Source: Acidobacteriaceae bacterium (GTDB lineage Bacteria; Acidobacteriota; Terriglobia; Terriglobales; Acidobacteriaceae). Taken from it: DNA of 64,000 bases. Position numbers and translations under genes: made by a program. This document shows positions 1-64,000 of the stretch, piece after piece. The notes under the pieces were generated by a model that was not told the origin of the DNA, made no database searches, and saw only the letters and a program-made list of their open reading frames with translations. The stretch lies in contig DASZBM010000010.1 in the NCBI GenBank assembly GCA_035944135.1, positions 434,001 through 498,000 on the forward strand, given 5' to 3'. Position 1 is the stretch's first letter; each line of letters starts with the position of its first letter.

Positions 1-3000
1 GCCTCCGACGAAGACGCAGCCGTCTTCTTCGCGGAGCTTTGCCATCTCCTCCTCAACCAGAAGGCCGCCTTCAACTCGCCCGTCTGGTTCAATGTCGGCT
101 GCGACCGCCTCGAGCCCAACTCCGATGCCCACAACTGGCACTGGGACGCCGAGAAGAACGACACCGTTTTCTCCAAGACCGGCTACACCCGCCCGCAGTG
201 CTCCGCCTGCTTCATCAACTCCGTCGACGACTCGCTCGACAGCATCCTCACGCTCGCCAAGACCGAAGGCATGCTCTTCAAGTGGGGCTCGGGCGCAGGC
301 TCCAACCTCTCCAAGATCCGCGGCAGCATGGAAACTCTTTCCGGCGGCGGCACGGCCTCCGGCCCGCTCAGCTTCATGCGTGGCTTTGACGCCTTCGCCG
401 GCGTCATCAAGTCCGGCGGCAAGACCCGCCGCGCCGCCAAGATGGTCATCCTCAACGTTGACCACCCCGACATCTCCGACTTCATCGAGTGCAAGGTCGC
501 CGAAGAGCGCAAGGCCTGGACCCTGATGTCCGCGGGCTACGACGGCAGCTCACCCGACAGCGAGGCCTTCACCAGCATCTTCTTCCAGAACGCCAACAAC
601 TCCGTCCGCGTCACCGACGAGTTCATGAACGCCGTCGCCAACAACGACACCTTCTTCACCAAGTCCGTCAAGAACGGCGCTCCCGTCAAGGAATACCGCG
701 CCCGCGACATCATGAACCACATCGCCGAAGCCACCTGGCAGTGCGGCGATCCCGGCATGCAGTACGACTCCACCATCAACCGCTGGCACACGAGCAAAAA
801 CACCGACCGCATCAACGCGTCCAATCCCTGCTCGGAGTACATGTTCCTCGACGACTCCGCCTGTAACCTCGCCAGCTTCAACCTGATGAAGTTCCTCACC
901 CCCGGCGGCCAGTTTGATGTCCCCGCCTACCGCCACGCCATCGCCGTCGTCACCACCGCGATGGAGATCATCGTCGACGCCGCCGGCTACCCCACCGAGC
1001 AGATCAGCCGCAACTCGCACGACTACCGTCCGCTTGGCCTCGGCTACGCCAACCTCGGCGCGCTCCTCATGGACTTCGGCCTGCCCTACGACTCCGACGC
1101 CGGCCGCGCCTTTGCCGCCACCGTCACCGCCATCCTCTGCGGCGACGCCTATGCCCAGTCCGCTCGCATCGCGGAGTCCTGCCCTCCGCTCGGCGCAGCC
1201 ACACCGCTCACCCAGCGCGTTGAGCGCGACGGTGGTGCCTGCCCCGGCTTCTACGTCAACCGCGAGCCCTTCCTCGACGTCATCCGCATGCACCGCGCCG
1301 AGGTCAACAACATCGACAAGTCCCTCAAGCCCAGCCCCAAAGGCGCGCAGGACGCCGCCGGCTTCATCGCTCCGCAGCTTGAAGAACTCAAGGCGGCCGC
1401 GCAATCCGCCTGGGACGAAGCCCTCGTCCTCGGCGAGCTCTACGGCTATCGCAACTCCCAGGTCACCGTGCTCGCCCCCACCGGCACCATCGGCTTCATG
1501 ATGGACTGCGACACCACCGGCATCGAGCCCGACCTTGCCCTCGTCAAGTACAAGAAGCTCGTCGGCGGCGGCATGATCAAGATCGTCAACAACACCGTCC
1601 CCGGCGCCCTCTTCAAGCTCGGCTACAAGGACGCTGAAGTCCAGGGCATCGTCAACTACATCGACGCCACCGGCACGATCGAAGGCGCGCCCGGCATCAA
1701 GCCCGAGCACCTCGGCGTCTTCGACTGCTCCTTCAAGCCCGCTAAGGGCACCCGCTCCATCTCCTGGCAGGGCCACGTCAAGATGATGGCCGCCACCCAG
1801 CCCTTCCTCTCCGGCGCCATCTCCAAGACCGTCAACCTCCCCAACGACTGCACCGCAGCCGACATCGCCGAGGCCTACACCGAAGCCTGGCGCCTCGGCC
1901 TCAAGGCCGTCGCCATCTACCGCGACGGCTCCAAGGGCACCCAGCCCCTCAACGTCTCCGCCGTCGACAAGAAGGACGAGAAGGCCACGACCCCCGTCGA
2001 CTCATCCGACGCCGCCGTCTCCGCCCTCATCGCCGCCAACGCCCAGGCCGCGGCCGACGCCGCCGTGCTCCGCGACGAGCTCGCCTCCACCCACGCCCGC
2101 CTCGCCACCAGCGAGCGCACCGCCAGCACCCTCAACGCCCAACTCGAAGCCCTCCGCCGCTCCATCACCGAGGGCAACGACACCCTCGACGCCCAGGCCC
2201 CGCCCGTCGCCATCCGTCACCGCCTGCCCAACGAGCGCGCCTCCGTCACCCACAAATTCTCCATCGCCGGTCACGAGGGCTACATGACCGTCGGCCTCTA
2301 CCCCAACGGCCAGCCCGGCGAAATCTTCATCCGGATGGCCAAGGAAGGCTCCACCATCTCCGGCCTCATGGACTCCTTCGCCACGGCCGCCTCGCTCTGC
2401 CTCCAGCACGGCGTCCCCCTCAAGGTGCTCTGCGAAAAGTTCGCCCACACCCGCTTCGAGCCCTCCGGCTGGACCGGCAACGAAGAGATCGGCTTCGCTA
2501 AATCCATCATGGATTACCTCTTCCGCTGGATGCAGCTCCGCTTCCTCTCCGGCCACCAGCTCTCCCTCTTCAACCTCAAGAGCCTCGAAGCCCAACCCGC
2601 CTCTACTGCTTCCAGCGCCGTCATCCTGAGTGAAGCGGAGCGAAACGAAGGACCTCTGTATTCCGCTCCCGCTCAGCTCTCCGGAGGCGCAACCGTCCCC
2701 GTCACCGGCACCGTCAACGCCCCCGACAACACCGTGATCGGCTATGAACCAACCTCCACCCACGGCTCGTCGGCTGAACAGCTCAACGATCGCCGCGCCC
2801 CGCAGCAGGGAATCGCCCCCGACCTCACCGCCTCCTACGATTTGTCATCCCGTAGCGCAGCGGAGGGATCTGCTTCTCATGTCCTCGGCACAGAGGACCG
2901 TGGCATCTACCACGTCGCCGACGCCATGAAGTCCATGTACAACATGGGCGACGCCCCCTCATGCTCCACCTGCGGAGCCATCATGACCCGCAACGGCTCC

Positions 3001-3045
3001 TGCTACCGCTGCATGGAATGCGGCAGCACCTCCGGCTGCAGCTAG
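1..3045 (+). CDS. nrdJ: Vitamin B12-dependent ribonucleotide reductase (class II), 5' end cut by window
   Basis: The reading frame is open from base 1, so the N-terminus lies outside the window. The enzyme reduces ribonucleotides to deoxyribonucleotides with adenosylcobalamin. Visible landmarks are NSPVWFNVG and QCSACFIN near the start, the NPCSEYMF active-site segment (about 830 nt), PTGTIGFMMDCDTTGIEPD, and a C-terminal Cys cluster (CSTCGAIMTRNGSCYRCMECG) that fits the redox/zinc tail of the family. Codon use is strongly C-ending, as in the downstream host genes and unlike the transposon cargo. Two dispersed repeats are translated in frame within a low-complexity linker near the C-terminus (2620-2663 and 2841-2876). 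The stop codon lies 27 bp before the left end of the Tn7-like element. Confidence 0.97.
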   Translation, partial: ASDEDAAVFFAELCHLLLNQKAAFNSPVWFNVGCDRLEPNSDAHNWHWDAEKNDTVFSKTGYTRPQCSACFINSVDDSLDSILTLAKTEGMLFKWGSGAGSNLSKIRGSMETLSGGGTASGPLSFMRGFDAFAGVIKSGGKTRRAAKMVILNVDHPDISDFIECKVAEERKAWTLMSAGYDGSSPDSEAFTSIFFQNANNSVRVTDEFMNAVANNDTFFTKSVKNGAPVKEYRARDIMNHIAEATWQCGDPGMQYDSTINRWHTSKNTDRINASNPCSEYMFLDDSACNLASFNLMKFLTPGGQFDVPAYRHAIAVVTTAMEIIVDAAGYPTEQISRNSHDYRPLGLGYANLGALLMDFGLPYDSDAGRAFAATVTAILCGDAYAQSARIAESCPPLGAATPLTQRVERDGGACPGFYVNREPFLDVIRMHRAEVNNIDKSLKPSPKGAQDAAGFIAPQLEELKAAAQSAWDEALVLGELYGYRNSQVTVLAPTGTIGFMMDCDTTGIEPDLALVKYKKLVGGGMIKIVNNTVPGALFKLGYKDAEVQGIVNYIDATGTIEGAPGIKPEHLGVFDCSFKPAKGTRSISWQGHVKMMAATQPFLSGAISKTVNLPNDCTAADIAEAYTEAWRLGLKAVAIYRDGSKGTQPLNVSAVDKKDEKATTPVDSSDAAVSALIAANAQAAADAAVLRDELASTHARLATSERTASTLNAQLEALRRSITEGNDTLDAQAPPVAIRHRLPNERASVTHKFSIAGHEGYMTVGLYPNGQPGEIFIRMAKEGSTISGLMDSFATAASLCLQHGVPLKVLCEKFAHTRFEPSGWTGNEEIGFAKSIMDYLFRWMQLRFLSGHQLSLFNLKSLEAQPASTASSAVILSEAERNEGPLYSAPAQLSGGATVPVTGTVNAPDNTVIGYEPTSTHGSSAEQLNDRRAPQQGIAPDLTASYDLSSRSAAEGSASHVLGTEDRGIYHVADAMKSMYNMGDAPSCSTCGAIMTRNGSCYRCMECGSTSGCS
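2620..2663 (+). repeat. Dispersed GTCATCCTGAGTGAAGCGG-type repeat inside nrdJ
   Basis: The sequence gtcatcctgagtgaagcgg followed by agcgaaacgaaggacctct resembles a dispersed intergenic repeat that is common in acidobacteria. Here it is translated as VILSEAERNEGPL inside the NrdJ C-terminal linker. Reading frame is preserved. Confidence 0.6.
2841..2876 (+). repeat. Second dispersed repeat (GTCATCCCGTAGCGCAGCGG) inside nrdJ
   Basis: A related repeat, gtcatcccgtagcgcagcgg then agggatctgc, is translated as SSRSAAEGSA in the same NrdJ linker. It shares the GTCATCC start and the AGCGNAGCGGAGGG core with the copy about 220 bp upstream. Confidence 0.55.
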
Positions 3046-3067
3046 TCCTCCGCGGACGGCGAGACGC

Positions 3068-3072
3068 GCTTC
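3068..3072. repeat. Left copy of 5-bp target-site duplication (gcttc)
   Basis: The five bases gcttc immediately precede the TGTGGG left terminus. They are identical to the five bases that follow the right terminus at 46887-46891. A 5-bp duplication is the known signature of Tn7-type transposition. It lies 23-27 bp after the nrdJ stop codon. Confidence 0.85.
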
Positions 3073-3140
3073 TGTGGGTGAGCACATAAGCTGAAAGTTT
3101 GGTCACATAAGCTGAAACTTCGTACCGCATAACCTGAAAT
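3073..3140 (+). repeat. Left transposon end with three putative TnsB-binding boxes
   Basis: The terminus TGTGGGTGAGCA is followed by three direct boxes: cacataagctgaaagttt (3083-3100), cacataagctgaaactt (3104-3120) and cgcataacctgaaat (3126-3140). They are spaced 21-22 bp apart. The same box occurs inverted at the right end. Multiple spaced sites per end are typical of TnsB recognition. Confidence 0.85.
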
Positions 3141-3240
3141 CGCTGAGCAAACGAACGCGGCTCCCCGGAAGGGGGGCCGTTTGACTGTTTGGGCGGTCGG
3201 ATCAGATCTGATCAGCTGGATGCCTAGTTCCTGTCGAACC

Positions 3241-3670
3241 GCCGCCGACGACACCGCCGCCGCGCCCGCACTCTCTGAGGAAGCCGCCGCCAAGCTCCAG
3301 AAGCTCGACGAGAAGCTCGGCCTCACCCCCTGCCTCATCCTCACCGTCAGCGAAAACGGCTATGGCAAGCGCACTGACGTCGACGCCTACCGGCTCCAGT
3401 CCCGCGGCGGCAAGGGCGTCATCAACATGAAGACCACCCCCAAGGTCGGCAAAGTCGTCTCCATCCAGCTCGTCGACGACACCACCGAGATAATGGTCAT
3501 CAGCCAGTTCGGCAAAATCATCCGCATTGACACCAAGAGTGTCCGCGCAGCCGGCCGCTCCACCTCCGGCGTCCGCCTCTTAAATCTCGAGGCCGACGAC
3601 AAAGTCGCCAGCGCCACCGTCATCCCACCCGAAGCCCCAAAAACCAACGGCGAAAACGGCACCCTCGTGC
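3241..3670 (+). pseudogene. gyrA: 3' fragment of DNA gyrase subunit A inside the left transposon end
   Basis: Translation shows the last part of a GyrA C-terminal beta-pinwheel: LILTVSENGYGKRTDVDAYR, SRGGKGVINMKTT, GKIIRIDTKSVRAAGR and SGVRLLNLEADDKVASA. The N-terminal breakage-reunion domain and most pinwheel blades are absent, so this cannot be a working gyrase subunit. An open frame runs from 3181 to 3765, but the family match starts near 3241 and fades after about 3650. The fragment lies about 100 bp inside the left end, just after the TnsB boxes. It looks like a piece of another chromosome captured with its downstream terminator. Confidence 0.85.
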
Positions 3671-3705
3671 AATCACTCGTTCAGCAAAGAACCTCAATAA
3701 ATACC

Positions 3706-3740
3706 AGAGGCTCGGACTTTAGTCTGAGCCTCTTTTTTTT
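3706..3740 (+). terminator. Strong intrinsic terminator after the gyrA fragment
   Basis: The 13-bp arms agaggctcggact and agtctgagcctct (one G-U pair) flank a two-base TT tip and are followed by a run of Ts. This is probably the original gyrA terminator carried along with the fragment. It would also block read-through from nrdJ into the cargo. Confidence 0.85.
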
Positions 3741-3808
3741 TGAAAGAGGGAAATTGACTCTTTAGTTAGAATTGGGTACGCCATCCACTTTGAATCACAG
3801 GGGCGCGT

Positions 3809-4816
3809 TTGAAGGTTCGTGCGTCAACACTAGATGACTTATTAAACGAGGTCTTCCGACGACTTATTTCGTCCGGGCGAGAGACTTCTCCGCGCAAGGG
3901 GAAGGCGCTCGAATTTACGGGTGCTGTCTTCGAGCTGACCAACCCGAGGGCAAGGATGAGCCGAACGGAAACGCGTGCCCGACTGTTCAGTTGGCTCGGC
4001 GAACTACTGTGGTATCTCGCTGGCAGCGACGAGCTTTCCTTCGTAAGGTACTACATCGAAAACTACAAGCCGGACTACCCAGGAGCCAAGCGTGTGAGGG
4101 CCGCTTACGGTCCGCGTATCCGCAGCGAGAAAAAACATCAACTGCGTTGGATCGTTCAACTCATACGGGAAAACTCAGACACACGTCGTGCGGTTATTCC
4201 GATCTACCACCCGAAGGACACTTACACCAATCTTCCAGAGGTTCCCTGTACTTGTACACTGCAGTTCTTGTTACGGGGTTCTCGGCTAGAATTGGTCACC
4301 CACATGCGTTCTAACGACGCTTACAAAGGGCTGCCCGGCGATATCTTCGCATTCACAATGATTCAGGAAATTGTTGCTCGAGCCCTAGGAGTGGAACTTG
4401 GTCGATACAAACATCTGGTTGGAAGCCTGCACCTCTATGTTGAAGACAGACGCAATGCGGAACGCTATTTGGCTGAAGGTTGGCAGCGAAAGATAACTAT
4501 GCCAATAATGCCGCTGGGCGATCCCTTTCCACAAATTGAAAGGCTTGTACGATTCGAACGTGCCACAAGACTGGGCACTCACGCGAAGATTCCTTCCGAC
4601 CTTCCGGAGTATTGGCAAGACCTCGCTAGATTATTAGCGATATTTCGCGCTGAAAAGGAGCAAAAACCCGCTGCGGAAATCCGCAAGATGCGTGAACGAA
4701 TACACTCAGACGCATATGCTCCATACATTGAAATGAGGAGGCGAAAAGCCGAAAAGTTTGAGCCCGTCGCGACGCAGTCAGACGAGCTCCCTTTTGACGA
4801 GGAGGCGCATGCGTAA
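3809..4816 (+). CDS. Thymidylate-synthase-family protein with Asp at the pyrimidine-selectivity position
   Basis: This 335-residue protein belongs to the ThyA/deoxypyrimidylate hydroxymethylase superfamily, which transfers a one-carbon unit from methylene-tetrahydrofolate to C5 of a pyrimidine nucleotide. ELLWYLAGSD (about 65-74), paired Arg (126-127), the nucleophile Cys147 in VPCTC, RSND (167-170) and the HLY triad (208-210) match thymidylate synthase. The usual Asn in GLPFN is Asp178 here (GLPGD). In this family Asn recognises uracil, whereas Asp is found in dCMP and CMP hydroxymethylases, so a cytosine nucleotide substrate is inferred. The start is TTG. The stop overlaps the next gene by 8 nt, so the two are cotranscribed. 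A role in making a modified base, or in recognising one, is inference. Confidence 0.8.
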   Translation: MKVRASTLDDLLNEVFRRLISSGRETSPRKGKALEFTGAVFELTNPRARMSRTETRARLFSWLGELLWYLAGSDELSFVRYYIENYKPDYPGAKRVRAAYGPRIRSEKKHQLRWIVQLIRENSDTRRAVIPIYHPKDTYTNLPEVPCTCTLQFLLRGSRLELVTHMRSNDAYKGLPGDIFAFTMIQEIVARALGVELGRYKHLVGSLHLYVEDRRNAERYLAEGWQRKITMPIMPLGDPFPQIERLVRFERATRLGTHAKIPSDLPEYWQDLARLLAIFRAEKEQKPAAEIRKMRERIHSDAYAPYIEMRRRKAEKFEPVATQSDELPFDEEAHA

Positions 4817-5753
4817 AGAGGACTTAGCATTTGCGAGCGCAACATATAGTCGCCTGGGCACCTTTGATCAAGGCATCCATGCGCTTCCGGGTATCTCGAC
4901 TAAAGACACGAGACGCACTTTAGTTTTTCAGATAGTTGAAAGCGTTCGGCGCATTCGCTTCGTGCAACAGGTATCGCAGCGGCCAATTGCTGCCTCACGA
5001 AAGGATCCATCGAGCGCGTATTTTGATCCAGTACGTGCAGCGATTCTCTATCACGCAACCGGAGATTTAGAGGAAGCATGCTGGCTAGTTTTCCTGTTTG
5101 TCCACTTCGGGAAAAACCTAAAAAGTGGCTACCAACTAATTGCGGACGTCTACGGAAGTCTCGGGCAAGGTAAAACGTGGACATGGAAGCGCGTCTCGGA
5201 TGATCCACTCGAATTCAGGCATTGGCTCGACAAACACCAAAGTGACCTTAAAAGCCAAGGAAATAAGCATCGCGGATTCGGAAATCACCGCAAGTACCAA
5301 AGCCTCCATGCATGGAAACAGACGGGGACCGGTGAAGCTGTTCAAAGCTATGTCACTTGGGTCAAGAGCGCGGGTGGTCACAAAAGCTTATTTGCGTCAG
5401 CAGTAAAGAAGGCCGGTGGCAATGCCGAACTGGCATTTGCCGAACTTTATCGCGCGATGAACGCAGTTCGTTCATTCGGCAGGACCGCCAAATTCGATTA
5501 CCTCGCGATGATCGGGAAAATCGGGTTGGCAGCTATACTCCCTGATTCAGTCCACTTCGTTGGAGCAACCGGGCCCGTGTCTGGAGCGAAATTGCTGTTC
5601 ACTGGAAATACCGACACCAAAATGTCGAATAAAAGACTGCAAGAACTCTCCGACTTGCTATCCAATCACTTGAAGGTCGACAAACAAGTGATCGAAGATA
5701 GCCTGTGCAATTGGCAAAAAAGCCCAACCGAGCCCGTATCATTCAGAGGCTAA
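4809..5753 (+). CDS. Alpha-glutamyl/putrescinyl thymine pyrophosphorylase-like protein (clade 3)
   Basis: The 314-residue product resembles the aGPT-Pplase clade 3 family, with the recognisable GNHRKYQSL segment near residue 160 and the motif RSFGRTAKFDYLAMIGKIGL after it. Relatives were predicted by comparative genomics to act with thymidylate-synthase and hydroxymethylase homologues in building hypermodified pyrimidines through a pyrophosphorylated intermediate. The ATG at 4809 has GGAGG just upstream and overlaps the stop of the preceding gene (ATGCGTAA), showing translational coupling. The 3' end overlaps the convergent ImmA/IrrE gene by 11 nt. No experimental function is known to me for this clade. 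Confidence 0.7.
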   Translation: MRKEDLAFASATYSRLGTFDQGIHALPGISTKDTRRTLVFQIVESVRRIRFVQQVSQRPIAASRKDPSSAYFDPVRAAILYHATGDLEEACWLVFLFVHFGKNLKSGYQLIADVYGSLGQGKTWTWKRVSDDPLEFRHWLDKHQSDLKSQGNKHRGFGNHRKYQSLHAWKQTGTGEAVQSYVTWVKSAGGHKSLFASAVKKAGGNAELAFAELYRAMNAVRSFGRTAKFDYLAMIGKIGLAAILPDSVHFVGATGPVSGAKLLFTGNTDTKMSNKRLQELSDLLSNHLKVDKQVIEDSLCNWQKSPTEPVSFRG

Positions 5754-6828
5754 AACTCGCCGCAGAATAATGAATCTTCAATTTGTTGAACAGTTTTGGC
5801 GAAATCCGGCCTCGATGCTGAAGCTGTCCCACTATGACGCCTGGCGAAACCCCACAGCGCCGCGCAAATCGCGCGATCGAGAATTGGTTGATCGGAAGAG
5901 TTAACAAAGCAGTCTCTCCCTGAGGTTCTAGGATCACGCGTTGTGCAAATTGATTCGCTTCAGTCTCCTGTTGCGGAGTAGAAGTTGATTCATGATCGAT
6001 GTGCGGTTCTTGGCTGTGTAGGATGAGGTGGGCCGCCTCGTGAAAAAATGAAAACCAAAATTGATCGTCCGATAAAAACCGGCCACTAAGCAAGAGAAGC
6101 GCCTTATCCCTCTCAAGCATGAACGTCGCACCGCTCGCTGCGCACCCGGTTATTGATCGCGTAACAACCACCGCCACACCGTGCTTTGCGCATTCCTGCT
6201 GAAGAGCAGCAATGAACCTTTTCGGATCGCCGATCTTACTAAGTGCTTTCAGCCCGGCCAGATTGGTAAGGAATTTCTCCCTATCCCAGGGCTCGCAAGC
6301 GATCTTTTCAGCGAGCAATTCTCCATGTCGGATCCACGCCACCGTCGTGGAAACGTCATTCTCAAAAGCTGCCGAGGTTCTGAACTTTGTCACACCCAGT
6401 CGAGCAAGGTAATTCTCGCGCCACTCTTGAACTGTCGCGATATCAAAATAATCGAGCAGCTCGGAAGGAACGTCATCCTTCGAACAGGGCTTAGGTAACC
6501 ACCCAGACTCGATCATTTTTTTAACCGGGAACGTCGCAACCCAGTTCCTCAAATCGGGCTCGGCTGCAGCTAGCTCCTTGAGACCATCCTGATATTGCTT
6601 CTGCCGCTCCAACCAGAAAGACGCTGTTGAGCCAACGAATGTGGCGAGACCCTTCGCAAGTTTGGGCGTGACAGGCAAAACACCCGCCAGAAGTTTCCCG
6701 GCATCGTCGTCAGCCAATCCGATTTGCTCGCGAAACGCGGCGAGACTCGTGCCTTTCGCATGTAGCACGGCGCGTATGGTTTCACCCGGAGGAGATACCC
6801 AATTCGGACGAAACGCAGCATTAGCCAT
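5743..6828 (-). CDS. HigA-type HTH fused to an ImmA/IrrE metallopeptidase domain
   Basis: The 361-residue protein has an N-terminal XRE/HigA-like helix-turn-helix region (about 10-75, PPGETIRAVLHAKGTSLAAF) and a C-terminal zinc-peptidase domain with the HExxH-like motif FHEAAHLIL. Downstream are NQFAQRVIL and a helical tail. Such HTH-ImmA proteins act as antitoxins or as proteases that cleave repressors. The HEAAH core keeps the Glu and both His residues, so activity is plausible. The gene overlaps the upstream RelE/HigB-like gene by 8 nt, forming a toxin-antitoxin-like pair. It converges on the pyrophosphorylase-like gene with a short overlap. Confidence 0.85.
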   Translation of the reverse strand: MANAAFRPNWVSPPGETIRAVLHAKGTSLAAFREQIGLADDDAGKLLAGVLPVTPKLAKGLATFVGSTASFWLERQKQYQDGLKELAAAEPDLRNWVATFPVKKMIESGWLPKPCSKDDVPSELLDYFDIATVQEWRENYLARLGVTKFRTSAAFENDVSTTVAWIRHGELLAEKIACEPWDREKFLTNLAGLKALSKIGDPKRFIAALQQECAKHGVAVVVTRSITGCAASGATFMLERDKALLLLSGRFLSDDQFWFSFFHEAAHLILHSQEPHIDHESTSTPQQETEANQFAQRVILEPQGETALLTLPINQFSIARFARRCGVSPGVIVGQLQHRGRISPKLFNKLKIHYSAASFSL

Positions 6829-7141
6829 TGCACCTCACCTCAAGGAGTTGGACTCCCGTCACACGACGCCAGTTGATCGTAGTCCCAAGAAGAGCCTCTC
6901 GGTCGGACGTGTGATTTGATTCGAAGATCAAGGAGCACCCATCACCTGCCGGAAGGGCGAAACGCGTCGGCTGCCCTGATATGGCTGACCAGAGGGGAAG
7001 CTCAGCTACGTTTCGGGCGGCCAAAACATCCGCGATACGAGCGCGTATAGCGTCACCGATCGCCTTGCCGTAGAGGTGTACCGGACGAGTCTTGCTAAGT
7101 GCCATAGTTCTCAGCGATCGTGTGGCGAAGGCAATTTCCAA
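6821..7141 (-). CDS. RelE/HigB-like toxin
   Basis: This 106-residue basic protein starts MEIAFATRSLRT and contains FALPAGDGCSLIFESNH and INWRRVTGVQLLEVR. The layout matches the small HigB/RelE-fold family often annotated as plasmid maintenance or killer proteins. Family members typically cleave mRNA on the ribosome. The predicted start is TTG at 7141, chosen because the MEIxF start is typical; no strong ribosome-binding site is seen. It is the first gene of a pair with the overlapping HTH-ImmA antitoxin-like gene. Confidence 0.7.
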   Translation of the reverse strand: MEIAFATRSLRTMALSKTRPVHLYGKAIGDAIRARIADVLAARNVAELPLWSAISGQPTRFALPAGDGCSLIFESNHTSDREALLGTTINWRRVTGVQLLEVRCNG

Positions 7142-7324
7142 GGGAAGAAATCATGCAATGAGCTACATGGGTTCTACCAGTCAAGCCGCTCAATATCAAT
7201 GCTTTTGAGCTGTGGGAATCATGTCAGTATCTCTACCGTAGGCGAATATATAGCGAAGATATGTGGTATGTCAATCTTTGCGTCGGGAGCGCGATAAGAC
7301 GTAGGATCTAACCTCCCTCCCGGT

Positions 7325-7640
7325 GCACGACTCTCCTTCTGCCGCTGTAGCCAGCCTCATCCCTGCGGCCGCACACGCGCATGCCCCCTGCAGCCTCCTC
7401 ACCTCCCGACCAGATCAAGGCCCTCGTCAGCGTACCCGTGAACCCCAACCAGCCTGGCCGCACCAAAGACTCCCCCGACTGCACCTGGAAGTGACGCCAA
7501 GGGTGAGGACCGCGTCCATGTCGGCCCGAAGACCCACGACAACTTGCCCCCTCGCCTCCTCGCCTCCGTCACCGGCGTCGGCAATGGCCGTAACGCCGGT
7601 AGCTTCGCACGGCCAGAACCCGAGACTCCCGCGAATCTGG
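7325..7640 (+). pseudogene. Relic of a secreted-protein gene, copy A
   Basis: In shifting frames the region reads HAPCSLLTS, then PDQIKALVSVPVNPNQPGRT, then DSPDCTW, which looks like the start of a mature secreted protein with frameshifts. A second diverged relic with the same segment (PDQIKAVLSVPVN) lies inverted at 10140-10350. The two copies flank the HNH/PD-(D/E)XK pair. The preceding 7142-7324 shows no gene that I can support. Confidence 0.6.
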
Positions 7641-7649
7641 ATCGATCAT

Positions 7650-8582
7650 TCACCTGAAGATTTCGTTTGCGTGATACTCGAGGTTCTCGTCGGTTGGCCT
7701 ATACGACGCTACCTCAGGCTCCCGAATCGGCTGGCCGTGAAGCCGATAGTATTCCTTGCCGTTGAAAAACTCTTCCTTGATCCTTGGGCTCACGACAACA
7801 CGACGGTCCGTGGGATCCACGGTAAGGTACCCTCCGTCGAAGAGGCGGTGCAGATCGCTTCGCATCAGGAGTCCATTGGACACTTCGTGGCGCTGGTGCA
7901 GTTTGAATGGTCGGATATGAGCGGCGTCGAGCACCGGCAGTGTCCGCTCCCCGGTTAGCGCACATCTGCGGTCGTAGGCGTCCGTCAGCACCACTCGGAA
8001 TAACCCCTGACCGAGTCGCGGGAGGACGATTTGTGGCGTGCCATGCCCGTGTGACGCGATCGCTGCTTCCGTAGCCAGTGCCTCGGGCATAGCTCGCGCC
8101 CTTAATCGCTGCTCAACCTCGTTCCACAGCCCTTGCCCGTTCCCCGCTTCCGCATCGTAGCCCTTGCCGCTGACGATCTGTGACGCGAAGTCTGGCGGGG
8201 ATGCGATCCAAAGCTCTCGCGGCCAGAAGAACGGCTCGGCCAGGAGGATGCATCCAATCTGAGGGTTGTCGTGTTGCGCTATCGGCTCGCGTCGATAATA
8301 AGCGATCCGGCTGCGCATTTCAGTCAGCGTCGTCACACCGTTGGATAGTCCGAACACCTCCCACGCGAGATTGACCGGCATCTGCTGGAACCGTGCAAAG
8401 AATCCTCCCCCGACGATGTAGTTCTCAGGTGAGTGGAGCTTGAAGAGAAACAGCTCGCCCGGGTTCAGGGCTTTGAAGGATGCCGTCGGAGACGGCCGCC
8501 AGAAATTGACCTCTTCGATGCCCGATTGGGACGAGAGGAGATCGAACCAATCCGGGTCGGTGATGCCGACGAAGATACGCAT
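7650..8582 (-). CDS. HNH endonuclease with N-terminal EVE/SRA-like region
   Basis: The 310-residue protein has a C-terminal HNH domain of the HNH_2 type: CALTGERTLPVLDAAHIRPF, then SNGLLMRSDLHRLFDGGYL (about 205-260), which supplies the metal-binding His and Asn residues. The N-terminal half (MRIFVGITDPDWFDLL..., with GELFLFKLHSPENYIVGGGFF) resembles a reader domain of the EVE/PUA kind, though this is less certain. Proteins of this layout are annotated as putative restriction endonucleases, often aimed at modified DNA. It lies 52 nt downstream of the PD-(D/E)XK-like gene on the same strand, probably in one operon. Confidence 0.8.
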   Translation of the reverse strand: MRIFVGITDPDWFDLLSSQSGIEEVNFWRPSPTASFKALNPGELFLFKLHSPENYIVGGGFFARFQQMPVNLAWEVFGLSNGVTTLTEMRSRIAYYRREPIAQHDNPQIGCILLAEPFFWPRELWIASPPDFASQIVSGKGYDAEAGNGQGLWNEVEQRLRARAMPEALATEAAIASHGHGTPQIVLPRLGQGLFRVVLTDAYDRRCALTGERTLPVLDAAHIRPFKLHQRHEVSNGLLMRSDLHRLFDGGYLTVDPTDRRVVVSPRIKEEFFNGKEYYRLHGQPIREPEVASYRPTDENLEYHANEIFR

Positions 8583-8634
8583 GAGCCTTTGCGGAAGATC
8601 ATAGCAACCTCGGGAAGCTGAACCGGCTCCGCGG

Positions 8635-10065
8635 TCAGCTCCCGGCCACTTCTTGATACTCCTCGACGATGCTGTCGTTCATGTGAGCAAGATGTTCCAT
8701 ACTGGCGATCAGTCCTACACTTTCGTAGGAGATAAAGGTGCAACTCTTTGAAAGTGGTCCGCGTTCCAGGAGCGAGAAGACCGGCCTCTGCATCTCGCGA
8801 AAGACTTTCTCTCTCCGCTCATCCGGTGCAACGATGTGAAGACGGATGTCCATGTTGGGCTGAAGAGCGAGCAGATCCGCCATACGTAGCAGCCCGGAGT
8901 AGACGGCGGTCGTGTGCTCTACCTCAAACGCTCTGGCGATCCAACGACCCCGTAACCAAAGCACGTCGATTTGCTCGATCGTGTTTAGAGTCACTGTATC
9001 GTTATTCAGTGGCAAACTCTCTATCAGGGCTCCACGATCACGTTCGTCGAGCAACTCGGCGACGCGTCCCCTATCGCTTCTTGGAATCCATATCTTGAAG
9101 CCCAGCTTGATTCCAATCTTCGAGAGGCTCGATTGGATCTGGAATGATTGGCGTACCTCGGGTGCCTGGGGCTGAGCCTGCACCGGAGTGGCCACAAAGT
9201 GTTCAATTTCGTCTTCGTCTGTGGGAACTGTTACGGTGACTTCTCCCTCGCTTGTCTTTAGCTTTCGTTCGCTTGCCCACCGGTCACGCAAGGGAGCCTC
9301 GTAAAAATCGAGAATCTTGCCTGGGTGTTCCGTCGCCAAATTGTTACGAAGATTGAGTAGCGCGTCATCCAATTGCCGGTCGGACCAACCCGACATCTCT
9401 CTCGGTTGGGCAACACCGAAAGCAGCAAGGATGCTGACGCGGTCGTTGTTCGACGAGATTCGTTCAACCTTCTCCGGAAAGGCGAAGTACCTCAACATGT
9501 GCCGAAACTGGCGGCTTCCTTCTCGGGGAACACCGTTGATCCACGCGAAGAAGGAGTCGTAATCATTTAGCAGGGCTCGTTCTGCAGACGATCTCCTCTT
9601 TAGGTCACGCGCCAACTCGAGTAAGAATTCTAGTTCGGAGGGCCGGTAATTGTTGAACCCGGGCCCACCAGAACCGATCCCAACGAGAACATCGTCCTTA
9701 AGTAGCGGGTGAGCTGCCGGAATTGGCTCTCCAGATAGGTTCCATAGATCTGTAATCTGCTTGTGCTTTGTTCGTGCCTTCATATTGGAAGGGAACAGAA
9801 GCAGCGCCCAGAGCATCTCGGCGCTTAGCTGCTTCGCAGACGGCGATGCTTGCGCCATCTGACGCTTCAGCTTGGTCATGAAATCATCACCACTAAGGTC
9901 CGGGTGATCTACGAAGGCATGATAAACCTCATCTATATTCTCTTTGGTCCATAGGGCACGCCCATGTATAAAGACCGATCTGTCGTTGATCAGACAATCT
10001 TTGATCCATATTTCTGCGGCCGATAGAATAGGTGACGTGTCTCTCTCACAGTTGTAACGTGCCAT
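8635..10065 (-). CDS. Uncharacterised protein with C-terminal PD-(D/E)XK-like nuclease domain
   Basis: This 476-residue protein has a long helical N-terminal part with no motif that I recognise (segments such as HPLLKDDVLVGIGSGGPGFN). The C-terminal domain contains IDVLWLRGRWIARAFEVEHT and SGLLRMADLLALQPNMDIRL (about 360-410). The Asp followed by EVE is the pattern of a PD-(D/E)XK fold, and similar domains are found in McrBC-like restriction proteins. The start is ATG. It precedes the HNH gene and probably works with it. The pair is bracketed by inverted relics of one gene, which suggests it arrived as a cassette. Confidence 0.6.
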   Translation of the reverse strand: MARYNCERDTSPILSAAEIWIKDCLINDRSVFIHGRALWTKENIDEVYHAFVDHPDLSGDDFMTKLKRQMAQASPSAKQLSAEMLWALLLFPSNMKARTKHKQITDLWNLSGEPIPAAHPLLKDDVLVGIGSGGPGFNNYRPSELEFLLELARDLKRRSSAERALLNDYDSFFAWINGVPREGSRQFRHMLRYFAFPEKVERISSNNDRVSILAAFGVAQPREMSGWSDRQLDDALLNLRNNLATEHPGKILDFYEAPLRDRWASERKLKTSEGEVTVTVPTDEDEIEHFVATPVQAQPQAPEVRQSFQIQSSLSKIGIKLGFKIWIPRSDRGRVAELLDERDRGALIESLPLNNDTVTLNTIEQIDVLWLRGRWIARAFEVEHTTAVYSGLLRMADLLALQPNMDIRLHIVAPDERREKVFREMQRPVFSLLERGPLSKSCTFISYESVGLIASMEHLAHMNDSIVEEYQEVAGS

Positions 10066-10139
10066 AGGGCAGAATGACCTTTCACTCAGAAGTCAACGAC
10101 TAAGAAATCAGAAACCTATTATGGCTGTTTGCCGCATTT

Positions 10140-10350
10140 TTCGCATTGCTCGACGCGGCTCTGCCTTCGACGTGGCGCCACGTGCAGTCGGGTGATTCGT
10201 TGGAGCTGCGCGGGGCCGCCGCGGTTCACGGGTACGCTGAGGACTGCTTTGATCTGGTCGGGGTGAGAGCCTGCAGGAGGTTTGCACGTGCGCAAGAGTG
10301 GAAGGAAGTGTGGCTGCAGCAGCGCGGGTCAGCCTCGTGGGGAGCATGAT
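10140..10350 (-). pseudogene. Relic of a secreted-protein gene, copy B (inverted relative to copy A)
   Basis: On the minus strand the region reads LTRAAAATLPSTLAHV, then PDQIKAVLSVPVN. It shares the stretch accagatcaa(g/a) and cagcgtacccgtgaac with copy A at about 7410-7450. Identity is patchy and the frame is broken, so both are old remnants. Copy B lies between the PD-(D/E)XK-like gene and drmC. Confidence 0.6.
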
Positions 10351-10423
10351 GCGCTCCAGAGAGTTAAATACAGACCTCTGTTGAATGAGTTCTAAGACTT
10401 CGCTGTACCTTATGCGCGGGTTT

Positions 10424-11224
10424 CTACATCGTCGCACGTACACATACACCTTCGCGAACTAGCTCCGACAGGAATATCTCAGCTTGACGGGCGAGGGTCT
10501 CTGAGGTCAAAAGAACGCCCAACTCAATGTTCCGGTTTTGCGCCGCTTCAGTAAAGTTTGCCGACGATACGAACAGTTCCCGTTCATCGAGCACTACACA
10601 TTTAGCATGGAAGGCTATCGACGAACCAGCAACTGCTTCTAGAACCCGTCGATCATAGTAGATTTCAGGAAGTCGATGATTAGCAGGCCAATGGCGGATT
10701 CTAAAATCCTGTACAAAGTTCGTGACGGCTGAAGAGGTAAAGGGGATATCTGCGGGGCGAATAGCCAAATTCAGAAAGAGTCGAACTCGCAGGCTAGGGA
10801 TAGCTTCCATGCGCAATGCGAGCTCTTCAAAAATTTTCTTGCCCTGATGAACAGCATAGCCAGCTATGGTGACGCTGCTTCCCGCACGCCTAAAGAGATC
10901 GGTCACAACGACTCTTGTATCGCGGTGGTAGGCTCCAGACTCGACCGGTCCAGTCATGACCAACTGCACTAAATCTTCTAGCGGAGGCCTCGTTGCCAAT
11001 GACTCAAGGAGAACATCAATGCAGCTTGCAAGAGCCTCCGCGTTACAGCCTCGATCAGAGATTGTTTGAAGTGCAGTGGTCACATACTGAGCCGTGGATG
11101 CACCGACGATTCGTGCGACGGAGGAGAGCGCAAAAGGCGGAGACAAACGTTTAGAGCGCAGCGCATTAGCGATGCTTGTCAGGTCGCCCTGCCGGAGCTG
11201 TGTGAGCGTCTTGCCGGGATTCAA
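10424..11224 (-). CDS. drmC: DISARM protein DrmC, phospholipase-D-fold nuclease
   Basis: The 266-residue product has one PLD-type HxK motif, FHAKCVVLD, followed by FVSSANFTEAAQNRNIELG (about 204-235), the signature of PLD-family nucleases. The length and position at the end of a drmABC array match DrmC of DISARM. In published work on DISARM, DrmC was dispensable for protection. The start overlaps the stop of drmB by 4 nt. An N-terminal helical region precedes the catalytic half. Confidence 0.9.
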   Translation of the reverse strand: MNPGKTLTQLRQGDLTSIANALRSKRLSPPFALSSVARIVGASTAQYVTTALQTISDRGCNAEALASCIDVLLESLATRPPLEDLVQLVMTGPVESGAYHRDTRVVVTDLFRRAGSSVTIAGYAVHQGKKIFEELALRMEAIPSLRVRLFLNLAIRPADIPFTSSAVTNFVQDFRIRHWPANHRLPEIYYDRRVLEAVAGSSIAFHAKCVVLDERELFVSSANFTEAAQNRNIELGVLLTSETLARQAEIFLSELVREGVCVRATM

Positions 11225-13056
11225 GGATTCGGCTCCTTGAAGAACTCTGCCCGCCTACGTTGCACAGTTCGAACTACTAATGCACGATCAAGAAGATCGT
11301 TCTGTTGTTCGCAACTTGTCTCAGCGACCAAAAGGCACCCATGACAGGCTGCGCCTAAGAGAAAGCTTCGTTCGTGGGGACTTTCAGGAAGGTGTTGAGA
11401 ACATACAGGGTCGTTTGAGCAGAGAGCTCCGAGATCAAGAGCGTTCCGAATTGTGTCTGATATTCGACGCCCGACTTCAATCAGTCCACCAAGAGTTCCC
11501 TCGGCGTCCGAGCTACCCGTATAAAGCAATACGCCGTAACCGATGTCGGGGAATGAGTAAATCCTCTCGCGGATCGAGCTGGCGGGATACCCGCACTCTA
11601 GAGCAATCGTAGTGATTAGCAGATGGGCAAAGGAATGAAGCATGATGTAGGCTGGACCCGCAAACTTGCGGCTTGAGGATCCATGCTCGGCCTTCCATGC
11701 ATCGAATCCCCGGCGGAGTTGGACGGCCCGCTCTATAAGGGCTGGCTCGCTAAGCCAGTTTTCAATAGCCTTACGATGGAACTGAAGGAAGATCCCTTCA
11801 CCACGATTCTCAACGGCTGGCACCCAAGTCACGTTTCGGCCTAGGTCTGCACGCCGCACACCCATGTCCAGCTCACCTTCGGTATCGGGTGCTGCGGCTT
11901 CAAACCGCGTAAAACCGACTAATGCCATCACTTCTCGAAGTCTCTGAACCAAAACGACCTTCTCGATTGCATGCATCCAAGGCGTGTCCCAGCTGTTCTT
12001 CGGGAGGTTTCGAGCGTAAAAGACCCCTTCAGGTCGATCTTCACCAATCTCCTCGGTTGCGGCAATCAACGTTTCCAATTCTGCCGACTTGACTGACTTC
12101 TCCTGCACAGATGCGGGACTCCGGCGGGCCTGGACCTCGGCCCAAACTTCAGCATCGGATACACCCTGCAAGGCGTCACGGACCTTCGCCTTTCTGCGTT
12201 CCCTCGCTATATCGGCCTCCTCTTCGGCAGTCTCAAGAAAATCCCACACAGCCGCGACTGCCTCTCGTACCGTCTCCATTCTCTCTGGCAACGAAATAAC
12301 ACTCATTCGTTGAGGGAAGTAGGCGTTGGACGCCGTCCGAACCAACAGACGGTTCATTTCATCGCACGGTTCCTTCATCGCAGGGCCCAGCCAGGGGCGG
12401 GCGCCGTCGCAACGTCCAAATACCTCAGCCTTCTGGATCGCAATCTGCGCCATGCTTCGTTCAGCTTTTCCGCACGAACAGCGAATCCATATCTCGGAAA
12501 GATCGCCACTTGTTCCGCGTTCGTCCAAGTACAGCAGCCGACCTTGGTTGCGGCAGGTATTTTCGTTTCCATGCAGGAAGAAGTACCAATCGATGTCGCC
12601 AATGTGCCCGAGCCTGCAAGCACGAACAAATCGAACTGGCACTACACTAAGCTTTTTCCTGGTCTCCGGATGAATGAAGACGTTTCCTCTCGCAAGGGCA
12701 CGAGCGTGAACAAGGAAGCGGCTTCGCCTCGACTGGTCTTGGGCCTTACCGGGCGGATCTTGGGTGACAAACCACTCAGGAAAACGATAAGCACGCACCC
12801 CTGTGATCCTCTGGTCGTCGATGTCGCCTGCGGATGGCGGAGTTTCAAGTCTCACAGTTGGAATCTGAAGTAGGTTGGCGATCTTTGCACTTAAACGGGG
12901 CTCGATGATCAGCTCACGATCGCCGACCCAGTCGTCAAGCCCGGCAATGAGTACCGAACGTTCCGGTAGGTCGGTCATAGCGCCTGGGCCGAATGTCGTG
13001 ATGAGTTGTCCCTGACGAAGCTGCCCTTGTGGTCTCTTCCTCTGCGTGGTTCTCAT
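11221..13056 (-). CDS. drmB: DISARM protein DrmB, DUF1998 domain
   Basis: The 611-residue protein opens with a typical DrmB start (LRQGQLITTFGPGAMTDLPE) and ends with a DUF1998 domain: MLHSFAHLLITTIALECGYP (about 465-485) and a Cys cluster (CSNDPVCSQH, CHGCLLVAETSCEQQ). DrmB pairs with the helicase DrmA to form the DNA-engaging core of DISARM. The start codon overlaps the drmA stop by one base (TAATG) and the 3' end overlaps drmC, so the operon is tightly coupled. Confidence 0.92.
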   Translation of the reverse strand: MRTTQRKRPQGQLRQGQLITTFGPGAMTDLPERSVLIAGLDDWVGDRELIIEPRLSAKIANLLQIPTVRLETPPSAGDIDDQRITGVRAYRFPEWFVTQDPPGKAQDQSRRSRFLVHARALARGNVFIHPETRKKLSVVPVRFVRACRLGHIGDIDWYFFLHGNENTCRNQGRLLYLDERGTSGDLSEIWIRCSCGKAERSMAQIAIQKAEVFGRCDGARPWLGPAMKEPCDEMNRLLVRTASNAYFPQRMSVISLPERMETVREAVAAVWDFLETAEEEADIARERRKAKVRDALQGVSDAEVWAEVQARRSPASVQEKSVKSAELETLIAATEEIGEDRPEGVFYARNLPKNSWDTPWMHAIEKVVLVQRLREVMALVGFTRFEAAAPDTEGELDMGVRRADLGRNVTWVPAVENRGEGIFLQFHRKAIENWLSEPALIERAVQLRRGFDAWKAEHGSSSRKFAGPAYIMLHSFAHLLITTIALECGYPASSIRERIYSFPDIGYGVLLYTGSSDAEGTLGGLIEVGRRISDTIRNALDLGALCSNDPVCSQHLPESPHERSFLLGAACHGCLLVAETSCEQQNDLLDRALVVRTVQRRRAEFFKEPNP

Positions 13057-16000
13057 TAATCCTCGTCAAGGTCGAAACCTTCAAGGCTCCGAACCCACAT
13101 ATTCACGTTTGGCTCAACATTCCGCAGTGAACGGTTTGCCCGAAACTTCATTTTCCAATTTCCACTAGGCAGATTCTTGAGTGACGGGTCCAGGAAGTCC
13201 TGCAGGAGCGGCACACCGGTGCCATGCTCGTGAGGGTTGTACTGGAGGCCCGCGCCAACTTGCTTCTGGTCTTGTACGACTCTCGCCCACTCATCCAGCA
13301 GATCACCGCAGCGTTGCCTAACGGCCTGCCGGAGGCGATTGCGCTCTTCAGTGCCGAGCTTGTTGTGGTTGAACGCGCGTCCTCCGAACCTTTCTACAAC
13401 CGATTCTAGTGAGTTCCGCTGATTCAAAATCTCCATGGCCCCAAGAGGAGGCGTCATCACCTCAAGGCCAAGGCGCGAAAGAGCAACAAGAGAAGCGGCT
13501 AAACCGCGATCGAGCGCTCGCGGGGAGAAAGGCGTGACACTCGTTGCCTCAACGCTTCGATAGAAAGTCTCGTGATAAGCACAAAATCGTTCGTAATGAG
13601 AGCGGTCTCGTGGCTTGTGAACGTTGAGAAGCGTGACAACCAGCCCCGGTCGCTCGGGATCGCGCCCAACGCGGCTGCTTGCTTGTATGTACTCGGCCGA
13701 AGTCTTTGGCTGACCAAAAACGACCATCAAGCCCAGTCGCGTAATGTCAAGCCCGACCGAAATCATATTGGTGGCAATCGCAACGTCCGCATGGTTCTTT
13801 TCTGTAAAAGGACGAGCCAGCTTCGCTTTTGCCTCCGAGACCTTCGACGTATCGACGCGGCTCGTCAGTTCGACTGGCTCGTAAGCGATCTCTCTATCAG
13901 CAAATAGGCCGAATTCTTCGCCGACCCGTTTCCTGGTGCCGTATCTCTCAAGTCGATTCCGCACTTCGTCCTCAATTAACCTTCGAGCGCCCCCCAACTC
14001 CCGAAGGGCATTGAAGTACCCGACCAGTGTCATGTAGGGGTCGGCTGGATTCGGGGACGATTTCTTGAGTTCTTGGTACGACAACTCTCCCGCACCGAGG
14101 AGTGCCAGGTATACCCGAAGCATGGCAACTTTCGGGCTCCGCCCCTGCGCGGCGATTCCAACATAAAGTCGTGGATTCGTCTGCCCGTTACCTTCTTCTG
14201 GCTTCAAGGTGCAAGCAAAGAAGGAATCGCGCCGGTCGGGTCCGGGCGGCGGAAAGATGTCCACCTGATCTCTGTTGAACAGGGCTTGGATTTGACTGTC
14301 GGCTCTTCTGACCGTGGCTGTAGACGCAACGATCTTTGGCCTCACTTTGCCGCGCACTGCCAGTTCTTCAAGTGCGGTCTCGTAGAGACCGACCATCGTG
14401 CCAAGGGGACCAGAGATCAGATGGAGTTCATCTTGAATGATCAGATCCGGCGGGAGCAGCTGGCCATTGGGCAACAAAGAGCCTCTGCCCGGCTCCATCG
14501 GGCCGTAAAAGCCTGCTTTGTCGTATCGCTGAACCCTGCCGAAGAAGCCGGCAATTTTTCCGGTCCACGGCATCCCCGCAAACTTATCGACAGTGGCAAT
14601 CATGAAGCAAGGAAGCCGACGATACATCGGTTCATCAACAGCGACAATGGGCAGCGTGCGGTCCCTGTTGAAGTCGCAATCGCGGTTGATGCAGGCGATC
14701 TGCAATTCGTCCGGATAGTCACGATTGATCCGGCCATTCGCTGTCAGCCGGAAAGATTCTCTCTGGAACTTGGTGCCACACCAAGGGCATTCCTCCAGTG
14801 GCACTGGGGACGGCTTGCTGCTGTCGTTCCAAAAAGCAATAGTGCGACGGCGTGCGGTCTCAGGGTGGTCCCGATCCTTGCTGCCCATCTCGTTCGGTGT
14901 CGCTGCCCGCCCTACCCATAAGCCAATTTCGAACGGCCAGTCTCCGAGGCTCGGGTCGGCCTCTCTCAACAGTTCCAACGCACACATCAGGGTCGCTGCG
15001 CGGCTAAGCTGGTCAAGCGTCAGCAGACGCAACGTATACCGCATCAGAACACAAAGCCCCGCGCCCGTGATTCCAGGGTTCCGCAAGCGTCTTAGCAGCA
15101 AGCTGAATGCGGCGAGTCCCAGATAGGCCTCGGTCTTGCCGCCGCCCGTCGGGAAGAACAGTAGATCGACAATCTCGCGATCGTTGCCTTCCGGCTCGGC
15201 GATTCCGGGCAGGTTCATCAGCAGGAAGGCGAGTTGAAAGGGCCGCCACGAGGGAGCCTTCACCGATTCGATGGGCTTGTTCTGCATCGGGCCAAATCGA
15301 CGGCGGGCCGCTGTCCCCATCGACTGGTTTGCCAAGCGAAATGCCTTCAGGCATTCGGGATCAGCCAGCAGCGAGATTCCGCGTTCGATGCGGTCTGCGG
15401 CAACACTCCCGTTATCGAGCAAGCTCTTCGCGGTTGCTGCCCGCTTTCGGGGCGACGCTGGAGCCTTAGCACGCTGCGACTCGATCCACTCGCGATAATG
15501 TGCGACCAGAGGCATTAGTTTGGCTCTGGCTTCCGCACCGTCTACCAACGTTGCAAGTTCATCCATGCCGAGGGAGACGCCTTCGATCGACGCGGGGGCG
15601 ACGCGCTCCACCTGGGCTTCGGGAATCCAACAAGTGCGGACTTCGCGGGGATTGCCCGACGCCGCGACATTGTGGCCTACGGCATATTCGCCAACATCCC
15701 GATACTGCAGGTCAGCGACGTTCTCATCCCAATCGTCTGATAGTAGGCCGCGCGTATTGGGTCGTTCGAGGAACGGCTGGTCCGCGGTCAGGCGTAACTC
15801 GGTCTGGAATGCGAAGGCCTCATCGCGGATCTCATCGCCTTTGGGAGTTCTGCGGTTGACGATGAAGACTGAGATGGTTCGGGCTCCATCCTTCAAACCG
15901 GCCTCCGGACCGAACTTGCCTACCGGCAGGATGGTGAGAGCGACGGTGAGGCCGCTGCTTTTTGGAACCTTCTTTTCTGTCGGACTATCGAGTTTGTCCA

Positions 16001-16433
16001 CGAGGTCTAACGGCACCGTCTCCTCTCGTGGCTCTCTTGTCCATTGCTCCGAGCCGGCACCGTCGCTCTTGCGGCGGTAGTCTCCCCAACTGACGCGGAC
16101 GGTAAGGGTCTTTGCTTCTTTTGGGAGCAGTACGCTGACGCCGATGGAACCGGGCAGGTACTTCTGTTTGGCAGCCGCGCTTGGATCGGGAGTCACGTCG
16201 TCGTCGAGGCCTGGTTCGCCGCCGGAATCCAGGTCGTCGTCCGCGTCGGCATCGCTGCGCTGTTCGGCGGGTCCGTCGAGTGGTGCAAGAAAGCCGGTCA
16301 GATACCAGCGGGACGGTGACTGCGGCAAGACCTCTGCTGCGTCGCCGAGGCCCTGTTGCGGGCCGACCAGATCGAGCTTCAGCGCATCGATCAGCTTGCC
16401 ACGCACGTGCGCGGATGTTGTTTCTGCGGGCAT
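13056..16433 (-). CDS. drmA: DISARM helicase DrmA
   Basis: This 1125-residue superfamily 2 helicase has Walker A FFPTGGGKTEAYLG (about 426-439), a DEAD-like box LIIQDELHLISGP, SAT-like VASTATVRRADSQI, and a C-terminal helicase segment ending YIQASSRVGRDPERPG. Zinc-binding Cys pairs (CPWCGTKF, CINRDCDF) lie between the lobes. This arrangement matches DrmA, which acts with DrmB to process incoming phage DNA. The gene follows drmMI by 9 nt and overlaps drmB. It ends EGFDLDED. Confidence 0.93.
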   Translation of the reverse strand: MPAETTSAHVRGKLIDALKLDLVGPQQGLGDAAEVLPQSPSRWYLTGFLAPLDGPAEQRSDADADDDLDSGGEPGLDDDVTPDPSAAAKQKYLPGSIGVSVLLPKEAKTLTVRVSWGDYRRKSDGAGSEQWTREPREETVPLDLVDKLDSPTEKKVPKSSGLTVALTILPVGKFGPEAGLKDGARTISVFIVNRRTPKGDEIRDEAFAFQTELRLTADQPFLERPNTRGLLSDDWDENVADLQYRDVGEYAVGHNVAASGNPREVRTCWIPEAQVERVAPASIEGVSLGMDELATLVDGAEARAKLMPLVAHYREWIESQRAKAPASPRKRAATAKSLLDNGSVAADRIERGISLLADPECLKAFRLANQSMGTAARRRFGPMQNKPIESVKAPSWRPFQLAFLLMNLPGIAEPEGNDREIVDLLFFPTGGGKTEAYLGLAAFSLLLRRLRNPGITGAGLCVLMRYTLRLLTLDQLSRAATLMCALELLREADPSLGDWPFEIGLWVGRAATPNEMGSKDRDHPETARRRTIAFWNDSSKPSPVPLEECPWCGTKFQRESFRLTANGRINRDYPDELQIACINRDCDFNRDRTLPIVAVDEPMYRRLPCFMIATVDKFAGMPWTGKIAGFFGRVQRYDKAGFYGPMEPGRGSLLPNGQLLPPDLIIQDELHLISGPLGTMVGLYETALEELAVRGKVRPKIVASTATVRRADSQIQALFNRDQVDIFPPPGPDRRDSFFACTLKPEEGNGQTNPRLYVGIAAQGRSPKVAMLRVYLALLGAGELSYQELKKSSPNPADPYMTLVGYFNALRELGGARRLIEDEVRNRLERYGTRKRVGEEFGLFADREIAYEPVELTSRVDTSKVSEAKAKLARPFTEKNHADVAIATNMISVGLDITRLGLMVVFGQPKTSAEYIQASSRVGRDPERPGLVVTLLNVHKPRDRSHYERFCAYHETFYRSVEATSVTPFSPRALDRGLAASLVALSRLGLEVMTPPLGAMEILNQRNSLESVVERFGGRAFNHNKLGTEERNRLRQAVRQRCGDLLDEWARVVQDQKQVGAGLQYNPHEHGTGVPLLQDFLDPSLKNLPSGNWKMKFRANRSLRNVEPNVNMWVRSLEGFDLDED

Positions 16434-16442
16434 ATCTCGTCC

Positions 16443-19400
16443 TTAGAACAGAAGCGACTCAGTTGACTCTTTCGGCTTCCTGCTTACTTTAGCTTTCGGC
16501 GGCGAAGCCTGAATAGTGTCGCGCGGTCTGGCCTGCTGGCTGGCTCGTTCGAGGTTGAGTGCCAGTAGCCGGGCTAACACTTCGTCGTGAATCTCTTCGG
16601 CCCAACGATAACGGTACTTCTTCTGAACGACGCGTCCGAAACGACCCTCATCTTCTTCGTCCTCTTCGTTGAACTCGAGGAAGAAGGCGGGAACGGGTTG
16701 GAGATCGTGCCATCCGTAGGCAGATAGCACTGCGCGGTCCAACTGGTCGTGCAGACGGCGCAACTCGGCGATGTCGGGGGAGTTCTCGTCTGGGCGGTGG
16801 AAGCGATTGTAGATCTTTGTCAGGCCTTCATTACGATGCGCCATTAGGTTGGCCCGGAACTCGTAATAGGACCGACCAGCTTCCTCTAGAACCTGGTTGA
16901 CCTCATAGTTGCGTGGGAAGGGGAAAGTTTCGAAGCAGTCTGCAACGTTGTATCTGGGATCGTCCTTCATTGACGCACCGAAAAATAATGCCCAGACCTC
17001 GTGAATTCGAGATGCTAAGGAAGCTAGTAGAGCACTCCGATCAGAAATGAACACGATAAGCGTCTGGTCGTACACCATACCGGAGGGAAGAAAGGTGAAT
17101 GTTGGGAAGTTTGTGCTCGTTAGGGATCTGACCAGAATTCGGTCCAGACCAACTTTCGCGCGGTTAAGCCCTGGACGCTTTTCAGCGTAGTGCCACCACC
17201 TTATTCGGAGCGCCTCGCGCTTTTGTAGATCCCGCTCCGGCTTAACGCGTTCCTCGACAATCGCGAGCAAATCAGGCCAGTCGGCTGCAACAGGACCCGG
17301 GTAATCGCGAGCCACAACCCCATCCCGCATTTGCTTCCGCTGCGTCTCTTCGGTCAGATCGAACCAAGAGTGCCCGGACTCGTTGCGGCGCAAAGGAAAA
17401 TCCTCAAAATTTATTACGTATCGGTGGTAAGCATGGGTGGGGCTGGTATTCACATCCTCGCCTCCCAAATACGGGAAAATGCGCTCTCTGTTGCGAGGCT
17501 CCTTTTCGAACAGCCGGTGCATTTCGGAGAATGTGGACGCCACGCCATTTGTGTCGGTGTCATCGAACGTGAACCCCGTGCCCAGTACGATAGCCCCTTG
17601 GAAGCTCTTGTCTTCGTTCTCTTCCAGCTTATGGGGGTCCTCGTTTCCCCCGGCGTGGAAAAGAAATGCGGTGATGCGCTCAACACTTCGACCGTTGAGG
17701 TGATACGGTCCCGATAGTGGACGGTGGGCTACATGGACTACTGAGACAACTACGGCGGCTTCTCCGGGCCAAGGGTAGCGCTTCCGCGCCCTATAAATGG
17801 TTCCTCCGTTCATGCAGATCCAGCGCAAACCGGTTGAGCGGGTGTCGCCTTGAGCAATCGTGTTAGTTGCGATGAGTCCAAAGGTGCCGCCGACGCGGAG
17901 GAGATTGAAAGCCCGACGGAAGAAATGTGCGACGAGATCAGCGTTGCCGTGGGACTCGGGGTGGAGCTGCTTGAGCCAGTCGATGTAGTCTTCAGGTGAG
18001 GCTTCGATGAGGGTGTTCTTGCCGGCGAAGGGCGGGTTCCCCACAATGGTGTCGAATCCACGCTCCCGGCGTAGGTTCCGGTCAAGCGCAAAGACCTCCG
18101 GGAACTCCAATTCCCAGTGAAATGGAATAATCGGTTTCGAGCAAATGCGCAAGTCGGCTCCGATCTTGTCGAGGCGCACACCCGCTTCCGCAGCTGGCTT
18201 ATTGCCGAAAGCTAGATCGACATCATGAAGCAGGACTTGCCGAGCGTTCTCTCGTGTACGGGCGTTCTTGCCCCCAAAGAACGCTGAGACAAGAACATCG
18301 CCGAGGTTACGTGCAATCTTCAATTTCTCTTCTACTTTGCCAAGCTGCTGCGAGAGCTGGGCATAGGGAGTACCATCCTGCGCATCGAGAATCCTGCGGC
18401 GGCCTTCGGCGACAGATGCGATGTCCCGTCGTACGCGCTCCAGGATGAACGTCTCTTTGGCTGGCGGATCCCAGTGAAACGCGGCGGCCTGTTTCGCGGA
18501 GTAACCCACCAATGAGTCTCCGTGGCGGAGGCTATGATCGAGGAACGTGAACTCATGGTCGCGGGCCAAAGTCGCAAGCCACAGGGAGAGCTTGGCGAGA
18601 TCGACGGCCATCTCATTCTTGTCTACTCCATACAAGCATTGCTGCGCGACCAGCCTGCGTGCGTGGAGCAGCTCATCTTCATCCGGCGGCAGAATCGGGA
18701 TGTCGTTGTGCCGATGCCACGCTTGGACCAGGACATCCCCGAGCTGGCGACAGGCCTCCACAAGGAAAGCTCCCGATCCCATGGCAGGATCGCAAACCTT
18801 GAGCGCTAGAATCTGCTCTGGCGTTGGATTCTCCCCAAGGTTCCTGAGCACGGGTACGAGTGCGCCCTCGACGATCGGCTGGGTAAGCGACCGGGGAGTG
18901 TAGTGGGAACCGCTCCTCCGACGCTCGGCGGAAGGCTGAAAGATCATCGCCCCTTCCGGAACGATGGTCGGTGTGACGTTCTTGGCTATCCGGCGATCCA
19001 GAGCTGCGATGAGGTCGTCGACAGATCCAGCCTCTTTGATCGCTCGTTCTGCTTGCCCCGTGACCTTCTGGTCGGCTTCCTTGTTGAGCCATTCGTTCCG
19101 CTTCCCATTTGCAACAGCCAGAAGCTCGGTCAGGTTTATGGTGATCGGTGCGCCGTGGCGCTTCTTCGGCTTCAGAGCGATGGATGGCCCCTGCGCCAGA
19201 TGCAATTCGAAGCCCATCATGGCTTCGTAGACGCTGCCAATCTGTTCAACGTCGAGATTTCGGTAGCTGAGGCGTTCGCCATCCAGGATGAGGAGTTGTG
19301 TCAAAACGCGATACAGCACTCCATCCGGCACGCGCGGAATCTCAATCTCTTGCGACTGTGCATTGGGACGCCCTTCGAGAAACGAATAGCGATCGGGATC

Positions 19401-20465
19401 GAAGAGATAACCCTTGCGCCCGGGGATACGAAGTTTGCCATGCCGAGCGCCCTTATAGATGAGCCGGAATAGCACGACCAGTTGTGCCCAAGCTCCATAG
19501 CGCTGATCCATCGTGTCCGGATTGTGCGCCTGGTCTGCTCGAAGGCGCTCAAACAGTCCGCCAACAGAGTAGCTGTTCACAAACGTCTCGTCAGAGGAGA
19601 GCAGGTCTCGGTCCTCGGCATACAGGATGAAGACGAGACGAAGCAGGACTGTAAGCAAACCGGCGTAGACCTGGTTCGGATCGTCACGCAGGACCTCGGT
19701 GAGAACGCCAGTCTGATCGTGTGCAGACTGGAAGCCGCGCAGCAGATCGAAGAGTGCCTCCATGACCTGCCCGGAGAGCTTGTTGGAGACGACGTTCTGG
19801 TGCTTTCGACTGGCGACGAGCAATGCTGGCAGGCGCTGATCCTGAGCGAGGGCGAATAACCGCTCGGCCGACAAGAGCATGTGCAGGGCGGCAAGAATCG
19901 GACGGCCCGCAACCTGAGCCATCTCCGAGATCTTGAACGTAATGTGACCGCTGGATTCGCCCTTCGGAGCGTAGACAAGACGGATCGCGTCGGGACTCAC
20001 CAGAAGACCGGACGGAACGCCCGTCTCGCGCAATAGCCTTTCAAAGCGTGCTTGCGGCGAGGCGTGCCAGTGTCGTGGTTCCGGAGGTGGTACGACATCG
20101 AAATCCGCGCTCGTCTTGCGGACGAGCAACAGCGGGCTGCCCGCATCCTTCACCACGTAATCGGGGTGCAGCACCTCATCGTAGCCGGGTACGGCAATCG
20201 TCAAAGACTCATCCGGTCCCTCCAAGTCTTGCGGACGCCACCCCAAAACGTCGGTCGCGAATCGTTGAAAATCCGTGAGCTTGGGAATTGGGCTTCCGTC
20301 CGATTCCTGGGGGAGGATTGACAGGAACTCCTTGTGAAGCGGCACAAAGTGTCGGTTGATCGCGGCTCCTGCCTCAAGGAGCGCCGGAATGGACACGACC
20401 ACACCGACAGGCTGCACATATCCGAGCCACTCTTGATGGGAGACTGCTGTTGGATCGTAAGCCAT
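16443..20465 (-). CDS. drmMI: DISARM class 1 adenine-specific DNA methyltransferase DrmMI
   Basis: The protein has about 1340 residues when started at the ATG at 20465, two bases after the drmD stop and preceded by an AAGGGGGA ribosome-binding site. The frame is open to 20609, but that would intrude into drmD. Motif I is VCDPAMGSGAFLVEACR (about 557-573) and motif IV is GNPPFAGKN (about 809-817), giving an N6-adenine methylase; a helical target-recognition region follows. In DISARM the methylase marks host DNA as self. It is the second gene of the drmD-drmMI-drmA-drmB-drmC operon, which is the class 1 order. Confidence 0.92.
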   Translation of the reverse strand: MAYDPTAVSHQEWLGYVQPVGVVVSIPALLEAGAAINRHFVPLHKEFLSILPQESDGSPIPKLTDFQRFATDVLGWRPQDLEGPDESLTIAVPGYDEVLHPDYVVKDAGSPLLLVRKTSADFDVVPPPEPRHWHASPQARFERLLRETGVPSGLLVSPDAIRLVYAPKGESSGHITFKISEMAQVAGRPILAALHMLLSAERLFALAQDQRLPALLVASRKHQNVVSNKLSGQVMEALFDLLRGFQSAHDQTGVLTEVLRDDPNQVYAGLLTVLLRLVFILYAEDRDLLSSDETFVNSYSVGGLFERLRADQAHNPDTMDQRYGAWAQLVVLFRLIYKGARHGKLRIPGRKGYLFDPDRYSFLEGRPNAQSQEIEIPRVPDGVLYRVLTQLLILDGERLSYRNLDVEQIGSVYEAMMGFELHLAQGPSIALKPKKRHGAPITINLTELLAVANGKRNEWLNKEADQKVTGQAERAIKEAGSVDDLIAALDRRIAKNVTPTIVPEGAMIFQPSAERRRSGSHYTPRSLTQPIVEGALVPVLRNLGENPTPEQILALKVCDPAMGSGAFLVEACRQLGDVLVQAWHRHNDIPILPPDEDELLHARRLVAQQCLYGVDKNEMAVDLAKLSLWLATLARDHEFTFLDHSLRHGDSLVGYSAKQAAAFHWDPPAKETFILERVRRDIASVAEGRRRILDAQDGTPYAQLSQQLGKVEEKLKIARNLGDVLVSAFFGGKNARTRENARQVLLHDVDLAFGNKPAAEAGVRLDKIGADLRICSKPIIPFHWELEFPEVFALDRNLRRERGFDTIVGNPPFAGKNTLIEASPEDYIDWLKQLHPESHGNADLVAHFFRRAFNLLRVGGTFGLIATNTIAQGDTRSTGLRWICMNGGTIYRARKRYPWPGEAAVVVSVVHVAHRPLSGPYHLNGRSVERITAFLFHAGGNEDPHKLEENEDKSFQGAIVLGTGFTFDDTDTNGVASTFSEMHRLFEKEPRNRERIFPYLGGEDVNTSPTHAYHRYVINFEDFPLRRNESGHSWFDLTEETQRKQMRDGVVARDYPGPVAADWPDLLAIVEERVKPERDLQKREALRIRWWHYAEKRPGLNRAKVGLDRILVRSLTSTNFPTFTFLPSGMVYDQTLIVFISDRSALLASLASRIHEVWALFFGASMKDDPRYNVADCFETFPFPRNYEVNQVLEEAGRSYYEFRANLMAHRNEGLTKIYNRFHRPDENSPDIAELRRLHDQLDRAVLSAYGWHDLQPVPAFFLEFNEEDEEDEGRFGRVVQKKYRYRWAEEIHDEVLARLLALNLERASQQARPRDTIQASPPKAKVSRKPKESTESLLF

Positions 20466-20467
20466 CT

Positions 20468-23400
20468 TTAGCGTCCCCCTTCTGAGGCTGGCCAAAGATA
20501 GACGATTCCAACGGGCTCGATGCGCTGTGCTCGGATCGTATAGATGTCTTTTATTCTGGCCGGCTCCGTTTCGAGCTCGGACTCCAGCTTTACGAGTCGA
20601 TTTTCCCAATGACGACGATCCGCGTTGAGCTGGCGCAATTCTTCATCATTGAATTTGAAGACCCGCTGGCTGCTTTCCACCTGCTTCTCCAGGATGTGCT
20701 TCCTCTGGGACTCAAGTAGGGTGCGCATCTGCCGCGACTCGTCTTCTCCGCGTTTGGCTAACTTCTGCGTAGCTTCCTTCGCATATTCCAAACCACGATC
20801 TTGGAGATGGGGAAGAAGCTCTTCAATGTCTCTGCCGACCGAATGCCGAAGCGTCGTCTCGATCGTCTCGTTGGTGCGACCGCCAGAGAGAAGAGCCTTC
20901 TCCAGCAGCTCCAGCGTCTTCAACTCGGCCTCTCGCGCATACGGCAACAAGGGAGACTTCCGAATGGCTGGGTCGATCCACCGAGCAGTAATTGTGATGA
21001 TCTCTTCATGGAGTCGCGCGGCACTGGGCCCATAGAGAGCTAAGCGACCGAGCAGCAAGACACGCGGAATCGCATCGCGTGTCTGCGCCAAACATGCTCG
21101 CGACAGATCATGGTGAACAAATCCTTGCGATAGGAAGCGACCGAGGAGGCGCTGCACCACCCTCTGCTCAAGGTGCAGTTGAACAACTTCGTCGGTCACA
21201 ATTCCTGGGTCTTCAAAGACGACGGGGCGAATGGGAGAAGTCCGACGCCACTCAAATAGCCTTTCATCACGCAGTCTGGGCGTTCGAAGGCTATCCATCG
21301 TTTCAGCCCACGAAGACTGAGTATCATCCAATTTCGGCAAGATGAACTGGCCTTCAGCAGAGGCTTTCAGTGGCGGAGCGTTCAATAACTCAAGAGCACA
21401 CGAGATAGCGGAACGGAAGTGCTCTTGGTCGAGGCCAACCTCCCTTTGCGAACGTTCCATCATTGAGCGGAGCTGATCGATGGATTCTCGAAGGTCGTTC
21501 TGCCTTTCCCTGACAGATTCAAGCTCATCCTGAAGTGCCTGGGACTTCTCGTCGTCAAGCTGTGCGGCCTCGACTTCTTTCTGTAGGCGATCGACCTCTC
21601 GCCTGCGAATCCCATGCTTCAGCAGTTCGTCCAACTCGTCATCGATGACTCGGGAAAGGCTTCCTAACTCCTCACGAATGGTCTTTGTCTTCCGAACAAC
21701 GGTTTCTAAAATGCGATCTTCGGGACGTTGCTCATAGACAAAGTAGTAGCAATACACCTCGGATGCTGGCTGCAATTTCCTGTCGATACGCCCGTTTCGT
21801 TGTTCCATGCGGCTCGGGTTCCATGGGACATCGAAGTGAAACAGATGATTGCAGTGTGCCTGCAGATTGAGGCCCTCACGAGCCGCATCCGTGGCGATGA
21901 GGATTCGGACTGGATGTTTGTTCGGATCGGCGTTGAACGCTTCCTTGATCTGATCACGCTCTTTGCCTGAGGTGGAGCCTCGGAAAACCCTGATTCGGTG
22001 CAGGGGGGAGTCGGTGTTCGCGACCGAAACTCGCAACATCTGTTCCAAATAGCGAAGCGTGTCTTCGTACTCGGTGAAGATGATGATTCGGGTCCGGTTC
22101 CAGCTCCCTCCGGGACACATATTCGCGTGAATCCACTCTGATATTTTCCGGACGCGCGTGTCGGGAGCGAACCGGTGCGATTCAGCCAGTTCGGACATCT
22201 CCCTCAGAAGATGTTGTTCCCGAGAATCTTCGCCAGCCGGAGAGGACGCAGCTGTTGCTGCCTCGAATTGGAGTTCTTCCTCGGCTGCCAGTTCAGCATC
22301 GGTCACGAGGGCTCGTTCGTCATCACTGCTGACGCTTCCCCTCAGGAGATCCAGGTCTGTCACCTTCGGTGTCGTGAGCGGGATCAGATTCCGACGTTGT
22401 CTGTGTACGGTCCGCTGGTGAACTCTAAGTGTCCGCGCAAAGGCTTCAACGGACGAAAAGAGTCTTTGTTGCAATCCGCAGATAAGAAGCCCCGATGCAG
22501 CTTGGGCTCTCTTGGTATCACTCGCAAGACGCGCTTCTCGTGCTTCTTGATATTCGGCAAGCAAGGTTGCTAATTGAAGTTCCGGTGTGTCCGGCGGCAG
22601 ACTGCCGAGTGTGATTTGCTCTACGACTCTTCTAGGGAATCCTCCCTGTATCTGGCGCAGATCCTCTTTAATTCTGCGAACCATCACGTCTTCACGGTTT
22701 CGTTTCGTGACCTTCACGCCACGACAGAATCTTTGGGGGTCGAGGATCTCAAGAAGCGATGAAAAACTGTTCGAGTGACCATTGTGAGGCGTTGCAGAGA
22801 GGAAGAGCCGATGTTCGAAGCAGGGTGCAAGAGCACGTACCGCATGCGTTGTTTGAGAGTCGATGGCATATCTCTGGCCGCCAGCGGGAGCAGCGTGGTG
22901 TGCCTCGTCCAAAATCAGTAATGTTCCTGGCCGAAAAGTCCCAAGCCAGTCGCGGAGACTTGCCGTGTAGGCCTCATCTATTAACAGTCGGTGCGAAATT
23001 AGAAATCGAGAATGCGTCGACCACGGGTTAACGCTGAAGCCCCGCTCTCGTCGCACCCGTTGGACATAGTCCTTGTCCAGAATCTCGAATTGCAATCCGA
23101 AGCGGGAGGATAGCTCCTCCTGCCACTGCGAGAGCATGGACGGCGGACAACTGACTACTATTTCCCTTATCTTCTTTCGCAGTAGCAGTTCGCGAGTGAT
23201 GAGGCCAGCCTCGATCGTCTTTCCTAACCCAACGTCGTCGGCTATAAAAAGGTTCACTCTGGGCAGGAGAAGTGCCTTCCTCAGTGGTTCCAGTTGGTAC
23301 GGGTCAAGCTTGATGCCCGCGCGGAAGGGCGACTGAAGCAGCTTCGGATCGGTCGAAGTGACACAATTCCAACGTAGTGTGTTCAGATACGCGGCGAAGC

Positions 23401-23680
23401 GCTGGGCTGGATCGAAGCCCCTCTCGGCGATCTGTGCCCAGTTTTCGCCTGTACGGATTTCGGCATCCAGTTCATTTTCCCAAAGGACATCCAGCGATTG
23501 ACCTTGGGCGTCGTCGTCAACACAAGAAAGTCGAACAAGTGTCGCCTCTCCAGCTCGCGGCGCAGAGATCACTTGTTCAACAAGGTAGAGACGCTGGCGA
23601 ACGTGAACGATCGCCCCCGCCGCCGGCAGGACCGGATTCTGGATCGAAACTGCACGTATCACGATAGGAGAAGGATACAA
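20468..23680 (-). CDS. drmD: DISARM SNF2-like helicase DrmD
   Basis: The 1070-residue protein has SNF2 motifs: Walker A ADDVGLGKTIEAGLITREL (about 147-166), the DEAH box LILDEAHHAAP (about 255-265), FLSATPHNGHS, and the C-terminal lobe IIFTEYEDTLRYLEQML, with DAAREGLNLQAHCNHLFHFD and EQRNGRIDR. DrmD marks class 1 DISARM. A long charged coiled-coil region (about 690-760) follows the helicase lobes. The N-terminal start is uncertain: the frame begins at TTG (23680), and a GTG at 23662 is the alternative. It is the first gene of the operon; no clear promoter was found in the roughly 115 bp upstream. Confidence 0.92.
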   Translation of the reverse strand: MYPSPIVIRAVSIQNPVLPAAGAIVHVRQRLYLVEQVISAPRAGEATLVRLSCVDDDAQGQSLDVLWENELDAEIRTGENWAQIAERGFDPAQRFAAYLNTLRWNCVTSTDPKLLQSPFRAGIKLDPYQLEPLRKALLLPRVNLFIADDVGLGKTIEAGLITRELLLRKKIREIVVSCPPSMLSQWQEELSSRFGLQFEILDKDYVQRVRRERGFSVNPWSTHSRFLISHRLLIDEAYTASLRDWLGTFRPGTLLILDEAHHAAPAGGQRYAIDSQTTHAVRALAPCFEHRLFLSATPHNGHSNSFSSLLEILDPQRFCRGVKVTKRNREDVMVRRIKEDLRQIQGGFPRRVVEQITLGSLPPDTPELQLATLLAEYQEAREARLASDTKRAQAASGLLICGLQQRLFSSVEAFARTLRVHQRTVHRQRRNLIPLTTPKVTDLDLLRGSVSSDDERALVTDAELAAEEELQFEAATAASSPAGEDSREQHLLREMSELAESHRFAPDTRVRKISEWIHANMCPGGSWNRTRIIIFTEYEDTLRYLEQMLRVSVANTDSPLHRIRVFRGSTSGKERDQIKEAFNADPNKHPVRILIATDAAREGLNLQAHCNHLFHFDVPWNPSRMEQRNGRIDRKLQPASEVYCYYFVYEQRPEDRILETVVRKTKTIREELGSLSRVIDDELDELLKHGIRRREVDRLQKEVEAAQLDDEKSQALQDELESVRERQNDLRESIDQLRSMMERSQREVGLDQEHFRSAISCALELLNAPPLKASAEGQFILPKLDDTQSSWAETMDSLRTPRLRDERLFEWRRTSPIRPVVFEDPGIVTDEVVQLHLEQRVVQRLLGRFLSQGFVHHDLSRACLAQTRDAIPRVLLLGRLALYGPSAARLHEEIITITARWIDPAIRKSPLLPYAREAELKTLELLEKALLSGGRTNETIETTLRHSVGRDIEELLPHLQDRGLEYAKEATQKLAKRGEDESRQMRTLLESQRKHILEKQVESSQRVFKFNDEELRQLNADRRHWENRLVKLESELETEPARIKDIYTIRAQRIEPVGIVYLWPASEGGR

Positions 23681-23796
23681 CTGGCCTGTCCGAGGTTTTG
23701 TACTGGTGGGGTAGCTACTTGAGCACGGTTCGCTTTGAATTCAGATAGGGCGGTCTAGAGTGTGGGATAACCGAGAGGCGAGTGGCGGTTTCCAGT

Positions 23797-24486
23797 TCAG
23801 CGTTCGGTCGAGCTATCCTCGGTGCGCTTCGTGACAAAATTCCTCCCAATCCCCTCCAATTGAGCGGGCAGGGAAGAGACGATTTCGGGGATTACGCTCG
23901 ATTGGTGGTCCAGCCAGACCAAATCCGCTTTCTCCTTGAGCAGGAGGTAGGATTTTCCGATTGCGGACGGGTTATCGGCGATACCTTCGAAACGAAAGAG
24001 ATCGACTAGGAGCTCATCTATTTCCAGCGATCGCTGGTGAACGTTATGCCGCAGCCCCTCGGCTCGATGTTCGATTTTCTTCCTCGCAAGTTGCGCGGCC
24101 TCGCTGACCGCCTCGGAGCCGAAATAGATCCAAAGCAGGAAAAACACTCTCGGCAGCATATCCACGACAGCCCGACCCGAGAGGGACCGAGCCGCATCCC
24201 AGAGGGTTCTCCTTCCTTCTAGGAGGGACTCGCGGAGACTCTCCTCTCCTTTACGGGTGAGTTGGTATTCGGTCTTATTCCGATTCCCCGTTTGACCGAC
24301 GATAAACCCATCCTCTTCGAGACGGCGCAAGCCAGGGCTAGTTACCCCGAGAGACAGGGCGGCCTCGCGCATCAAGTTGTACGGGGTAGACAGCCCACAC
24401 TGAATCAAAGCCAACAGCGTCGTCCCCATCAGGCCTAGCTGGCCATCTAGATTCCGTTTGTCGAAGGTTTCCACTTCCGACGACAC
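23797..24486 (-). CDS. Winged-helix transcriptional regulator (PadR/MarR-like), divergent from tnsA
   Basis: The core contains a winged-helix pattern: MGTTLLALIQCGLSTPYNLM, TSPGLRRLEEDGFIVGQTGN and YQLTRKGEESLRESL, then a long helical C-terminal part typical of PadR-type regulators. The frame opens at 24585, but that start would overlap the tnsA promoter. I choose the GTG at 24486 (SSEVETFDKRNLDGQLG), though the ATG at 24429 is also possible. It lies between drmD and the divergent tns operon. A perfect palindrome in the tns promoter is the obvious candidate operator, so repression of transposition is inferred. Confidence 0.65.
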   Translation of the reverse strand: MSSEVETFDKRNLDGQLGLMGTTLLALIQCGLSTPYNLMREAALSLGVTSPGLRRLEEDGFIVGQTGNRNKTEYQLTRKGEESLRESLLEGRRTLWDAARSLSGRAVVDMLPRVFFLLWIYFGSEAVSEAAQLARKKIEHRAEGLRHNVHQRSLEIDELLVDLFRFEGIADNPSAIGKSYLLLKEKADLVWLDHQSSVIPEIVSSLPAQLEGIGRNFVTKRTEDSSTER

Positions 24487-24500
24487 TAGAGGCAATTGGC

Positions 24501-24529
24501 TTGACAGACAACATATCGTACGATATATA
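24501..24529 (+). promoter_or_regulatory. Promoter of the tns operon
   Basis: A TTGACA -35 box (24501-24506) and a TATATA -10 box (24524-24529) are separated by exactly 17 bp. Transcription would start near 24536, at or next to the first possible tnsA start codon (24537). The message would therefore be leaderless or use the in-frame ATG at 24549. Confidence 0.75.
24513..24526. promoter_or_regulatory. Perfect 14-bp palindrome ATATCGTACGATAT, putative operator
   Basis: The palindrome fills most of the spacer and reaches the first bases of the -10 box of the tns promoter. A dimeric repressor bound here would exclude RNA polymerase. The neighbouring divergent winged-helix gene is the likely source of that repressor. 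Confidence 0.7.
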
Positions 24530-24536
24530 AATAGAT

Positions 24537-25307
24537 ATGTCGCACGGAATGTTGAGTAGCCGTGAATTTTCAAATGACCGATCACGAGAGAGACCGACCC
24601 GTCTGTCTTTGTCTAACGTGTCCCGAGGAGATGACCGGGTTCTCGGAATCAACTTCCCTCAGTTTGGACAGGTGCGAGCCCGCCGCATAGTCACACGGTC
24701 GCGTAGGCGTCCGACCGGCAGATATCCAAGCTGGAAGATGAACGGCAATCTCGAGTGGGAATCACCTCATGAGCTCAACGCGCTCCGGATACTTGACTGC
24801 GACCCGAAGATAGCGAGTTTCTACGACCAACCCTGTGAGATCGTCTACGTCCAAGCGGGCGAGCAGCGGCGACACTATCCCGACATACTGGTTGAGTTTG
24901 CGTTCAACGGTCGAAAAGAAATCTGGGAGGTCAAGACAGAAACCGAAGCGAGTCGACCCGAGGTAGCGTCGAGAACTGCGCTGATGGCCGAACATCTTCC
25001 TGCATGGGGATATCAGTACCGCATCGCGGTAGCCAGTGAACTGTCGCTCCAACCTAGGCTGCGGAACAGCTGCAAGCTCCTGGACTTCGGTCGGAATTCC
25101 ATCAGCGAGGATGCGCGAGAGAAGATCAGACGCGCTGTCGCAGCTGGAGAAAATCTCGACTGGTTATCTGCCTGCGCCGGGAAATACGGTCCGCGAGGGC
25201 GGGAGGTACTGTGCCGGCTCGCACTCGAGGGCTACCTCCAAGTTGAGATGAATTCAGAGTGGTCGAAGGAGACGCGGTTTTCTGTTGCAGCTGGTGCCAG
25301 ATGGTGA
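24537..25307 (+). CDS. tnsA: TnsA-like transposase endonuclease subunit
   Basis: The 256-residue protein has the TnsA catalytic triad in order: Glu79 (WESPHELNAL), Asp116 (YPDILVEF) and Lys133 (WEVKTE). The C-terminal region is of the TnsA_C type. TnsA cuts the 5' strands at the transposon ends, so with TnsB it gives cut-and-paste movement. Its presence separates this element from TnsA-less copy-type Tn5053-like elements. Downstream genes overlap, giving a tnsA-tnsB-tnsC-tniQ-tniQ operon. The start could be 24537 or the ATG at 24549. Confidence 0.88.
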   Translation: MSHGMLSSREFSNDRSRERPTRLSLSNVSRGDDRVLGINFPQFGQVRARRIVTRSRRRPTGRYPSWKMNGNLEWESPHELNALRILDCDPKIASFYDQPCEIVYVQAGEQRRHYPDILVEFAFNGRKEIWEVKTETEASRPEVASRTALMAEHLPAWGYQYRIAVASELSLQPRLRNSCKLLDFGRNSISEDAREKIRRAVAAGENLDWLSACAGKYGPRGREVLCRLALEGYLQVEMNSEWSKETRFSVAAGARW

Positions 25308-27295
25308 CCAGCTGCTTCCAGATCAACACGCGCGTGCGACTGGATGGCACGGAACATAGATTTCATCGGCTTGTCCAAGGTTGCATCTGGCAACTTGAGA
25401 AAGAGTCCACGGGCGAGATTATTCAGAAAGAAAGGCAAGTCCTGCTACGCATGCTGGAGGAAGGCAGGCTGGCCTTCTTGCCCAATGGGAACGTTGTCCT
25501 AGTACGCCCTCTTTCCGCTAATGTTTTATCTGAAGAGTTCGAGCAGGCGAAGCTCAGGCGGCTATATGTCAAAGGAGTTCAGCGCCTACCCAAGACGAAG
25601 GCCGCCTTCGAGCAGGCGATTAAGAATACCTGGAACGAAATAAAGGACCCTGCACGCCCGCCTAGCTTTTCGACCGTGTACCGTTGGCTGACGCGGTTCG
25701 AGAACGCGGATGAAGATATCCGTGCTCTCGTCGACAACACGGCTGCCAAAGGGAATCGGAATCCCAGATGCCAACCGGAGATCGAACGGGTTTGTGATGA
25801 GACGATCCAGTCCTTTTACCTGAGACGCGAGCGTCCGAATATTCACCAAACTTTAGAGAACGCCCGGATTAGGGTCCAGCAACAGAATGATCATCGCCCC
25901 AAAGCTCATCAACTAGAGCCGCCGAGTCGCCGACTTCTGACCCGGATGATCAAGAGACTTCCTGCTTTCGATCGTCATGCAGCGCGACATGGGTATGAAT
26001 CCGCACGTGTCGTCTTCAGATCAGTCAAGGGGCATAGGGTTACAGAAAAACCGCTTGAACGAGCGGAGATCGATCATACGTTGCTCGACGTGGTCTTGGT
26101 GGATCACGAAACGCGTCAACCGACGGCACGTCCGTGGCTAACCTTATGCATTGACGACCATAGCCGTTGCGTACTTGGGTTTGAGCTAGGTTTTGATTCG
26201 CCAAGCTTCCGGACGGTTGCTGCCTGCTTAAAGCAATGTTTCACGCCAAAGGCGAAGTTGAAAGAGACGTATCCACGCCTGAACTCGGAGTGGCACGCCG
26301 CGGGTGTAATGCGGGAGTTGGCACTGGATAACGGCCGCGACTTCCATTCAAAAAGCGCAGAGAACGTGCTGCTTCGGCTTGGCATTGAGGCGCACTTCGC
26401 CCCAATAAAAACGGGAGCATACAAGGGAAAAGTGGAGCGTATTTTTAGGACGATCCAAGAGGAGATCATGCACACAATGCCCGGTACAACGTTTCGCAAC
26501 ACCCTTGAAAAGGGAGACTACAACCCGGACAAACATGCCTGTGTGAGTCTCCCTGAATTAGCCGAAATCCTCACGATCTGGATAGTCGAGAACTATCACC
26601 AGCGGGTCCACAGCACGCTCCAGCGGACACCAAATCAGGTATGGCTGTCTGGAATCGACCCCGATGAAATTCGGTATGTGGACGACCTGACAGAGTTGGA
26701 CGCCATTCTAGGCGCGACATACAAACGCAAGCTCACGCATAAAGGAATTGAATGGAAGGGGCTTTCCTATAACTCCGATGAATTGCAGAAGCTCCGCCAG
26801 CTAAAAGGGGAAAAGCTGGAGGTCGAGCTGCGCATTGACGAGACAAACATTGGCTGTGGCTATGTCTTCTTGCCTGGACTGGAAAAGCCGATTCGAGTAC
26901 CTGCGCTTAAGCGCGACTATGCAGACGGTATCAGCCTTACTCAACACAAGGTCTACACACGCCATGACCGAGAGCAGTCGCGGGATGCTGGCCGTGAATC
27001 AGGCGTTCTGTACTCCAAAGCCCTCGTCGATGAACTTCTTCAAGCGGCACGCGGTAAGCGAGGTCGCCTCGGGCGTCGTGCAGCCACCCACTTAGAACAG
27101 CGAGCCCGCAATGCAGGGAGGGAGACTAATGCCCGAACAGCCAGCGCAAAGAACATTGTAGGAAGCAAACCAGAATCGCTGGCCCCCGCTTCCACTCAAC
27201 CTGTTCCTGTTGCCATCCGGCAAGAGATGCCGATCGGCCTTCGAGCCAGACCAAGGTTAGCGGCAATCAAACGGGAGGATATCAATGAGCAATAA
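25301..27295 (+). CDS. tnsB: TnsB-like DDE transposase
   Basis: The 664-residue protein has a DDE core with Asp258 (EIDHTLLDV), Asp343 (LALDNGRDFH) and Glu379 (KGKVERIF), a D-35-E spacing, in the rve-type fold shared by TnsB, TniA and Mu. A C-terminal Mu-type beta-barrel follows (RQLKGEKLEVEL region), then a basic tail for contact with TnsC. TnsB binds the end repeats and joins 3' ends to the target. The ATG at 25301 overlaps the tnsA stop by 7 nt; an open frame upstream from 25259 is less likely to be used. Confidence 0.93.
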   Translation: MVTSCFQINTRVRLDGTEHRFHRLVQGCIWQLEKESTGEIIQKERQVLLRMLEEGRLAFLPNGNVVLVRPLSANVLSEEFEQAKLRRLYVKGVQRLPKTKAAFEQAIKNTWNEIKDPARPPSFSTVYRWLTRFENADEDIRALVDNTAAKGNRNPRCQPEIERVCDETIQSFYLRRERPNIHQTLENARIRVQQQNDHRPKAHQLEPPSRRLLTRMIKRLPAFDRHAARHGYESARVVFRSVKGHRVTEKPLERAEIDHTLLDVVLVDHETRQPTARPWLTLCIDDHSRCVLGFELGFDSPSFRTVAACLKQCFTPKAKLKETYPRLNSEWHAAGVMRELALDNGRDFHSKSAENVLLRLGIEAHFAPIKTGAYKGKVERIFRTIQEEIMHTMPGTTFRNTLEKGDYNPDKHACVSLPELAEILTIWIVENYHQRVHSTLQRTPNQVWLSGIDPDEIRYVDDLTELDAILGATYKRKLTHKGIEWKGLSYNSDELQKLRQLKGEKLEVELRIDETNIGCGYVFLPGLEKPIRVPALKRDYADGISLTQHKVYTRHDREQSRDAGRESGVLYSKALVDELLQAARGKRGRLGRRAATHLEQRARNAGRETNARTASAKNIVGSKPESLAPASTQPVPVAIRQEMPIGLRARPRLAAIKREDINEQ

Positions 27296-28298
27296 CAGCC
27301 GAACTATTGTTGAGGAGATCCTAATTCCGCATTCCGCATTCGAGAAGGCGGCCGCCCGAATCGAGCAATGCTTCTTGTTTGCCGAAGGCAAAGGCGAGAC
27401 GGAGGGGATGGCCATCCTCGGCGAGTCTGGAACGGGGAAGACGACTGTGCTCAAAAACTTCTACGCCAAACACCACTTTCGCCATGACGAGAACGGTCGC
27501 GAGGTCCCCGTCCTCTTCGTCTCCACCCCAAGCGCACCCACGCCGAAGGGCTTGGCTGGCGTAATGCTCACTGAACTTGGAGCAGCTGACGCAGAACAGG
27601 GCACGGAGAACTACAGGACAAATCGCCTAAAGCGCCTGATGAAGGAAACGAAGACTCGAATGGTAATTATCGATGAATTCCAGCAGTTTTATGATCGTGG
27701 CAAGCGCAAGGTCATGCACCACGCGGCTGATTGGCTCAAGGGCTTAATCGACCAGACCAGGACGACTTTGGTTATTGCCGGGCTGCCGACCGCGATGACA
27801 GTCATTGACAGCAACGAGCAGTTGACGAGACGCTTCTTGGCCCCTATCGAGCTTCCCCGATTCTCATGGACGCTCGAACGGCAGCGGATCGAACTGCAAG
27901 ATATCCTCAATGCATTTTACGAGGCAATTGCAAGCGAGTTTGATCTCCCAAATCTCGCTTCGGACGAGATGGCGTTCCGCCTGTATTGCGCTACAGGAGG
28001 TTTGATGGGATATCTCTCCAAACTCCTGAAACAGACACTGCGAAACGCGTCAATCGACAAGCGCAGAATCATAACTCTGGAAGACTTCAACATCGCCCAC
28101 ACGGAAGCGATCTGGTCAAGCCAACGCATCGCAGGTTTGCCACTACCATTCGCATCTGATTTCACACCTTCAGAGACGGTTGACCTGCTTGACGCCGTGG
28201 GAAAGATCGGCACAGTTCAGACCTCTCAAGAGCCTGCCAGGCGACCCCAGACGCGGAAGAGAGAGCAGTCTGTAAACGAACTCCTGAAGGTACGATGA
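27285..28298 (+). CDS. tnsC: TnsC/TniB-like AAA+ ATPase
   Basis: The 337-residue protein has Walker A LGESGTGKTT (about 45-54), Walker B VIIDEFQQF (about 118-126) and an arginine-rich sensor region (LTRRFLAPIEL). TnsC-type ATPases polymerise on DNA, link the TniQ target selector to TnsB and regulate target choice. The gene overlaps tnsB by 11 nt and tniQ by 4 nt. Confidence 0.92.
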   Translation: MSNNSRTIVEEILIPHSAFEKAAARIEQCFLFAEGKGETEGMAILGESGTGKTTVLKNFYAKHHFRHDENGREVPVLFVSTPSAPTPKGLAGVMLTELGAADAEQGTENYRTNRLKRLMKETKTRMVIIDEFQQFYDRGKRKVMHHAADWLKGLIDQTRTTLVIAGLPTAMTVIDSNEQLTRRFLAPIELPRFSWTLERQRIELQDILNAFYEAIASEFDLPNLASDEMAFRLYCATGGLMGYLSKLLKQTLRNASIDKRRIITLEDFNIAHTEAIWSSQRIAGLPLPFASDFTPSETVDLLDAVGKIGTVQTSQEPARRPQTRKREQSVNELLKVR

Positions 28299-30217
28299 GC
28301 ATTCTTGTCAGACATCCCGGACCGGAAGTGACTGAAAGTCCCCTTGGCTACGCACTTCGGCTCGCTGAAGCGAACGGCTACGGTTCACCTTGGAATCTGT
28401 ATCAATTCGCCGGCATGAAGCAGAACGAAGTGAGGACCACTGGATTTGCGGTCGAGAAGCTTTGTGCCGTCACAACCCGTTCGCTTGCCGAATTGAGACG
28501 GATCTCTTACGTCAATGAGACGGGCGAGCCGCACTCTTGCCGGCTGCTTGGACATGAACTCGCTCCAATTGAGTTGGATCTTAAAAATCCGAAGGTTTGC
28601 CGATTCTGTGTGATGGAGAAGGGATTCATCGAAGCTTATTGGGACCTGGCGCTAATGATCGGCTGCCCACTGCACCGATGCTCCGCAGTCAATGTATGTG
28701 CCCGATGTGGGAAACGGCTGCGTTGGTACCGGAAAGGACTGCTGGCTTGCAGCTGTGAGAACGATTTGCAGGACGCGGAGGTGCGGTCGCTGAGCGGGCA
28801 GACCTCGGCACTTCTCAGTGTCATCCGGTGCGTGGTGATGAGGGAAACCGTAAGTTCCCGCGAGAGTCACGGGCTACCTGCCGACACTTTAGCGGGCATG
28901 GAGCTCCGGTCGCTACTCCAGATCGTTCGGTTACTGGGCCGGTACCGCGTGCTTGCCGACGGAATGAAGAACCCATCCGACAGGGTCACGTTGGTAAATC
29001 GATCGGCGCACGTCCTGTCCGAGTGGCCCAACAACTTCTTTCATCTGCTCGATGATCTTGAACGCTCACAGGGGCAGAAGGGGGGGAGCGGAGTCCGCTC
29101 CCATTTCTCCGGGCTGTATACGGCAGTCTTCAAGCGCTCTTCTAGCGAGGATGTGAGTTTCCTCGGGCTTGTCAGGGAGGCCTTTCTGGACTACCTGACG
29201 CAGCGTTGGACGGGCGGTGCGGTCCACGGCAACCTACTCAAGAGGTTTCCCGGCAAAGCTTCCAAGCGCTATCTCTCCGCCTCCGAAATTTCTGCTCGCT
29301 ATGACGTCCAACCCAGGACCGCTAGGCGATTCCTCAGCCTGCATCGGGCCTCACTCCGGCTCCAAGATGGATCGTCCCGGGTCCTGATTGACAGCAGAGA
29401 AGCAGCACTGCGGAATACAGTACCCGGACGGATCCTCAGAGCGAGAGAGGCGGCGAGGGCCTTGGGACTCTCCGTCCCGTTGCTCCAGTATCTCCGCAAA
29501 ACGGGGCTCTTTGAGGTCAATCACCTGTTCCCAAGTAAGCCCGGTTATCACGAGAGAGATGTGAAGGCATTCAAGGAGCGGATTGCAGGTCTTGTGTCGA
29601 TTACGGGCGGCGCTGAATCCGTTCCAAAGAGATTCGTAAGTCTATTACAGGTATTGAAAAATCCTCACACCTCAGTCGAGCTCAAGGCTGCCGTTTTGCG
29701 GGGACTGTTCGCCGGCCGACTTCAACTTGTCGGGAGTGGTGATAAATCGACGCCTCATGGGTTTATTGATCGAGAGGTTTACGACGCGTTCGTAAGGGAG
29801 ACGGCCGAGCAACTCCTTGGTCATCGCTCAACAAGAGCAGCGGCGAGGGAGCTTGGTTGTGAACCAGAATGCATTCCGCATCTCGTTCGTGAAGGACAGC
29901 TCAGGGGTGTTGTTTCTCCCGCTGGTTTGAGAGTCACCGTGGACTCGATCAAAGCACTCCGTGCGTGTTGGATCTCTCTTGCTACTCTCGCGAAAGCACA
30001 TCGGACATCGAGCCGCGCGTTGCGTCAGAGGTGCGAGGTTGCGGGAATATCGCTCCTCCTTGTTCCTTCACGTCCCAAGACTGCTCCTCGGCCATTTATC
30101 CACGTCGACCAGGTCAGAAGAATGATGGCCACCGAAACTGAATCCTCGGACTGCGCCACATCGCAGCCGAACAACTTGCTTCCCATAGGTGATGACACAT
30201 GCGTGACGTTCGATTAG
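28295..30217 (+). CDS. tniQ: TniQ/TnsD-like target selector, long form
   Basis: The 640-residue protein has an N-terminal TniQ domain: VRHPGPEVTESPLGYALRLA, then a zinc-ribbon with CRFCVMEKGFIEAYWDLALM, CPLHRC and CARCGKRLRW. The C-terminal two-thirds carry successive helix-turn-helix-like units (SASEISARYDVQPRTARRF, RAREAARALGLSVPLLQYLR, STRAAARELGCEPECIPHLV). Long TniQ proteins with such extensions, like TnsD of Tn7, bind a fixed chromosomal site. This is the best candidate for the protein that reads the nrdJ 3' end. Confidence 0.85.
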   Translation: MSILVRHPGPEVTESPLGYALRLAEANGYGSPWNLYQFAGMKQNEVRTTGFAVEKLCAVTTRSLAELRRISYVNETGEPHSCRLLGHELAPIELDLKNPKVCRFCVMEKGFIEAYWDLALMIGCPLHRCSAVNVCARCGKRLRWYRKGLLACSCENDLQDAEVRSLSGQTSALLSVIRCVVMRETVSSRESHGLPADTLAGMELRSLLQIVRLLGRYRVLADGMKNPSDRVTLVNRSAHVLSEWPNNFFHLLDDLERSQGQKGGSGVRSHFSGLYTAVFKRSSSEDVSFLGLVREAFLDYLTQRWTGGAVHGNLLKRFPGKASKRYLSASEISARYDVQPRTARRFLSLHRASLRLQDGSSRVLIDSREAALRNTVPGRILRAREAARALGLSVPLLQYLRKTGLFEVNHLFPSKPGYHERDVKAFKERIAGLVSITGGAESVPKRFVSLLQVLKNPHTSVELKAAVLRGLFAGRLQLVGSGDKSTPHGFIDREVYDAFVRETAEQLLGHRSTRAAARELGCEPECIPHLVREGQLRGVVSPAGLRVTVDSIKALRACWISLATLAKAHRTSSRALRQRCEVAGISLLLVPSRPKTAPRPFIHVDQVRRMMATETESSDCATSQPNNLLPIGDDTCVTFD

Positions 30218-31092
30218 TGAGACATCCGCCTCCCAAACCAACGGAGAGCCTACAAGGCTACCTACTTCGACTCGTCGAAGCGAACGGGCATACGGGTGTT
30301 GGCCGGACGTTCGCATTCGCGGGGTTCACACGGAGTGATCTCGCTTGGACGAATCTCGATCTTGCGAAGCTGGCCGCGCCAATCGGCTGTCCGGTCGAGA
30401 CACTCGAAGCGATTGCGTATAAGCATTGGTCCGACGATGACAGCACTTTTCGGATTCTGGGCCACGTGGTGGCTTCCCAGGACCTCAGTCTTTCGAACTC
30501 TAAAGTGTGTCCCGAATGCGTGGGCGAGTTGGGCTACATTGAGGCCACGTGGGACCTAACGCTGTATGTTGGCTGCCCTGTACACAGACGCGCCTGCCTG
30601 TGGTTTTGCGGAAAATGCAAGAAGAAGGTGCCGGGGGATAGACAGGGCATGCTGATCTGTCGCTGTGGAGCACCGATGAAGAACGCGCCGAATCATGAGC
30701 TATCTTCTGAAGCTGTTGGGTTGCTGGATCTGATTCGATTCAGGTTAACGGGGCAGAGTGTGTCGCAGAAGACAGGCTCCTCGTTTATCGAGAAGGAGCT
30801 GCTTGAGGCTCCGTTCGATTGGATGCTAAGCACGATTCGCTCCTTTGGAAAATATCGCCTCCAGGCGGACCGAGTTCCTGAGTATCGCATGAGGTCCAGA
30901 GACATTTTCCATGCAGCTGCCAGCGTTGTGGCCGATTGGCCGATTGGCTATCAACGCCTGGTGCGTGACTTCGATCGCAAGGTACGGGCTGTGGACGAGG
31001 TCCCCGTGCCTGCATCGCTAAAACACACGTACGAAGCGATATTCGCGGCCAAGGATGCAAGGTACGGACGATCCTCCCTTATGGAGCTCTGA
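30199..31092 (+). CDS. tniQ: TniQ-like protein, short form
   Basis: The 297-residue protein repeats the TniQ N-terminus (VRHPPPKPTESLQGYLLRLV) and zinc-ribbon (CPECVGELGYIEATWDLTLY, CPVHRRACLWFCGKCKK, ICRCG) but ends after about 300 residues without the HTH array of its neighbour. It overlaps the long tniQ gene by 19 nt. Paired TniQ proteins are known in some Tn7-like families, where one serves a fixed site and the other a mobile or alternative target. Which role applies here cannot be read from the sequence. Confidence 0.85.
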   Translation: MRDVRLVRHPPPKPTESLQGYLLRLVEANGHTGVGRTFAFAGFTRSDLAWTNLDLAKLAAPIGCPVETLEAIAYKHWSDDDSTFRILGHVVASQDLSLSNSKVCPECVGELGYIEATWDLTLYVGCPVHRRACLWFCGKCKKKVPGDRQGMLICRCGAPMKNAPNHELSSEAVGLLDLIRFRLTGQSVSQKTGSSFIEKELLEAPFDWMLSTIRSFGKYRLQADRVPEYRMRSRDIFHAAASVVADWPIGYQRLVRDFDRKVRAVDEVPVPASLKHTYEAIFAAKDARYGRSSLMEL

Positions 31093-31261
31093 ATGGTGTG
31101 CTGTCGGATTTGCCGTGGGGAGGAATTAGCAATTTGGGCGGAAGGCTAGTACTCGTTGCGTCTCTTAGTCGACACGGTGATCTCTTTGCCAAACGGTTAT
31201 AGAGAAGGCTGACATTTTGCAGGCTTGCACGGCGAACAATTGACAGTTTGAATGAGGCGAT

Positions 31262-31927
31262 ATGAGTAACAAGGACTCGGAGGTACAGTTTGAACGCGCC
31301 GTCTACATTGATTTGGAGTGGAACTGCTGGGACAGTACGAAACCGACGACACAGCACCGGGAGATCATTGAGATCGGCGCGGTGGAATTGAATCTAGAAA
31401 CGCTGGAGATTGAGTTGCAAAAGGATTATCTCGTCAGGCCGCGTCCGTTCGATATCAGTGACCGATGCACCGCCATCACCGGACTGACGGCAGCTGACCT
31501 GAAATGCTCACCCCTTCTGCCGGAGGTCTTGGCCCGGTTCGAACAGGACTTCTCCCCGAAGCAGAAAATGTGTTGCACCTGGGGGCACGATAGTGAGTTC
31601 CTGGCCGAAGCCTGTGGACGGTACAAGCTACGCTCGCCTTTACGAAATTGCGTCGACGTGGCACAACTGTTTTGGCGTAATTTCCTGCTCAGAGCGCAGC
31701 CCAGTTTGCGGACCGCGATGGACGTCCTCGGAATCGAGTTCGACGGGGTTGCCCATACTGCATTGGCGGACGCGAAAAACACGGCTGCGGTGCATGCGGC
31801 CATGATCCGGCGTATGCGGGGCATCTCCGATTCCGTTCCGGCATATGCCCCTGTTGTCACGGATGAATCGCCGGCGACGGTCTTTGGTGAGACGCTGAGT
31901 CGTGCGTTACGATCTGCTTCGAGCTGA
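31262..31927 (+). CDS. DEDDh-family 3'-5' exonuclease (KapD-like)
   Basis: The 221-residue protein has ExoI YIDLEWNCW (Asp and Glu near residues 17-19), IIEIGAVEL, ExoII WGHDSEFL and ExoIII AHTALADAKNTA, giving a full DEDDh set. It resembles the RNase T/KapD-like exonucleases. It lies 170 bp after tniQ with its own ribosome-binding site (GAGGCG). That gap holds no gene. It is probably cargo rather than part of the transposition core. Confidence 0.85.
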   Translation: MSNKDSEVQFERAVYIDLEWNCWDSTKPTTQHREIIEIGAVELNLETLEIELQKDYLVRPRPFDISDRCTAITGLTAADLKCSPLLPEVLARFEQDFSPKQKMCCTWGHDSEFLAEACGRYKLRSPLRNCVDVAQLFWRNFLLRAQPSLRTAMDVLGIEFDGVAHTALADAKNTAAVHAAMIRRMRGISDSVPAYAPVVTDESPATVFGETLSRALRSASS

Positions 31928-32058
31928 TCGTAACGGAGAGGCAGTACTCACTTCACGTGCGCCGACCACCGGATTGCAGCGCAGGGCGTCGATTCGCACC
32001 TGGTCGAGCTTGAGTTCGGTCATTCCGTGTCGGCAACCGGTAGCACTCGCGCCTGGGC

Positions 32059-32799
32059 TCATTGATTTGTCAGGATTCCCACACTCATCAGACTCTCAAT
32101 AACGGCGTGGCTCATATGCCCGTTCCCGAAGAAGGGGAGCAATAGGTATTGTGCGTGATGCGCGGCCTTGATCTGGCGGCCAATGGAAACCCATTCTTCG
32201 CCCAGAAGATGCGCGAACCTCATTTGACTGCCGAAACCGTAGCAGATCACAAGAGGACGCGGAACCAGTGCTTCCAGGGTCTCTTTGAGCCTGATGCATC
32301 GGGCGGCTACTATGTCATCTAGCCCGGGCTTCAATCTAGCGAATTCAACCGCCCAGGTCGAATCGTTACTTCTGCCGGTCGGTACAGGTGACAGTTCTGT
32401 CAGAAATGTCTCTCCACCACTGCGCCCCAAACTGTTCTTTATATATTCCTTGACAGCTCGATTCGAGTTCCATTCTTTGCAGCCGCTCCGAGCGAGCATG
32501 ATCTTCGCCATGTACTGCCATACTTGAGTCCTAGGCGGGTCCAGTTCGACGTCGATGGGGCAACCGGCCCGCACGAGTCGCAAGTGTGCCTCTCTCAAGT
32601 CCATGACAGGGCTGAACCGGGCACGGGCCTTCAAGTTATGGATCGTGTCCTCCTGGCTCATACCCGCCAGCCCCTCTTCCAAACCAACAAACCACACTGG
32701 CGCGGATATAGGGCCGTACCCAAGAAAGCCCAGAACGTTATCAAGTTCTCCGGGTGAGAGATCGAGGTGTATGTTTCCGCTCAGAATTCCACTCATCAA
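32059..32799 (-). CDS. Uncharacterised protein, possible uracil-DNA-glycosylase fold (1)
   Basis: The 246-residue protein shows VWFVGLEEG near residue 35, TELSPVPTGR in the middle, LVICYGFGSQMRFAHLLG and LLLPFFGNGHMSH near the end. This order of strand-loop motifs is like the UDG superfamily (a GxxPG-like loop early and an HPS-like loop late), but the key residues are not canonical. A second UDG-like gene lies 1.4 kb away. Function is unknown; base excision from nucleic acid is only a suggestion. Confidence 0.45.
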   Translation of the reverse strand: MMSGILSGNIHLDLSPGELDNVLGFLGYGPISAPVWFVGLEEGLAGMSQEDTIHNLKARARFSPVMDLREAHLRLVRAGCPIDVELDPPRTQVWQYMAKIMLARSGCKEWNSNRAVKEYIKNSLGRSGGETFLTELSPVPTGRSNDSTWAVEFARLKPGLDDIVAARCIRLKETLEALVPRPLVICYGFGSQMRFAHLLGEEWVSIGRQIKAAHHAQYLLLPFFGNGHMSHAVIESLMSVGILTNQ

Positions 32800-33218
32800 T
32801 TAGCCGAACTCCGCGATGTGATGGTTCAGACCTGACTCTCAGGAATACCCTAAGAGACGCCGCCAAGGCTACAGAGATTATTTGTCCAAAAGCTGGTCGA
32901 TGATCTCGGCAGTTGGCCCGCAGCCGAGATCTTGCGACGCATGATCGTACAGGTGGAAGCGAGATCAGCGGATGAGGTGTGCGAGATCCTGGATGTGCGC
33001 AAAGGTGGGTTGAGTGGCCTGAGCCAAGCCAAGGCGCGGAATTCGAGCCCTTCTCTGCATACCTTCTTCGAGCAGTGTCAACCCGGCCCGATCAAAGTGG
33101 CGACTTTATCTGATCTGCGCCGCGATTAGGACGTCAGCTGCTACACAGAAAGGTTAAGCAAGTGATACGGCATCCTGGCTGGGTGTCTCGAGCAGCTTCC
33201 AACGCTTACCGTATACCT
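32800..33218. other. Region of 419 bp with no supported gene
   Basis: Short frames exist on both strands (for example 32932-33129), but none has a family match, a ribosome-binding site or neighbour coupling. It may be decayed sequence between two cargo modules. The gene to the left starts at 32799 and the WYL gene to the right ends at 33219. Confidence 0.5.
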
Positions 33219-34181
33219 TCAGACGTGGTGTTTCGAAATTCTGCTCACGGCCTTCCCAAAGCCGCGAAGCCACCAATCGAGCATTGCCGAGTCAACAACC
33301 GTGGCATTGATTTTGTAGTGTTTTTTCCCCTCGCAAACCTGCTGATCCTTGGAGAGTGGCGATTCGAGCAGATGAAGGCCATAGTCCTTTTCGATCCAGA
33401 AGCTGAGCGTGATCAACTCACCGTTGCCGTAGCCAAGACGACCGTTGTCATCGTACTGCTTCAAATCGAACTTCGGCGGTCGTCTGAAAGTAAAGGAAGA
33501 TGCCTTCGCCGCCTTAATCCGGTGCAGCGCCAAATTACGCTCGTTCTCATATCCCTCAAAGCGGCAGACGAGGTACATTCGCGGGCCCTGCTGTACCAAT
33601 CCTAACGGCATGACCCGGCTCTTCTTTTCCTCGCCTGCGGCGTTGAGATACTCGATTATCAGCCATTGGTCACCGTACAGCGCGTTGCAGACTTGTTCAA
33701 AGACCTGCTCGTCCACCTTGGGCGGGAGCAGTGGTTGGCTGGTACTGACAACCCGAACCTTCTTGAGCCACTCGCGTTCCTGCCGGGCTGTGGCCTGTTC
33801 GTCGAGTTGGTTCATGGCCTGAGAGAAGAAGGCCGCCATCGACTTCATGAGGCGTGGCGGCAGCAATTGCTTCAACTGCTGCTCGGCCAACGCGAGCAAG
33901 AGGCATTCCTGCGCGGTTAGCGCGGGCAGAGAAAACCCCTTTGCGAGGGCATTCCAACGATAGCGATAGGGCTTGCTGGTTTCGTCGCGCTCGATGCCGA
34001 AATAGCCGGAGAGCGTGAGCGTTTCCAATTGCCGCTCAATGGTGCGGATGTTGCGCTCAAAGCCGGAGCCTGCGAGCAGTTGTTTCAGTTGCGGCGCGGT
34101 TACGGTTCGCCCCTTTGGAATTCGACGAAGGAGTTCCAAAGCAACTTGAAGTGTCTCGAGCGAGGCGGGGCGTTTGGGCAC
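33219..34181 (-). CDS. WYL-domain transcriptional regulator
   Basis: The 320-residue protein has an N-terminal winged helix (TAPQLKQLLAGSGFERNIRT, IERQLETLTLSGYFGIER) and a WYL domain (DQWLIIEYLNAAGEEKKSRV, PLGLVQQGPRMYLVCRFEGY, RNLALHRIKAA), then a C-terminal WCX-like extension. WYL regulators bind ligands such as nucleic acid fragments and often repress defence operons (BrxR/CapW type). The start is GTG. It lies 7 nt downstream of the second UDG-like gene, so it belongs to that operon. Confidence 0.9.
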   Translation of the reverse strand: MPKRPASLETLQVALELLRRIPKGRTVTAPQLKQLLAGSGFERNIRTIERQLETLTLSGYFGIERDETSKPYRYRWNALAKGFSLPALTAQECLLLALAEQQLKQLLPPRLMKSMAAFFSQAMNQLDEQATARQEREWLKKVRVVSTSQPLLPPKVDEQVFEQVCNALYGDQWLIIEYLNAAGEEKKSRVMPLGLVQQGPRMYLVCRFEGYENERNLALHRIKAAKASSFTFRRPPKFDLKQYDDNGRLGYGNGELITLSFWIEKDYGLHLLESPLSKDQQVCEGKKHYKINATVVDSAMLDWWLRGFGKAVSRISKHHV

Positions 34182-34188
34182 GGTGATT

Positions 34189-34881
34189 TCACACTGTGGG
34201 GGGACATGGCCCTATTTGAATCAGTGATCTAATCTTCTCTACGACTTCGCGATGGTTATAGAGCGCATATTTGCTCAGATGTGGCAGGCCAATGAGTGAA
34301 GGCGACCCTTTTTTTATTAGAGATTGGCATGCCCAGTTTCCATGCCCAGAATCGAAGTACTGTACGGAACCGCCTCCAAGCTGCTTCGCGACAAATCTGA
34401 AGGTTTTGTCGCCGAATGTGATGATCGTGTGCGGTTGGACAACCTGTAAGATGGCCTCGTGAACTGGCCAGCATAATTCCGCCAATTCTGGGTATCTGGC
34501 GTCTCCCTCATCCCTGCTTCTCTTGAAGATTAGATTTGATGCGCAGACAGTGTAGGGGTCTTCTCCAAGCTCTTCGAAGAGGAATTTGAAGCTCTTCTGA
34601 AGTGGTCGACACCCCTTACAGTCTGGATCGCTACACCATGATTCATCAAGGTAGGCATTCAGTGTTGATGTGTCGAGGTCAACCAAGGATTGTCGAATCT
34701 TTGTCGTGCCTTCTTCCGACCCGCCTGGATTCAAACCGAGAAAATAGTACTTGCCGGGCTTGAGTGTCTCGCAAGAGCTGTAGAGTACCGTGCCCGACTC
34801 ATCCAGAATTGGACCTAAGAATTCGTTCGCCTTCTGTACTATTTCAGCTACATTTCGTTCATGTAGATCGTTCGTGGCCAT
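34189..34881 (-). CDS. Uracil-DNA-glycosylase-superfamily-like protein (2)
   Basis: The roughly 230-residue protein has YYFLGLNPGG (about 46-55), resembling the GINPG loop of the MUG/TDG-type glycosylases, ASNLIFKRS, IITFGDKTFRF, and late GLPHLSKYALYN in place of the HPSxxN loop. A Cys-rich insertion (CSDPDCKGC) may bind metal. The ATG at 34881 has GGGAAAG at good spacing; 34887 is an alternative. It sits between the FtsZ-like and WYL genes on one strand. DNA glycosylases can act as anti-phage enzymes against modified phage DNA, so such a role is plausible but inferred. Confidence 0.55.
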   Translation of the reverse strand: MATNDLHERNVAEIVQKANEFLGPILDESGTVLYSSCETLKPGKYYFLGLNPGGSEEGTTKIRQSLVDLDTSTLNAYLDESWCSDPDCKGCRPLQKSFKFLFEELGEDPYTVCASNLIFKRSRDEGDARYPELAELCWPVHEAILQVVQPHTIITFGDKTFRFVAKQLGGGSVQYFDSGHGNWACQSLIKKGSPSLIGLPHLSKYALYNHREVVEKIRSLIQIGPCPPTV

Positions 34882-34931
34882 ACACATTCTTTCCCGAAAT
34901 TAATCCGTCTTCTGAAAATTGCTACTCACAC

Positions 34932-35966
34932 TCAGCCACGCGCAAGGATCGTAACTCTGTAATCAGAGTAGAGGCTCTGATTCTCAAAGGTTTTGAGATG
35001 GAGTCGTGTACCCTTCGTGGCGATTCTCGCCATTCTATCCTTTATCGAGTCTCTATCCTCATCATTGAGAATTCCCGGACGTGCCTCAATGGATACCATC
35101 AAACCTCGGGACGTTCTGACTCCCTCCGGGCCTAAATGCGGGCTCGCACAAGCTGCATCGAACGCAGCAAAAAGCCCTTCGACGCCGTTCCCGTTTCGAT
35201 AACTGATCACGGAAGAACCACCCCCTCTCAGGACAGATCGCAGTTCTGTTGCGTCAATCCCTCGAGATCCCGACTTCGCGAGTGCAAATGTGACGACTCG
35301 GCATGTTTGGGCGACTGCTGCACAAAGCAAATCGCCCCTGTTATGTTTTCGAGGGAGGTGAACCTCGTGCTTAATCGCGTTCACAGGCATCTCAAACCCG
35401 ACATCTACCAGCGAGTCGAGCGACCTGTAGCCTTCAGTGTCCGGGCCGGTGGGTTTTATCGCAACGGTGAAGACACCTGCCTCGCGAAGCGCTTCTGCGA
35501 CGACGGAAGAAAGCCCCTGGTCGGATAGTGCATACAAATTGGTCAGGATGAACGCCACGTCCAAGCCAGAAACCAGATTGGCAATGTCGGACCTCCGGCC
35601 CTGCGCGGGGAGTTGAGCCTCTCCGATCGTTAATGGATACGAACCGTTCTTGGCAACCAATAGAGCATCTTCAGCACTAGAAAAGCGCAGGTAAGGCATG
35701 TTCTGCGCTATTGCAATTCGTTTGCATGGGTAGTTGAAGCTCTGAGCAACCCGATCCAGGTAGAACACGCCTGGGCCTCCAACACCTACGATTCCGACAT
35801 GAAGCCGCCCGTCAGAATGGAACCGGCTTCCGTATTCTTCGATGCAGGACTTTTGGTCGCGCCTCGGGGAGCATGCGCTTGGGACAGGCATGCTGGCTGC
35901 TGTCAAGGAAGACAAAAAGTAGAGAAATCTGCGACGGTTCACGGTTAATCCCTTAAGGCGTAGCAT
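34932..35966 (-). CDS. FtsZ/tubulin-like protein with Tat/lipoprotein-type leader and lost GTP loop
   Basis: The roughly 344-residue protein has the FtsZ-like first loop VGIVGVGGPGVFYLDRV (near 60), VVAEALREAGVFTVAI and a late VEGLFAAFDAA segment, matching the FtsZ N-terminal fold and start of its second domain. The tubulin signature GGGTGS/TG is replaced by LTNLYALSDQG, so normal GTP binding is doubtful. The N-terminus has NRRRFLYFLSSLTAAS and then a VPSAC lipobox-like site, implying Tat export and lipidation, which is very unusual for this fold. The ATG at 35966 follows GAGA. The UDG-like gene starts 50 nt downstream. Confidence 0.55.
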   Translation of the reverse strand: MLRLKGLTVNRRRFLYFLSSLTAASMPVPSACSPRRDQKSCIEEYGSRFHSDGRLHVGIVGVGGPGVFYLDRVAQSFNYPCKRIAIAQNMPYLRFSSAEDALLVAKNGSYPLTIGEAQLPAQGRRSDIANLVSGLDVAFILTNLYALSDQGLSSVVAEALREAGVFTVAIKPTGPDTEGYRSLDSLVDVGFEMPVNAIKHEVHLPRKHNRGDLLCAAVAQTCRVVTFALAKSGSRGIDATELRSVLRGGGSSVISYRNGNGVEGLFAAFDAACASPHLGPEGVRTSRGLMVSIEARPGILNDEDRDSIKDRMARIATKGTRLHLKTFENQSLYSDYRVTILARG

Positions 35967-36308
35967 CAATTCTCATTGTGCTATTAGCCTGCGACAGGAT
36001 GTGTCGCACGGCCAAAACGCACATCCCTGCGACGCAGCACCCCGCAAAAGGAGGTTCTGACCCACACAACAAACTGAGGACGACTGCCACGGAGGCTTCT
36101 CGGGGTAAGCCCATGCAGCGGCAACCGGCACAGGCAGATGCAAAGCATCTGGGTCCGGTGCGTCAGTCAATCCCATTGGCAAACGGCTTAACTGGAAGGG
36201 CTTTCCAGACAGGGAGGGGACCCGGAGTCGCGTGACTTGCACCGGAGGGGCACGCCCATCCCGCTTCAGAACGTGTTCGGGCTTGGAATAAAAGGTAGAC
36301 TCCAGCGA

Positions 36309-37046
36309 ATGAGCACTCGCCTCGCTGCTGATGGCGCATTCCACATTCCATGCAGTTTCTCGCAATTCCATACACAATACCCCGGTTATGTGCGAGAGTT
36401 CGTCGGTCGGTATATGCAGCGCAGTCCATTGCAGGACCGCCTGGAGATGGAAAGCGAATTGAACTACTTTCTGCTCGTTTTGCCAGCTGAGTCCAAGTTC
36501 CGCGCCCCTGGGACAAACGGATTTCGCGGCGGATGCAAAGACCGCGTCATGACATTCAATCCCAAAAGGGGTCACGGAGACTCAGCTCACTTCTTCGGCT
36601 ATCTGAACCACATATTGCGCAATCGGTTCTTCACCCTTCAGCGGCAGGCTCGCCGGAACCCGATCACCAAGCAAGGGACCTTTCGGCTCTCAGTGGACTG
36701 CGAAATCTCTTTCGGGCGGAGGGCCTCGGACGAAATCAGCCTAGGTGAGATCTCAATCTCATACGCCCAGCAGCTCTCACGGTCGTTTGGTGAACCGGCC
36801 CAGCACGGAGTGGTCGCAAAGTTCATCGAGTTCACTCGTGTTTACAATCCGGAACTACAGTCGCTGCTAATCAGCACGGCCTCCTGCCGGACCTTTGCCG
36901 AAGCCCAGGCGGATATCGGCTGGGATAGCAGGAGCTTTAACCGAGGCCGGTTGCGTCTCAAGGTGCTGTACGACTGCTTCACCACTGGCAGACCCGTACC
37001 GCCGCAGCGCCGAGTTTACCGAACTCGGAAGGGTCCGAAGCTGTGA
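36309..37046 (+). CDS. Hypothetical protein, weakly sigma-factor-like
   Basis: The 245-residue product contains FFGYLNHILRNRFFTLQRQA and, near the end, CRTFAEAQADIGWDSRSFNR, which loosely recall a sigma-70 region 2 helix and a C-terminal HTH. The tail is very basic (PPQRRVYRTRKGPKL). The ATG at 36309 is chosen; the frame is open back to 36237. The 340 bp between this gene and the FtsZ-like gene shows no other supported gene. It precedes the Wadjet operon by about 300 bp on the same strand and could influence it, but I cannot assign a function. Confidence 0.4.
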   Translation: MSTRLAADGAFHIPCSFSQFHTQYPGYVREFVGRYMQRSPLQDRLEMESELNYFLLVLPAESKFRAPGTNGFRGGCKDRVMTFNPKRGHGDSAHFFGYLNHILRNRFFTLQRQARRNPITKQGTFRLSVDCEISFGRRASDEISLGEISISYAQQLSRSFGEPAQHGVVAKFIEFTRVYNPELQSLLISTASCRTFAEAQADIGWDSRSFNRGRLRLKVLYDCFTTGRPVPPQRRVYRTRKGPKL

Positions 37047-37344
37047 CCGCGATCGCGCTGGATGGCCGGATGTCAGACGCGCACTTCGCGCGGCGGAAAG
37101 CGGCCCGAGCAACTCGTCAAAGAGATCTTGGTGGCGGGTAACAGGTACGAATACCTTCCTCGTGCCGGAGGGCGCTCAGGAACAGACGTTTTAGACACCT
37201 CCTGGCCCGCATCGTTCCGCAATTACATCAAATGATCCTGACCAACCACCTCATCGTCGAAACAGACTCGCACCACTCAGAGCGACCATAGGAAATGGTC
37301 TCTGAAAGCCCCGAACACATGTATGATGGCTGCCACCGCCCCAA

Positions 37345-38802
37345 ATGGACCTGGACTACAGCTTCGTGAGTGAGCTTTTCGCCCGTCATCCCGCCTGGCG
37401 TCTGCTGCGTCTAGACCATGCGCCTCTTATTGTCAGCTTTCTCCACCGCACTTTTATTGAGCCAAATCGTCGCGTCTTAGTTGCCGCTGAGTTTACAAGA
37501 CTTTTTGACGACGAGCTGTATGTGTTACGCCAGCAGCGAGGCCGTGAGAGCTTCCCGAAGGGAGCGGAAGAGTATCTCGCTGACTGGGTCGGAAAGGAAC
37601 TGCTACGAAAAATTTGGGTCACCGGCTCCGATGACCCGCATATTGACCTAACACCGGCCACCGAAAAGGCGATTCAGTGGGTTGCTTCTCTTAGGGAGAG
37701 ATCGTTCATCGGAACGGAATCTCGCCTGTTGATGTTTGTCGAACTTCTTCGACAGGTCGCTGAAGAAAGCAACCCGGACGTGGATCGCAGGCTGGTTGTT
37801 CTGCGCAAACAGCGAGCCGAACTCGACGAAAAGATCGCGCGGGTCAGCCGTGGGGAGGTGGATGTTCTCAGCGACTCCGAATTGCGGGACCGCTTTCAAC
37901 AAATCACCCACCTCGCCCAAGGTTTACTCGCGGATTTTCGCGAGGTAGAGCATAACTTCCGCCAATTAAGCCGCTCCGCGCGTGAACGCATCGCCATGTG
38001 GGACGGCAGTAAAGGTTCCCTATTAGATGAGCTTTGGCTATCCCGGGACGAAATTAGGGACTCGGACCAAGGTCGTAGTTTCGAGGCCTTTTGCGACTTC
38101 CTTCTTTCTGTATCCGGTAGAGAAGAGCTCTCCTCCCTGTTATCTACCGCATTAAATCTACCGGCTATTCGCAATCAGGCCAAAGGCACGCGTTTGGAAC
38201 GGGTGCACTATGACTGGATAGCTGCGGGAGAGGCGACACAACAAACGGTGGCGTCCCTCTCCCAGCAGTTGCGCCGATTCTTGGATGACCAGGCGCTGCT
38301 CGAGAACCGCCGCATCATGGATATCTTGCGCAGGATTGAGGGCCACGCCCTCGCGGTGCGGGACTGCCCTCCCGCCGAAGCCGTAGCCTACATGGACGAG
38401 ATGAGCTGTGACATCGAGCTCCCTATAGACAGACCATTGTTTCGTCCGCCGGTCCGCTTGTCGATTGCCGACGTCACTCCTGAAGCTGGGCAAGCCGACC
38501 GCGACCCAGACGCGTTATATTCGCAGGTCGTTGTTGACCGGACCAGCCTGGCTAGCCACATCTCGTCCACAGTGATGGAACATGGACCGGTGACGTTACG
38601 GGAACTCACAGAGCTTCAACCCCTCAAGCATGGCCTCGCCGAACTGGTCGCTTACCTCGATCTAGGCTCTTCGCGTTTTGAGATGGAACTTCTGGAGTTC
38701 ATGAAGGACAGCATTATCTGGCACACAAGAGAAGCTGAAGAGGAGATCGAGCGTCACGCGAATATGCAACGAATCCTCTTCAAGGAGAAGGCGAGTGAGT
38801 GA
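37345..38802 (+). CDS. jetA: Wadjet protein JetA (DUF3375, MukF-like)
   Basis: The 485-residue protein matches DUF3375: FVSELFARHPAWRLLRLDHA, SFLHRTFIEPNRRVL, and LTPATEKAIQWVASLRERSF (about 113-132), followed by a long helical coiled-coil middle and a winged-helix-like end. JetA is the kleisin subunit of the Wadjet condensin complex, which detects and cleaves small circular DNA. The frame overlaps jetB by 8 nt. The 298 bp upstream, between 37047 and 37344, holds no other gene that I can support. Confidence 0.93.
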   Translation: MDLDYSFVSELFARHPAWRLLRLDHAPLIVSFLHRTFIEPNRRVLVAAEFTRLFDDELYVLRQQRGRESFPKGAEEYLADWVGKELLRKIWVTGSDDPHIDLTPATEKAIQWVASLRERSFIGTESRLLMFVELLRQVAEESNPDVDRRLVVLRKQRAELDEKIARVSRGEVDVLSDSELRDRFQQITHLAQGLLADFREVEHNFRQLSRSARERIAMWDGSKGSLLDELWLSRDEIRDSDQGRSFEAFCDFLLSVSGREELSSLLSTALNLPAIRNQAKGTRLERVHYDWIAAGEATQQTVASLSQQLRRFLDDQALLENRRIMDILRRIEGHALAVRDCPPAEAVAYMDEMSCDIELPIDRPLFRPPVRLSIADVTPEAGQADRDPDALYSQVVVDRTSLASHISSTVMEHGPVTLRELTELQPLKHGLAELVAYLDLGSSRFEMELLEFMKDSIIWHTREAEEEIERHANMQRILFKEKASE

Positions 38803-39418
38803 AGTGAAACAACAGGACTGGGTAGGCAGTCCCAGTCCAGGGCTGACGTCTTTATTAATCACACTTTTGAAGGGCGTCCTGTACCGCGATCAAGAATCCA
38901 TGCTTTGGAGCGCACTCCTCAATTTCCGATCGCAGGCGTCTGACTATGTAGGCCAGCTGGGGCTGGATCTGCTCCTTGATGAGGCGGAAGGCTATGCGTT
39001 CCTTCGCAGCAGGGCGGTCACGCCTGGTGAGGAGGAGAAAATCCCTCGCCTCATTGCACGTCGCCCTCTCTCATTTTATGACAGTCTTCTTCTCGCATTG
39101 CTGCGAAAGAAATTGGCCGAATTCGATGCCGTAGGTATCGAAAGCCGCCTCGTGCTCAAGCTGGACGAAATCCTGGATTTGATCCAGCTTTTTCTGCCCG
39201 AGCGGAGTGATGAAATAAGGCTTCACCAACGGGTAGAACAAAGTGCCCAGCGGCTGCAGGAGATGGGTTTCATGCGTAAGCTAAACTCCAGCAGCGAGCC
39301 TCCGACTTTCGAAGTACGTCGTGTTATCAAGGCATTTGTAGACGCGCAATGGCTGAGTGGTTTGGAAGATTCTCTTGCAAGCTACAGAGCCCATGCCATA
39401 GGACCGCAGACTAACTAA
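38795..39418 (+). CDS. jetB: Wadjet protein JetB (DUF4194, MukE-like)
   Basis: The 207-residue protein is of the DUF4194 type, with GLTSLLITLLKGVLYRDQES near the N-terminus, IARRPLSFYDSLLLALLRKK in the middle and LPERSDEIRLHQRVEQSAQR, EMGFMRKL toward the end, consistent with tandem winged helices of a KITE subunit. It starts with GTG preceded by AAGGAGAAGG, inside the jetA 3' end. It bridges JetA and JetC in the complex. Confidence 0.92.
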   Translation: MSEVKQQDWVGSPSPGLTSLLITLLKGVLYRDQESMLWSALLNFRSQASDYVGQLGLDLLLDEAEGYAFLRSRAVTPGEEEKIPRLIARRPLSFYDSLLLALLRKKLAEFDAVGIESRLVLKLDEILDLIQLFLPERSDEIRLHQRVEQSAQRLQEMGFMRKLNSSSEPPTFEVRRVIKAFVDAQWLSGLEDSLASYRAHAIGPQTN

Positions 39419-39434
39419 AGGATTCAGAGATCAA

Positions 39435-42400
39435 ATGGAAACAGTCGAGCAATCCATTCCATTTAGCGATTCGCCTTCCTCCACGGTGCCGCGCCTTGGA
39501 TATCGGCTGCAACATTTGGAAGTGCTGAACTGGGGCACGTTTGACCGGAAGGTCTGGACTCTGAAGCTCAACGGCAACAACACGTTGCTGACCGGCGACA
39601 TTGGCTCCGGGAAGTCTACCCTTGTCGACGCCGTTACGACACTGTTGCTGCCATCGAACCGCATAGCCTACAACAAAGCTGCCGGTGCAGAGAACAAGGA
39701 GCGCTCCCTTCGGACGTACGTGCTAGGGCACTATAAGTCGGAGCGCAGCGAAGAGACAGGCACTGCAAAACCAGTCGCACTGCGGAAGCATGGGAACTAT
39801 TCGGTGATCCTGGGCGTGTTTCGCAATGAGGGCTATGACGAAACCACCACACTTGCTCAAGTATTGTGGTTCAAGGACGCGCAATCACAGCCTGAACGGT
39901 TCTATGTCACCGCCGAACGCGAGCTTTCAATCGCAGGCGAGTTTGGAAACATTGGCCCGGATATGAGCCAGTTGCGTAAGAGGCTTCGCGGATTAGCTGG
40001 GGTAGAGATATATGACACGTTTGCGGCGTATTCCGCCTCGTTTCGTCGGCGATTCCATGTTTCCAGCGATCAGGCGTGGGAACTGTTCCATCAAACCGTA
40101 TCAATGAAATCTGTTGGAAATCTGACAGATTTCGTGCGGGAGCATATGCTACAGGCGCCCGAGGTCGCCGAACGGATCGCAGACCTGCTGGCGAATTTCG
40201 AAGATCTCACTCGGGCACATGCCGCCGTCGAAAAGGCGAAAGCGCAGGTTGATATGCTCGTGCCGCTAGTAGCGGATTGTGATCTGTATGAAGAGCAAAC
40301 AGCGGAACTGCGAATCCTAAAGGATTGTCGGGAGAATCTTAAGGCCTACTTTGCTCAGAGCAAGATTCAACTGCTTGACCAAAGACTGGAGCACCTGGCC
40401 CGTGAACTCGAGAAGTTGGCGGCGCGGAAGGAGAGGCGGCTGGAGCAGAAGGCGAGGGAGCTGGAACATGTGCAGCGCTTGAAGCAGGCTGTATCGGAGG
40501 AAGGAGGAGATCGACTTGAGCAAATCGATGTCGAACTTCGCGTCCAGGAAGTTGAGCGCTCCAAAAGGCAGAGAAGAGCGGACGGTTACGCGGAGAAGAT
40601 TCTTAGCCTGGGCGGCATAATACCGGCGGACGAAGCAGGATTTGAAGAGCAACAGGGCCAGCTCTCTGCGATGCGAGAACGGGCCATCGAAGAGGAAGCT
40701 CGCCTGCAGAACGAGTGGGTTGAACTCCAAATGGTTTTTCGAAAGGAATACGAGGAGCACCAGCACCTCAGCGAGGAGATCGCGAGTCTGCGCCTTCGGC
40801 CTAGTAATATTCCCGGGTTCTACGTCCAGATCCGAGCACGACTTGCCGATGCCCTCGGTGTTCCTCCGGACGATTTACCTTTCGCAGGAGAACTCCTGCA
40901 GGTGCGCTCAGGTGAAGAGCAATGGGAAGGCGCTCTGGAGCGTGTGCTCAATGGACTCGCTCTTTCACTGCTGGTCTCAGAAGAAAACTACGGATGTGTT
41001 TCGCAATGGGTAAACGACAACCACCTCAACGGCCGGCTAGTGTATCTTCGAACGCTTTCTGGTTGGCAGGTAAAGCGGACGGAAGCTCTGCAGCCGAACT
41101 CCTCGGTGAACAAGGTGTTGGTAAAGGCAAATACGAAATTCACCGCATGGCTGCAAACGAGATTGCGTGACAGGCATGATTACGCTTGTTGCGTAAGCCA
41201 GGATGAGTTCGTGCGGACTTCTCGCGGGATCTCTTTGACCGGACAAATCAAGGAGGACGGCACGCGTCATATAAAAGACGATCGTTTCCGTCTGGACGAT
41301 AGAAGCCGGTATGTACTCGGCTGGAGCAATGAAGCGAAGATTGGGGCTTTGGAGTCCAGGAAGGAAAGGTTGGAAAAACAGCTCCAGGACATCGGCCAGG
41401 AACTTTCAATCCTGGAATCTCGCCGCCGTACTGAGGGGCAAAAGAAGGAAGCCGTCGCCGCTTTGCGAGAGTTCAGGAGCTTTTCCGATCTTGATTGGCA
41501 GAGCTGCGAGCGGACGATTGGGCGGCTTAGAGACGAGAGGCTACGGCTCGAAAGTGCTAGCGATAAACTAGTAGAACTCCGAGGTCAGCTCTCTGATGCG
41601 GAGGCAATGCTGGAGGCCACAGGAGATGCTCTCCTGCTTTTTGAGCGCGAAATCGGTAAAGCAGAAACAAAGCGCGATTCTGCTCAAGGCCTCAAGGCAC
41701 AGGCCGAGTTACTGCTAGTTCAGATTGACGATGCACTGCGAGAACGTATCGAGAAAGTAATCGACGAGGTCATCGAAGATACGGCCTTAAGCGTCGAATC
41801 GTGCGACGGTCACGAGCACACGGTCCGAAATGAATTTCAGCGCCGTATGGACGCTGAAGCAAAACATCAGGGCAGACTCAAAGACCGCATCCTGCTTGCG
41901 ATGGAAAAGTTCAAGAGTGCATACAAGCTGGAGACGAATGACTTCGACGCCAACGTGGAGGCGCAAAGCGAATATCGCAAGTTCCTCGAACAGTTGCGAT
42001 TCCACGATTTACCGAAATTCGAAGAACGATTTCGGTTGGAACTCCGGACGAACTCCATCCGGCGGATTGCACTGTTCCACGCAAAGCTCCACGAAGAAGC
42101 TGAAGAGATCAGGACCCGTATCAAGCTTATCAACGATTCGCTCGTCGAGATCGAATACAACCGCGGCCGTTATATCGAACTGATCCAACAACCTACGTTC
42201 CATCCAGAAGTGCGTCAATTTCGAGACGACCTTCGGGCCTGCATAGACAATGAGATGCATGGTTCCACCGACGACCAGTATGCTGAAGCAAAATTCGAGC
42301 AGGTGAAGCGCATCCTGGACCGCCTACGGGGACGTCCCGAAACCGCTGAGCCCGATCGCCGGTGGAAGGACATGGTGACTGACGTTCGCAATTGGTTTCA

Positions 42401-42812
42401 GTTTTCCGCGAGCGAGAAATGGCTTGAGGATGATCGTGAGTTCGATCATTTTTCTGACTCGAGTGGCAAATCAGGTGGTCAGAAGGAAAAGTTGGCGTAT
42501 ACAGTCCTAGCCGCTAGTGTCGCCTATCAGTTCGGCCTGGAATGGGTCGAAGACCTCTCTCGCTCCTTTCGCTTTGTAGTAATTGACGAGGCGTTCGGTC
42601 GCGGATCGGATGAATCGGCAGAATTCGGACTCAAGCTGTTCGGCAAGTTAAACTTGCAGTTGATGATCGTTACGCCCTTGCAGAAAACGCATGTCATCGA
42701 ACCATATATATCGAGTGTCGCGTTTGTGGAGAACCGGAGCGGCAAGTCGTCGACCGTGCTCAACCTATCTATCGAGGAACATCGCAGACAGAAAGCCGCA
42801 CGTCTTTCATGA
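39435..42812 (+). CDS. jetC: Wadjet SMC-like ATPase JetC (MukB-like)
   Basis: The 1125-residue protein has an N-terminal Walker A LLTGDIGSGKSTLVDA (about 51-66), two long coiled-coil arms around a hinge near 460-600, and a C-terminal ABC signature SGKSGGQKEKLAYTV (about 1009-1023) with Walker B FRFVVIDEAFGRGSDES (about 1040-1056). This is the motor that extrudes DNA loops in Wadjet. It begins 16 nt after jetB and overlaps jetD by 4 nt (ATGA). Confidence 0.94.
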   Translation: METVEQSIPFSDSPSSTVPRLGYRLQHLEVLNWGTFDRKVWTLKLNGNNTLLTGDIGSGKSTLVDAVTTLLLPSNRIAYNKAAGAENKERSLRTYVLGHYKSERSEETGTAKPVALRKHGNYSVILGVFRNEGYDETTTLAQVLWFKDAQSQPERFYVTAERELSIAGEFGNIGPDMSQLRKRLRGLAGVEIYDTFAAYSASFRRRFHVSSDQAWELFHQTVSMKSVGNLTDFVREHMLQAPEVAERIADLLANFEDLTRAHAAVEKAKAQVDMLVPLVADCDLYEEQTAELRILKDCRENLKAYFAQSKIQLLDQRLEHLARELEKLAARKERRLEQKARELEHVQRLKQAVSEEGGDRLEQIDVELRVQEVERSKRQRRADGYAEKILSLGGIIPADEAGFEEQQGQLSAMRERAIEEEARLQNEWVELQMVFRKEYEEHQHLSEEIASLRLRPSNIPGFYVQIRARLADALGVPPDDLPFAGELLQVRSGEEQWEGALERVLNGLALSLLVSEENYGCVSQWVNDNHLNGRLVYLRTLSGWQVKRTEALQPNSSVNKVLVKANTKFTAWLQTRLRDRHDYACCVSQDEFVRTSRGISLTGQIKEDGTRHIKDDRFRLDDRSRYVLGWSNEAKIGALESRKERLEKQLQDIGQELSILESRRRTEGQKKEAVAALREFRSFSDLDWQSCERTIGRLRDERLRLESASDKLVELRGQLSDAEAMLEATGDALLLFEREIGKAETKRDSAQGLKAQAELLLVQIDDALRERIEKVIDEVIEDTALSVESCDGHEHTVRNEFQRRMDAEAKHQGRLKDRILLAMEKFKSAYKLETNDFDANVEAQSEYRKFLEQLRFHDLPKFEERFRLELRTNSIRRIALFHAKLHEEAEEIRTRIKLINDSLVEIEYNRGRYIELIQQPTFHPEVRQFRDDLRACIDNEMHGSTDDQYAEAKFEQVKRILDRLRGRPETAEPDRRWKDMVTDVRNWFQFSASEKWLEDDREFDHFSDSSGKSGGQKEKLAYTVLAASVAYQFGLEWVEDLSRSFRFVVIDEAFGRGSDESAEFGLKLFGKLNLQLMIVTPLQKTHVIEPYISSVAFVENRSGKSSTVLNLSIEEHRRQKAARLS

Positions 42813-44014
42813 GCTGGACGTCAGCAGAGGAGGTCCGCAAAAAGATTGAACGTCGCTGGAAACGCGGCGAGATCCTTCGTGCTCTCATAGGCTTGGAGAG
42901 TCCCTTCCCCCTGCGCCTCAGCTTGAGCGTGCCGTCGCCTCGAGAAATGGCTCTGGAATTTGGTCGAGCTCAAGAATGGATCACTTCTCTGCGGGCTCTA
43001 AGCGGCACTCGACTGGAGTGGCGCTCAATGCGCAGTCAGATTTTGGGACAACAGGAGATTCCGGCGGCCGTCTGGATTGACCGGGCGGAGGAAGCCGTTT
43101 TGTTCCTGGAGGTGCAGGACGATGCGAAATGCTTCCGCGCACTACAAGCCGCCACGACAGCACTTGTTCCGGAGGTTTTGCCTTGGCTTGGAGCGAACCC
43201 TTTCCAGGTGTTGGCACTCAACGCTGATTGGGGACTGATTCTGCAAGTTGTGGCATGGATGAAGACACGTTCGGCACAGAAAATCTATACAAGGCAAATC
43301 GATCTTCCTGGGGTCGATACGAAATTTGTCGAACTTCACGCCGGAGTGCTGGCAGAGCTATTCGAATTAGTTACAGATCATTCCATGGAGGGGATGCCAA
43401 ATGAGTCAACCGACTTCCATGCAAGATTCGGATTTCTGCGTGAGCTACCCCGCGTCCGTTTTCGCGTTTTGGATCCAGAAATTCGTTTCGCGCTTCTTCC
43501 TAATAAACCTGATGTCGAGCTAGATGCGGAAAGCTTCGCAGCCTTGCGACTACCGCTTAAACGCGTCTTCGTCACCGAAAACAAAACGAACTTCCTCGCC
43601 TTTCCGGAATTCGAAGACTCCATCGTTGTGTTTGGATCTGGTTATGGGATGAGAGCGTTTGGACTCGCGCAATGGGTTCATCAACTGCCGTTGTACTACT
43701 GGGGTGATATCGATACACACGGTTTCGCTATTCTCAATGAATTGAGAACTGTGTTCCCGCATGCTCAATCTTTCCTGATGGATCGTGAGACTCTATTCAA
43801 TCACCAAAATTCATGGACCACTGAGCTCACGCCGGTCAAGCACTCGCTGAAGCTTCTGAACCCGGACGAGATGGCACTATTCATGGAATTACAATCAGGC
43901 ATTCCACGCGAGGGAATTCGCTTGGAGCAAGAGAAAGTGCCCTTTTCGCGGTTGAAGAGCATTTTGGATTACCTACGCGAGAACGAAATGTTTGCGACAA
44001 TCCGCACTTCCTGA
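42809..44014 (+). CDS. jetD: Wadjet nuclease JetD (DUF3322/DUF2220, TOPRIM)
   Basis: The 401-residue protein has an N-terminal DUF3322-like helical part and a C-terminal TOPRIM-type domain: VFVTENKTNFLAFPEF with the acidic Glu near 257, VVFGSGYGM, and YYWGDIDTHGFAIL with the DxD pair near 299. JetD is the topoisomerase VI A-like subunit that cuts the plasmid. The key acidic residues are present, so the four-gene system looks intact. Confidence 0.93.
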   Translation: MSWTSAEEVRKKIERRWKRGEILRALIGLESPFPLRLSLSVPSPREMALEFGRAQEWITSLRALSGTRLEWRSMRSQILGQQEIPAAVWIDRAEEAVLFLEVQDDAKCFRALQAATTALVPEVLPWLGANPFQVLALNADWGLILQVVAWMKTRSAQKIYTRQIDLPGVDTKFVELHAGVLAELFELVTDHSMEGMPNESTDFHARFGFLRELPRVRFRVLDPEIRFALLPNKPDVELDAESFAALRLPLKRVFVTENKTNFLAFPEFEDSIVVFGSGYGMRAFGLAQWVHQLPLYYWGDIDTHGFAILNELRTVFPHAQSFLMDRETLFNHQNSWTTELTPVKHSLKLLNPDEMALFMELQSGIPREGIRLEQEKVPFSRLKSILDYLRENEMFATIRTS

Positions 44015-44319
44015 TGCAGCGTTGGTGCACCTACATCTGCGGCTGCACAACGAAATTTGCTGACCATATCGAACTGAGCAGTGTGGACGTGAAAATCTAC
44101 GGTCGAAGCTACTCCTGGCTGCTAGCTCATTCGTCGTTCATTGGGTGCGCGACAAACTGAATAGTCACGCTTGTTCAGCCAACGGGAGCGAGATGCATTC
44201 CTGCGCCGTCAGGGCGGGCACGCAAATTCCTGTGGTCGAAGCCTTCCGACTTAATGGCTATGGGTAGAACGGCTGTATGCGTTTGATCGGGCATAGAATG
44301 TGTCCCAAAAGGGACGAAC

Positions 44320-44424
44320 ATGGTTTCGAGAGATGAGCTGTACGAACTCGTTTGGTCAACTCCGATGGTGTTTTCAGACGCCATGATTTGGTTACATCGG
44401 CGCTCACATCTGCTACTGTTCTAG
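44320..44424 (+). pseudogene. Truncated ELYELVW-motif protein relic
   Basis: A 34-codon frame reads MVSRDELYELVWSTPMVFSD and then drifts into unrelated residues before a stop. The RxELYELVWxxP start is a common N-terminal motif of small HTH-like hypothetical proteins, so this is probably a broken start of one. The rest of the 423-bp gap between jetD and the hydrolase gene shows no gene. Confidence 0.45.
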
Positions 44425-44436
44425 CGATCCTTCAAA

Positions 44437-46008
44437 ATGGCAACTGATTTGTTACCAATCCGAGCTTACTGGGCGCGGCCAACTGCGATTACGAGCGCGG
44501 ACCAACCGCTTGCCCCAATCCTTGGAATGCTCCGCTACCTACGCAGCAACCAGTGGATGGTGCTCTATAGAGAGCGGGGCAGTGAGATTACTGGCTACTT
44601 CCCGTTGAAGAAGGCCGAAATCCAAGAAAGAACAAGAGGGGCAAACCCAATCCTCCTCGCGTCAGAGCTGCTCGAATTACCGCGCGAAGGCGCAGCACCG
44701 GTAGAACGGCGGACTTCGAATTTGGAGCCACAACGAGGTCCGTTTCCAGAACGACAGCGGCCCGTACTGCTTGATGAAAGCGGGGCGGTGATTGGGATTG
44801 GTGTTGCGAGGCACGATATTACCCGAACTGCTCGGAGAGCTCTTCGTCACGTGGACGAGGAGTGGCCGGAGATTAGGTATCACGCAGAACGAATGTTGGC
44901 TCCTACGAAGAAAAGCGACGTCCAGATCCATCATGTCAGGAGTGACTTCGCACCTGAACCGAAGTTGAGGCGTTCGGAGACTCACCAGCCGATTGCCAGA
45001 ACCGCACCGCCTGAGGCAGATGAACCTCCTCTCGAGCTTGATGAGACGATCATTCCTGTGTTTTTCGGGACTGACCGTCAAGCAACGGAGACGAGACAAG
45101 GCGACTTGAAGTTCTCAGGAGAACGTTCGAAACGAGGTGAGGTCACACTCGGAATATGCTCAGTAAGCATTCCGCCAATGCACAGACTTGGAAAGCTCGA
45201 AAGGCCAGCTTGGTGGAAGTTCTGGACGAGTGCGCGTCGTGGAGAACACGTCGTCCTGCTGAGCACGACTTCATTGGGGGCAGCAACGTTCTTCAAGGAA
45301 TTGAAGAAGGCGGTCCACCAGCCAAAGAGTGCTTTTGTATTTATTCACGGCTATAACGTTGCGTTTGACACGGCGGCGATGCGTACCGCCCAGCTTGCAC
45401 TCGATTTGCAATTTCCAGGTGCTCCGATCATGTTCAGCTGGCCCTCCAAGGGTGGAGTGGCCAACTATCCGTCCGACGAGGGATCGAACGAGTGGGCTAG
45501 ACCACATTTGAAGCAGTTCCTAAACCAGCTACGGAATCGAGCTGACGCCGATCAAATTCATCTGATTGCCCATAGCATGGGCAGTCGGGCTCTACTGTCA
45601 GTCCTTCAAGAGCTTAGCGGCGGACCCAAGTTCGAACAGCTAATACTTGCAGCTCCTGACGTGGACGCGGGTATCTTTCGGCAATTGGCCTTGCAACTGC
45701 CGGCGCTATCGAATCGCGTAACGTTGTACGCGTCATCAACAGATAAAGCGCTGGCATTGTCTAAACGGATTCACGAGTATGCCCGGGCCGGGGAAGCCGG
45801 CGAAAATATTCTTGTACTAAAGGGATTGGACACAATAGACGCGTCCACAGTGGACACCGACTTCCTCGGCCACAGCACGTTTGCGCAAGAACGGACTCTG
45901 CTCACGGACATCTTCAACCTGATCACCCACGGACACGAGCCAGCAAGCCGCTTCGGACTGACTCGGAAGCCCCACAATGGCGGTTACTACTGGTCCTTCC
46001 GGAGTTAA
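44437..46008 (+). CDS. DUF900-type alpha/beta hydrolase with N-terminal extension
   Basis: In the 523-residue protein the C-terminal two-thirds are a DUF900 hydrolase: VFFGTDRQATETRQGDL (about 205-225), FIHGYNVAFDTAAMRTAQL, MFSWPSKGGVANYPSDEGSN, the nucleophile elbow IAHSMGSRAL (Ser near 381), LAAPDVDAGIF for the acid, and a late GHSTF His. The N-terminal 190 residues are charged and unlike a signal peptide, so a cytoplasmic enzyme is likely. It lies between Wadjet and the right end of the transposon. The substrate is unknown; lipase- or esterase-type effectors occur in defence loci. Confidence 0.8.
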   Translation: MATDLLPIRAYWARPTAITSADQPLAPILGMLRYLRSNQWMVLYRERGSEITGYFPLKKAEIQERTRGANPILLASELLELPREGAAPVERRTSNLEPQRGPFPERQRPVLLDESGAVIGIGVARHDITRTARRALRHVDEEWPEIRYHAERMLAPTKKSDVQIHHVRSDFAPEPKLRRSETHQPIARTAPPEADEPPLELDETIIPVFFGTDRQATETRQGDLKFSGERSKRGEVTLGICSVSIPPMHRLGKLERPAWWKFWTSARRGEHVVLLSTTSLGAATFFKELKKAVHQPKSAFVFIHGYNVAFDTAAMRTAQLALDLQFPGAPIMFSWPSKGGVANYPSDEGSNEWARPHLKQFLNQLRNRADADQIHLIAHSMGSRALLSVLQELSGGPKFEQLILAAPDVDAGIFRQLALQLPALSNRVTLYASSTDKALALSKRIHEYARAGEAGENILVLKGLDTIDASTVDTDFLGHSTFAQERTLLTDIFNLITHGHEPASRFGLTRKPHNGGYYWSFRS

Positions 46009-46211
46009 TTGCGATCACAAACGGCAACGGTCGGTATCGTGTGTTCCATTTTCCTTGCGATACGCCATGGGTGGGGTATAGCTCTGCCGAAAGCTGTTGC
46101 CCATGAACCGTAACGGCTGAATTGCCTCCGTGGTTGGTGGCCACATCCGCCGTGCCCTTCCCCGTTCTTGCTGATCCGGATGGTAGATTACGGAAATATT
46201 GGACTTCTTGT

Positions 46212-46652
46212 ATGAATGTGGTTTCGAAATCGGTGCTATTGTCGACATTCGCCGAAGAGATCGGGCAGAAGGTCGGCCGCCGTACTATCAGCCAACTCCA
46301 GCGCTTACGTGACGGAATGCAGTCCGGCGATGATTCGGTTCTTGCAAACATCTGGGATGAGGTTTGCGTTCAGGCCCAACGAGAGGAATCTGTCTCCTGG
46401 GACCTCTATCTCGACCTGATCAGGAATTTGATTGAGCAGCAATTGTCCAAGCTGAAGCCTCATGAAGTTGGGGCTTTATGGCTACAAACACCCGAGGGGG
46501 AGCTCTGGTCCGAAGAGAACCATCGCGCCGGCGAGGGCTCGATTCTCCTGGAGGATGTCGTCGAACATGTGCTCGCACGATATGTTCTGAGCGCCGCGTG
46601 CGATTGGGACAATCCGAGGATCAGAAAGTACAAGGAGAGCGAGCTGTATTGA
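46212..46652 (+). CDS. Hypothetical protein, last gene before the right transposon end
   Basis: The 146-residue acidic protein starts MNVVSKSVLLSTFAEEIGQK and contains helical segments such as LYLDLIRNLIEQQLSKLKPH and ILLEDVVEHVLARYVLSAAC. I recognise no family. The ATG at 46212 is chosen over the open frame from 46122 because the upstream residues are low-quality. It ends about 95 bp before the first right-end TnsB box. Confidence 0.5.
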   Translation: MNVVSKSVLLSTFAEEIGQKVGRRTISQLQRLRDGMQSGDDSVLANIWDEVCVQAQREESVSWDLYLDLIRNLIEQQLSKLKPHEVGALWLQTPEGELWSEENHRAGEGSILLEDVVEHVLARYVLSAACDWDNPRIRKYKESELY

Positions 46653-46746
46653 TGACTGGGTACGGAGCATCCTGCGCAGCAACGCGCGTGTCACATGTAA
46701 GTCCTTTTTATTGAGTAGCATGCAGCATGGCGGCAATCGGTCGTGC

Positions 46747-46886
46747 GGAAACTTTCAGCTTATTCGGCCATCACGGCTGAAACTTTCGCTTTATGGGGTA
46801 TGCCCGGTTTCAGTTTATGCGCTCCCCTCTGCTCTAAGCGACTGATTCCACGTCGCTGGAAGTTTCACCTTATCTGCTCCCCCACA
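46747..46886 (-). repeat. Right transposon end with four putative TnsB-binding boxes
   Basis: Inverted boxes are seen at 46747-46763 (gaaactttcagcttatt), 46780-46797, 46805-46822 (ggtttcagtttatgcgct) and 46859-46877 (gaagtttcaccttatctgc), followed by the terminus ctcccccaca. Read inward from the edge the sequence begins TGTGGGGGAGCAGATAAGGT, closely matching the left terminus. The unequal number and spacing of boxes at the two ends (three versus four) fits the asymmetric ends of Tn7 relatives. Confidence 0.85.
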
Positions 46887-46891
46887 GCTTC
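46887..46891. repeat. Right copy of 5-bp target-site duplication (gcttc)
   Basis: These bases directly follow the terminal ACA of the right end and equal those before the left end at 3068-3072. Confidence 0.85.
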
Positions 46892-46902
46892 GCGCAAAAC
46901 CA

Positions 46903-46927
46903 AAAGCCCCGCCGCAAGCGGGGCTTT
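46903..46927 (+). terminator. Displaced nrdJ terminator
   Basis: The arms aaagccccgc and gcggggcttt close a 5-base loop (cgcaa). If the transposon and one gcttc copy are removed, this hairpin falls about 40 bp after the nrdJ stop, where a terminator is expected. It is now 43.8 kb away. It lies 16 bp upstream of the DUF4238 start. Confidence 0.75.
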
Positions 46928-46943
46928 GACCATTTCGACGAAT

Positions 46944-47879
46944 ATGACAACGCATGCTAAGAAACAACACTATGTCCCGCAGTGCCTCCTCAGAGGGTTC
47001 TCCATTGCGGGGAAAGACCGAGTTTATGTCTTCGACAAGTCTCGAGCAATCTCGTACCCGAGCGCGATCCGCGACGTTGCCTCCGAAAATTACTTCAATG
47101 AGGTAGATTTCGGAGACTTCTCCGTCTCGTTCGAAAATCGACTCGAGTTGGTGGAGGCGAATGCTGCCCCAGTCATCCAGCGGATTGTCGCTACCGAAGA
47201 TTTAAGCGGAATAAGCCTGGAAGACAGGGCATCTCTAATCGTATTTATCGCGATCCAGATGGTTCGCACAAAGGCAGAACGTGAAGCTTTGGACCAGACG
47301 CATGACCTCCTCGTCGGAAGATTGGGCGGTGAAGCCAATGCACTCAGAGCTGGCCTGCCGCCCAAAGACAAAGAGATGCATAAGCTATCGATCCTCTACC
47401 ATCTTCCAGAGACGATTAACACGTTTGGTAAGCCTTTAGCCGAAAAGTTGATCATGTTGCAGAGGGCCCCAGCTAAAGAGCGATTCCTTATCGGGGATGA
47501 TCCAATTGTCCGTGACAACAGCTTCCCGACACGAAACGGGCTGGGCAATTTGGGAATTTCCAACCAAGGCATTGAGATATACCTGCCGCTATCGCCCAAG
47601 CTGGTTCTAGCCCTGATGTGCCCCTCGATACTCGGCGTTATGGAGGCCGCCCGTGGAAGTGGGTCACACTTTGCCTCCTTTGAGGCAGAGAGATTCCTTC
47701 ACGCCCTGCAAGCGGGTAAGCCATTCCTACTTACGTACACAAACATTCGGAGACTCAACTCAATGCAAATCGCAAATGCAACAAGATTTGTAATGAGCGA
47801 TGCCGACGACTTTTCATTCGCACGGCAAATGATTAAAGATCAGCCTTCAATTGCGTTTCCCCCAAAATATGTCCGGTGA
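46944..47879 (+). CDS. DUF4238 family protein
   Basis: The 311-residue protein begins MTTHAKKQHYVPQCLLRGFS, the typical start of DUF4238, and contains FIAIQMVRTKAERE, FLIGDDPIVRDN and YLPLSPKLVLALMCP, all characteristic. The family's function is unknown; members often occur near mobile or defence genes. The frame is open upstream across the transposon end to 46743, but that part is transposon and terminator sequence, so the ATG at 46944 is used. It lies just outside the element. Confidence 0.85.
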   Translation: MTTHAKKQHYVPQCLLRGFSIAGKDRVYVFDKSRAISYPSAIRDVASENYFNEVDFGDFSVSFENRLELVEANAAPVIQRIVATEDLSGISLEDRASLIVFIAIQMVRTKAEREALDQTHDLLVGRLGGEANALRAGLPPKDKEMHKLSILYHLPETINTFGKPLAEKLIMLQRAPAKERFLIGDDPIVRDNSFPTRNGLGNLGISNQGIEIYLPLSPKLVLALMCPSILGVMEAARGSGSHFASFEAERFLHALQAGKPFLLTYTNIRRLNSMQIANATRFVMSDADDFSFARQMIKDQPSIAFPPKYVR

Positions 47880-47917
47880 GATAGGCCCCTCAACTGAACT
47901 ATCGGGGCATCGAGATC

Positions 47918-48319
47918 TTATTTGCTTTTGGCAGCGCAAGGATAGCCCTCCTTGAGGGCAAGGTACAGGCCCACGTCAGCTGTGCTGTCGAGGAGTCTGG
48001 GATTCTTGTCCATGTAAGCAACGTAAACCTTAACCAGCGTCGCCCGATTGTCTTCAGAGCGCACACAGACTTTGTCGTCGCTCACATGAAGGCCAGAAAT
48101 GAAGCCCTCAACGAATGATGCACAAAAGTGCGCATTGAGAGTGTCGCCCTCGCGACCCTCACCGTTCAAAATACGAACTGAAGCGCGGCATGCCTGGACG
48201 AGCTCATCCCCAGTCATCGGGTGACCCGCGTCTTGGCCTGTCCCGAGAACAAAGATGAGTATGGGTACGAACATAGAAGCACAATAACAAAGCCAGTGGC
48301 GCACCGGGTGCCGATTCAT
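47918..48319 (-). CDS. Secreted Rap1a/Tai-like protein
   Basis: The 133-residue product from the ATG at 48319 starts with a signal-like segment (MNRHPVRHWLCYCASMFVPI...), followed by GDELVQACRASVRILNG, CASFVEGFISGLHV and a C-terminal YLALKEGYPCAAKSK. The paired Cys and the GFxxG pattern resemble the Rap1a/Tai immunity fold. No matching toxin is seen next to it. The frame extends to 48433, but that part crosses a REP repeat. Confidence 0.7.
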   Translation of the reverse strand: MNRHPVRHWLCYCASMFVPILIFVLGTGQDAGHPMTGDELVQACRASVRILNGEGREGDTLNAHFCASFVEGFISGLHVSDDKVCVRSEDNRATLVKVYVAYMDKNPRLLDSTADVGLYLALKEGYPCAAKSK

Positions 48320-48336
48320 AACGCCCCCTCGGTTAT

Positions 48337-48395
48337 GGCACGGCTTCAGCCGTGCCATAACCCTCCCGAGCAATTCAGGGGCTTTAGCTCCTGAG
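48337..48395. repeat. REP element, copy 1
   Basis: The 59-bp unit holds two hairpins, ggcacggcttcagccgtgcc and caggggctttagctcctg. The outer palindrome extends to ttat...ataa (48333-48360). It repeats at 48449-48507 with a few differences. It lies next to a RAYT transposase relic, the enzyme class that mobilises REPs. Confidence 0.8.
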
Positions 48396-48448
48396 CCCAC
48401 CTCAACCACATCAACACCGCCCCTGTAGGCCACAACCGCCTCTGAAGG

Positions 48449-48507
48449 GGCACGGCTTCAGCCGTGCCATCACCAGCCCGAGTGATTCAGGGGCTTTAGC
48501 CCCTGAG
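48449..48507. repeat. REP element, copy 2
   Basis: This is the second copy of the double-hairpin unit (ggcacggcttcagccgtgcc, then caggggctttagcccctg) in the same orientation as copy 1 and 112 bp from it. It ends 16 bp before the RAYT start codon. Confidence 0.8.
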
Positions 48508-48523
48508 GTACGCTTGGCCAAGC

Positions 48524-48958
48524 ATGGGCAAGCCCACCCGCCTCACCAGCCACGGCACCTTCTTCATCACAACCCAGACCTACAATCGCCGCCGCCTCTT
48601 CCAAACCCCCACCACAGCCCAACTCTTCCTCGAAACCCTCCAGCACTACCGCCGCGAAGGCCATTACAAACTCCACGCCTTCGTCGTCATGCCCGACCAC
48701 ATCCACCTTCTCCTCACCCCAAACGAGATCACCCTCGAGCGCGCCGTCCAACTCATCAAAGGCGGCTTCTCTCGCCGCCTCGCCTGAAAGTTCCCCACCT
48801 GGCAACGCGGCTTCACTGACCGCCGAATGCGCAGCCGCGAAGACTTCGAAACCTACCGCGACTACATCCACCACAATCCCGTTCGCTCACGTCTCTGCCA
48901 ATCCCCAGAGGACTACCCACATTCCTCCGCTTATCGTCCCACCAGCATGATCAGCTGA
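48524..48958 (+). pseudogene. REP-associated tyrosine transposase (RAYT) with one in-frame stop
   Basis: The translation has GTFFITTQTYNRRRLFQ, then KLHAFVVMPDHIHLLLTP with the HxH (HUH-type) motif, and after the stop WQRGFTDRRMRSREDFETYR and DYIHHNPVRSRLC with a catalytic-type Tyr. A single TGA at 48785-48787 (after GGFSRRLA) interrupts an otherwise complete frame that ends at 48958. It is either a recent pseudogene or needs read-through. It lies directly beside two REP copies. Confidence 0.85.
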
Positions 48959-49064
48959 ATTGCCTTCCTGTCTGCGACCACAAAGGCGCCGAACAAAGCA
49001 ATCCCTAACTCCGCGCATGCAAGATTCCAGCCGTCAAACACAGAAACGTATACTCGCTACACCC

Positions 49065-49280
49065 ATGGAAATCTTCTCCGCGAGTCTTCTGTTCGGTTAT
49101 CTGCTCGGCTGCGGTTTCGGCATGGGCTGTGCCCTGGCGGTGATGTACTCCATCTTCCGAAGCGGCTACCGCGCTGCCATCGTCGATGTCATGCAAGGCA
49201 ATAAGAACAAGCGCTATCTGCAGGCAACAGAGTGGGCCAACAAGAAGCTCGCAGGAAAGGTCACGGATCGCGTGTTGTGA
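49065..49280 (+). CDS. Small membrane protein
   Basis: The 71-residue protein has one hydrophobic glycine-rich helix near the start (FSASLLFGYLLGCGFGMGCA) followed by a charged cytoplasmic tail (NKNKRYLQATEWANKKLAGK). No family is recognised. The ATG at 49065 is chosen so that the helix is N-terminal. Confidence 0.55.
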   Translation: MEIFSASLLFGYLLGCGFGMGCALAVMYSIFRSGYRAAIVDVMQGNKNKRYLQATEWANKKLAGKVTDRVL

Positions 49281-49419
49281 TCGCCCGAGTGGGCTCCGAA
49301 GGCCGGATTCGAGACCACCCTCGATCCACCTTTTTGTCGAGCTCATTTCAACCGATTTATGGATGGCAAAAGAACAGAAGTTTGCGAACCTGACCACAGC
49401 AGATAAGTAAACCTCCTTT

Positions 49420-49449
49420 AAAGCAACGTTTCTCGACGTTGCTTTTTTC
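49420..49449 (+). terminator. Intrinsic terminator
   Basis: The arms aaagcaacgt and acgttgcttt around ttctcg are followed by a T-run. It lies 140 bp downstream of the small membrane protein gene and ends that transcript. Confidence 0.8.
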
Positions 49450-49529
49450 TTTTGCCGGCTCCAGGACGCGTGCACAACTCTCGGTGCAAGCGCACCGAAA
49501 GGTCCACCCATAAGTCCTGTTTCATGAAT

Positions 49530-49560
49530 ATTTTGCGCAAAAACAGGGGGAGGGGGGAGT
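49530..49560 (+). repeat. TTTTGCGCAAAA palindrome followed by G-runs, copy 1
   Basis: The sequence ttttgcgcaaaaacaggggg continues into aggggggag. The same palindrome plus G-runs occurs at 56374-56406. The G-runs could form a quadruplex. Both copies are intergenic. Confidence 0.65.
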
Positions 49561-49592
49561 CATCCCTCATTCATCAATTCAGAATCGCCCGC

Positions 49593-49955
49593 TCAGTCAG
49601 TCAGTACCCGCAGCCGATTCCGCTCAAACACAACGAACAAAACCTTCCGGATCTCGCCGGTAGCGTAGCGATGTACATCCCCGATCTGCGGTAACTTCTT
49701 GATGTCGCGCAGACGATCCCGGTGCCACAATCCCGCATCGGATGCGCTTTGCGTCTCCGTGTGCACTCCAAACGCAGACGCCACACCCCTCACAAAATCA
49801 GCAAACACTGAGCTCGAAGCGCCCGAGGCGTTGGTCTTCTGTTGTGCCGTCCACGAGCGTTGGTACATCGCCGTCACCCGTCGCTGATGAAAGTCCGCTT
49901 CGGAGACAGTAAATCGTGTCACAGCCGTCAAGCGCCTGTCGTGCATGGTGTTCAT
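49593..49955 (-). CDS. Hypothetical protein
   Basis: The 120-residue product from the ATG at 49955 reads MNTMHDRRLTAVTRFTVSEA and ends HRYATGEIRKVLFVVFERNR plus LRVLTD. It has no signal peptide or membrane segment and no family that I recognise. It is divergent from the gene at 50054. The frame is open further upstream to 50054, but that would leave no intergenic region. Confidence 0.45.
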   Translation of the reverse strand: MNTMHDRRLTAVTRFTVSEADFHQRRVTAMYQRSWTAQQKTNASGASSSVFADFVRGVASAFGVHTETQSASDAGLWHRDRLRDIKKLPQIGDVHRYATGEIRKVLFVVFERNRLRVLTD

Positions 49956-50053
49956 CAGGGGATCCTCTACCCATTGGATGCCGCGCTGGTCGGAATGGCC
50001 CATCTCGCTTCGAAACAGAGTGACCGGATAAGCGTACTGTGGAAGAAGGAGCA

Positions 50054-50455
50054 ATGTCGGCCATGTCTTCCCGGGGGTTCTTCGAAGCGCACATCACGAC
50101 CCATCAACAGGGTTCCTCCGGAATTGACTACAGAGCCGTACACAGAGAGATGACGGCCCAGGGATTCGAGCGTGTCCTTCAGACCACGGCCCAAATCGCC
50201 AACGAAGTTCCAGGAGTCTATCGCCTGTACAACCCCCAACTTACGATGGTGCAAGTCGTGGAGATGATCCGGTTGTCCCTGACCCCATTACGACGCGGCA
50301 TGGCAGTGCAGGTCGTCAAGATCGACGAGGAGACTCTCCTGAATTTGATTCCACCTGCCCCAGCAGAGACTGCGCCCGGATCAGAGCAATACCTGTCCTC
50401 CGGAAATGAGGCCAAAGCCCAGTCTGGCTACCCCGCTTGGAGGCGCCCAAGATAG
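50054..50455 (+). CDS. Hypothetical protein
   Basis: The 133-residue product begins MSAMSSRGFFEAHITTHQQG with a good ribosome-binding site (GAAGGAG) 4-5 bases upstream, which decides this start over the GTG at 50039. The middle (VYRLYNPQLTMVQVVEMIRL) is regular and the tail is Pro-rich. No function can be assigned. Confidence 0.5.
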   Translation: MSAMSSRGFFEAHITTHQQGSSGIDYRAVHREMTAQGFERVLQTTAQIANEVPGVYRLYNPQLTMVQVVEMIRLSLTPLRRGMAVQVVKIDEETLLNLIPPAPAETAPGSEQYLSSGNEAKAQSGYPAWRRPR

Positions 50456-50542
50456 CCACCTCTGGCCGGTGCCAATCTCCCTCCAACCGACGCACCCTCA
50501 CCTCTCCCCACGAACCTGCTATGTTCGTCGTGAGTGTCCCCC

Positions 50543-52540
50543 GTGAGCCGACATCTGCCTGTTCTTCTAGCCGCATTGTCTGCAGTCGCGCACGGCCAAT
50601 CAGCCCCGCCGCCCCCCACCCTCATCGTCGGCAAGGCCGAGCTCCTGAACACTCTCAAGACCGCCAACCTCAAACCCGGCGACCTCTTCTACCTCCGCAC
50701 TCTCGGCCCCTGGCAGCAGGGCGACTGCACCATCCCCTCCCACACCACCATCACCGGCCACGTCGAGAGCCTTACCTCCACCACCACCCGCCCCGCCGCT
50801 ACCATTCTCGCCCTGCGCTTCTCTGAAATCCCTTGCTCCGGCTCGACGTCCGCGCTCATGACGCCGTTGCTCGTCTCCATCAAGGCGCCTGACCCCGACA
50901 GCAGCTACAACGCCGGCGCCCCGCAAACTCCGACGCTCTCCGGCATCTTTCCCACGCAGGTCAATGCGGGCCGCACCCAGGCCGGCCCTGCCCGCCAGCC
51001 CAACATCCCCACCGGCAACACCGCCGGAGCAAGCCAGGCGCTCGACGCCAACGAAATGAACCAGCTCCACGACGCGCCCGGCAAGCCCATGAAGACCGGC
51101 GAAGTCCGCGGCTACCGCGGCATCGCCCTCACCCTCCCGGGCCGCGAAGGCCCCGCCGCCAAGCTCTCTTCCGAGCACAGGATCACCCTCGACCGCGCCG
51201 CCGAATTCGCCTTCGCCTACGCTCCCACGCCACCGCCGTCCCCAAGCCCCGACACCACACCCGCCACCGCGGCGCCTCCCGTCACCACCCCGGCTCCCGC
51301 CACCCCGCCGCCGCCTCCACCCGCAGAGCCCGCAGAAATCGAAGACGTTTGCGCCTCGTCCGGCTGCAAACAACTCGCCGCAGTCGCTCAAGCCACCTCA
51401 GCTCACGCGATCTGGACCCTGCCGCTCGCTGCGCTCGGCTATCAGTCTCGTCCGCAGCAGCGCATCGCCGGCCTCGACCACAGCGCCAGCGTCCACTTCC
51501 TCGGCGACGATCAGATCCTCCTCACCTTCACCCGCCACGTCCTGCTGCCGCGCTCTTCCGACAAAGACGCTTGGGCCGTCAACCCCCGCGTCGTGCGCGC
51601 CGTCCTCATCTCCCGCGCCGACGGCCGCGTCCTTCGCGTCAACGATTGGACCGTCTCCGACGACATTGCCCCCTTCGTCTGGGGCCTTAGCAACGGCGTC
51701 GTCATCGCCCACGTCGGTCACGATCTCGTCCGCTTCGGCCCAGGTCTCACCATCCAGCGACGCTTCCGGCTGCCCGGCCCGCTCCTCTTCCTCAGCGCCT
51801 CTCCCAGCGGAAATCTTCTCCTCGTCGCAACTGTCCACGAGAAGCACACCGAGAAGGAGCACGCCCAGATCGCCTCTTTCGTCGGTCCCGACGTGCCCAT
51901 CGACGAGGAGTACGATCTCACCGGCCTGGACGCCGCCTTCCACGTCACAGGCGCCAAGCGTGTGACCGTTCCGCCTCTGCGCCCCGCTCTTCTCCAGGCC
52001 TCCATCGTCAGGGTCCAGCCCGGCGCTCGGCCCGCGCACACAACCGATTGGCTCCTCGAAGAAAACTCCTGGGAAGGCCACAGCAAGCCCCTGGCTCACT
52101 TCCGCTCCATCTGTCCGCTGCAGGTCCAATCCTTCCCCGGAGATCTCCTCTTCGTCCAGGGTTGTTCGCCCCTCGAGGCCCGCACCACCTGGTATCGCGT
52201 CCTCAACGCCCGCGGAGCCACGCTCTTCAAAGGCTCCGGACCCTACAGCGACTTCATTCAGCAGACCGAGAGCACCGACGACGGCCGCCTCTTCGCCATC
52301 GCCTCCTCCCACTTCAACCGCCCCGTCGACCGCACCACACCCCTGCTCACCGGAGACTTCACCAACCTCACCGTCACCATCTACGACTCCACCACAGGCA
52401 AACAATTCTTCGCCGCGCATCTCCCGCAAGGCTCCGCGCAGGAGGACACCTTCTCCCTCGCGCCATCAGGCTCCGCTCTCGCCGTCCTGACCTCCGCCTC
52501 GCTCCAGCTCTTTCCTCTGCCTGCCGCCACAAAGAAGTAG
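50543..52540 (+). CDS. Secreted protein of unknown function, paralogue 1
   Basis: The 665-residue protein has a signal peptide (SRHLPVLLAALSAVAHGQ) followed by GKAELLNTLKTANLKPGDLF and LGPWQQGDCTIPSHTTITGH, a Pro/Thr-rich linker, DVCASSGCKQL, and a C-terminal half with beta-propeller-like strands (RVLRVNDWTVSDDIAPFVWG, HDLVRFGPGLTIQRRF). The GTG at 50543 is chosen because it aligns with the start of its paralogue at 56459; 50534 is another option. The two paralogues bracket the ATPase gene at 52608. Periplasmic or surface location is inferred. Confidence 0.75.
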   Translation: MSRHLPVLLAALSAVAHGQSAPPPPTLIVGKAELLNTLKTANLKPGDLFYLRTLGPWQQGDCTIPSHTTITGHVESLTSTTTRPAATILALRFSEIPCSGSTSALMTPLLVSIKAPDPDSSYNAGAPQTPTLSGIFPTQVNAGRTQAGPARQPNIPTGNTAGASQALDANEMNQLHDAPGKPMKTGEVRGYRGIALTLPGREGPAAKLSSEHRITLDRAAEFAFAYAPTPPPSPSPDTTPATAAPPVTTPAPATPPPPPPAEPAEIEDVCASSGCKQLAAVAQATSAHAIWTLPLAALGYQSRPQQRIAGLDHSASVHFLGDDQILLTFTRHVLLPRSSDKDAWAVNPRVVRAVLISRADGRVLRVNDWTVSDDIAPFVWGLSNGVVIAHVGHDLVRFGPGLTIQRRFRLPGPLLFLSASPSGNLLLVATVHEKHTEKEHAQIASFVGPDVPIDEEYDLTGLDAAFHVTGAKRVTVPPLRPALLQASIVRVQPGARPAHTTDWLLEENSWEGHSKPLAHFRSICPLQVQSFPGDLLFVQGCSPLEARTTWYRVLNARGATLFKGSGPYSDFIQQTESTDDGRLFAIASSHFNRPVDRTTPLLTGDFTNLTVTIYDSTTGKQFFAAHLPQGSAQEDTFSLAPSGSALAVLTSASLQLFPLPAATKK

Positions 52541-52607
52541 TCCTGCGCGGACAGCGAGCGGTGCAATGAGCAGGGCTTATTATTGAACCGAACTCCAATC
52601 ATTGCGA

Positions 52608-55034
52608 ATGACTACTGCTGCGAAGTGCTTTGTGGCCTATCCCTCTGACTTGCCGGGTAAGGGAGAGTCAATAGAAACAGCCATCGATGAGATCAACAAC
52701 GGAGGTGTCGCTCTACTTAAGAGCTGGACCTCCTTGGCGGTTACAGGAAGACCAATCATTGCAAGCATCTGCGAGCAGATCAACAACTCAGATATCACGA
52801 TCGCAGATATTACTAACCTCAATCCAAATGTTCTTTTCGAGTTAGGCTACTCAATCAGCAAACGGAAGCGCCTATGGCTACTCTTCAATCCGAAGGTTTG
52901 CGGCGCGAAGGTTCTTTTCGACCAGTTTGGACTGCTGAGCACCACCGGATATGCTGGCTACTCGAATAGCCACGACATAGCAACTAAGTTCTATTCGGAC
53001 GCCCCATACTCCTCCCCTGCCAAGATTCTTTACGACGAAGCTCTCGGGACGGCGCGCCCAGTCAAAGAGGATGCGCTGCTATACATAAAGCCCACCATTC
53101 CAACCGAGCCGGTGGTGAGAATTGCGCGGCGCGTCGTCGATGGTCCTATTCCCCAGGTCATAGACGATCCGCAGGAAATCGGAATTCAGCCATTAGAGTG
53201 GTATCTCACCAATGTCTCGGCCGCCGCCGGAGTAGTCTGCCATTTCCTTTCCGAAGCATACGAAGGCGTCAGAATCAGCAACGCCAAAGCCGCATTTGTG
53301 GCTGGGCTCGCATACGGGCTTGGCAAGCCGCTCTTGATGCTCGCGCATGCGCCGTATATATCTCCCATTGACTATCGTGACCTCCTTCGCATCCACCACG
53401 ATGCAAAGCAAGCGGTCTCTTTCTACGATAACTGGTTATCCGTGGTGCTCGAGGAAAATCAGGAGCGATCCAAGAGGAGAGCAAAACATCGGAATGTCAC
53501 GATCGCGCACGGTGGTCTGCTCGAGCTGAATCTCGGTGATCCGATAGCAGAGTACGAATCTGAGGAACTGCCAGAGTATTTTATTCCAACTGCCGCCTAT
53601 GCCGAAGCGCTCTCGAGGCAGCACTCCATCTTCGTTGGAAGAAGAGGAACCGGCAAATCAGCAACACTTTTGAAGCTCTCCGACGAGATCAGCGCCGATC
53701 CAAGAAATCACGTCTGCGTTATAAAGCCCATTGACTATGAGTTGGAAGGCCTTATCTCGCTACTTCGGCAACAAATGTCTACCTCAGAGAAAGGCTATTT
53801 AGTTGAGAGCCTTTGGAAGGCATTAATCTATACCGAGTTGGCCAAAAGCATCTATGAAAAGATCAAGGGCAGGCCTGATTTCGCGACCAAAACCAAGGCT
53901 GAGGAGGCTCTAGTAGCATTTGTCGAAGCGAATTCCGAGATTATTTTGCCAGAGTTTTCAGCTCGGATGGAAGCCTTCGTCGACCGGCTTTCAAGGGTGA
54001 CAGAATCAGGCGAAGTCAAAAGCCGCATCAGCGAAGCCATTCATAAAGTCATCATCAGTCGGCTCAGAGATTTGATTCTTGGTGCGCTCGAAAAGGCAAA
54101 TACCGTAGCGATACTTGTAGACAACCTAGACAAGAATTGGAACTCGCGGACGAATATTCAGTTGGTTAGCGAGCTATTGTTTGGACTGTTAAGCGTGAGC
54201 TTGCGTACCGCCGAGGAGTTCAGGAAGTCCTCTCTCGGTAAGCGAAGACTGGACCTTGCCCTAACAGTGTTTCTTCGATCGGACATTTATTCAGCGGTGA
54301 TCTCGTTCGCTCGAGAGCCGGACAAGTTGCCAATTCGAAAAATCGAATGGACAGATCCGGAATTGTTGAAGAGAGTTATAGAAAGACGGTTTATGGTGGC
54401 CGATCCAAATCTTCTGGATCCGCAAGAAGTCTGGTCCAAATATTTTTGCGAATTTACGAACTCCGTGCCAACAAAAGACTTTCTTACATATGCCGTTTTC
54501 CCTCGGCCGCGAGATTTGATTTATTTGGTACGCGCGAGCCAGCAAAACGCCGTGAACCGAGGGCACACTCGTATTGAGGAAAAGGACATCGAGACGGGCG
54601 TCGTTAAATACTCCGGCTTCTTACTATCGTCGCTAATGGCAGAGGGTTCGCCTCAATTTAGGAAATTGGACGACTTCGTTACGCAATTATTCGGCGGCGA
54701 ATCGATACTCACTATAGACGATATTAGGCAAGCGTTGGAGGATTGCGAAGGAAAGTTCACGTCGGCGGAATTTGTGATCGATTTGCTGATTGATCTCAAT
54801 TTCCTCAGTTACGAAACATCGCCCGACAAGTTTGTTTTCGTGTTCGATGAGGATCAAAAGAGCAAATATAAGGTCATGGCACAAAAGACGGCGAAGCGGA
54901 TCGGGGCTCGCCGCTTCATGATCCATCCCGCCTTCCACGCGTATCTCGAATTGGAACCGGCGAAAGGCACCCAGTCGACATTTGCGTTCGGCGAGTTCCC
55001 AGGTAATTTCTCGGTTGGAAGCTCGACTGATTGA
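52608..55034 (+). CDS. Deoxyribosyltransferase/TIR-like domains fused to a P-loop ATPase (Sll1717-like)
   Basis: The 808-residue protein starts with a nucleoside-2-deoxyribosyltransferase/TIR-like domain (SDITIADITNLNPNVLFELG, about 60-80). A second, similar domain (about 180-275, AAFVAGLAYGLGKPLLMLAH) follows, then a P-loop NTPase with Walker A VGRRGTGKSATLL (about 342-354), Walker B VAILVDNLDKNW (about 500), VFLRSDIYSAV and FPRPRDLIYLVRA. This is the Sll1717-type P-loop ATPase family. The fusion of a nucleotide-cleaving-type fold with a STAND-like ATPase suggests a phage sensor with a nucleotide-targeting effector, but this is inference. Its codon use is more AT-rich than that of the flanking paralogues, indicating transfer. 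The ATG at 52608 is chosen. Confidence 0.75.
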   Translation: MTTAAKCFVAYPSDLPGKGESIETAIDEINNGGVALLKSWTSLAVTGRPIIASICEQINNSDITIADITNLNPNVLFELGYSISKRKRLWLLFNPKVCGAKVLFDQFGLLSTTGYAGYSNSHDIATKFYSDAPYSSPAKILYDEALGTARPVKEDALLYIKPTIPTEPVVRIARRVVDGPIPQVIDDPQEIGIQPLEWYLTNVSAAAGVVCHFLSEAYEGVRISNAKAAFVAGLAYGLGKPLLMLAHAPYISPIDYRDLLRIHHDAKQAVSFYDNWLSVVLEENQERSKRRAKHRNVTIAHGGLLELNLGDPIAEYESEELPEYFIPTAAYAEALSRQHSIFVGRRGTGKSATLLKLSDEISADPRNHVCVIKPIDYELEGLISLLRQQMSTSEKGYLVESLWKALIYTELAKSIYEKIKGRPDFATKTKAEEALVAFVEANSEIILPEFSARMEAFVDRLSRVTESGEVKSRISEAIHKVIISRLRDLILGALEKANTVAILVDNLDKNWNSRTNIQLVSELLFGLLSVSLRTAEEFRKSSLGKRRLDLALTVFLRSDIYSAVISFAREPDKLPIRKIEWTDPELLKRVIERRFMVADPNLLDPQEVWSKYFCEFTNSVPTKDFLTYAVFPRPRDLIYLVRASQQNAVNRGHTRIEEKDIETGVVKYSGFLLSSLMAEGSPQFRKLDDFVTQLFGGESILTIDDIRQALEDCEGKFTSAEFVIDLLIDLNFLSYETSPDKFVFVFDEDQKSKYKVMAQKTAKRIGARRFMIHPAFHAYLELEPAKGTQSTFAFGEFPGNFSVGSSTD

Positions 55035-55183
55035 ATCGATCCTGAAATGAAGCCGTGTCGCCTCCGCTCTGCGGAAGCCTGCAGTCGTAGCGACTGAAGC
55101 GCCCTCCCTCCACCGCGCCACAACCCTGACTGTCCAACTCAGAGCTCACCCCTCCGCATCCACACCTTCAGGAGGTCCTCCTG

Positions 55184-55390
55184 ATGTCCACGGGCAAGCA
55201 CTACTTCATCGAGCAGAACGACGACGGCAAGTACGCCGTCCGCGCCAAGGATTCCGACCGCGCCAGCGCCTTGTTCGCCACTCAAGCCGAAGCCATCCGG
55301 CATGTCAAAAGTCTCAACCCTGACGATCACCCCGACGTCGAACGCGTCCGCCAGCGCGGCAACGGCCCCGACAAGTGGCGCCCCGCCTGA
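55184..55390 (+). CDS. DUF2188 family protein
   Basis: The 68-residue protein reads YFIEQNDDGKYAVRAKDSDR, ASALFATQAEAIRHVKSLNP and ends RQRGNGPDKWRPA, the DUF2188 pattern of small stress-related proteins. A strong AGGAGGT lies upstream of the ATG. GC-rich codon use indicates a host gene. Confidence 0.8.
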   Translation: MSTGKHYFIEQNDDGKYAVRAKDSDRASALFATQAEAIRHVKSLNPDDHPDVERVRQRGNGPDKWRPA

Positions 55391-55525
55391 GCCACCCTTT
55401 CAACAAGAACACCCAGCGCTTCGAACTCAGCCGGAGTGGTCTCACCTTGGCCTTCGACTGCAGACCCCACGCTTTACTTGGGGTCTGTCCGCTTCTAGGT
55501 ACCCCGAACCTGGTAGCCCCGCACT

Positions 55526-55595
55526 TTAGTGTTGGGTCTGCTCGGGTTTCATAGCGCGCGTTAGTGTTGGGTCTGCTCGGGTTTCATAGCGCGCG
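55526..55595 (+). repeat. Perfect tandem duplication of a 35-bp unit
   Basis: The unit starts ttagtgttgggtctgctcgg and ends gtttcatagcgcgcg. It occurs twice in direct succession (55526-55560 and 55561-55595) without mismatch. It lies in the 307-bp intergenic region 55391-55697, where no gene is seen. Confidence 0.9.
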
Positions 55596-55697
55596 CCCCC
55601 GCGCTTTCCAGCTCTGCCGAAAGGCGGAGTGAACCCTGAGCGTAGCGACAGGGAAACGACTGAATCGCCTCTTGTCCGGATCGCCAACGAAAATCCG

Positions 55698-56180
55698 CTA
55701 CTTCACCCTACGTAATCCAAACCATGACTCATCCTGATTCGTCGCCACGAAGCGCAGTTTCGCCGCATCCCTCCCCGTCATCTTCATCTCGTATTCCTGC
55801 CCACGATCCGAGTCGAAGGTCAACGTGTCGCCCACCATCCAGGCCTTGGCGACCTTCATCGCATGCTCTGCGCTCGGCGGATCATTCACCGTGCAGCTTC
55901 CCTCCGCAGCTCCCGGCTGGCTCGTAATCTTCACATTCCCCAGGCTGATCGTCCCGCCATACCCGCGCACCGCCGGCTCCAGCCGCAGTTCCACGAACGG
56001 TCTTCCGTCCTGGCACATCCCTACCCAGTTGCCTGCCATCGGGCTGCCGCCGGCCGTTACCGTCGCCACAAACCATCCACTCGCCGCCGCGATCGCCACA
56101 ACAGCGGTCACCACGGTCAGCGCCGAAAACCACACCGCCGCCAGTTTGGAAAATGACAGCTGAGCATTCTTTCTCCGCAT
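55698..56180 (-). CDS. Hypothetical membrane-anchored or exported protein
   Basis: The 160-residue protein has an N-terminal hydrophobic helix (FSALTVVTAVVAIAAASGWF), then a soluble domain with GNWVGMCQDGRPFVELRLEP and DTLTFDSDRGQEYEMKMTGR, which suggests a small beta-rich fold. No family is recognised. ATG start. Confidence 0.6.
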   Translation of the reverse strand: MRRKNAQLSFSKLAAVWFSALTVVTAVVAIAAASGWFVATVTAGGSPMAGNWVGMCQDGRPFVELRLEPAVRGYGGTISLGNVKITSQPGAAEGSCTVNDPPSAEHAMKVAKAWMVGDTLTFDSDRGQEYEMKMTGRDAAKLRFVATNQDESWFGLRRVK

Positions 56181-56373
56181 GATTCACCTCTATGTAGCAA
56201 ACTACATTATGCTAGACACCGGACCTCGGCATAAGGTTCCCTCAAAATGTCTCCGGTGGCTTGACAAAACAGGACCTCAGACGACCCTGTGAACCCGACA
56301 CTGCGGAATCTCGGGTAGTCACTCACAGCACAGATCTGCAACTGAGGTCCGGACCTAAGTCGAACCTTTTGAA

Positions 56374-56406
56374 GATTTTGCGCAAAATAGGGGGGAGGGG
56401 AGGGGG
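56374..56406 (+). repeat. TTTTGCGCAAAA palindrome followed by G-runs, copy 2
   Basis: The sequence gattttgcgcaaaatagggg continues as ggaggggaggggg. It resembles the copy at 49530-49560 and lies just upstream of the paralogue 2 gene. Confidence 0.65.
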
Positions 56407-56458
56407 TACCCGGTTCCACCCCAGCAAAAACCTGTTATCGTCGTCACCGGAGTTCCGC

Positions 56459-58402
56459 GTGACACGTCCTGTGCTTCTACTGCTGGCCGCTCTATCGGCC
56501 GGTGCGCTCGGACAATCGTCCTCGCCCGCGCCAGTCGTCGTGGGAAAGGCCGAGCTCCTGAACACCATTCGAAGCGCCGACCTTAAGCCCGGCGATGTCA
56601 TCTTCGTCCGCTCCATCGGACCCTGGCAGCAGGGCGACTGCACGGTCGCCTCCCACACCACGCTCACAGCCACAGTTGTGACGTCCCCCTCGTCCATCGG
56701 CCGCCATCACTTCGTACTTGCCATGCAGTTCTCCCCCATCCGCTGCGCCGGCCCCCACCCCACCCTCGTGCGCCCCGCCCTCGTCGCCCTCGAGGCCCCG
56801 TCGGACGCTGTGCGCACCGAGATCGAGCGGTACGGAAGCGGCGCCGCGCAGAAGAACATGCTCGCCGGCCTCTTCCCCTCGGGCTACGGAGACGTCCGCT
56901 CCAGCAACAGCCCCATGACCAATAGCGCGCCGGATTCCGGCCTCAGTTCGAGCATGATGAACGCCCTCCGCCAAGGCATCGTTCCTGAGAAGCCCCTCCG
57001 GACCGGCGAGGTTCGAGGCTATCGCGGCATCGATCTCGATCTTCCCGAAAACACCAGAATTCCCATCAGCATTCTCTCTTCCTCGCACAAGTTCTCCCTC
57101 GATCGGGAGACCGAGTTCGCCCTGGCCTACCTTCCCCTGGCAGCGGAGCCGCCTCCGCCCGCGCCACCCGCAGTCGTCAAAGTGCTTCCTCCGCCGCCGG
57201 AAGAAGAGATCGCCGACGTTTGCGCGTCCTCCGGGTGCACGGAGCTTGCCGCTGCGCCCGCCATCGCCTCCGCACACGCCCTGTGGACGCTGCCTCTGGT
57301 CAAGCTTGGCTATCAGCCTCGTCCGCAGCACGAGGTCATCGGTCTCGAACACGATGCCAGTGTCTATTCTTTCGGCGAAGACGAGCTTCTGCTCACCTTC
57401 GTCCGCCACACGCTCGTACCGCGGCCAAACGAACCCGTCCCCGGCAGCAACCCGCGCAGCGTCCGCGGCGTGCTCATCTCTCGCGCGGACGGCCGGGTGA
57501 TTCGCATTAAGGACTGGACCGTCTCCGACGATCTCGGCCCATTCGTCTGGGCGTTGGGCGATCACCGCGTGCTCGCGCATGTCGGGCACGACCTCGTCCT
57601 CTTCGGCCCCGACCTGTCCATCCAGAGGCGTATTCCGTTGTCGGGTCCGCTGCTCTTCCTCAGCGCTGCTCCTCAGGGCGATCTTCTTCTCGTGGCCACC
57701 GTTCACGAGAAACACACCCCGCAGGAGCACGCAAAGATCGCCGCGTTCGTCGGCCCCGACAGGTCAGTCGATGAAGAGTACGACCTCACGGGGCTCAACG
57801 CTGCCCTGCAGGTCACCGGCTCCAAGCGCGTACCCGTCGAGCCGACGCGTCCGGCGCTCGTGCAGAACACCATGGTCGCTGCCCGGCCTGTGCATGGAAC
57901 GGAGTGGGTGCTCGAGCGAAGCACCTGGGATGGCGCAAGCAAACCCCTGGCGCGCTTCCGCTCAAACTGCGAAGTGCAGGTACGCTCCTTGCCCGGAGAC
58001 CTCCTGCTCGCTCAGGGCTGCCCACCGATCGATCCATTCAACTCTCTCTGGTATCGCGTGCTTAACCTGCAAGGCGCCGTGCTGCTCAAAGGCGCCGTCC
58101 CCAAAGGCGATCTCCTTCAGCAGGCCGAAAGCAGTTCTGACGGAAAGCTCTTCGCTGTCGCATCCTCCCACTTCGACCGTCTCGTCGAACCGACAACCGT
58201 CATGCGCGCCGGCGATTTCGCGAATCTCACCGTTACCCTCTACAGCACCCGGAATGGCAAAGAGTTCTTCGCGGCGCGCGTGCCGGAGGGCTCGGCCCAG
58301 CAGGAGACCTTCTCGCTTTCGCCGTCAAATTCGACTCTTGCAGTCCTCACCTCTGTTGCGCTCCAGGCGTTCGCTCTCACTCCGCCGGCTCCCGCGCCCT
58401 AG
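56459..58402 (+). CDS. Secreted protein of unknown function, paralogue 2
   Basis: The 647-residue protein has a signal peptide (TRPVLLLLAALSAGALGQ) followed by the same blocks as the gene at 50543: VVGKAELLNTIRSADLKPGD, IGPWQQGDCTVASHTTLTAT, DVCASSGCTELAAA, DGRVIRIKDWTVSDDLGPFV. The GTG at 56459 is chosen because it places the signal peptide at the start; the frame is open to 56261. It is a duplicate of the upstream gene and the pair is now separated by about 3.9 kb. Confidence 0.75.
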   Translation: MTRPVLLLLAALSAGALGQSSSPAPVVVGKAELLNTIRSADLKPGDVIFVRSIGPWQQGDCTVASHTTLTATVVTSPSSIGRHHFVLAMQFSPIRCAGPHPTLVRPALVALEAPSDAVRTEIERYGSGAAQKNMLAGLFPSGYGDVRSSNSPMTNSAPDSGLSSSMMNALRQGIVPEKPLRTGEVRGYRGIDLDLPENTRIPISILSSSHKFSLDRETEFALAYLPLAAEPPPPAPPAVVKVLPPPPEEEIADVCASSGCTELAAAPAIASAHALWTLPLVKLGYQPRPQHEVIGLEHDASVYSFGEDELLLTFVRHTLVPRPNEPVPGSNPRSVRGVLISRADGRVIRIKDWTVSDDLGPFVWALGDHRVLAHVGHDLVLFGPDLSIQRRIPLSGPLLFLSAAPQGDLLLVATVHEKHTPQEHAKIAAFVGPDRSVDEEYDLTGLNAALQVTGSKRVPVEPTRPALVQNTMVAARPVHGTEWVLERSTWDGASKPLARFRSNCEVQVRSLPGDLLLAQGCPPIDPFNSLWYRVLNLQGAVLLKGAVPKGDLLQQAESSSDGKLFAVASSHFDRLVEPTTVMRAGDFANLTVTLYSTRNGKEFFAARVPEGSAQQETFSLSPSNSTLAVLTSVALQAFALTPPAPAP

Positions 58403-58428
58403 CGCCAACTGCGCCGAGATCGCAAACG

Positions 58429-58454
58429 AAAAGCCCCGGTTTCCCGGGGCTTTT
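58429..58454. terminator. Bidirectional terminator
   Basis: The arms aaaagccccgg and ccggggctttt with loop tttc lie between the convergent paralogue 2 gene and the PEP-CTERM gene and can serve both. Confidence 0.85.
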
Positions 58455-58474
58455 CAATCTTCGTTTTCGAAAGC

Positions 58475-59065
58475 TTAGCAACGCTTCCGGCGGCCGCGAA
58501 CCAGACCTGCCAGCCCGAGGAAGCCGGTTCCCATCAGTGCGAGGGTGGACGGCTCGGGCGTTGCGGAAGGCGCGGTCGGGATGCCTTTGAACGCGATGGA
58601 GAACACGGGATCCGCCTGCACCAGCGTGACGTCGAGGGTTACCGGAATTTGCTCCGCGAAGCCATCGGAATCTAGCAGGTACGCAGCGTAATCGCCGGTG
58701 CCATCGGTCGAAAACACATCCACCTGGAAATTGGTGTCTCCCAGGGTGTCGGTGAAGGCAAAGCCGTCGGTGTCCACGAGCTCAGTGCTGGAGCCCGGAA
58801 ACAGCAGGTTGTCGTTGGATTGGCCGTTCCCGTTGGTGAACGCGCCCGGTGCGATCAGCCCGGTCACACCGAGGCCGTATCCAGCGGTTCCCGCAATGTC
58901 GGTGATCGTATAGCTTCCGTCACCGTTGTCGGTGGTGGTGAGGTCCGCCGACCCTGTGAACTGGCTGGCGCCGGTTCCGGTGATTGTGTAAGGACTCGCG
59001 TCAGCTTTGGTCGCGACGCAGGAGAAGGCAAGGACGGCAACAGCGAGACAGGGCCCGAAACGCAT
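58475..59065 (-). CDS. PEP-CTERM sorting domain protein
   Basis: The 196-residue protein has a signal peptide (MRFGPCLAVAVLAFSCVATK) and a C-terminal PEP-CTERM tail: TPEPSTLALMGTGFLGLAGL, then RGRRKRC. The body is Thr/Asp/Gly-rich, as expected of an exported surface protein sorted by an exosortase. The ATG at 59065 follows GAGGAG; the longer frame from 59119 lacks a better signal. Confidence 0.9.
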   Translation of the reverse strand: MRFGPCLAVAVLAFSCVATKADASPYTITGTGASQFTGSADLTTTDNGDGSYTITDIAGTAGYGLGVTGLIAPGAFTNGNGQSNDNLLFPGSSTELVDTDGFAFTDTLGDTNFQVDVFSTDGTGDYAAYLLDSDGFAEQIPVTLDVTLVQADPVFSIAFKGIPTAPSATPEPSTLALMGTGFLGLAGLVRGRRKRC

Positions 59066-59163
59066 GGAAGAAAGCTCCTCAGAAGGTTCAGAGCTAAGTC
59101 TAGCCGGGTACCGTGACAAAAGTAATGCCGCAAAGGTGGTACGGGTTCCGGATCGGAGACCGG

Positions 59164-59520
59164 TTACATGAATTTCACACCGTTCTCGCCAATGATCGCG
59201 AAGACGTCAAACAAGCCGGTAAGCCCGAGCAGATTCCGAATCTGCTTATTCAGGTGCATCAGCTCCAACCGGCATCCGGAAGATTTCGCGCTGCCATACA
59301 GACGCACCAATGTGCCGAGGCCCATACTGTCGGTGTGCTTCAACTCCGCGAGGTCCAGAACGATTCGCGAAGTTGTCGGGATCAACTCCTTGACGCTTCG
59401 GTAGAGGAGATCATCGGCGCCGCCCGACACGAGCCTGCCATAGCAGCGCACTACGACGATGTTGGTGGAAAGGCGTTCGATTTCTGTCCAAAGAACGGGC
59501 GCGACGGCAGTCTCAGGCAT
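59164..59520 (-). CDS. STAS-domain anti-sigma factor antagonist
   Basis: The 118-residue protein has the STAS core: IVVVRCYGRLVSGGADDLLY, RIVLDLAELKHTDSMGLGTL with the phosphorylatable Ser in the DSMG motif, and a C-terminal LTGLFDVFAIIG. Such proteins bind anti-sigma kinases in partner-switching networks. No partner kinase gene is visible nearby. Confidence 0.85.
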   Translation of the reverse strand: MPETAVAPVLWTEIERLSTNIVVVRCYGRLVSGGADDLLYRSVKELIPTTSRIVLDLAELKHTDSMGLGTLVRLYGSAKSSGCRLELMHLNKQIRNLLGLTGLFDVFAIIGENGVKFM

Positions 59521-59653
59521 CAGGATTCTCCTGCGGAAACTTGGGGCCGTTTGGGGACGAGCGGATTATCCCAAGTTGCGGGTATCAGCGCCACAGAAAT
59601 TTCCAACGCTCGGATCGTCCGGTGCTAGTCTTCTCAGGCACAGGAGAGCACGC

Positions 59654-60064
59654 ATGTCCGAACAGAACCGCAACTTTGCTCACCGCTGGTTCGACGAGGT
59701 CTGGAACAAGCAGCGCGAGAGCGCAATCGATGAGCTTCGGCATCCAGGGGGCCGCGCCTTCGGCTTCCCATCGCCCGGCTCAGAGCTCAGCCATGAAGAT
59801 TTCAAAGAAGCCTATCGGCAGTTCAACCGCACGTTCTCTGACATCCACGTGGTTGTCGATGAGGAACTCGTGGACGGCGATCACATTGCGTGCCGGTGGA
59901 CGGCGTCAGGCACGCATACGGGCGACGGTCTCGGCTTTCCAGCGACGAACAAACGGGTGAAGTTCTCGGGCGCGTCTTTCATGAGCATGCGTGACGGGAA
60001 GATGCTCGACGGCTGGAACTTCTTTGATTTCACGAGTGTCGTGCAGATGCTCCGCGAATCCTGA
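59654..60064 (+). CDS. SnoaL-like/ester-cyclase family protein (1)
   Basis: The 136-residue protein has the pattern FAHRWFDEVWNKQRESAIDE, CRWTASGTHTGDGLGFPATN and DGKMLDGWNFFDFTSVVQML, typical of the SnoaL-like NTF2 fold. It is paralogous to the gene at 61267. ATG at 59654. The substrate is unknown. Confidence 0.8.
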   Translation: MSEQNRNFAHRWFDEVWNKQRESAIDELRHPGGRAFGFPSPGSELSHEDFKEAYRQFNRTFSDIHVVVDEELVDGDHIACRWTASGTHTGDGLGFPATNKRVKFSGASFMSMRDGKMLDGWNFFDFTSVVQMLRES

Positions 60065-60073
60065 GCAAAGTTC

Positions 60074-60493
60074 CTACACCCCAGGCGAGAAGTCGGTCGG
60101 CTTAAGGAAGGTGATGTCGTGCTTGTTCACGAACTCGCCGTCCTTTTCGCTCTCCTTTTTGAGCGCGACCCACTCCGGATCGGTGCGGAATTTGGCCCAG
60201 GCTGCATCGGCGGCGGCGCGGCTCTTGTGGCGGAGCATGTAGACGAGCGTGCGGCCGGCGAGCGGCTCGTCGGTGGGAACCCAGTAGCCGACCGGATGCA
60301 TTCCCAGGCGCTCGAAGATTTTGGTCTCGCGGGTGCGGAAGCGCTCCAGGATTAAGGGCAGTTTGCCCTCGTTCAGGTGATAGATGCGCAGCTCGTAGAC
60401 GGTTTCATCGTTCGCCTGAGCCTCTCCTCCGCCGAAAGCGCCTGCTGCCATCGTCATCGCTGCGATCCCTTTCATCAACGCTCTCCGGTTCAT
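60074..60493 (-). CDS. NIPSNAP family protein with Tat-like leader
   Basis: The 139-residue protein has an N-terminal MNRRALMKGIAAMTMAAGAF leader with twin Arg, then YELRIYHLNEGKLPLILERF and FERLGMHPVGYWVPTDEP, the NIPSNAP fold. It ends convergently 9 bp from the SnoaL-like gene. Function in bacteria is unknown. Confidence 0.85.
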   Translation of the reverse strand: MNRRALMKGIAAMTMAAGAFGGGEAQANDETVYELRIYHLNEGKLPLILERFRTRETKIFERLGMHPVGYWVPTDEPLAGRTLVYMLRHKSRAAADAAWAKFRTDPEWVALKKESEKDGEFVNKHDITFLKPTDFSPGV

Positions 60494-60644
60494 GATCTTC
60501 CTCTAAGGTCCATTGTGGCGCATTTTCCGGTCGCGACATTCTCTGCGCTGCGGGTTTAGATTTGGGAGTGGTGCAGATCCGCACGCTGGTTCTTCTTTCG
60601 GATTTGATGGCCGGAAGGACCTATCAGCAGAAGGCAGAACGAAC

Positions 60645-61007
60645 ATGATGCCGGCATCGATTCCCGCATCGCCATCCGATCTGCTCGAGTGTTCCGCCAG
60701 TCGGGCGGCGAACCTTCCGCCGCTGTTGCATGCACTCTGGCACGAGGCGCACGGGGACTGGGAGCGCGCGCATTCGATCACTCAAAACCTTGAAGACAAT
60801 GATGCGGCCTGGGTCCACGCTTACCTGCATCGCAAGGAGGGTGATTCGTTCAATGCCGGCTATTGGTATCGCCGGGCTGGGCGATCAGCGTTCACAGGCT
60901 CGCTGCATGCTGAGTGGACGGCACTGGCGACGCACCTGCTCAGCCGCGAACAAACCACCTCCCGGCGGGCTGCCGCTGGGATGGGAGTTCCGGCAATTCC
61001 GGAGTAA
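60645..61007 (+). CDS. Hypothetical protein
   Basis: The 120-residue product starts MMPASIPASPSDLLECSASR and contains LLHALWHEAHGDWERAHSIT and AWVHAYLHRKEGDSFNAGYW, with repeated helix patterns that recall a short TPR-like protein of acidobacteria. It has no signal peptide. The 61008-61266 stretch after it holds no supported gene. Confidence 0.6.
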   Translation: MMPASIPASPSDLLECSASRAANLPPLLHALWHEAHGDWERAHSITQNLEDNDAAWVHAYLHRKEGDSFNAGYWYRRAGRSAFTGSLHAEWTALATHLLSREQTTSRRAAAGMGVPAIPE

Positions 61008-61266
61008 AGAGCGCTCGTAAAGGTTTGCGCGATCGCGGGCAACAGTCGCCAGCACGACACCATCGGATTCGAAGGAGCGGCCGTGCAGTCTGCGGAAGCA
61101 CATGGCAACCGTGAATAAAGTTCTCACCCGCAAGAAGAGTGCGCTATTCTTCCAGCCTGACGGCTGCTGAATGCTGATCGATTTGAAGCCAGCCACGCAG
61201 CTCCCGATCATTGAACAACGGTAGCCGGGTTGTCCTGGCTACTTACCCTTGAAGCTGGAGGATGCC

Positions 61267-61689
61267 ATGGCGCAATCTCCGCGCGATATCGCGGTTCGAT
61301 GGTTTGAAGAGGTCTGGAACAAGGGCAGGCTGGAGGCCGTCGACGAGATGGCGACGCCTGATGCGAAGTGCTATGGCTTCCCGCAGCCGGAGTCCGTGCT
61401 GGATCGCGAACAGTTCAAGGAATATGTTCTGGAGTTCCGGCGATCCTTCACGCACGTTCACCTGAGCATCGATGAGACATTGACCGAGGGCTACCGTGTC
61501 GCTGCCCGCTGGACGGGAACGATGAAGCACACTGGATCGGGACTCGGCTTCGCGCCGACGGGGCAAACCGTACACGTCCATGGAATGTCCATCCTCCACC
61601 TTCGCGAGGGCCTGATAAGCGAGGGGTGGAACGCTCTCGATCTGGGCAGCGTCGTGCACTTCCTCAGCGCGGTATCGGCACGACACTGA
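61267..61689 (+). CDS. SnoaL-like/ester-cyclase family protein (2)
   Basis: The 140-residue protein resembles the gene at 59654: AVRWFEEVWNKGRLEAVDEM, ARWTGTMKHTGSGLGFAPTG and ISEGWNALDLGSVVHFLSAV. The ATG at 61267 has CTGGAGG upstream. The two copies lie 1.6 kb apart and probably arose by duplication. Confidence 0.8.
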   Translation: MAQSPRDIAVRWFEEVWNKGRLEAVDEMATPDAKCYGFPQPESVLDREQFKEYVLEFRRSFTHVHLSIDETLTEGYRVAARWTGTMKHTGSGLGFAPTGQTVHVHGMSILHLREGLISEGWNALDLGSVVHFLSAVSARH

Positions 61690-61693
61690 GCCG

Positions 61694-62227
61694 CTAGTGC
61701 GCCGCGGACAGGGTGGACGATACCTGCGGCGACAACGGCTGGTCGGCGGCCTTGAGGAGCAGTGTCACATCCCACATCTGCTGGTCACTGAGGATGTGCT
61801 GATAGGAAGGCATGCCGGTGAGGCGGATGCCGTTCTTCACCTTCCAGAAGGTTTCACCGGCGTCGTCATCGCTCACGCCGACGACGTTCTTTTTGCCGTG
61901 CTTTTTCCAGAGCTGGGGCGCGTGTGGATACATCCACTGGGCGAAGTCGGAGTCGTGCCCGGGCTGGCCGTGGCAAGCGGCGCACTGCTGGGAATAGATC
62001 TGGGCGCCAGCCTCGTACACCTGCTCATTGCCGGAGAACGGAGGCTGCTCCATGTTGTGAGCGATGCGGGCGTTGAGCGGCAGCCGGACGATCTGTGCCT
62101 CGAGCGGAAAAGGCTTGTCGGACGTGGCGACCGGAAGCGAGCCGTACTTCAGATATCCCCAGACGCCGCCTACAAGGATCACCAGCGTTACGATTACCCC
62201 GAGCAAAAAGCCGCCTGCAGCCCGCAT
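61694..62227 (-). CDS. Membrane-anchored monohaem cytochrome c
   Basis: The 177-residue protein has an N-terminal transmembrane anchor (FLLGVIVTLVILVGGVWGYL), the haem motif CAACH (about 82-86) and an axial-ligand region GIRLTGMPSYQH. It is a class I cytochrome of the periplasm, likely in electron transport. ATG at 62227. Confidence 0.88.
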   Translation of the reverse strand: MRAAGGFLLGVIVTLVILVGGVWGYLKYGSLPVATSDKPFPLEAQIVRLPLNARIAHNMEQPPFSGNEQVYEAGAQIYSQQCAACHGQPGHDSDFAQWMYPHAPQLWKKHGKKNVVGVSDDDAGETFWKVKNGIRLTGMPSYQHILSDQQMWDVTLLLKAADQPLSPQVSSTLSAAH

Positions 62228-62376
62228 GCCGAATATCTCCTGTGATTGCAACAGCAAAATGCTGCAAGGTTACCAATGAATCTCACTTTACATGGTTTCC
62301 ACCACAACTTCGGGGGTGGTTCCGGCGTCTGAGCCAATAATAGAGAGGGCAACGGCCCACTGGAAGGAGTAACTTC

Positions 62377-62679
62377 ATGAGAAAGCAACTGCTTGCTGCC
62401 GCGTTCGCGACCGTATTTGGGCTCGCAACGGCTGCGGGAGCGCAGATTTACGTCCGTGTCGGTCCGCCAGAGCATCCTCGGGAGATTGTTCCGCCGCCGC
62501 CGCATGAGCACCCTGATTGGGCATGGCACGAGGGCTATCAACGCTGGGACGGCCACGCGTATGTCTGGGTCCCCGGAGCCTACGTTGCGCCTCCGTATCC
62601 GCACGCGCGTTGGGTACCGGGCCACTGGCGGAATACGCCGCGCGGATACGTGTGGGTTGAAGGCCACTGGAGACGGTAG
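62377..62679 (+). CDS. Secreted YXWGXW/WxxGxW-repeat protein
   Basis: The 100-residue protein has a signal peptide (MRKQLLAAAFATVFGLATAA) followed by repeats such as YVWVPGAYVAPPYPHARWVP and GHWRNTPRGYVWVEGHW. The repeats mark a family of small exported proteins of unknown role. Confidence 0.85.
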   Translation: MRKQLLAAAFATVFGLATAAGAQIYVRVGPPEHPREIVPPPPHEHPDWAWHEGYQRWDGHAYVWVPGAYVAPPYPHARWVPGHWRNTPRGYVWVEGHWRR

Positions 62680-62754
62680 AGGCCTCTTGGTCAGATCAAC
62701 GGCGAGCGGAGCAGCGCTCGCCGTTGCTGTTTTTGGCGCTTGTATCATCGACGA

Positions 62755-63354
62755 ATGATTGAACCTGCACTCGCCGAGCGGGCGCGCCGCATCAAGGTAT
62801 TGCTTTTCGACGTCGACGGTGTTCTGACCGACGGCAGCATCACGATTATTCCTAACGCCAACAGCACGGATCTGTCGGGAGTCGAAGTCAAGAGCTTCTC
62901 CGCACACGACGGGATGGGAATTGCCCTGGCGCATGTTGCGGGGTTGAAGGTGGGTTGGATTACGAAGCGCGTCTCGCAGGTGGTGGCGATTCGTGCGCGC
63001 GATCTGCGGATCGAGCATGTGTATCAAGGGCAGCACTACAAGGTGCAGGCGCTGGACCAGGTGATTGCCGACGAGGGGTGCACGCTGGAGGAGATTGCGT
63101 ATGTGGGCGACGACATCATCGATCTGCCGGTGCTGCGCAAGGTGGGGCTGGCGGTGGCGTCGGCGAATGCTCGGCCGCAGGTGAAGGTGATGGCACATTA
63201 CGTGACGCCGCATCCTGGCGGGCAGGGAGCCGCACGGGACACGATCGACCTGTTGCTGGAGGCGCGCGGAATGCTGGAGCAGACGATTGAGGAGTATCTC
63301 GATCCGCAGAATAAGGAAGCGAAGAAGGCGGACATCGGCGTGGGCAATATGTAA
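62755..63354 (+). CDS. kdsC: 3-deoxy-D-manno-octulosonate 8-phosphate phosphatase (KdsC-type HAD)
   Basis: The 199-residue protein has HAD motif I LLFDVDGVLTDGSIT (about 16-30), SAHDGMGI, motif II-like GWITKR and motif III/IV VGDDIIDLPVLRKVGLAVA. This is the KdsC pattern. The enzyme dephosphorylates Kdo-8-phosphate for lipopolysaccharide synthesis, so the organism has an outer membrane. ATG at 62755. Confidence 0.9.
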   Translation: MIEPALAERARRIKVLLFDVDGVLTDGSITIIPNANSTDLSGVEVKSFSAHDGMGIALAHVAGLKVGWITKRVSQVVAIRARDLRIEHVYQGQHYKVQALDQVIADEGCTLEEIAYVGDDIIDLPVLRKVGLAVASANARPQVKVMAHYVTPHPGGQGAARDTIDLLLEARGMLEQTIEEYLDPQNKEAKKADIGVGNM

Positions 63355-63357
63355 CCG

Positions 63358-63708
63358 CTAGCGGGTTAGACACTGCTTCTGCTCTACCGCGATCACGCGG
63401 AGTTCATTGCCGCCGACGTTTTCCAGTGTGTGGAGCGGCACGGGGCCGGACCAGAGCGCCGCACCGGCTATCAGAGGCATGGATCCGCGGGTGTCCATTG
63501 TGATCTTTCCGTCCGCATCCCTACGGACGAAATCGCTCCAACTGACGATGTAGAGCACGCTGGGCCAGCGGTGCGTATGCAGAGGCACGGTCTCGCCCGT
63601 CGGCACCGTGGTATCGAGCACGCGAACGTACTCGTTCTCGAGCAGCAAGCGATGAAAACGCGGGGCTGCAAACAGTGCGTCCAGTGGATCAATCTCTGGC
63701 TGGGGCAT
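63358..63708 (-). CDS. Cupin-fold protein (1)
   Basis: The 116-residue protein has a single cupin barrel: VRVLDTTVPTGETVPLHTHR and WPSVLYIVSW, then HTLENVGGNELRVIAVE. The HTH residues of the metal site are visible. The ATG at 63708 is chosen. It abuts the second cupin gene, so they may form an operon. Confidence 0.75.
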   Translation of the reverse strand: MPQPEIDPLDALFAAPRFHRLLLENEYVRVLDTTVPTGETVPLHTHRWPSVLYIVSWSDFVRRDADGKITMDTRGSMPLIAGAALWSGPVPLHTLENVGGNELRVIAVEQKQCLTR

Positions 63709-63728
63709 GTGTGGGATTCTATGCGGCC

Positions 63729-64000
63729 CTAGATGCTGACTTTCTCCATCCAGGTGACGACTTCGCCGCGTTCGTCGGCCTCCTGCACGGCGAGGTGGAC
63801 CATGGGATGGCCGGGTGCGGCGCCGTGCCAATGCTTTTCGCCGGGACCGAACCAGGCGGCGTCACCGGCGGTGAGGCGTTCGACCTCCGTGCCTTCTCGT
63901 TGCGCATGACATACGCCGCTGATGATGAAGATCATCTGGCCGCGTGGGTGCGTGTGCCAGGCTGTGCGTGCACCGGCGGCGAACGAGACGACCGCGCTGC
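63729..64000 (-). CDS. Cupin-fold protein (2), cut by window end
   Basis: The frame is open to base 64000, so the N-terminus lies outside. Visible blocks are SFAAGARTAWHTHPRGQMIF, then GVCHAQREGTEVERLTAGDA and WFGPGEKHWHGAAPGHPMVH, a cupin with both His motifs, like quercetinase/mandelonitrile-lyase-type cupins. Confidence 0.85.
   Translation of the reverse strand, partial: SAVVSFAAGARTAWHTHPRGQMIFIISGVCHAQREGTEVERLTAGDAAWFGPGEKHWHGAAPGHPMVHLAVQEADERGEVVTWMEKVSI

Follow-up and report, generated by a model that had tools for sequence, protein, structure and literature searches.

Judged by its sequence, the segment at positions 3073–46886 of the window (the whole stretch of DNA analyzed, 64,000 nucleotides) is a bounded Tn7-like transposon of 43.8 kb. 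It combines a full-length class 1 DISARM system with a type I Wadjet system, and very probably sits at this position because its TnsD-like TniQ1 protein recognizes the 3′ end of nrdJ. With less confidence, we also consider it probable that a dedicated TnsD lineage reads the end of the class II ribonucleotide reductase (RNR) gene as an attachment site (attTn-nrdJ) across phyla, that this 3′ end is a landing strip on which defense packages arrive, stack, and decay, and that some elements, as in genome G161, bring along a duplicate of the nrdJ tail into which a further element inserts.

Boundaries and insertion site

The element starts with TGTGGGTGAG and ends with CTCCCCCACA (termini TGTGGG...CCCACA), and is flanked by the target-site duplication GCTTC, with the left copy at 3068–3072 and the right copy at 46887–46891. 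Three boxes at the left end (3084–3099, 3105–3120, and 3127–3142, plus strand) and four in inverted orientation at the right end (starting at 46750, 46781, 46805, and 46860 within 46750–46875, minus strand) are presumed to be TnsB sites. Searching the window for the 16-mer at up to four mismatches resulted in 10 matches, of which seven are the end boxes and three are scattered singles, two of them inside the element. For the 11-mer ATAAGCTGAAA at up to two mismatches, the plain count in the window is not unusual (16 versus 11 expected, a count reached in 11 of 100 shuffles); the clustering of the boxes at the ends, rather than the 11-mer total, is what counts. The exact 11-mer occurs four times in the 4.43-Mb genome, and three of these copies are at the element ends. 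TGTG ends and a 5-bp duplication are also characteristic of Tn7. The Tn7-like nature and the boundaries, both put forward in the preliminary description, are borne out by the ends, the inverted end boxes, the GCTTC duplication, and the intact tnsABC and two tniQ genes, and the element is predicted to move by active cut-and-paste transposition.

The gene nrdJ (271–3045, plus strand), a host gene outside the element, encodes a class II (B12-dependent) ribonucleotide reductase, as assigned from the NCBIfam models NF005122 and TIGR02504 (both above cut-off) and from relatives. The element starts 27 bases after nrdJ, between its stop codon and a terminator-like hairpin (46903–46927) that was flagged on the minus strand and has a near-perfect stem on both strands. 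Similar hairpins stand directly behind empty nrdJ sites in relatives, and this one is presumably the native nrdJ terminator, separated from its gene by the element. A refuting condition had been set beforehand, namely an empty site that does not match the junction predicted by removing the element and one GCTTC copy. In all seven aligned relatives, a junction with one GCTTC copy beat those with two or none, winning by only 1 point in relative G016. We propose the 3′ end of nrdJ as the attachment site of the element.

Transposition genes

The tns operon is located mid-element and is intact. On the plus strand it encodes TnsA (24537–25307; candidate E, D, and ExK residues), TnsB (25259–27295; D272, D357, and E393), a TnsC/TniB AAA ATPase (27285–28298; Walker A GESGTGKT), the TnsD-like target selector TniQ1 (28295–30217; 640 aa), and the small TniQ2 (30199–31092; 297 aa). 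A winged-HTH-like protein is encoded at 23797–24585 on the minus strand, its match being below the Pfam cut-off. TnsB matches the TnsB of Tn6677 at 7.5e-62. In TniQ1, the TniQ core was recognized by fold (2.6e-7), Xis/BldC-type HTH profiles match behind this core, and TnsD gives a weak match (8.1e-3); the protein looks TnsD-like.

Defense systems and other cargo

All five class 1 DISARM genes are present at full length on the minus strand: drmC (10424–11224; E 6.5e-83; HxKxxxxD motif HAKCVVLD), drmB (11221–13056; E 9.8e-80), drmA (13056–16433; E 2.5e-285; GGGKT), the methyltransferase gene drmMI (16443–20609; E 0; NPPF), whose true start is probably inside this ORF, and drmD (20468–23680; E 0; GLGKT and DEAH). 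Wadjet type I is likewise complete on the plus strand, with full-length jetA (37345–38802; E 1.4e-181), jetB (38795–39418; E 3.7e-72), jetC (39435–42812; E 0; Walker A GDIGSGKS), and jetD (42809–44014; E 1.5e-128). The profiles of both systems are covered nearly end to end. The earlier assignments of DISARM and Wadjet to the cargo hold, the former also by its helicase, HKD-type, and NPPF motifs. DISARM would be expected to protect against phages and Wadjet to cleave closed circular plasmids, and the element may act as one mobile unit conferring transferable immunity.

Two further cargo modules are conserved. In the first, a thymidylate-synthase-like (TS-like) protein (3809–4816, plus strand), whose closest solved relative is a CMP 5-hydroxymethylase, and a protein of the aGPT-PPlase clade 3/amino acid:DNA transferase family (4758–5753, plus strand), for which a search of solved structures gave nothing useful, adjoin the gene for an M78 (IrrE-like) metallopeptidase (5743–6828, minus strand; HEAAH motif; PD-Lambda-2_B-like), an arrangement conserved in genome G170. 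This peptidase gene and a 106-aa ORF (6821–7141, minus strand) had been described as a toxin-antitoxin-like pair; the pairing is refined here to an M78 peptidase gene next to an ORF without a family match. DefensePredictor lists thymidylate synthase among newly validated defense domains and aGPT-PPlase among predicted, untested ones in the part of that report considered here (PMC13092281); compared with those candidates, the two are here neighbors alongside an M78 gene. The second module, entirely on the minus strand, consists of a WYL-domain regulator (33219–34181), a uracil-DNA-glycosylase (UDG) superfamily protein assigned by fold (34189–34887), for which a solved-structure search returned only noise, and a divergent FtsZ-like protein (34932–35969). 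The remaining cargo encodes an HNH endonuclease (7650–8582) and a type II restriction-enzyme-like protein (8635–10065) on the minus strand, a DEDDh/RNase T-type exonuclease (31262–31927, plus strand), a 246-aa protein without a match in family scans (32059–32799, minus strand), a DUF900 alpha/beta-hydrolase (44437–46008, plus strand), and a 176-aa protein (46122–46652, plus strand) without a match in PADLOC, the only set against which it was scanned.

Inside the left end is a captured 3′ tail of gyrA (3241–3671, plus strand; approximately 95% identity to pieces of the host gyrA), which suggests that foreign DNA was captured at least once. Together with the mid-element position of the tns operon, this tail would fit a composite island, in which a smaller Tn7-like unit received DISARM or Wadjet by way of a nested mobile element. 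We regard such an origin as unlikely, as there is no second end-box array inside the element, only the two scattered single matches, and neither a tyrosine nor a serine integrase family was recognized among the Pfam-scanned proteins; a nested second element was rejected on the lack of internal end arrays. Even with a composite history, the present element would move as one unit. The gyrA tail also raised the possibility that Tn7-like elements use gyrA as another attachment site, an idea that was rejected when none of 29 relatives had ends behind this gene.

Tn7-like ends downstream of nrdJ in other genomes

By criteria that were fixed only after the flanks had been inspected, a Tn7-like end follows nrdJ at a distance of 17–44 nt in 17 of the 107 distinct flanks (criterion A or B), with 15 flanks passing criterion A and 13 passing the motif criterion B. 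If the window and the three loci fetched for their tniQ matches are left out, ends are present in 14 of 103 flanks. Shuffled nrdJ flanks gave a mean of 0.07 for criterion A and 0 for criterion B, the same criteria applied at +250 nt from nrdJ gave 0/107, and gyrA flanks gave 0/29. The ends at nrdJ carry at least two box types. A scan of genome contigs with the single TnsB sequence gave no match, and an alignment-based scan found 14 loci. Under a looser test (controls: 0/29 gyrA flanks and 3/580 shuffles), an end follows the RNR gene in eight of a further 12 genomes, mostly Proteobacteria, that encode a related TnsB. Over both genome sets, the distance from gene to end ranges from 11 to 48 nt; Cohnella, whose TniQ is outside the tree, passes only at 48 nt. 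Among plasmids, 216 records encode TnsC-like proteins, but no close copy was found, as the identity is below 60% throughout and 38% for the first row listed.

An end and tns genes are on one contig in the window, G161, G435, Undibacterium, Mitsuaria, and Woeseiaceae, and are not joined in 5 of the 11 elements in the tree (G422, Rhodocyclaceae, C21, Methylococcaceae, and YS4). The whole Undibacterium element has no perfect 5-bp duplication, and no matching 5-bp duplication was seen at the G161 ends. Of 250 genomes of the family, only 9 encode a relative of TniQ1. Outside G000, G161, G435, and G422, a TniQ gene is absent from 12 of the 13 end-bearing genomes checked, the exception being G205, where it is on a different contig from nrdJ. 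Most ends in nrdJ flanks are therefore probably remnants of elements or short, non-autonomous copies, and most cannot be tied to the TniQ1 lineage. Beyond the single insertion of the preliminary description, Tn7-like elements have landed behind nrdJ repeatedly.

TniQ phylogeny and choice of target

In the TniQ tree, 15 nrdJ rows (11 elements) group together with support, joined by a single further row, and two label changes are required compared with 5.3 in shuffles, none of 500 shuffles being as low. The TniQs of elements elsewhere are mostly outside this group. The address may thus follow the TniQ lineage, with the exception of Polynucleobacter, whose TniQ is in the nrdJ set on a long, unsure branch, yet whose nrdJ flank is empty; for 12 of the 13 genomes with ends only, there is no TniQ that the tree could include. 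If nrdJ were a passive safe hotspot, its sequence read by no protein, several end types with different boxes, the variable distance to the gene, and the current absence of TniQ from most end-bearing genomes would fit. This reading is nevertheless improbable given the empty gyrA 3′ flanks, the same address in Proteobacteria, and the clustering of nrdJ-site TniQs, which those from elsewhere mostly do not join.

Under the preferred reading, recognition of nrdJ by TniQ1, the C-terminal helix-turn-helix array of this protein would bind the conserved zinc-ribbon codons at the nrdJ end and recruit TnsC. TnsC would then direct TnsAB, by which the element would be excised and pasted in approximately 27 bp beyond nrdJ, without disrupting this gene. 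As for the small TniQ2, it may serve another targeting pathway or not be needed at all. Immunity to phages (DISARM and nucleases) and to plasmids (Wadjet) would in this way be brought in together, at a conserved location where insertion does no harm.

Comparison with known systems

Both Tn7 and the present element insert just behind a conserved gene, which for Tn7 is glmS in the cited part of PMC2918618. Transposons with dual TniQ-TnsD, as covered in the main text of PMC10293859, share with this element TnsA, TnsB, TnsC, and a large and a small TniQ. Unlike Tn7 and those transposons, the present element has the 3′ end of nrdJ as its address; the words "ribonucleotide" and "gyrA" do not occur in that main text. 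The nearest solved TnsB and TniQ are those of the type I-F3 CAST Tn6677/PseCAST, from which the present element differs in that no cas effector genes were found. That the element is a CRISPR-associated transposon remnant, in which TniQ2 once partnered a lost Cascade for RNA-guided targeting, is highly improbable and was rejected: the closest solved TnsB is of this type and CASTs with large-plus-small TniQ pairs exist, but no cas effector family was found among the element proteins scanned (CAS-associated-labeled models matched only the DEDDh exonuclease and the WYL protein), and the dual TniQ-TnsD branch is, in the text cited, mostly without Cascade (PMC10293859).

Defense systems have been described as Tn7-like cargo, with Acidobacteria among the hosts, and the table entries consulted include Wadjet JetD (34) and ImmA (295) (Benler 2021, PMC8649781). 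Compared with that cargo, in whose main-text description DISARM does not occur, class 1 DISARM and Wadjet are here together in one bounded element. Our literature search found no paper with both "ribonucleotide reductase" and "Tn7-like". As related elements sit behind nrdJ in other bacteria, the site is likely widespread and so far unnoticed as a landing place of mobile immunity. If so, nrdJ would add one more conserved, predictable insertion site for Tn7-like elements, searches behind it would find mobile defense islands and their relics, and it would become possible to study a TnsD whose new target lies in a metabolic gene shared by many organisms. The TS-like/aGPT-PPlase/M78 and FtsZ-like/UDG-like/WYL modules are candidates for immunity.

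Boundaries and transposition genes of the element

The preliminary description had proposed a Tn7-like transposon at positions 3073–46886 of the window, downstream of nrdJ (271–3045, + strand), and both the observation and its main reading were borne out by the termini (left, TGTGGGTGAG; right, CTCCCCCACA), the GCTTC that borders the element on either side (3068–3072 and 46887–46891), the mutually inverted end boxes (three left and four right), and the tns operon. The genome carrying it comprises 4.43 Mb in 10 contigs, and the nrdJ product scored above the cut-off for a B12-dependent ribonucleotide reductase (RNR). If the element and one GCTTC are taken out, the predicted empty junction reads ...GAGACGCGCTTCGCGCAAAACC... 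and continues into a terminator-like hairpin (46903–46927). As had been predicted for an empty site with a single gcttc copy, this one-copy junction outscored the two-copy and no-copy joins in all seven aligned relatives (genomes G016, G010, G022, G095, G290, G329, and G524; the margin in G016 was narrow, 25 versus 24), which were picked for visibly similar flanks, most remaining flanks being too diverged to judge.

A DUF4238 gene adjoins the right end outside the element (46743–47879); its listed ORF start falls within the element, and the true start is probably near 46944. The next gene in G016 is likewise DUF4238-like, but with 26% identity across 118 residues. Inside the left end lies a gyrA 3' tail (3241–3671) with approximately 95% identity to host gyrA. 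Because four contigs of the same assembly also begin or end within this tail (C2:1-273, C4:1-177, C7:1-273 and 530-733, and C8:283179-283340), the genome carries several gyrA tails.

The overlapping tnsA, tnsB, tnsC, tniQ1 (28295–30217), and tniQ2 (30199–31092) genes occupy the middle of the element as a single operon. The solved structure nearest to TnsB is Tn6677 TnsB (7.5e-62), and residues D272, D357, and E393 are present, E393 being absent from the invariant list of an eight-row alignment; TnsC contains a Walker A motif. In the predicted model of TniQ1 (640 aa; mean pLDDT 80, pTM 0.56), a TniQ core, matched by Foldseek to PseCAST TniQ (2.6e-7), Tn6677 TniQ (3.2e-7), and TnsD 8v32 (8.1e-3), is followed by extra helices, and in this latter region the family profile gave weak matches to excisionase/BldC-type DNA-binding proteins (4j2n, E 0.0019; 6amk, E 0.017). 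TniQ2 is short (297 aa). Faure et al. (PMC10293859) attribute homing to a large TnsD, whereas a small TniQ is paired with another selector.

Tn7-like ends behind nrdJ

A set of 117 nrdJ 3' flanks (107 distinct) was assembled from 60 short stretches, 56 of 61 larger loci, and the window; the other five loci were dropped as the gene's end gave no match. Ends were called by criterion A (TGTG 17–50 nt past the stop codon and at least two repeated 12-mers spaced 19–25 nt) or by the motif-based criterion B, resulting in 15 and 13 of the 107 flanks, respectively, and 17 by either. Leaving out the window and three flanks originally fetched for tniQ hits (L126, L128, and L129), 14 of 103 carried ends. 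Because the criteria were fixed after the flanks had been inspected, the controls bear the weight: mononucleotide shuffles (30 rounds) gave a mean of 0.07 and a maximum of 1 for A and 0 for B, and no ends were called in the same flanks shifted 250 nt downstream (0/107) or in gyrA flanks (0/29).

Besides the genome of the window, 16 genomes carry such ends, and TniQ1 relatives were found in G161, G435, and G422. A TniQ family search of the remaining 13 genomes found none in 12; in the other, G205, the TniQ gene is on a different contig from nrdJ. The nrdJ site has thus been used often, but most ends behind nrdJ are probably relics. Only left boxes remain in G035. In G161, three left ends lie behind one nrdJ (C34:121219, 120890, and 106652), the second 28 nt past a copy of the nrdJ tail located inside the first element's left end and the third 5 nt past a right end. 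This nrdJ 3' tail copy reads GSCFSCPCCGGTSGCS followed by a stop (locus L093, G161:C34:120890-121250). A MITE-like remnant of ~440 bp with left and right box arrays is present between nrdJ and gyrB in G014 (locus L073, ~2975-3411).

TnsB relatives in named records yielded 14 loci which, as G422 and G435 recurred, represent 12 further genomes. A Tn7-like end was found behind an RNR gene in eight: Undibacterium, Mitsuaria, a Rhodocyclaceae, a Methylococcaceae, a Woeseiaceae, two other Proteobacteria, and Cohnella, which qualifies loosely with an end at 48 nt. Applied to the 29 gyrA flanks, this looser test called no ends; among 580 shuffles it called three. No end was found behind the RNR gene in Polynucleobacter or MAG45; WY1 gave a weak match to another RNR only, and the RNR gene's end was not reached in bog382. 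Class was scored for two of the eight, Undibacterium and Mitsuaria, whose RNRs scored above the cut-off for the adenosylcobalamin-dependent type. The end is on the same contig as the tns genes in Undibacterium, Mitsuaria, and the Woeseiaceae; no overlap joining them was found in the Rhodocyclaceae, C21, Methylococcaceae, and YS4 records. In Undibacterium a whole 17.8-kb element (~4042-21800 of locus L193) lies upstream of a terminator-like hairpin, with no perfect duplication detected at its borders. The Tn7-like ends behind proteobacterial RNR genes lie either 11 nt (L253, L255, and L269) or 26–34 nt (L251, L254, L268, and L270) past the stop, perhaps reflecting two spacing classes of target recognition.

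A TniQ tree was built from 22 rows, 15 of which stem from 11 nrdJ-site elements, including five for which end and tns genes could not be joined. All 15 rows, joined by Polynucleobacter, fell in one set (support 100/100) separate from G010, G457, G541, and MAG45, with two label changes versus a shuffled mean of 5.3 (0/500 shuffles as low). Two Undibacterium TniQ pieces are probably a single split gene.

Defence cargo

The proposed joint carriage of class 1 DISARM and Wadjet held: drmD, drmMI, drmA, drmB, and drmC, as well as jetA-D of a type I Wadjet, are full length by profile coverage, and the helicase, HxKxxxxD, NPPF, and Walker motifs are intact. Further cargo encodes an HNH nuclease, a type II restriction-like nuclease, a peptidase of the M78 family, an exonuclease of the DEDDh type, a DUF900 hydrolase, and uncharacterised proteins. 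A module encoding a thymidylate synthase-like protein, an aGPT-PPlase clade 3 protein, and an M78 protein (3809–6828) has an identical layout in G170 (locus L272, G170:C161; 74%, 70%, and 69%); of the 297 genomes sampled from the phylum, two encode the aGPT protein, that of the window being one of them, and the thymidylate synthase-like protein is closest to CMP 5-hydroxymethylase. The order of an FtsZ-like/uracil-DNA-glycosylase-like/WYL trio (33219–35969) is kept in G035 (locus L237, G035:C73; 40%, 43%, and 79%), and the predicted model of the glycosylase-like protein (pLDDT 92.2) best matched a family 4 uracil-DNA-glycosylase (8.6e-7). As a guess, base modification or base excision might play a role in defence. 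A table in Benler et al. (PMC8649781) lists Wadjet with a value of 34, and DISARM does not occur in the main text; DISARM occurs together with Tn7-like or Tn7 terms in PMC10121019 and PMC10270631.

Novelty and wider meaning

In the literature searched, no paper was found that mentions both ribonucleotide reductase and Tn7-like elements, none among the matches listed names nrdJ as a target, and three papers mentioning both nrdJ and Tn7 concern other subjects, judging by their titles and the starts of their abstracts. Within this scope, we regard the nrdJ address of Tn7-like transposons as provisionally new. In wider terms, nrdJ likely serves as a landing site for Tn7-like transposons, probably read by one TnsD branch, and the element here brings defence cargo to it; homing, mobility, and immunity are predictions.
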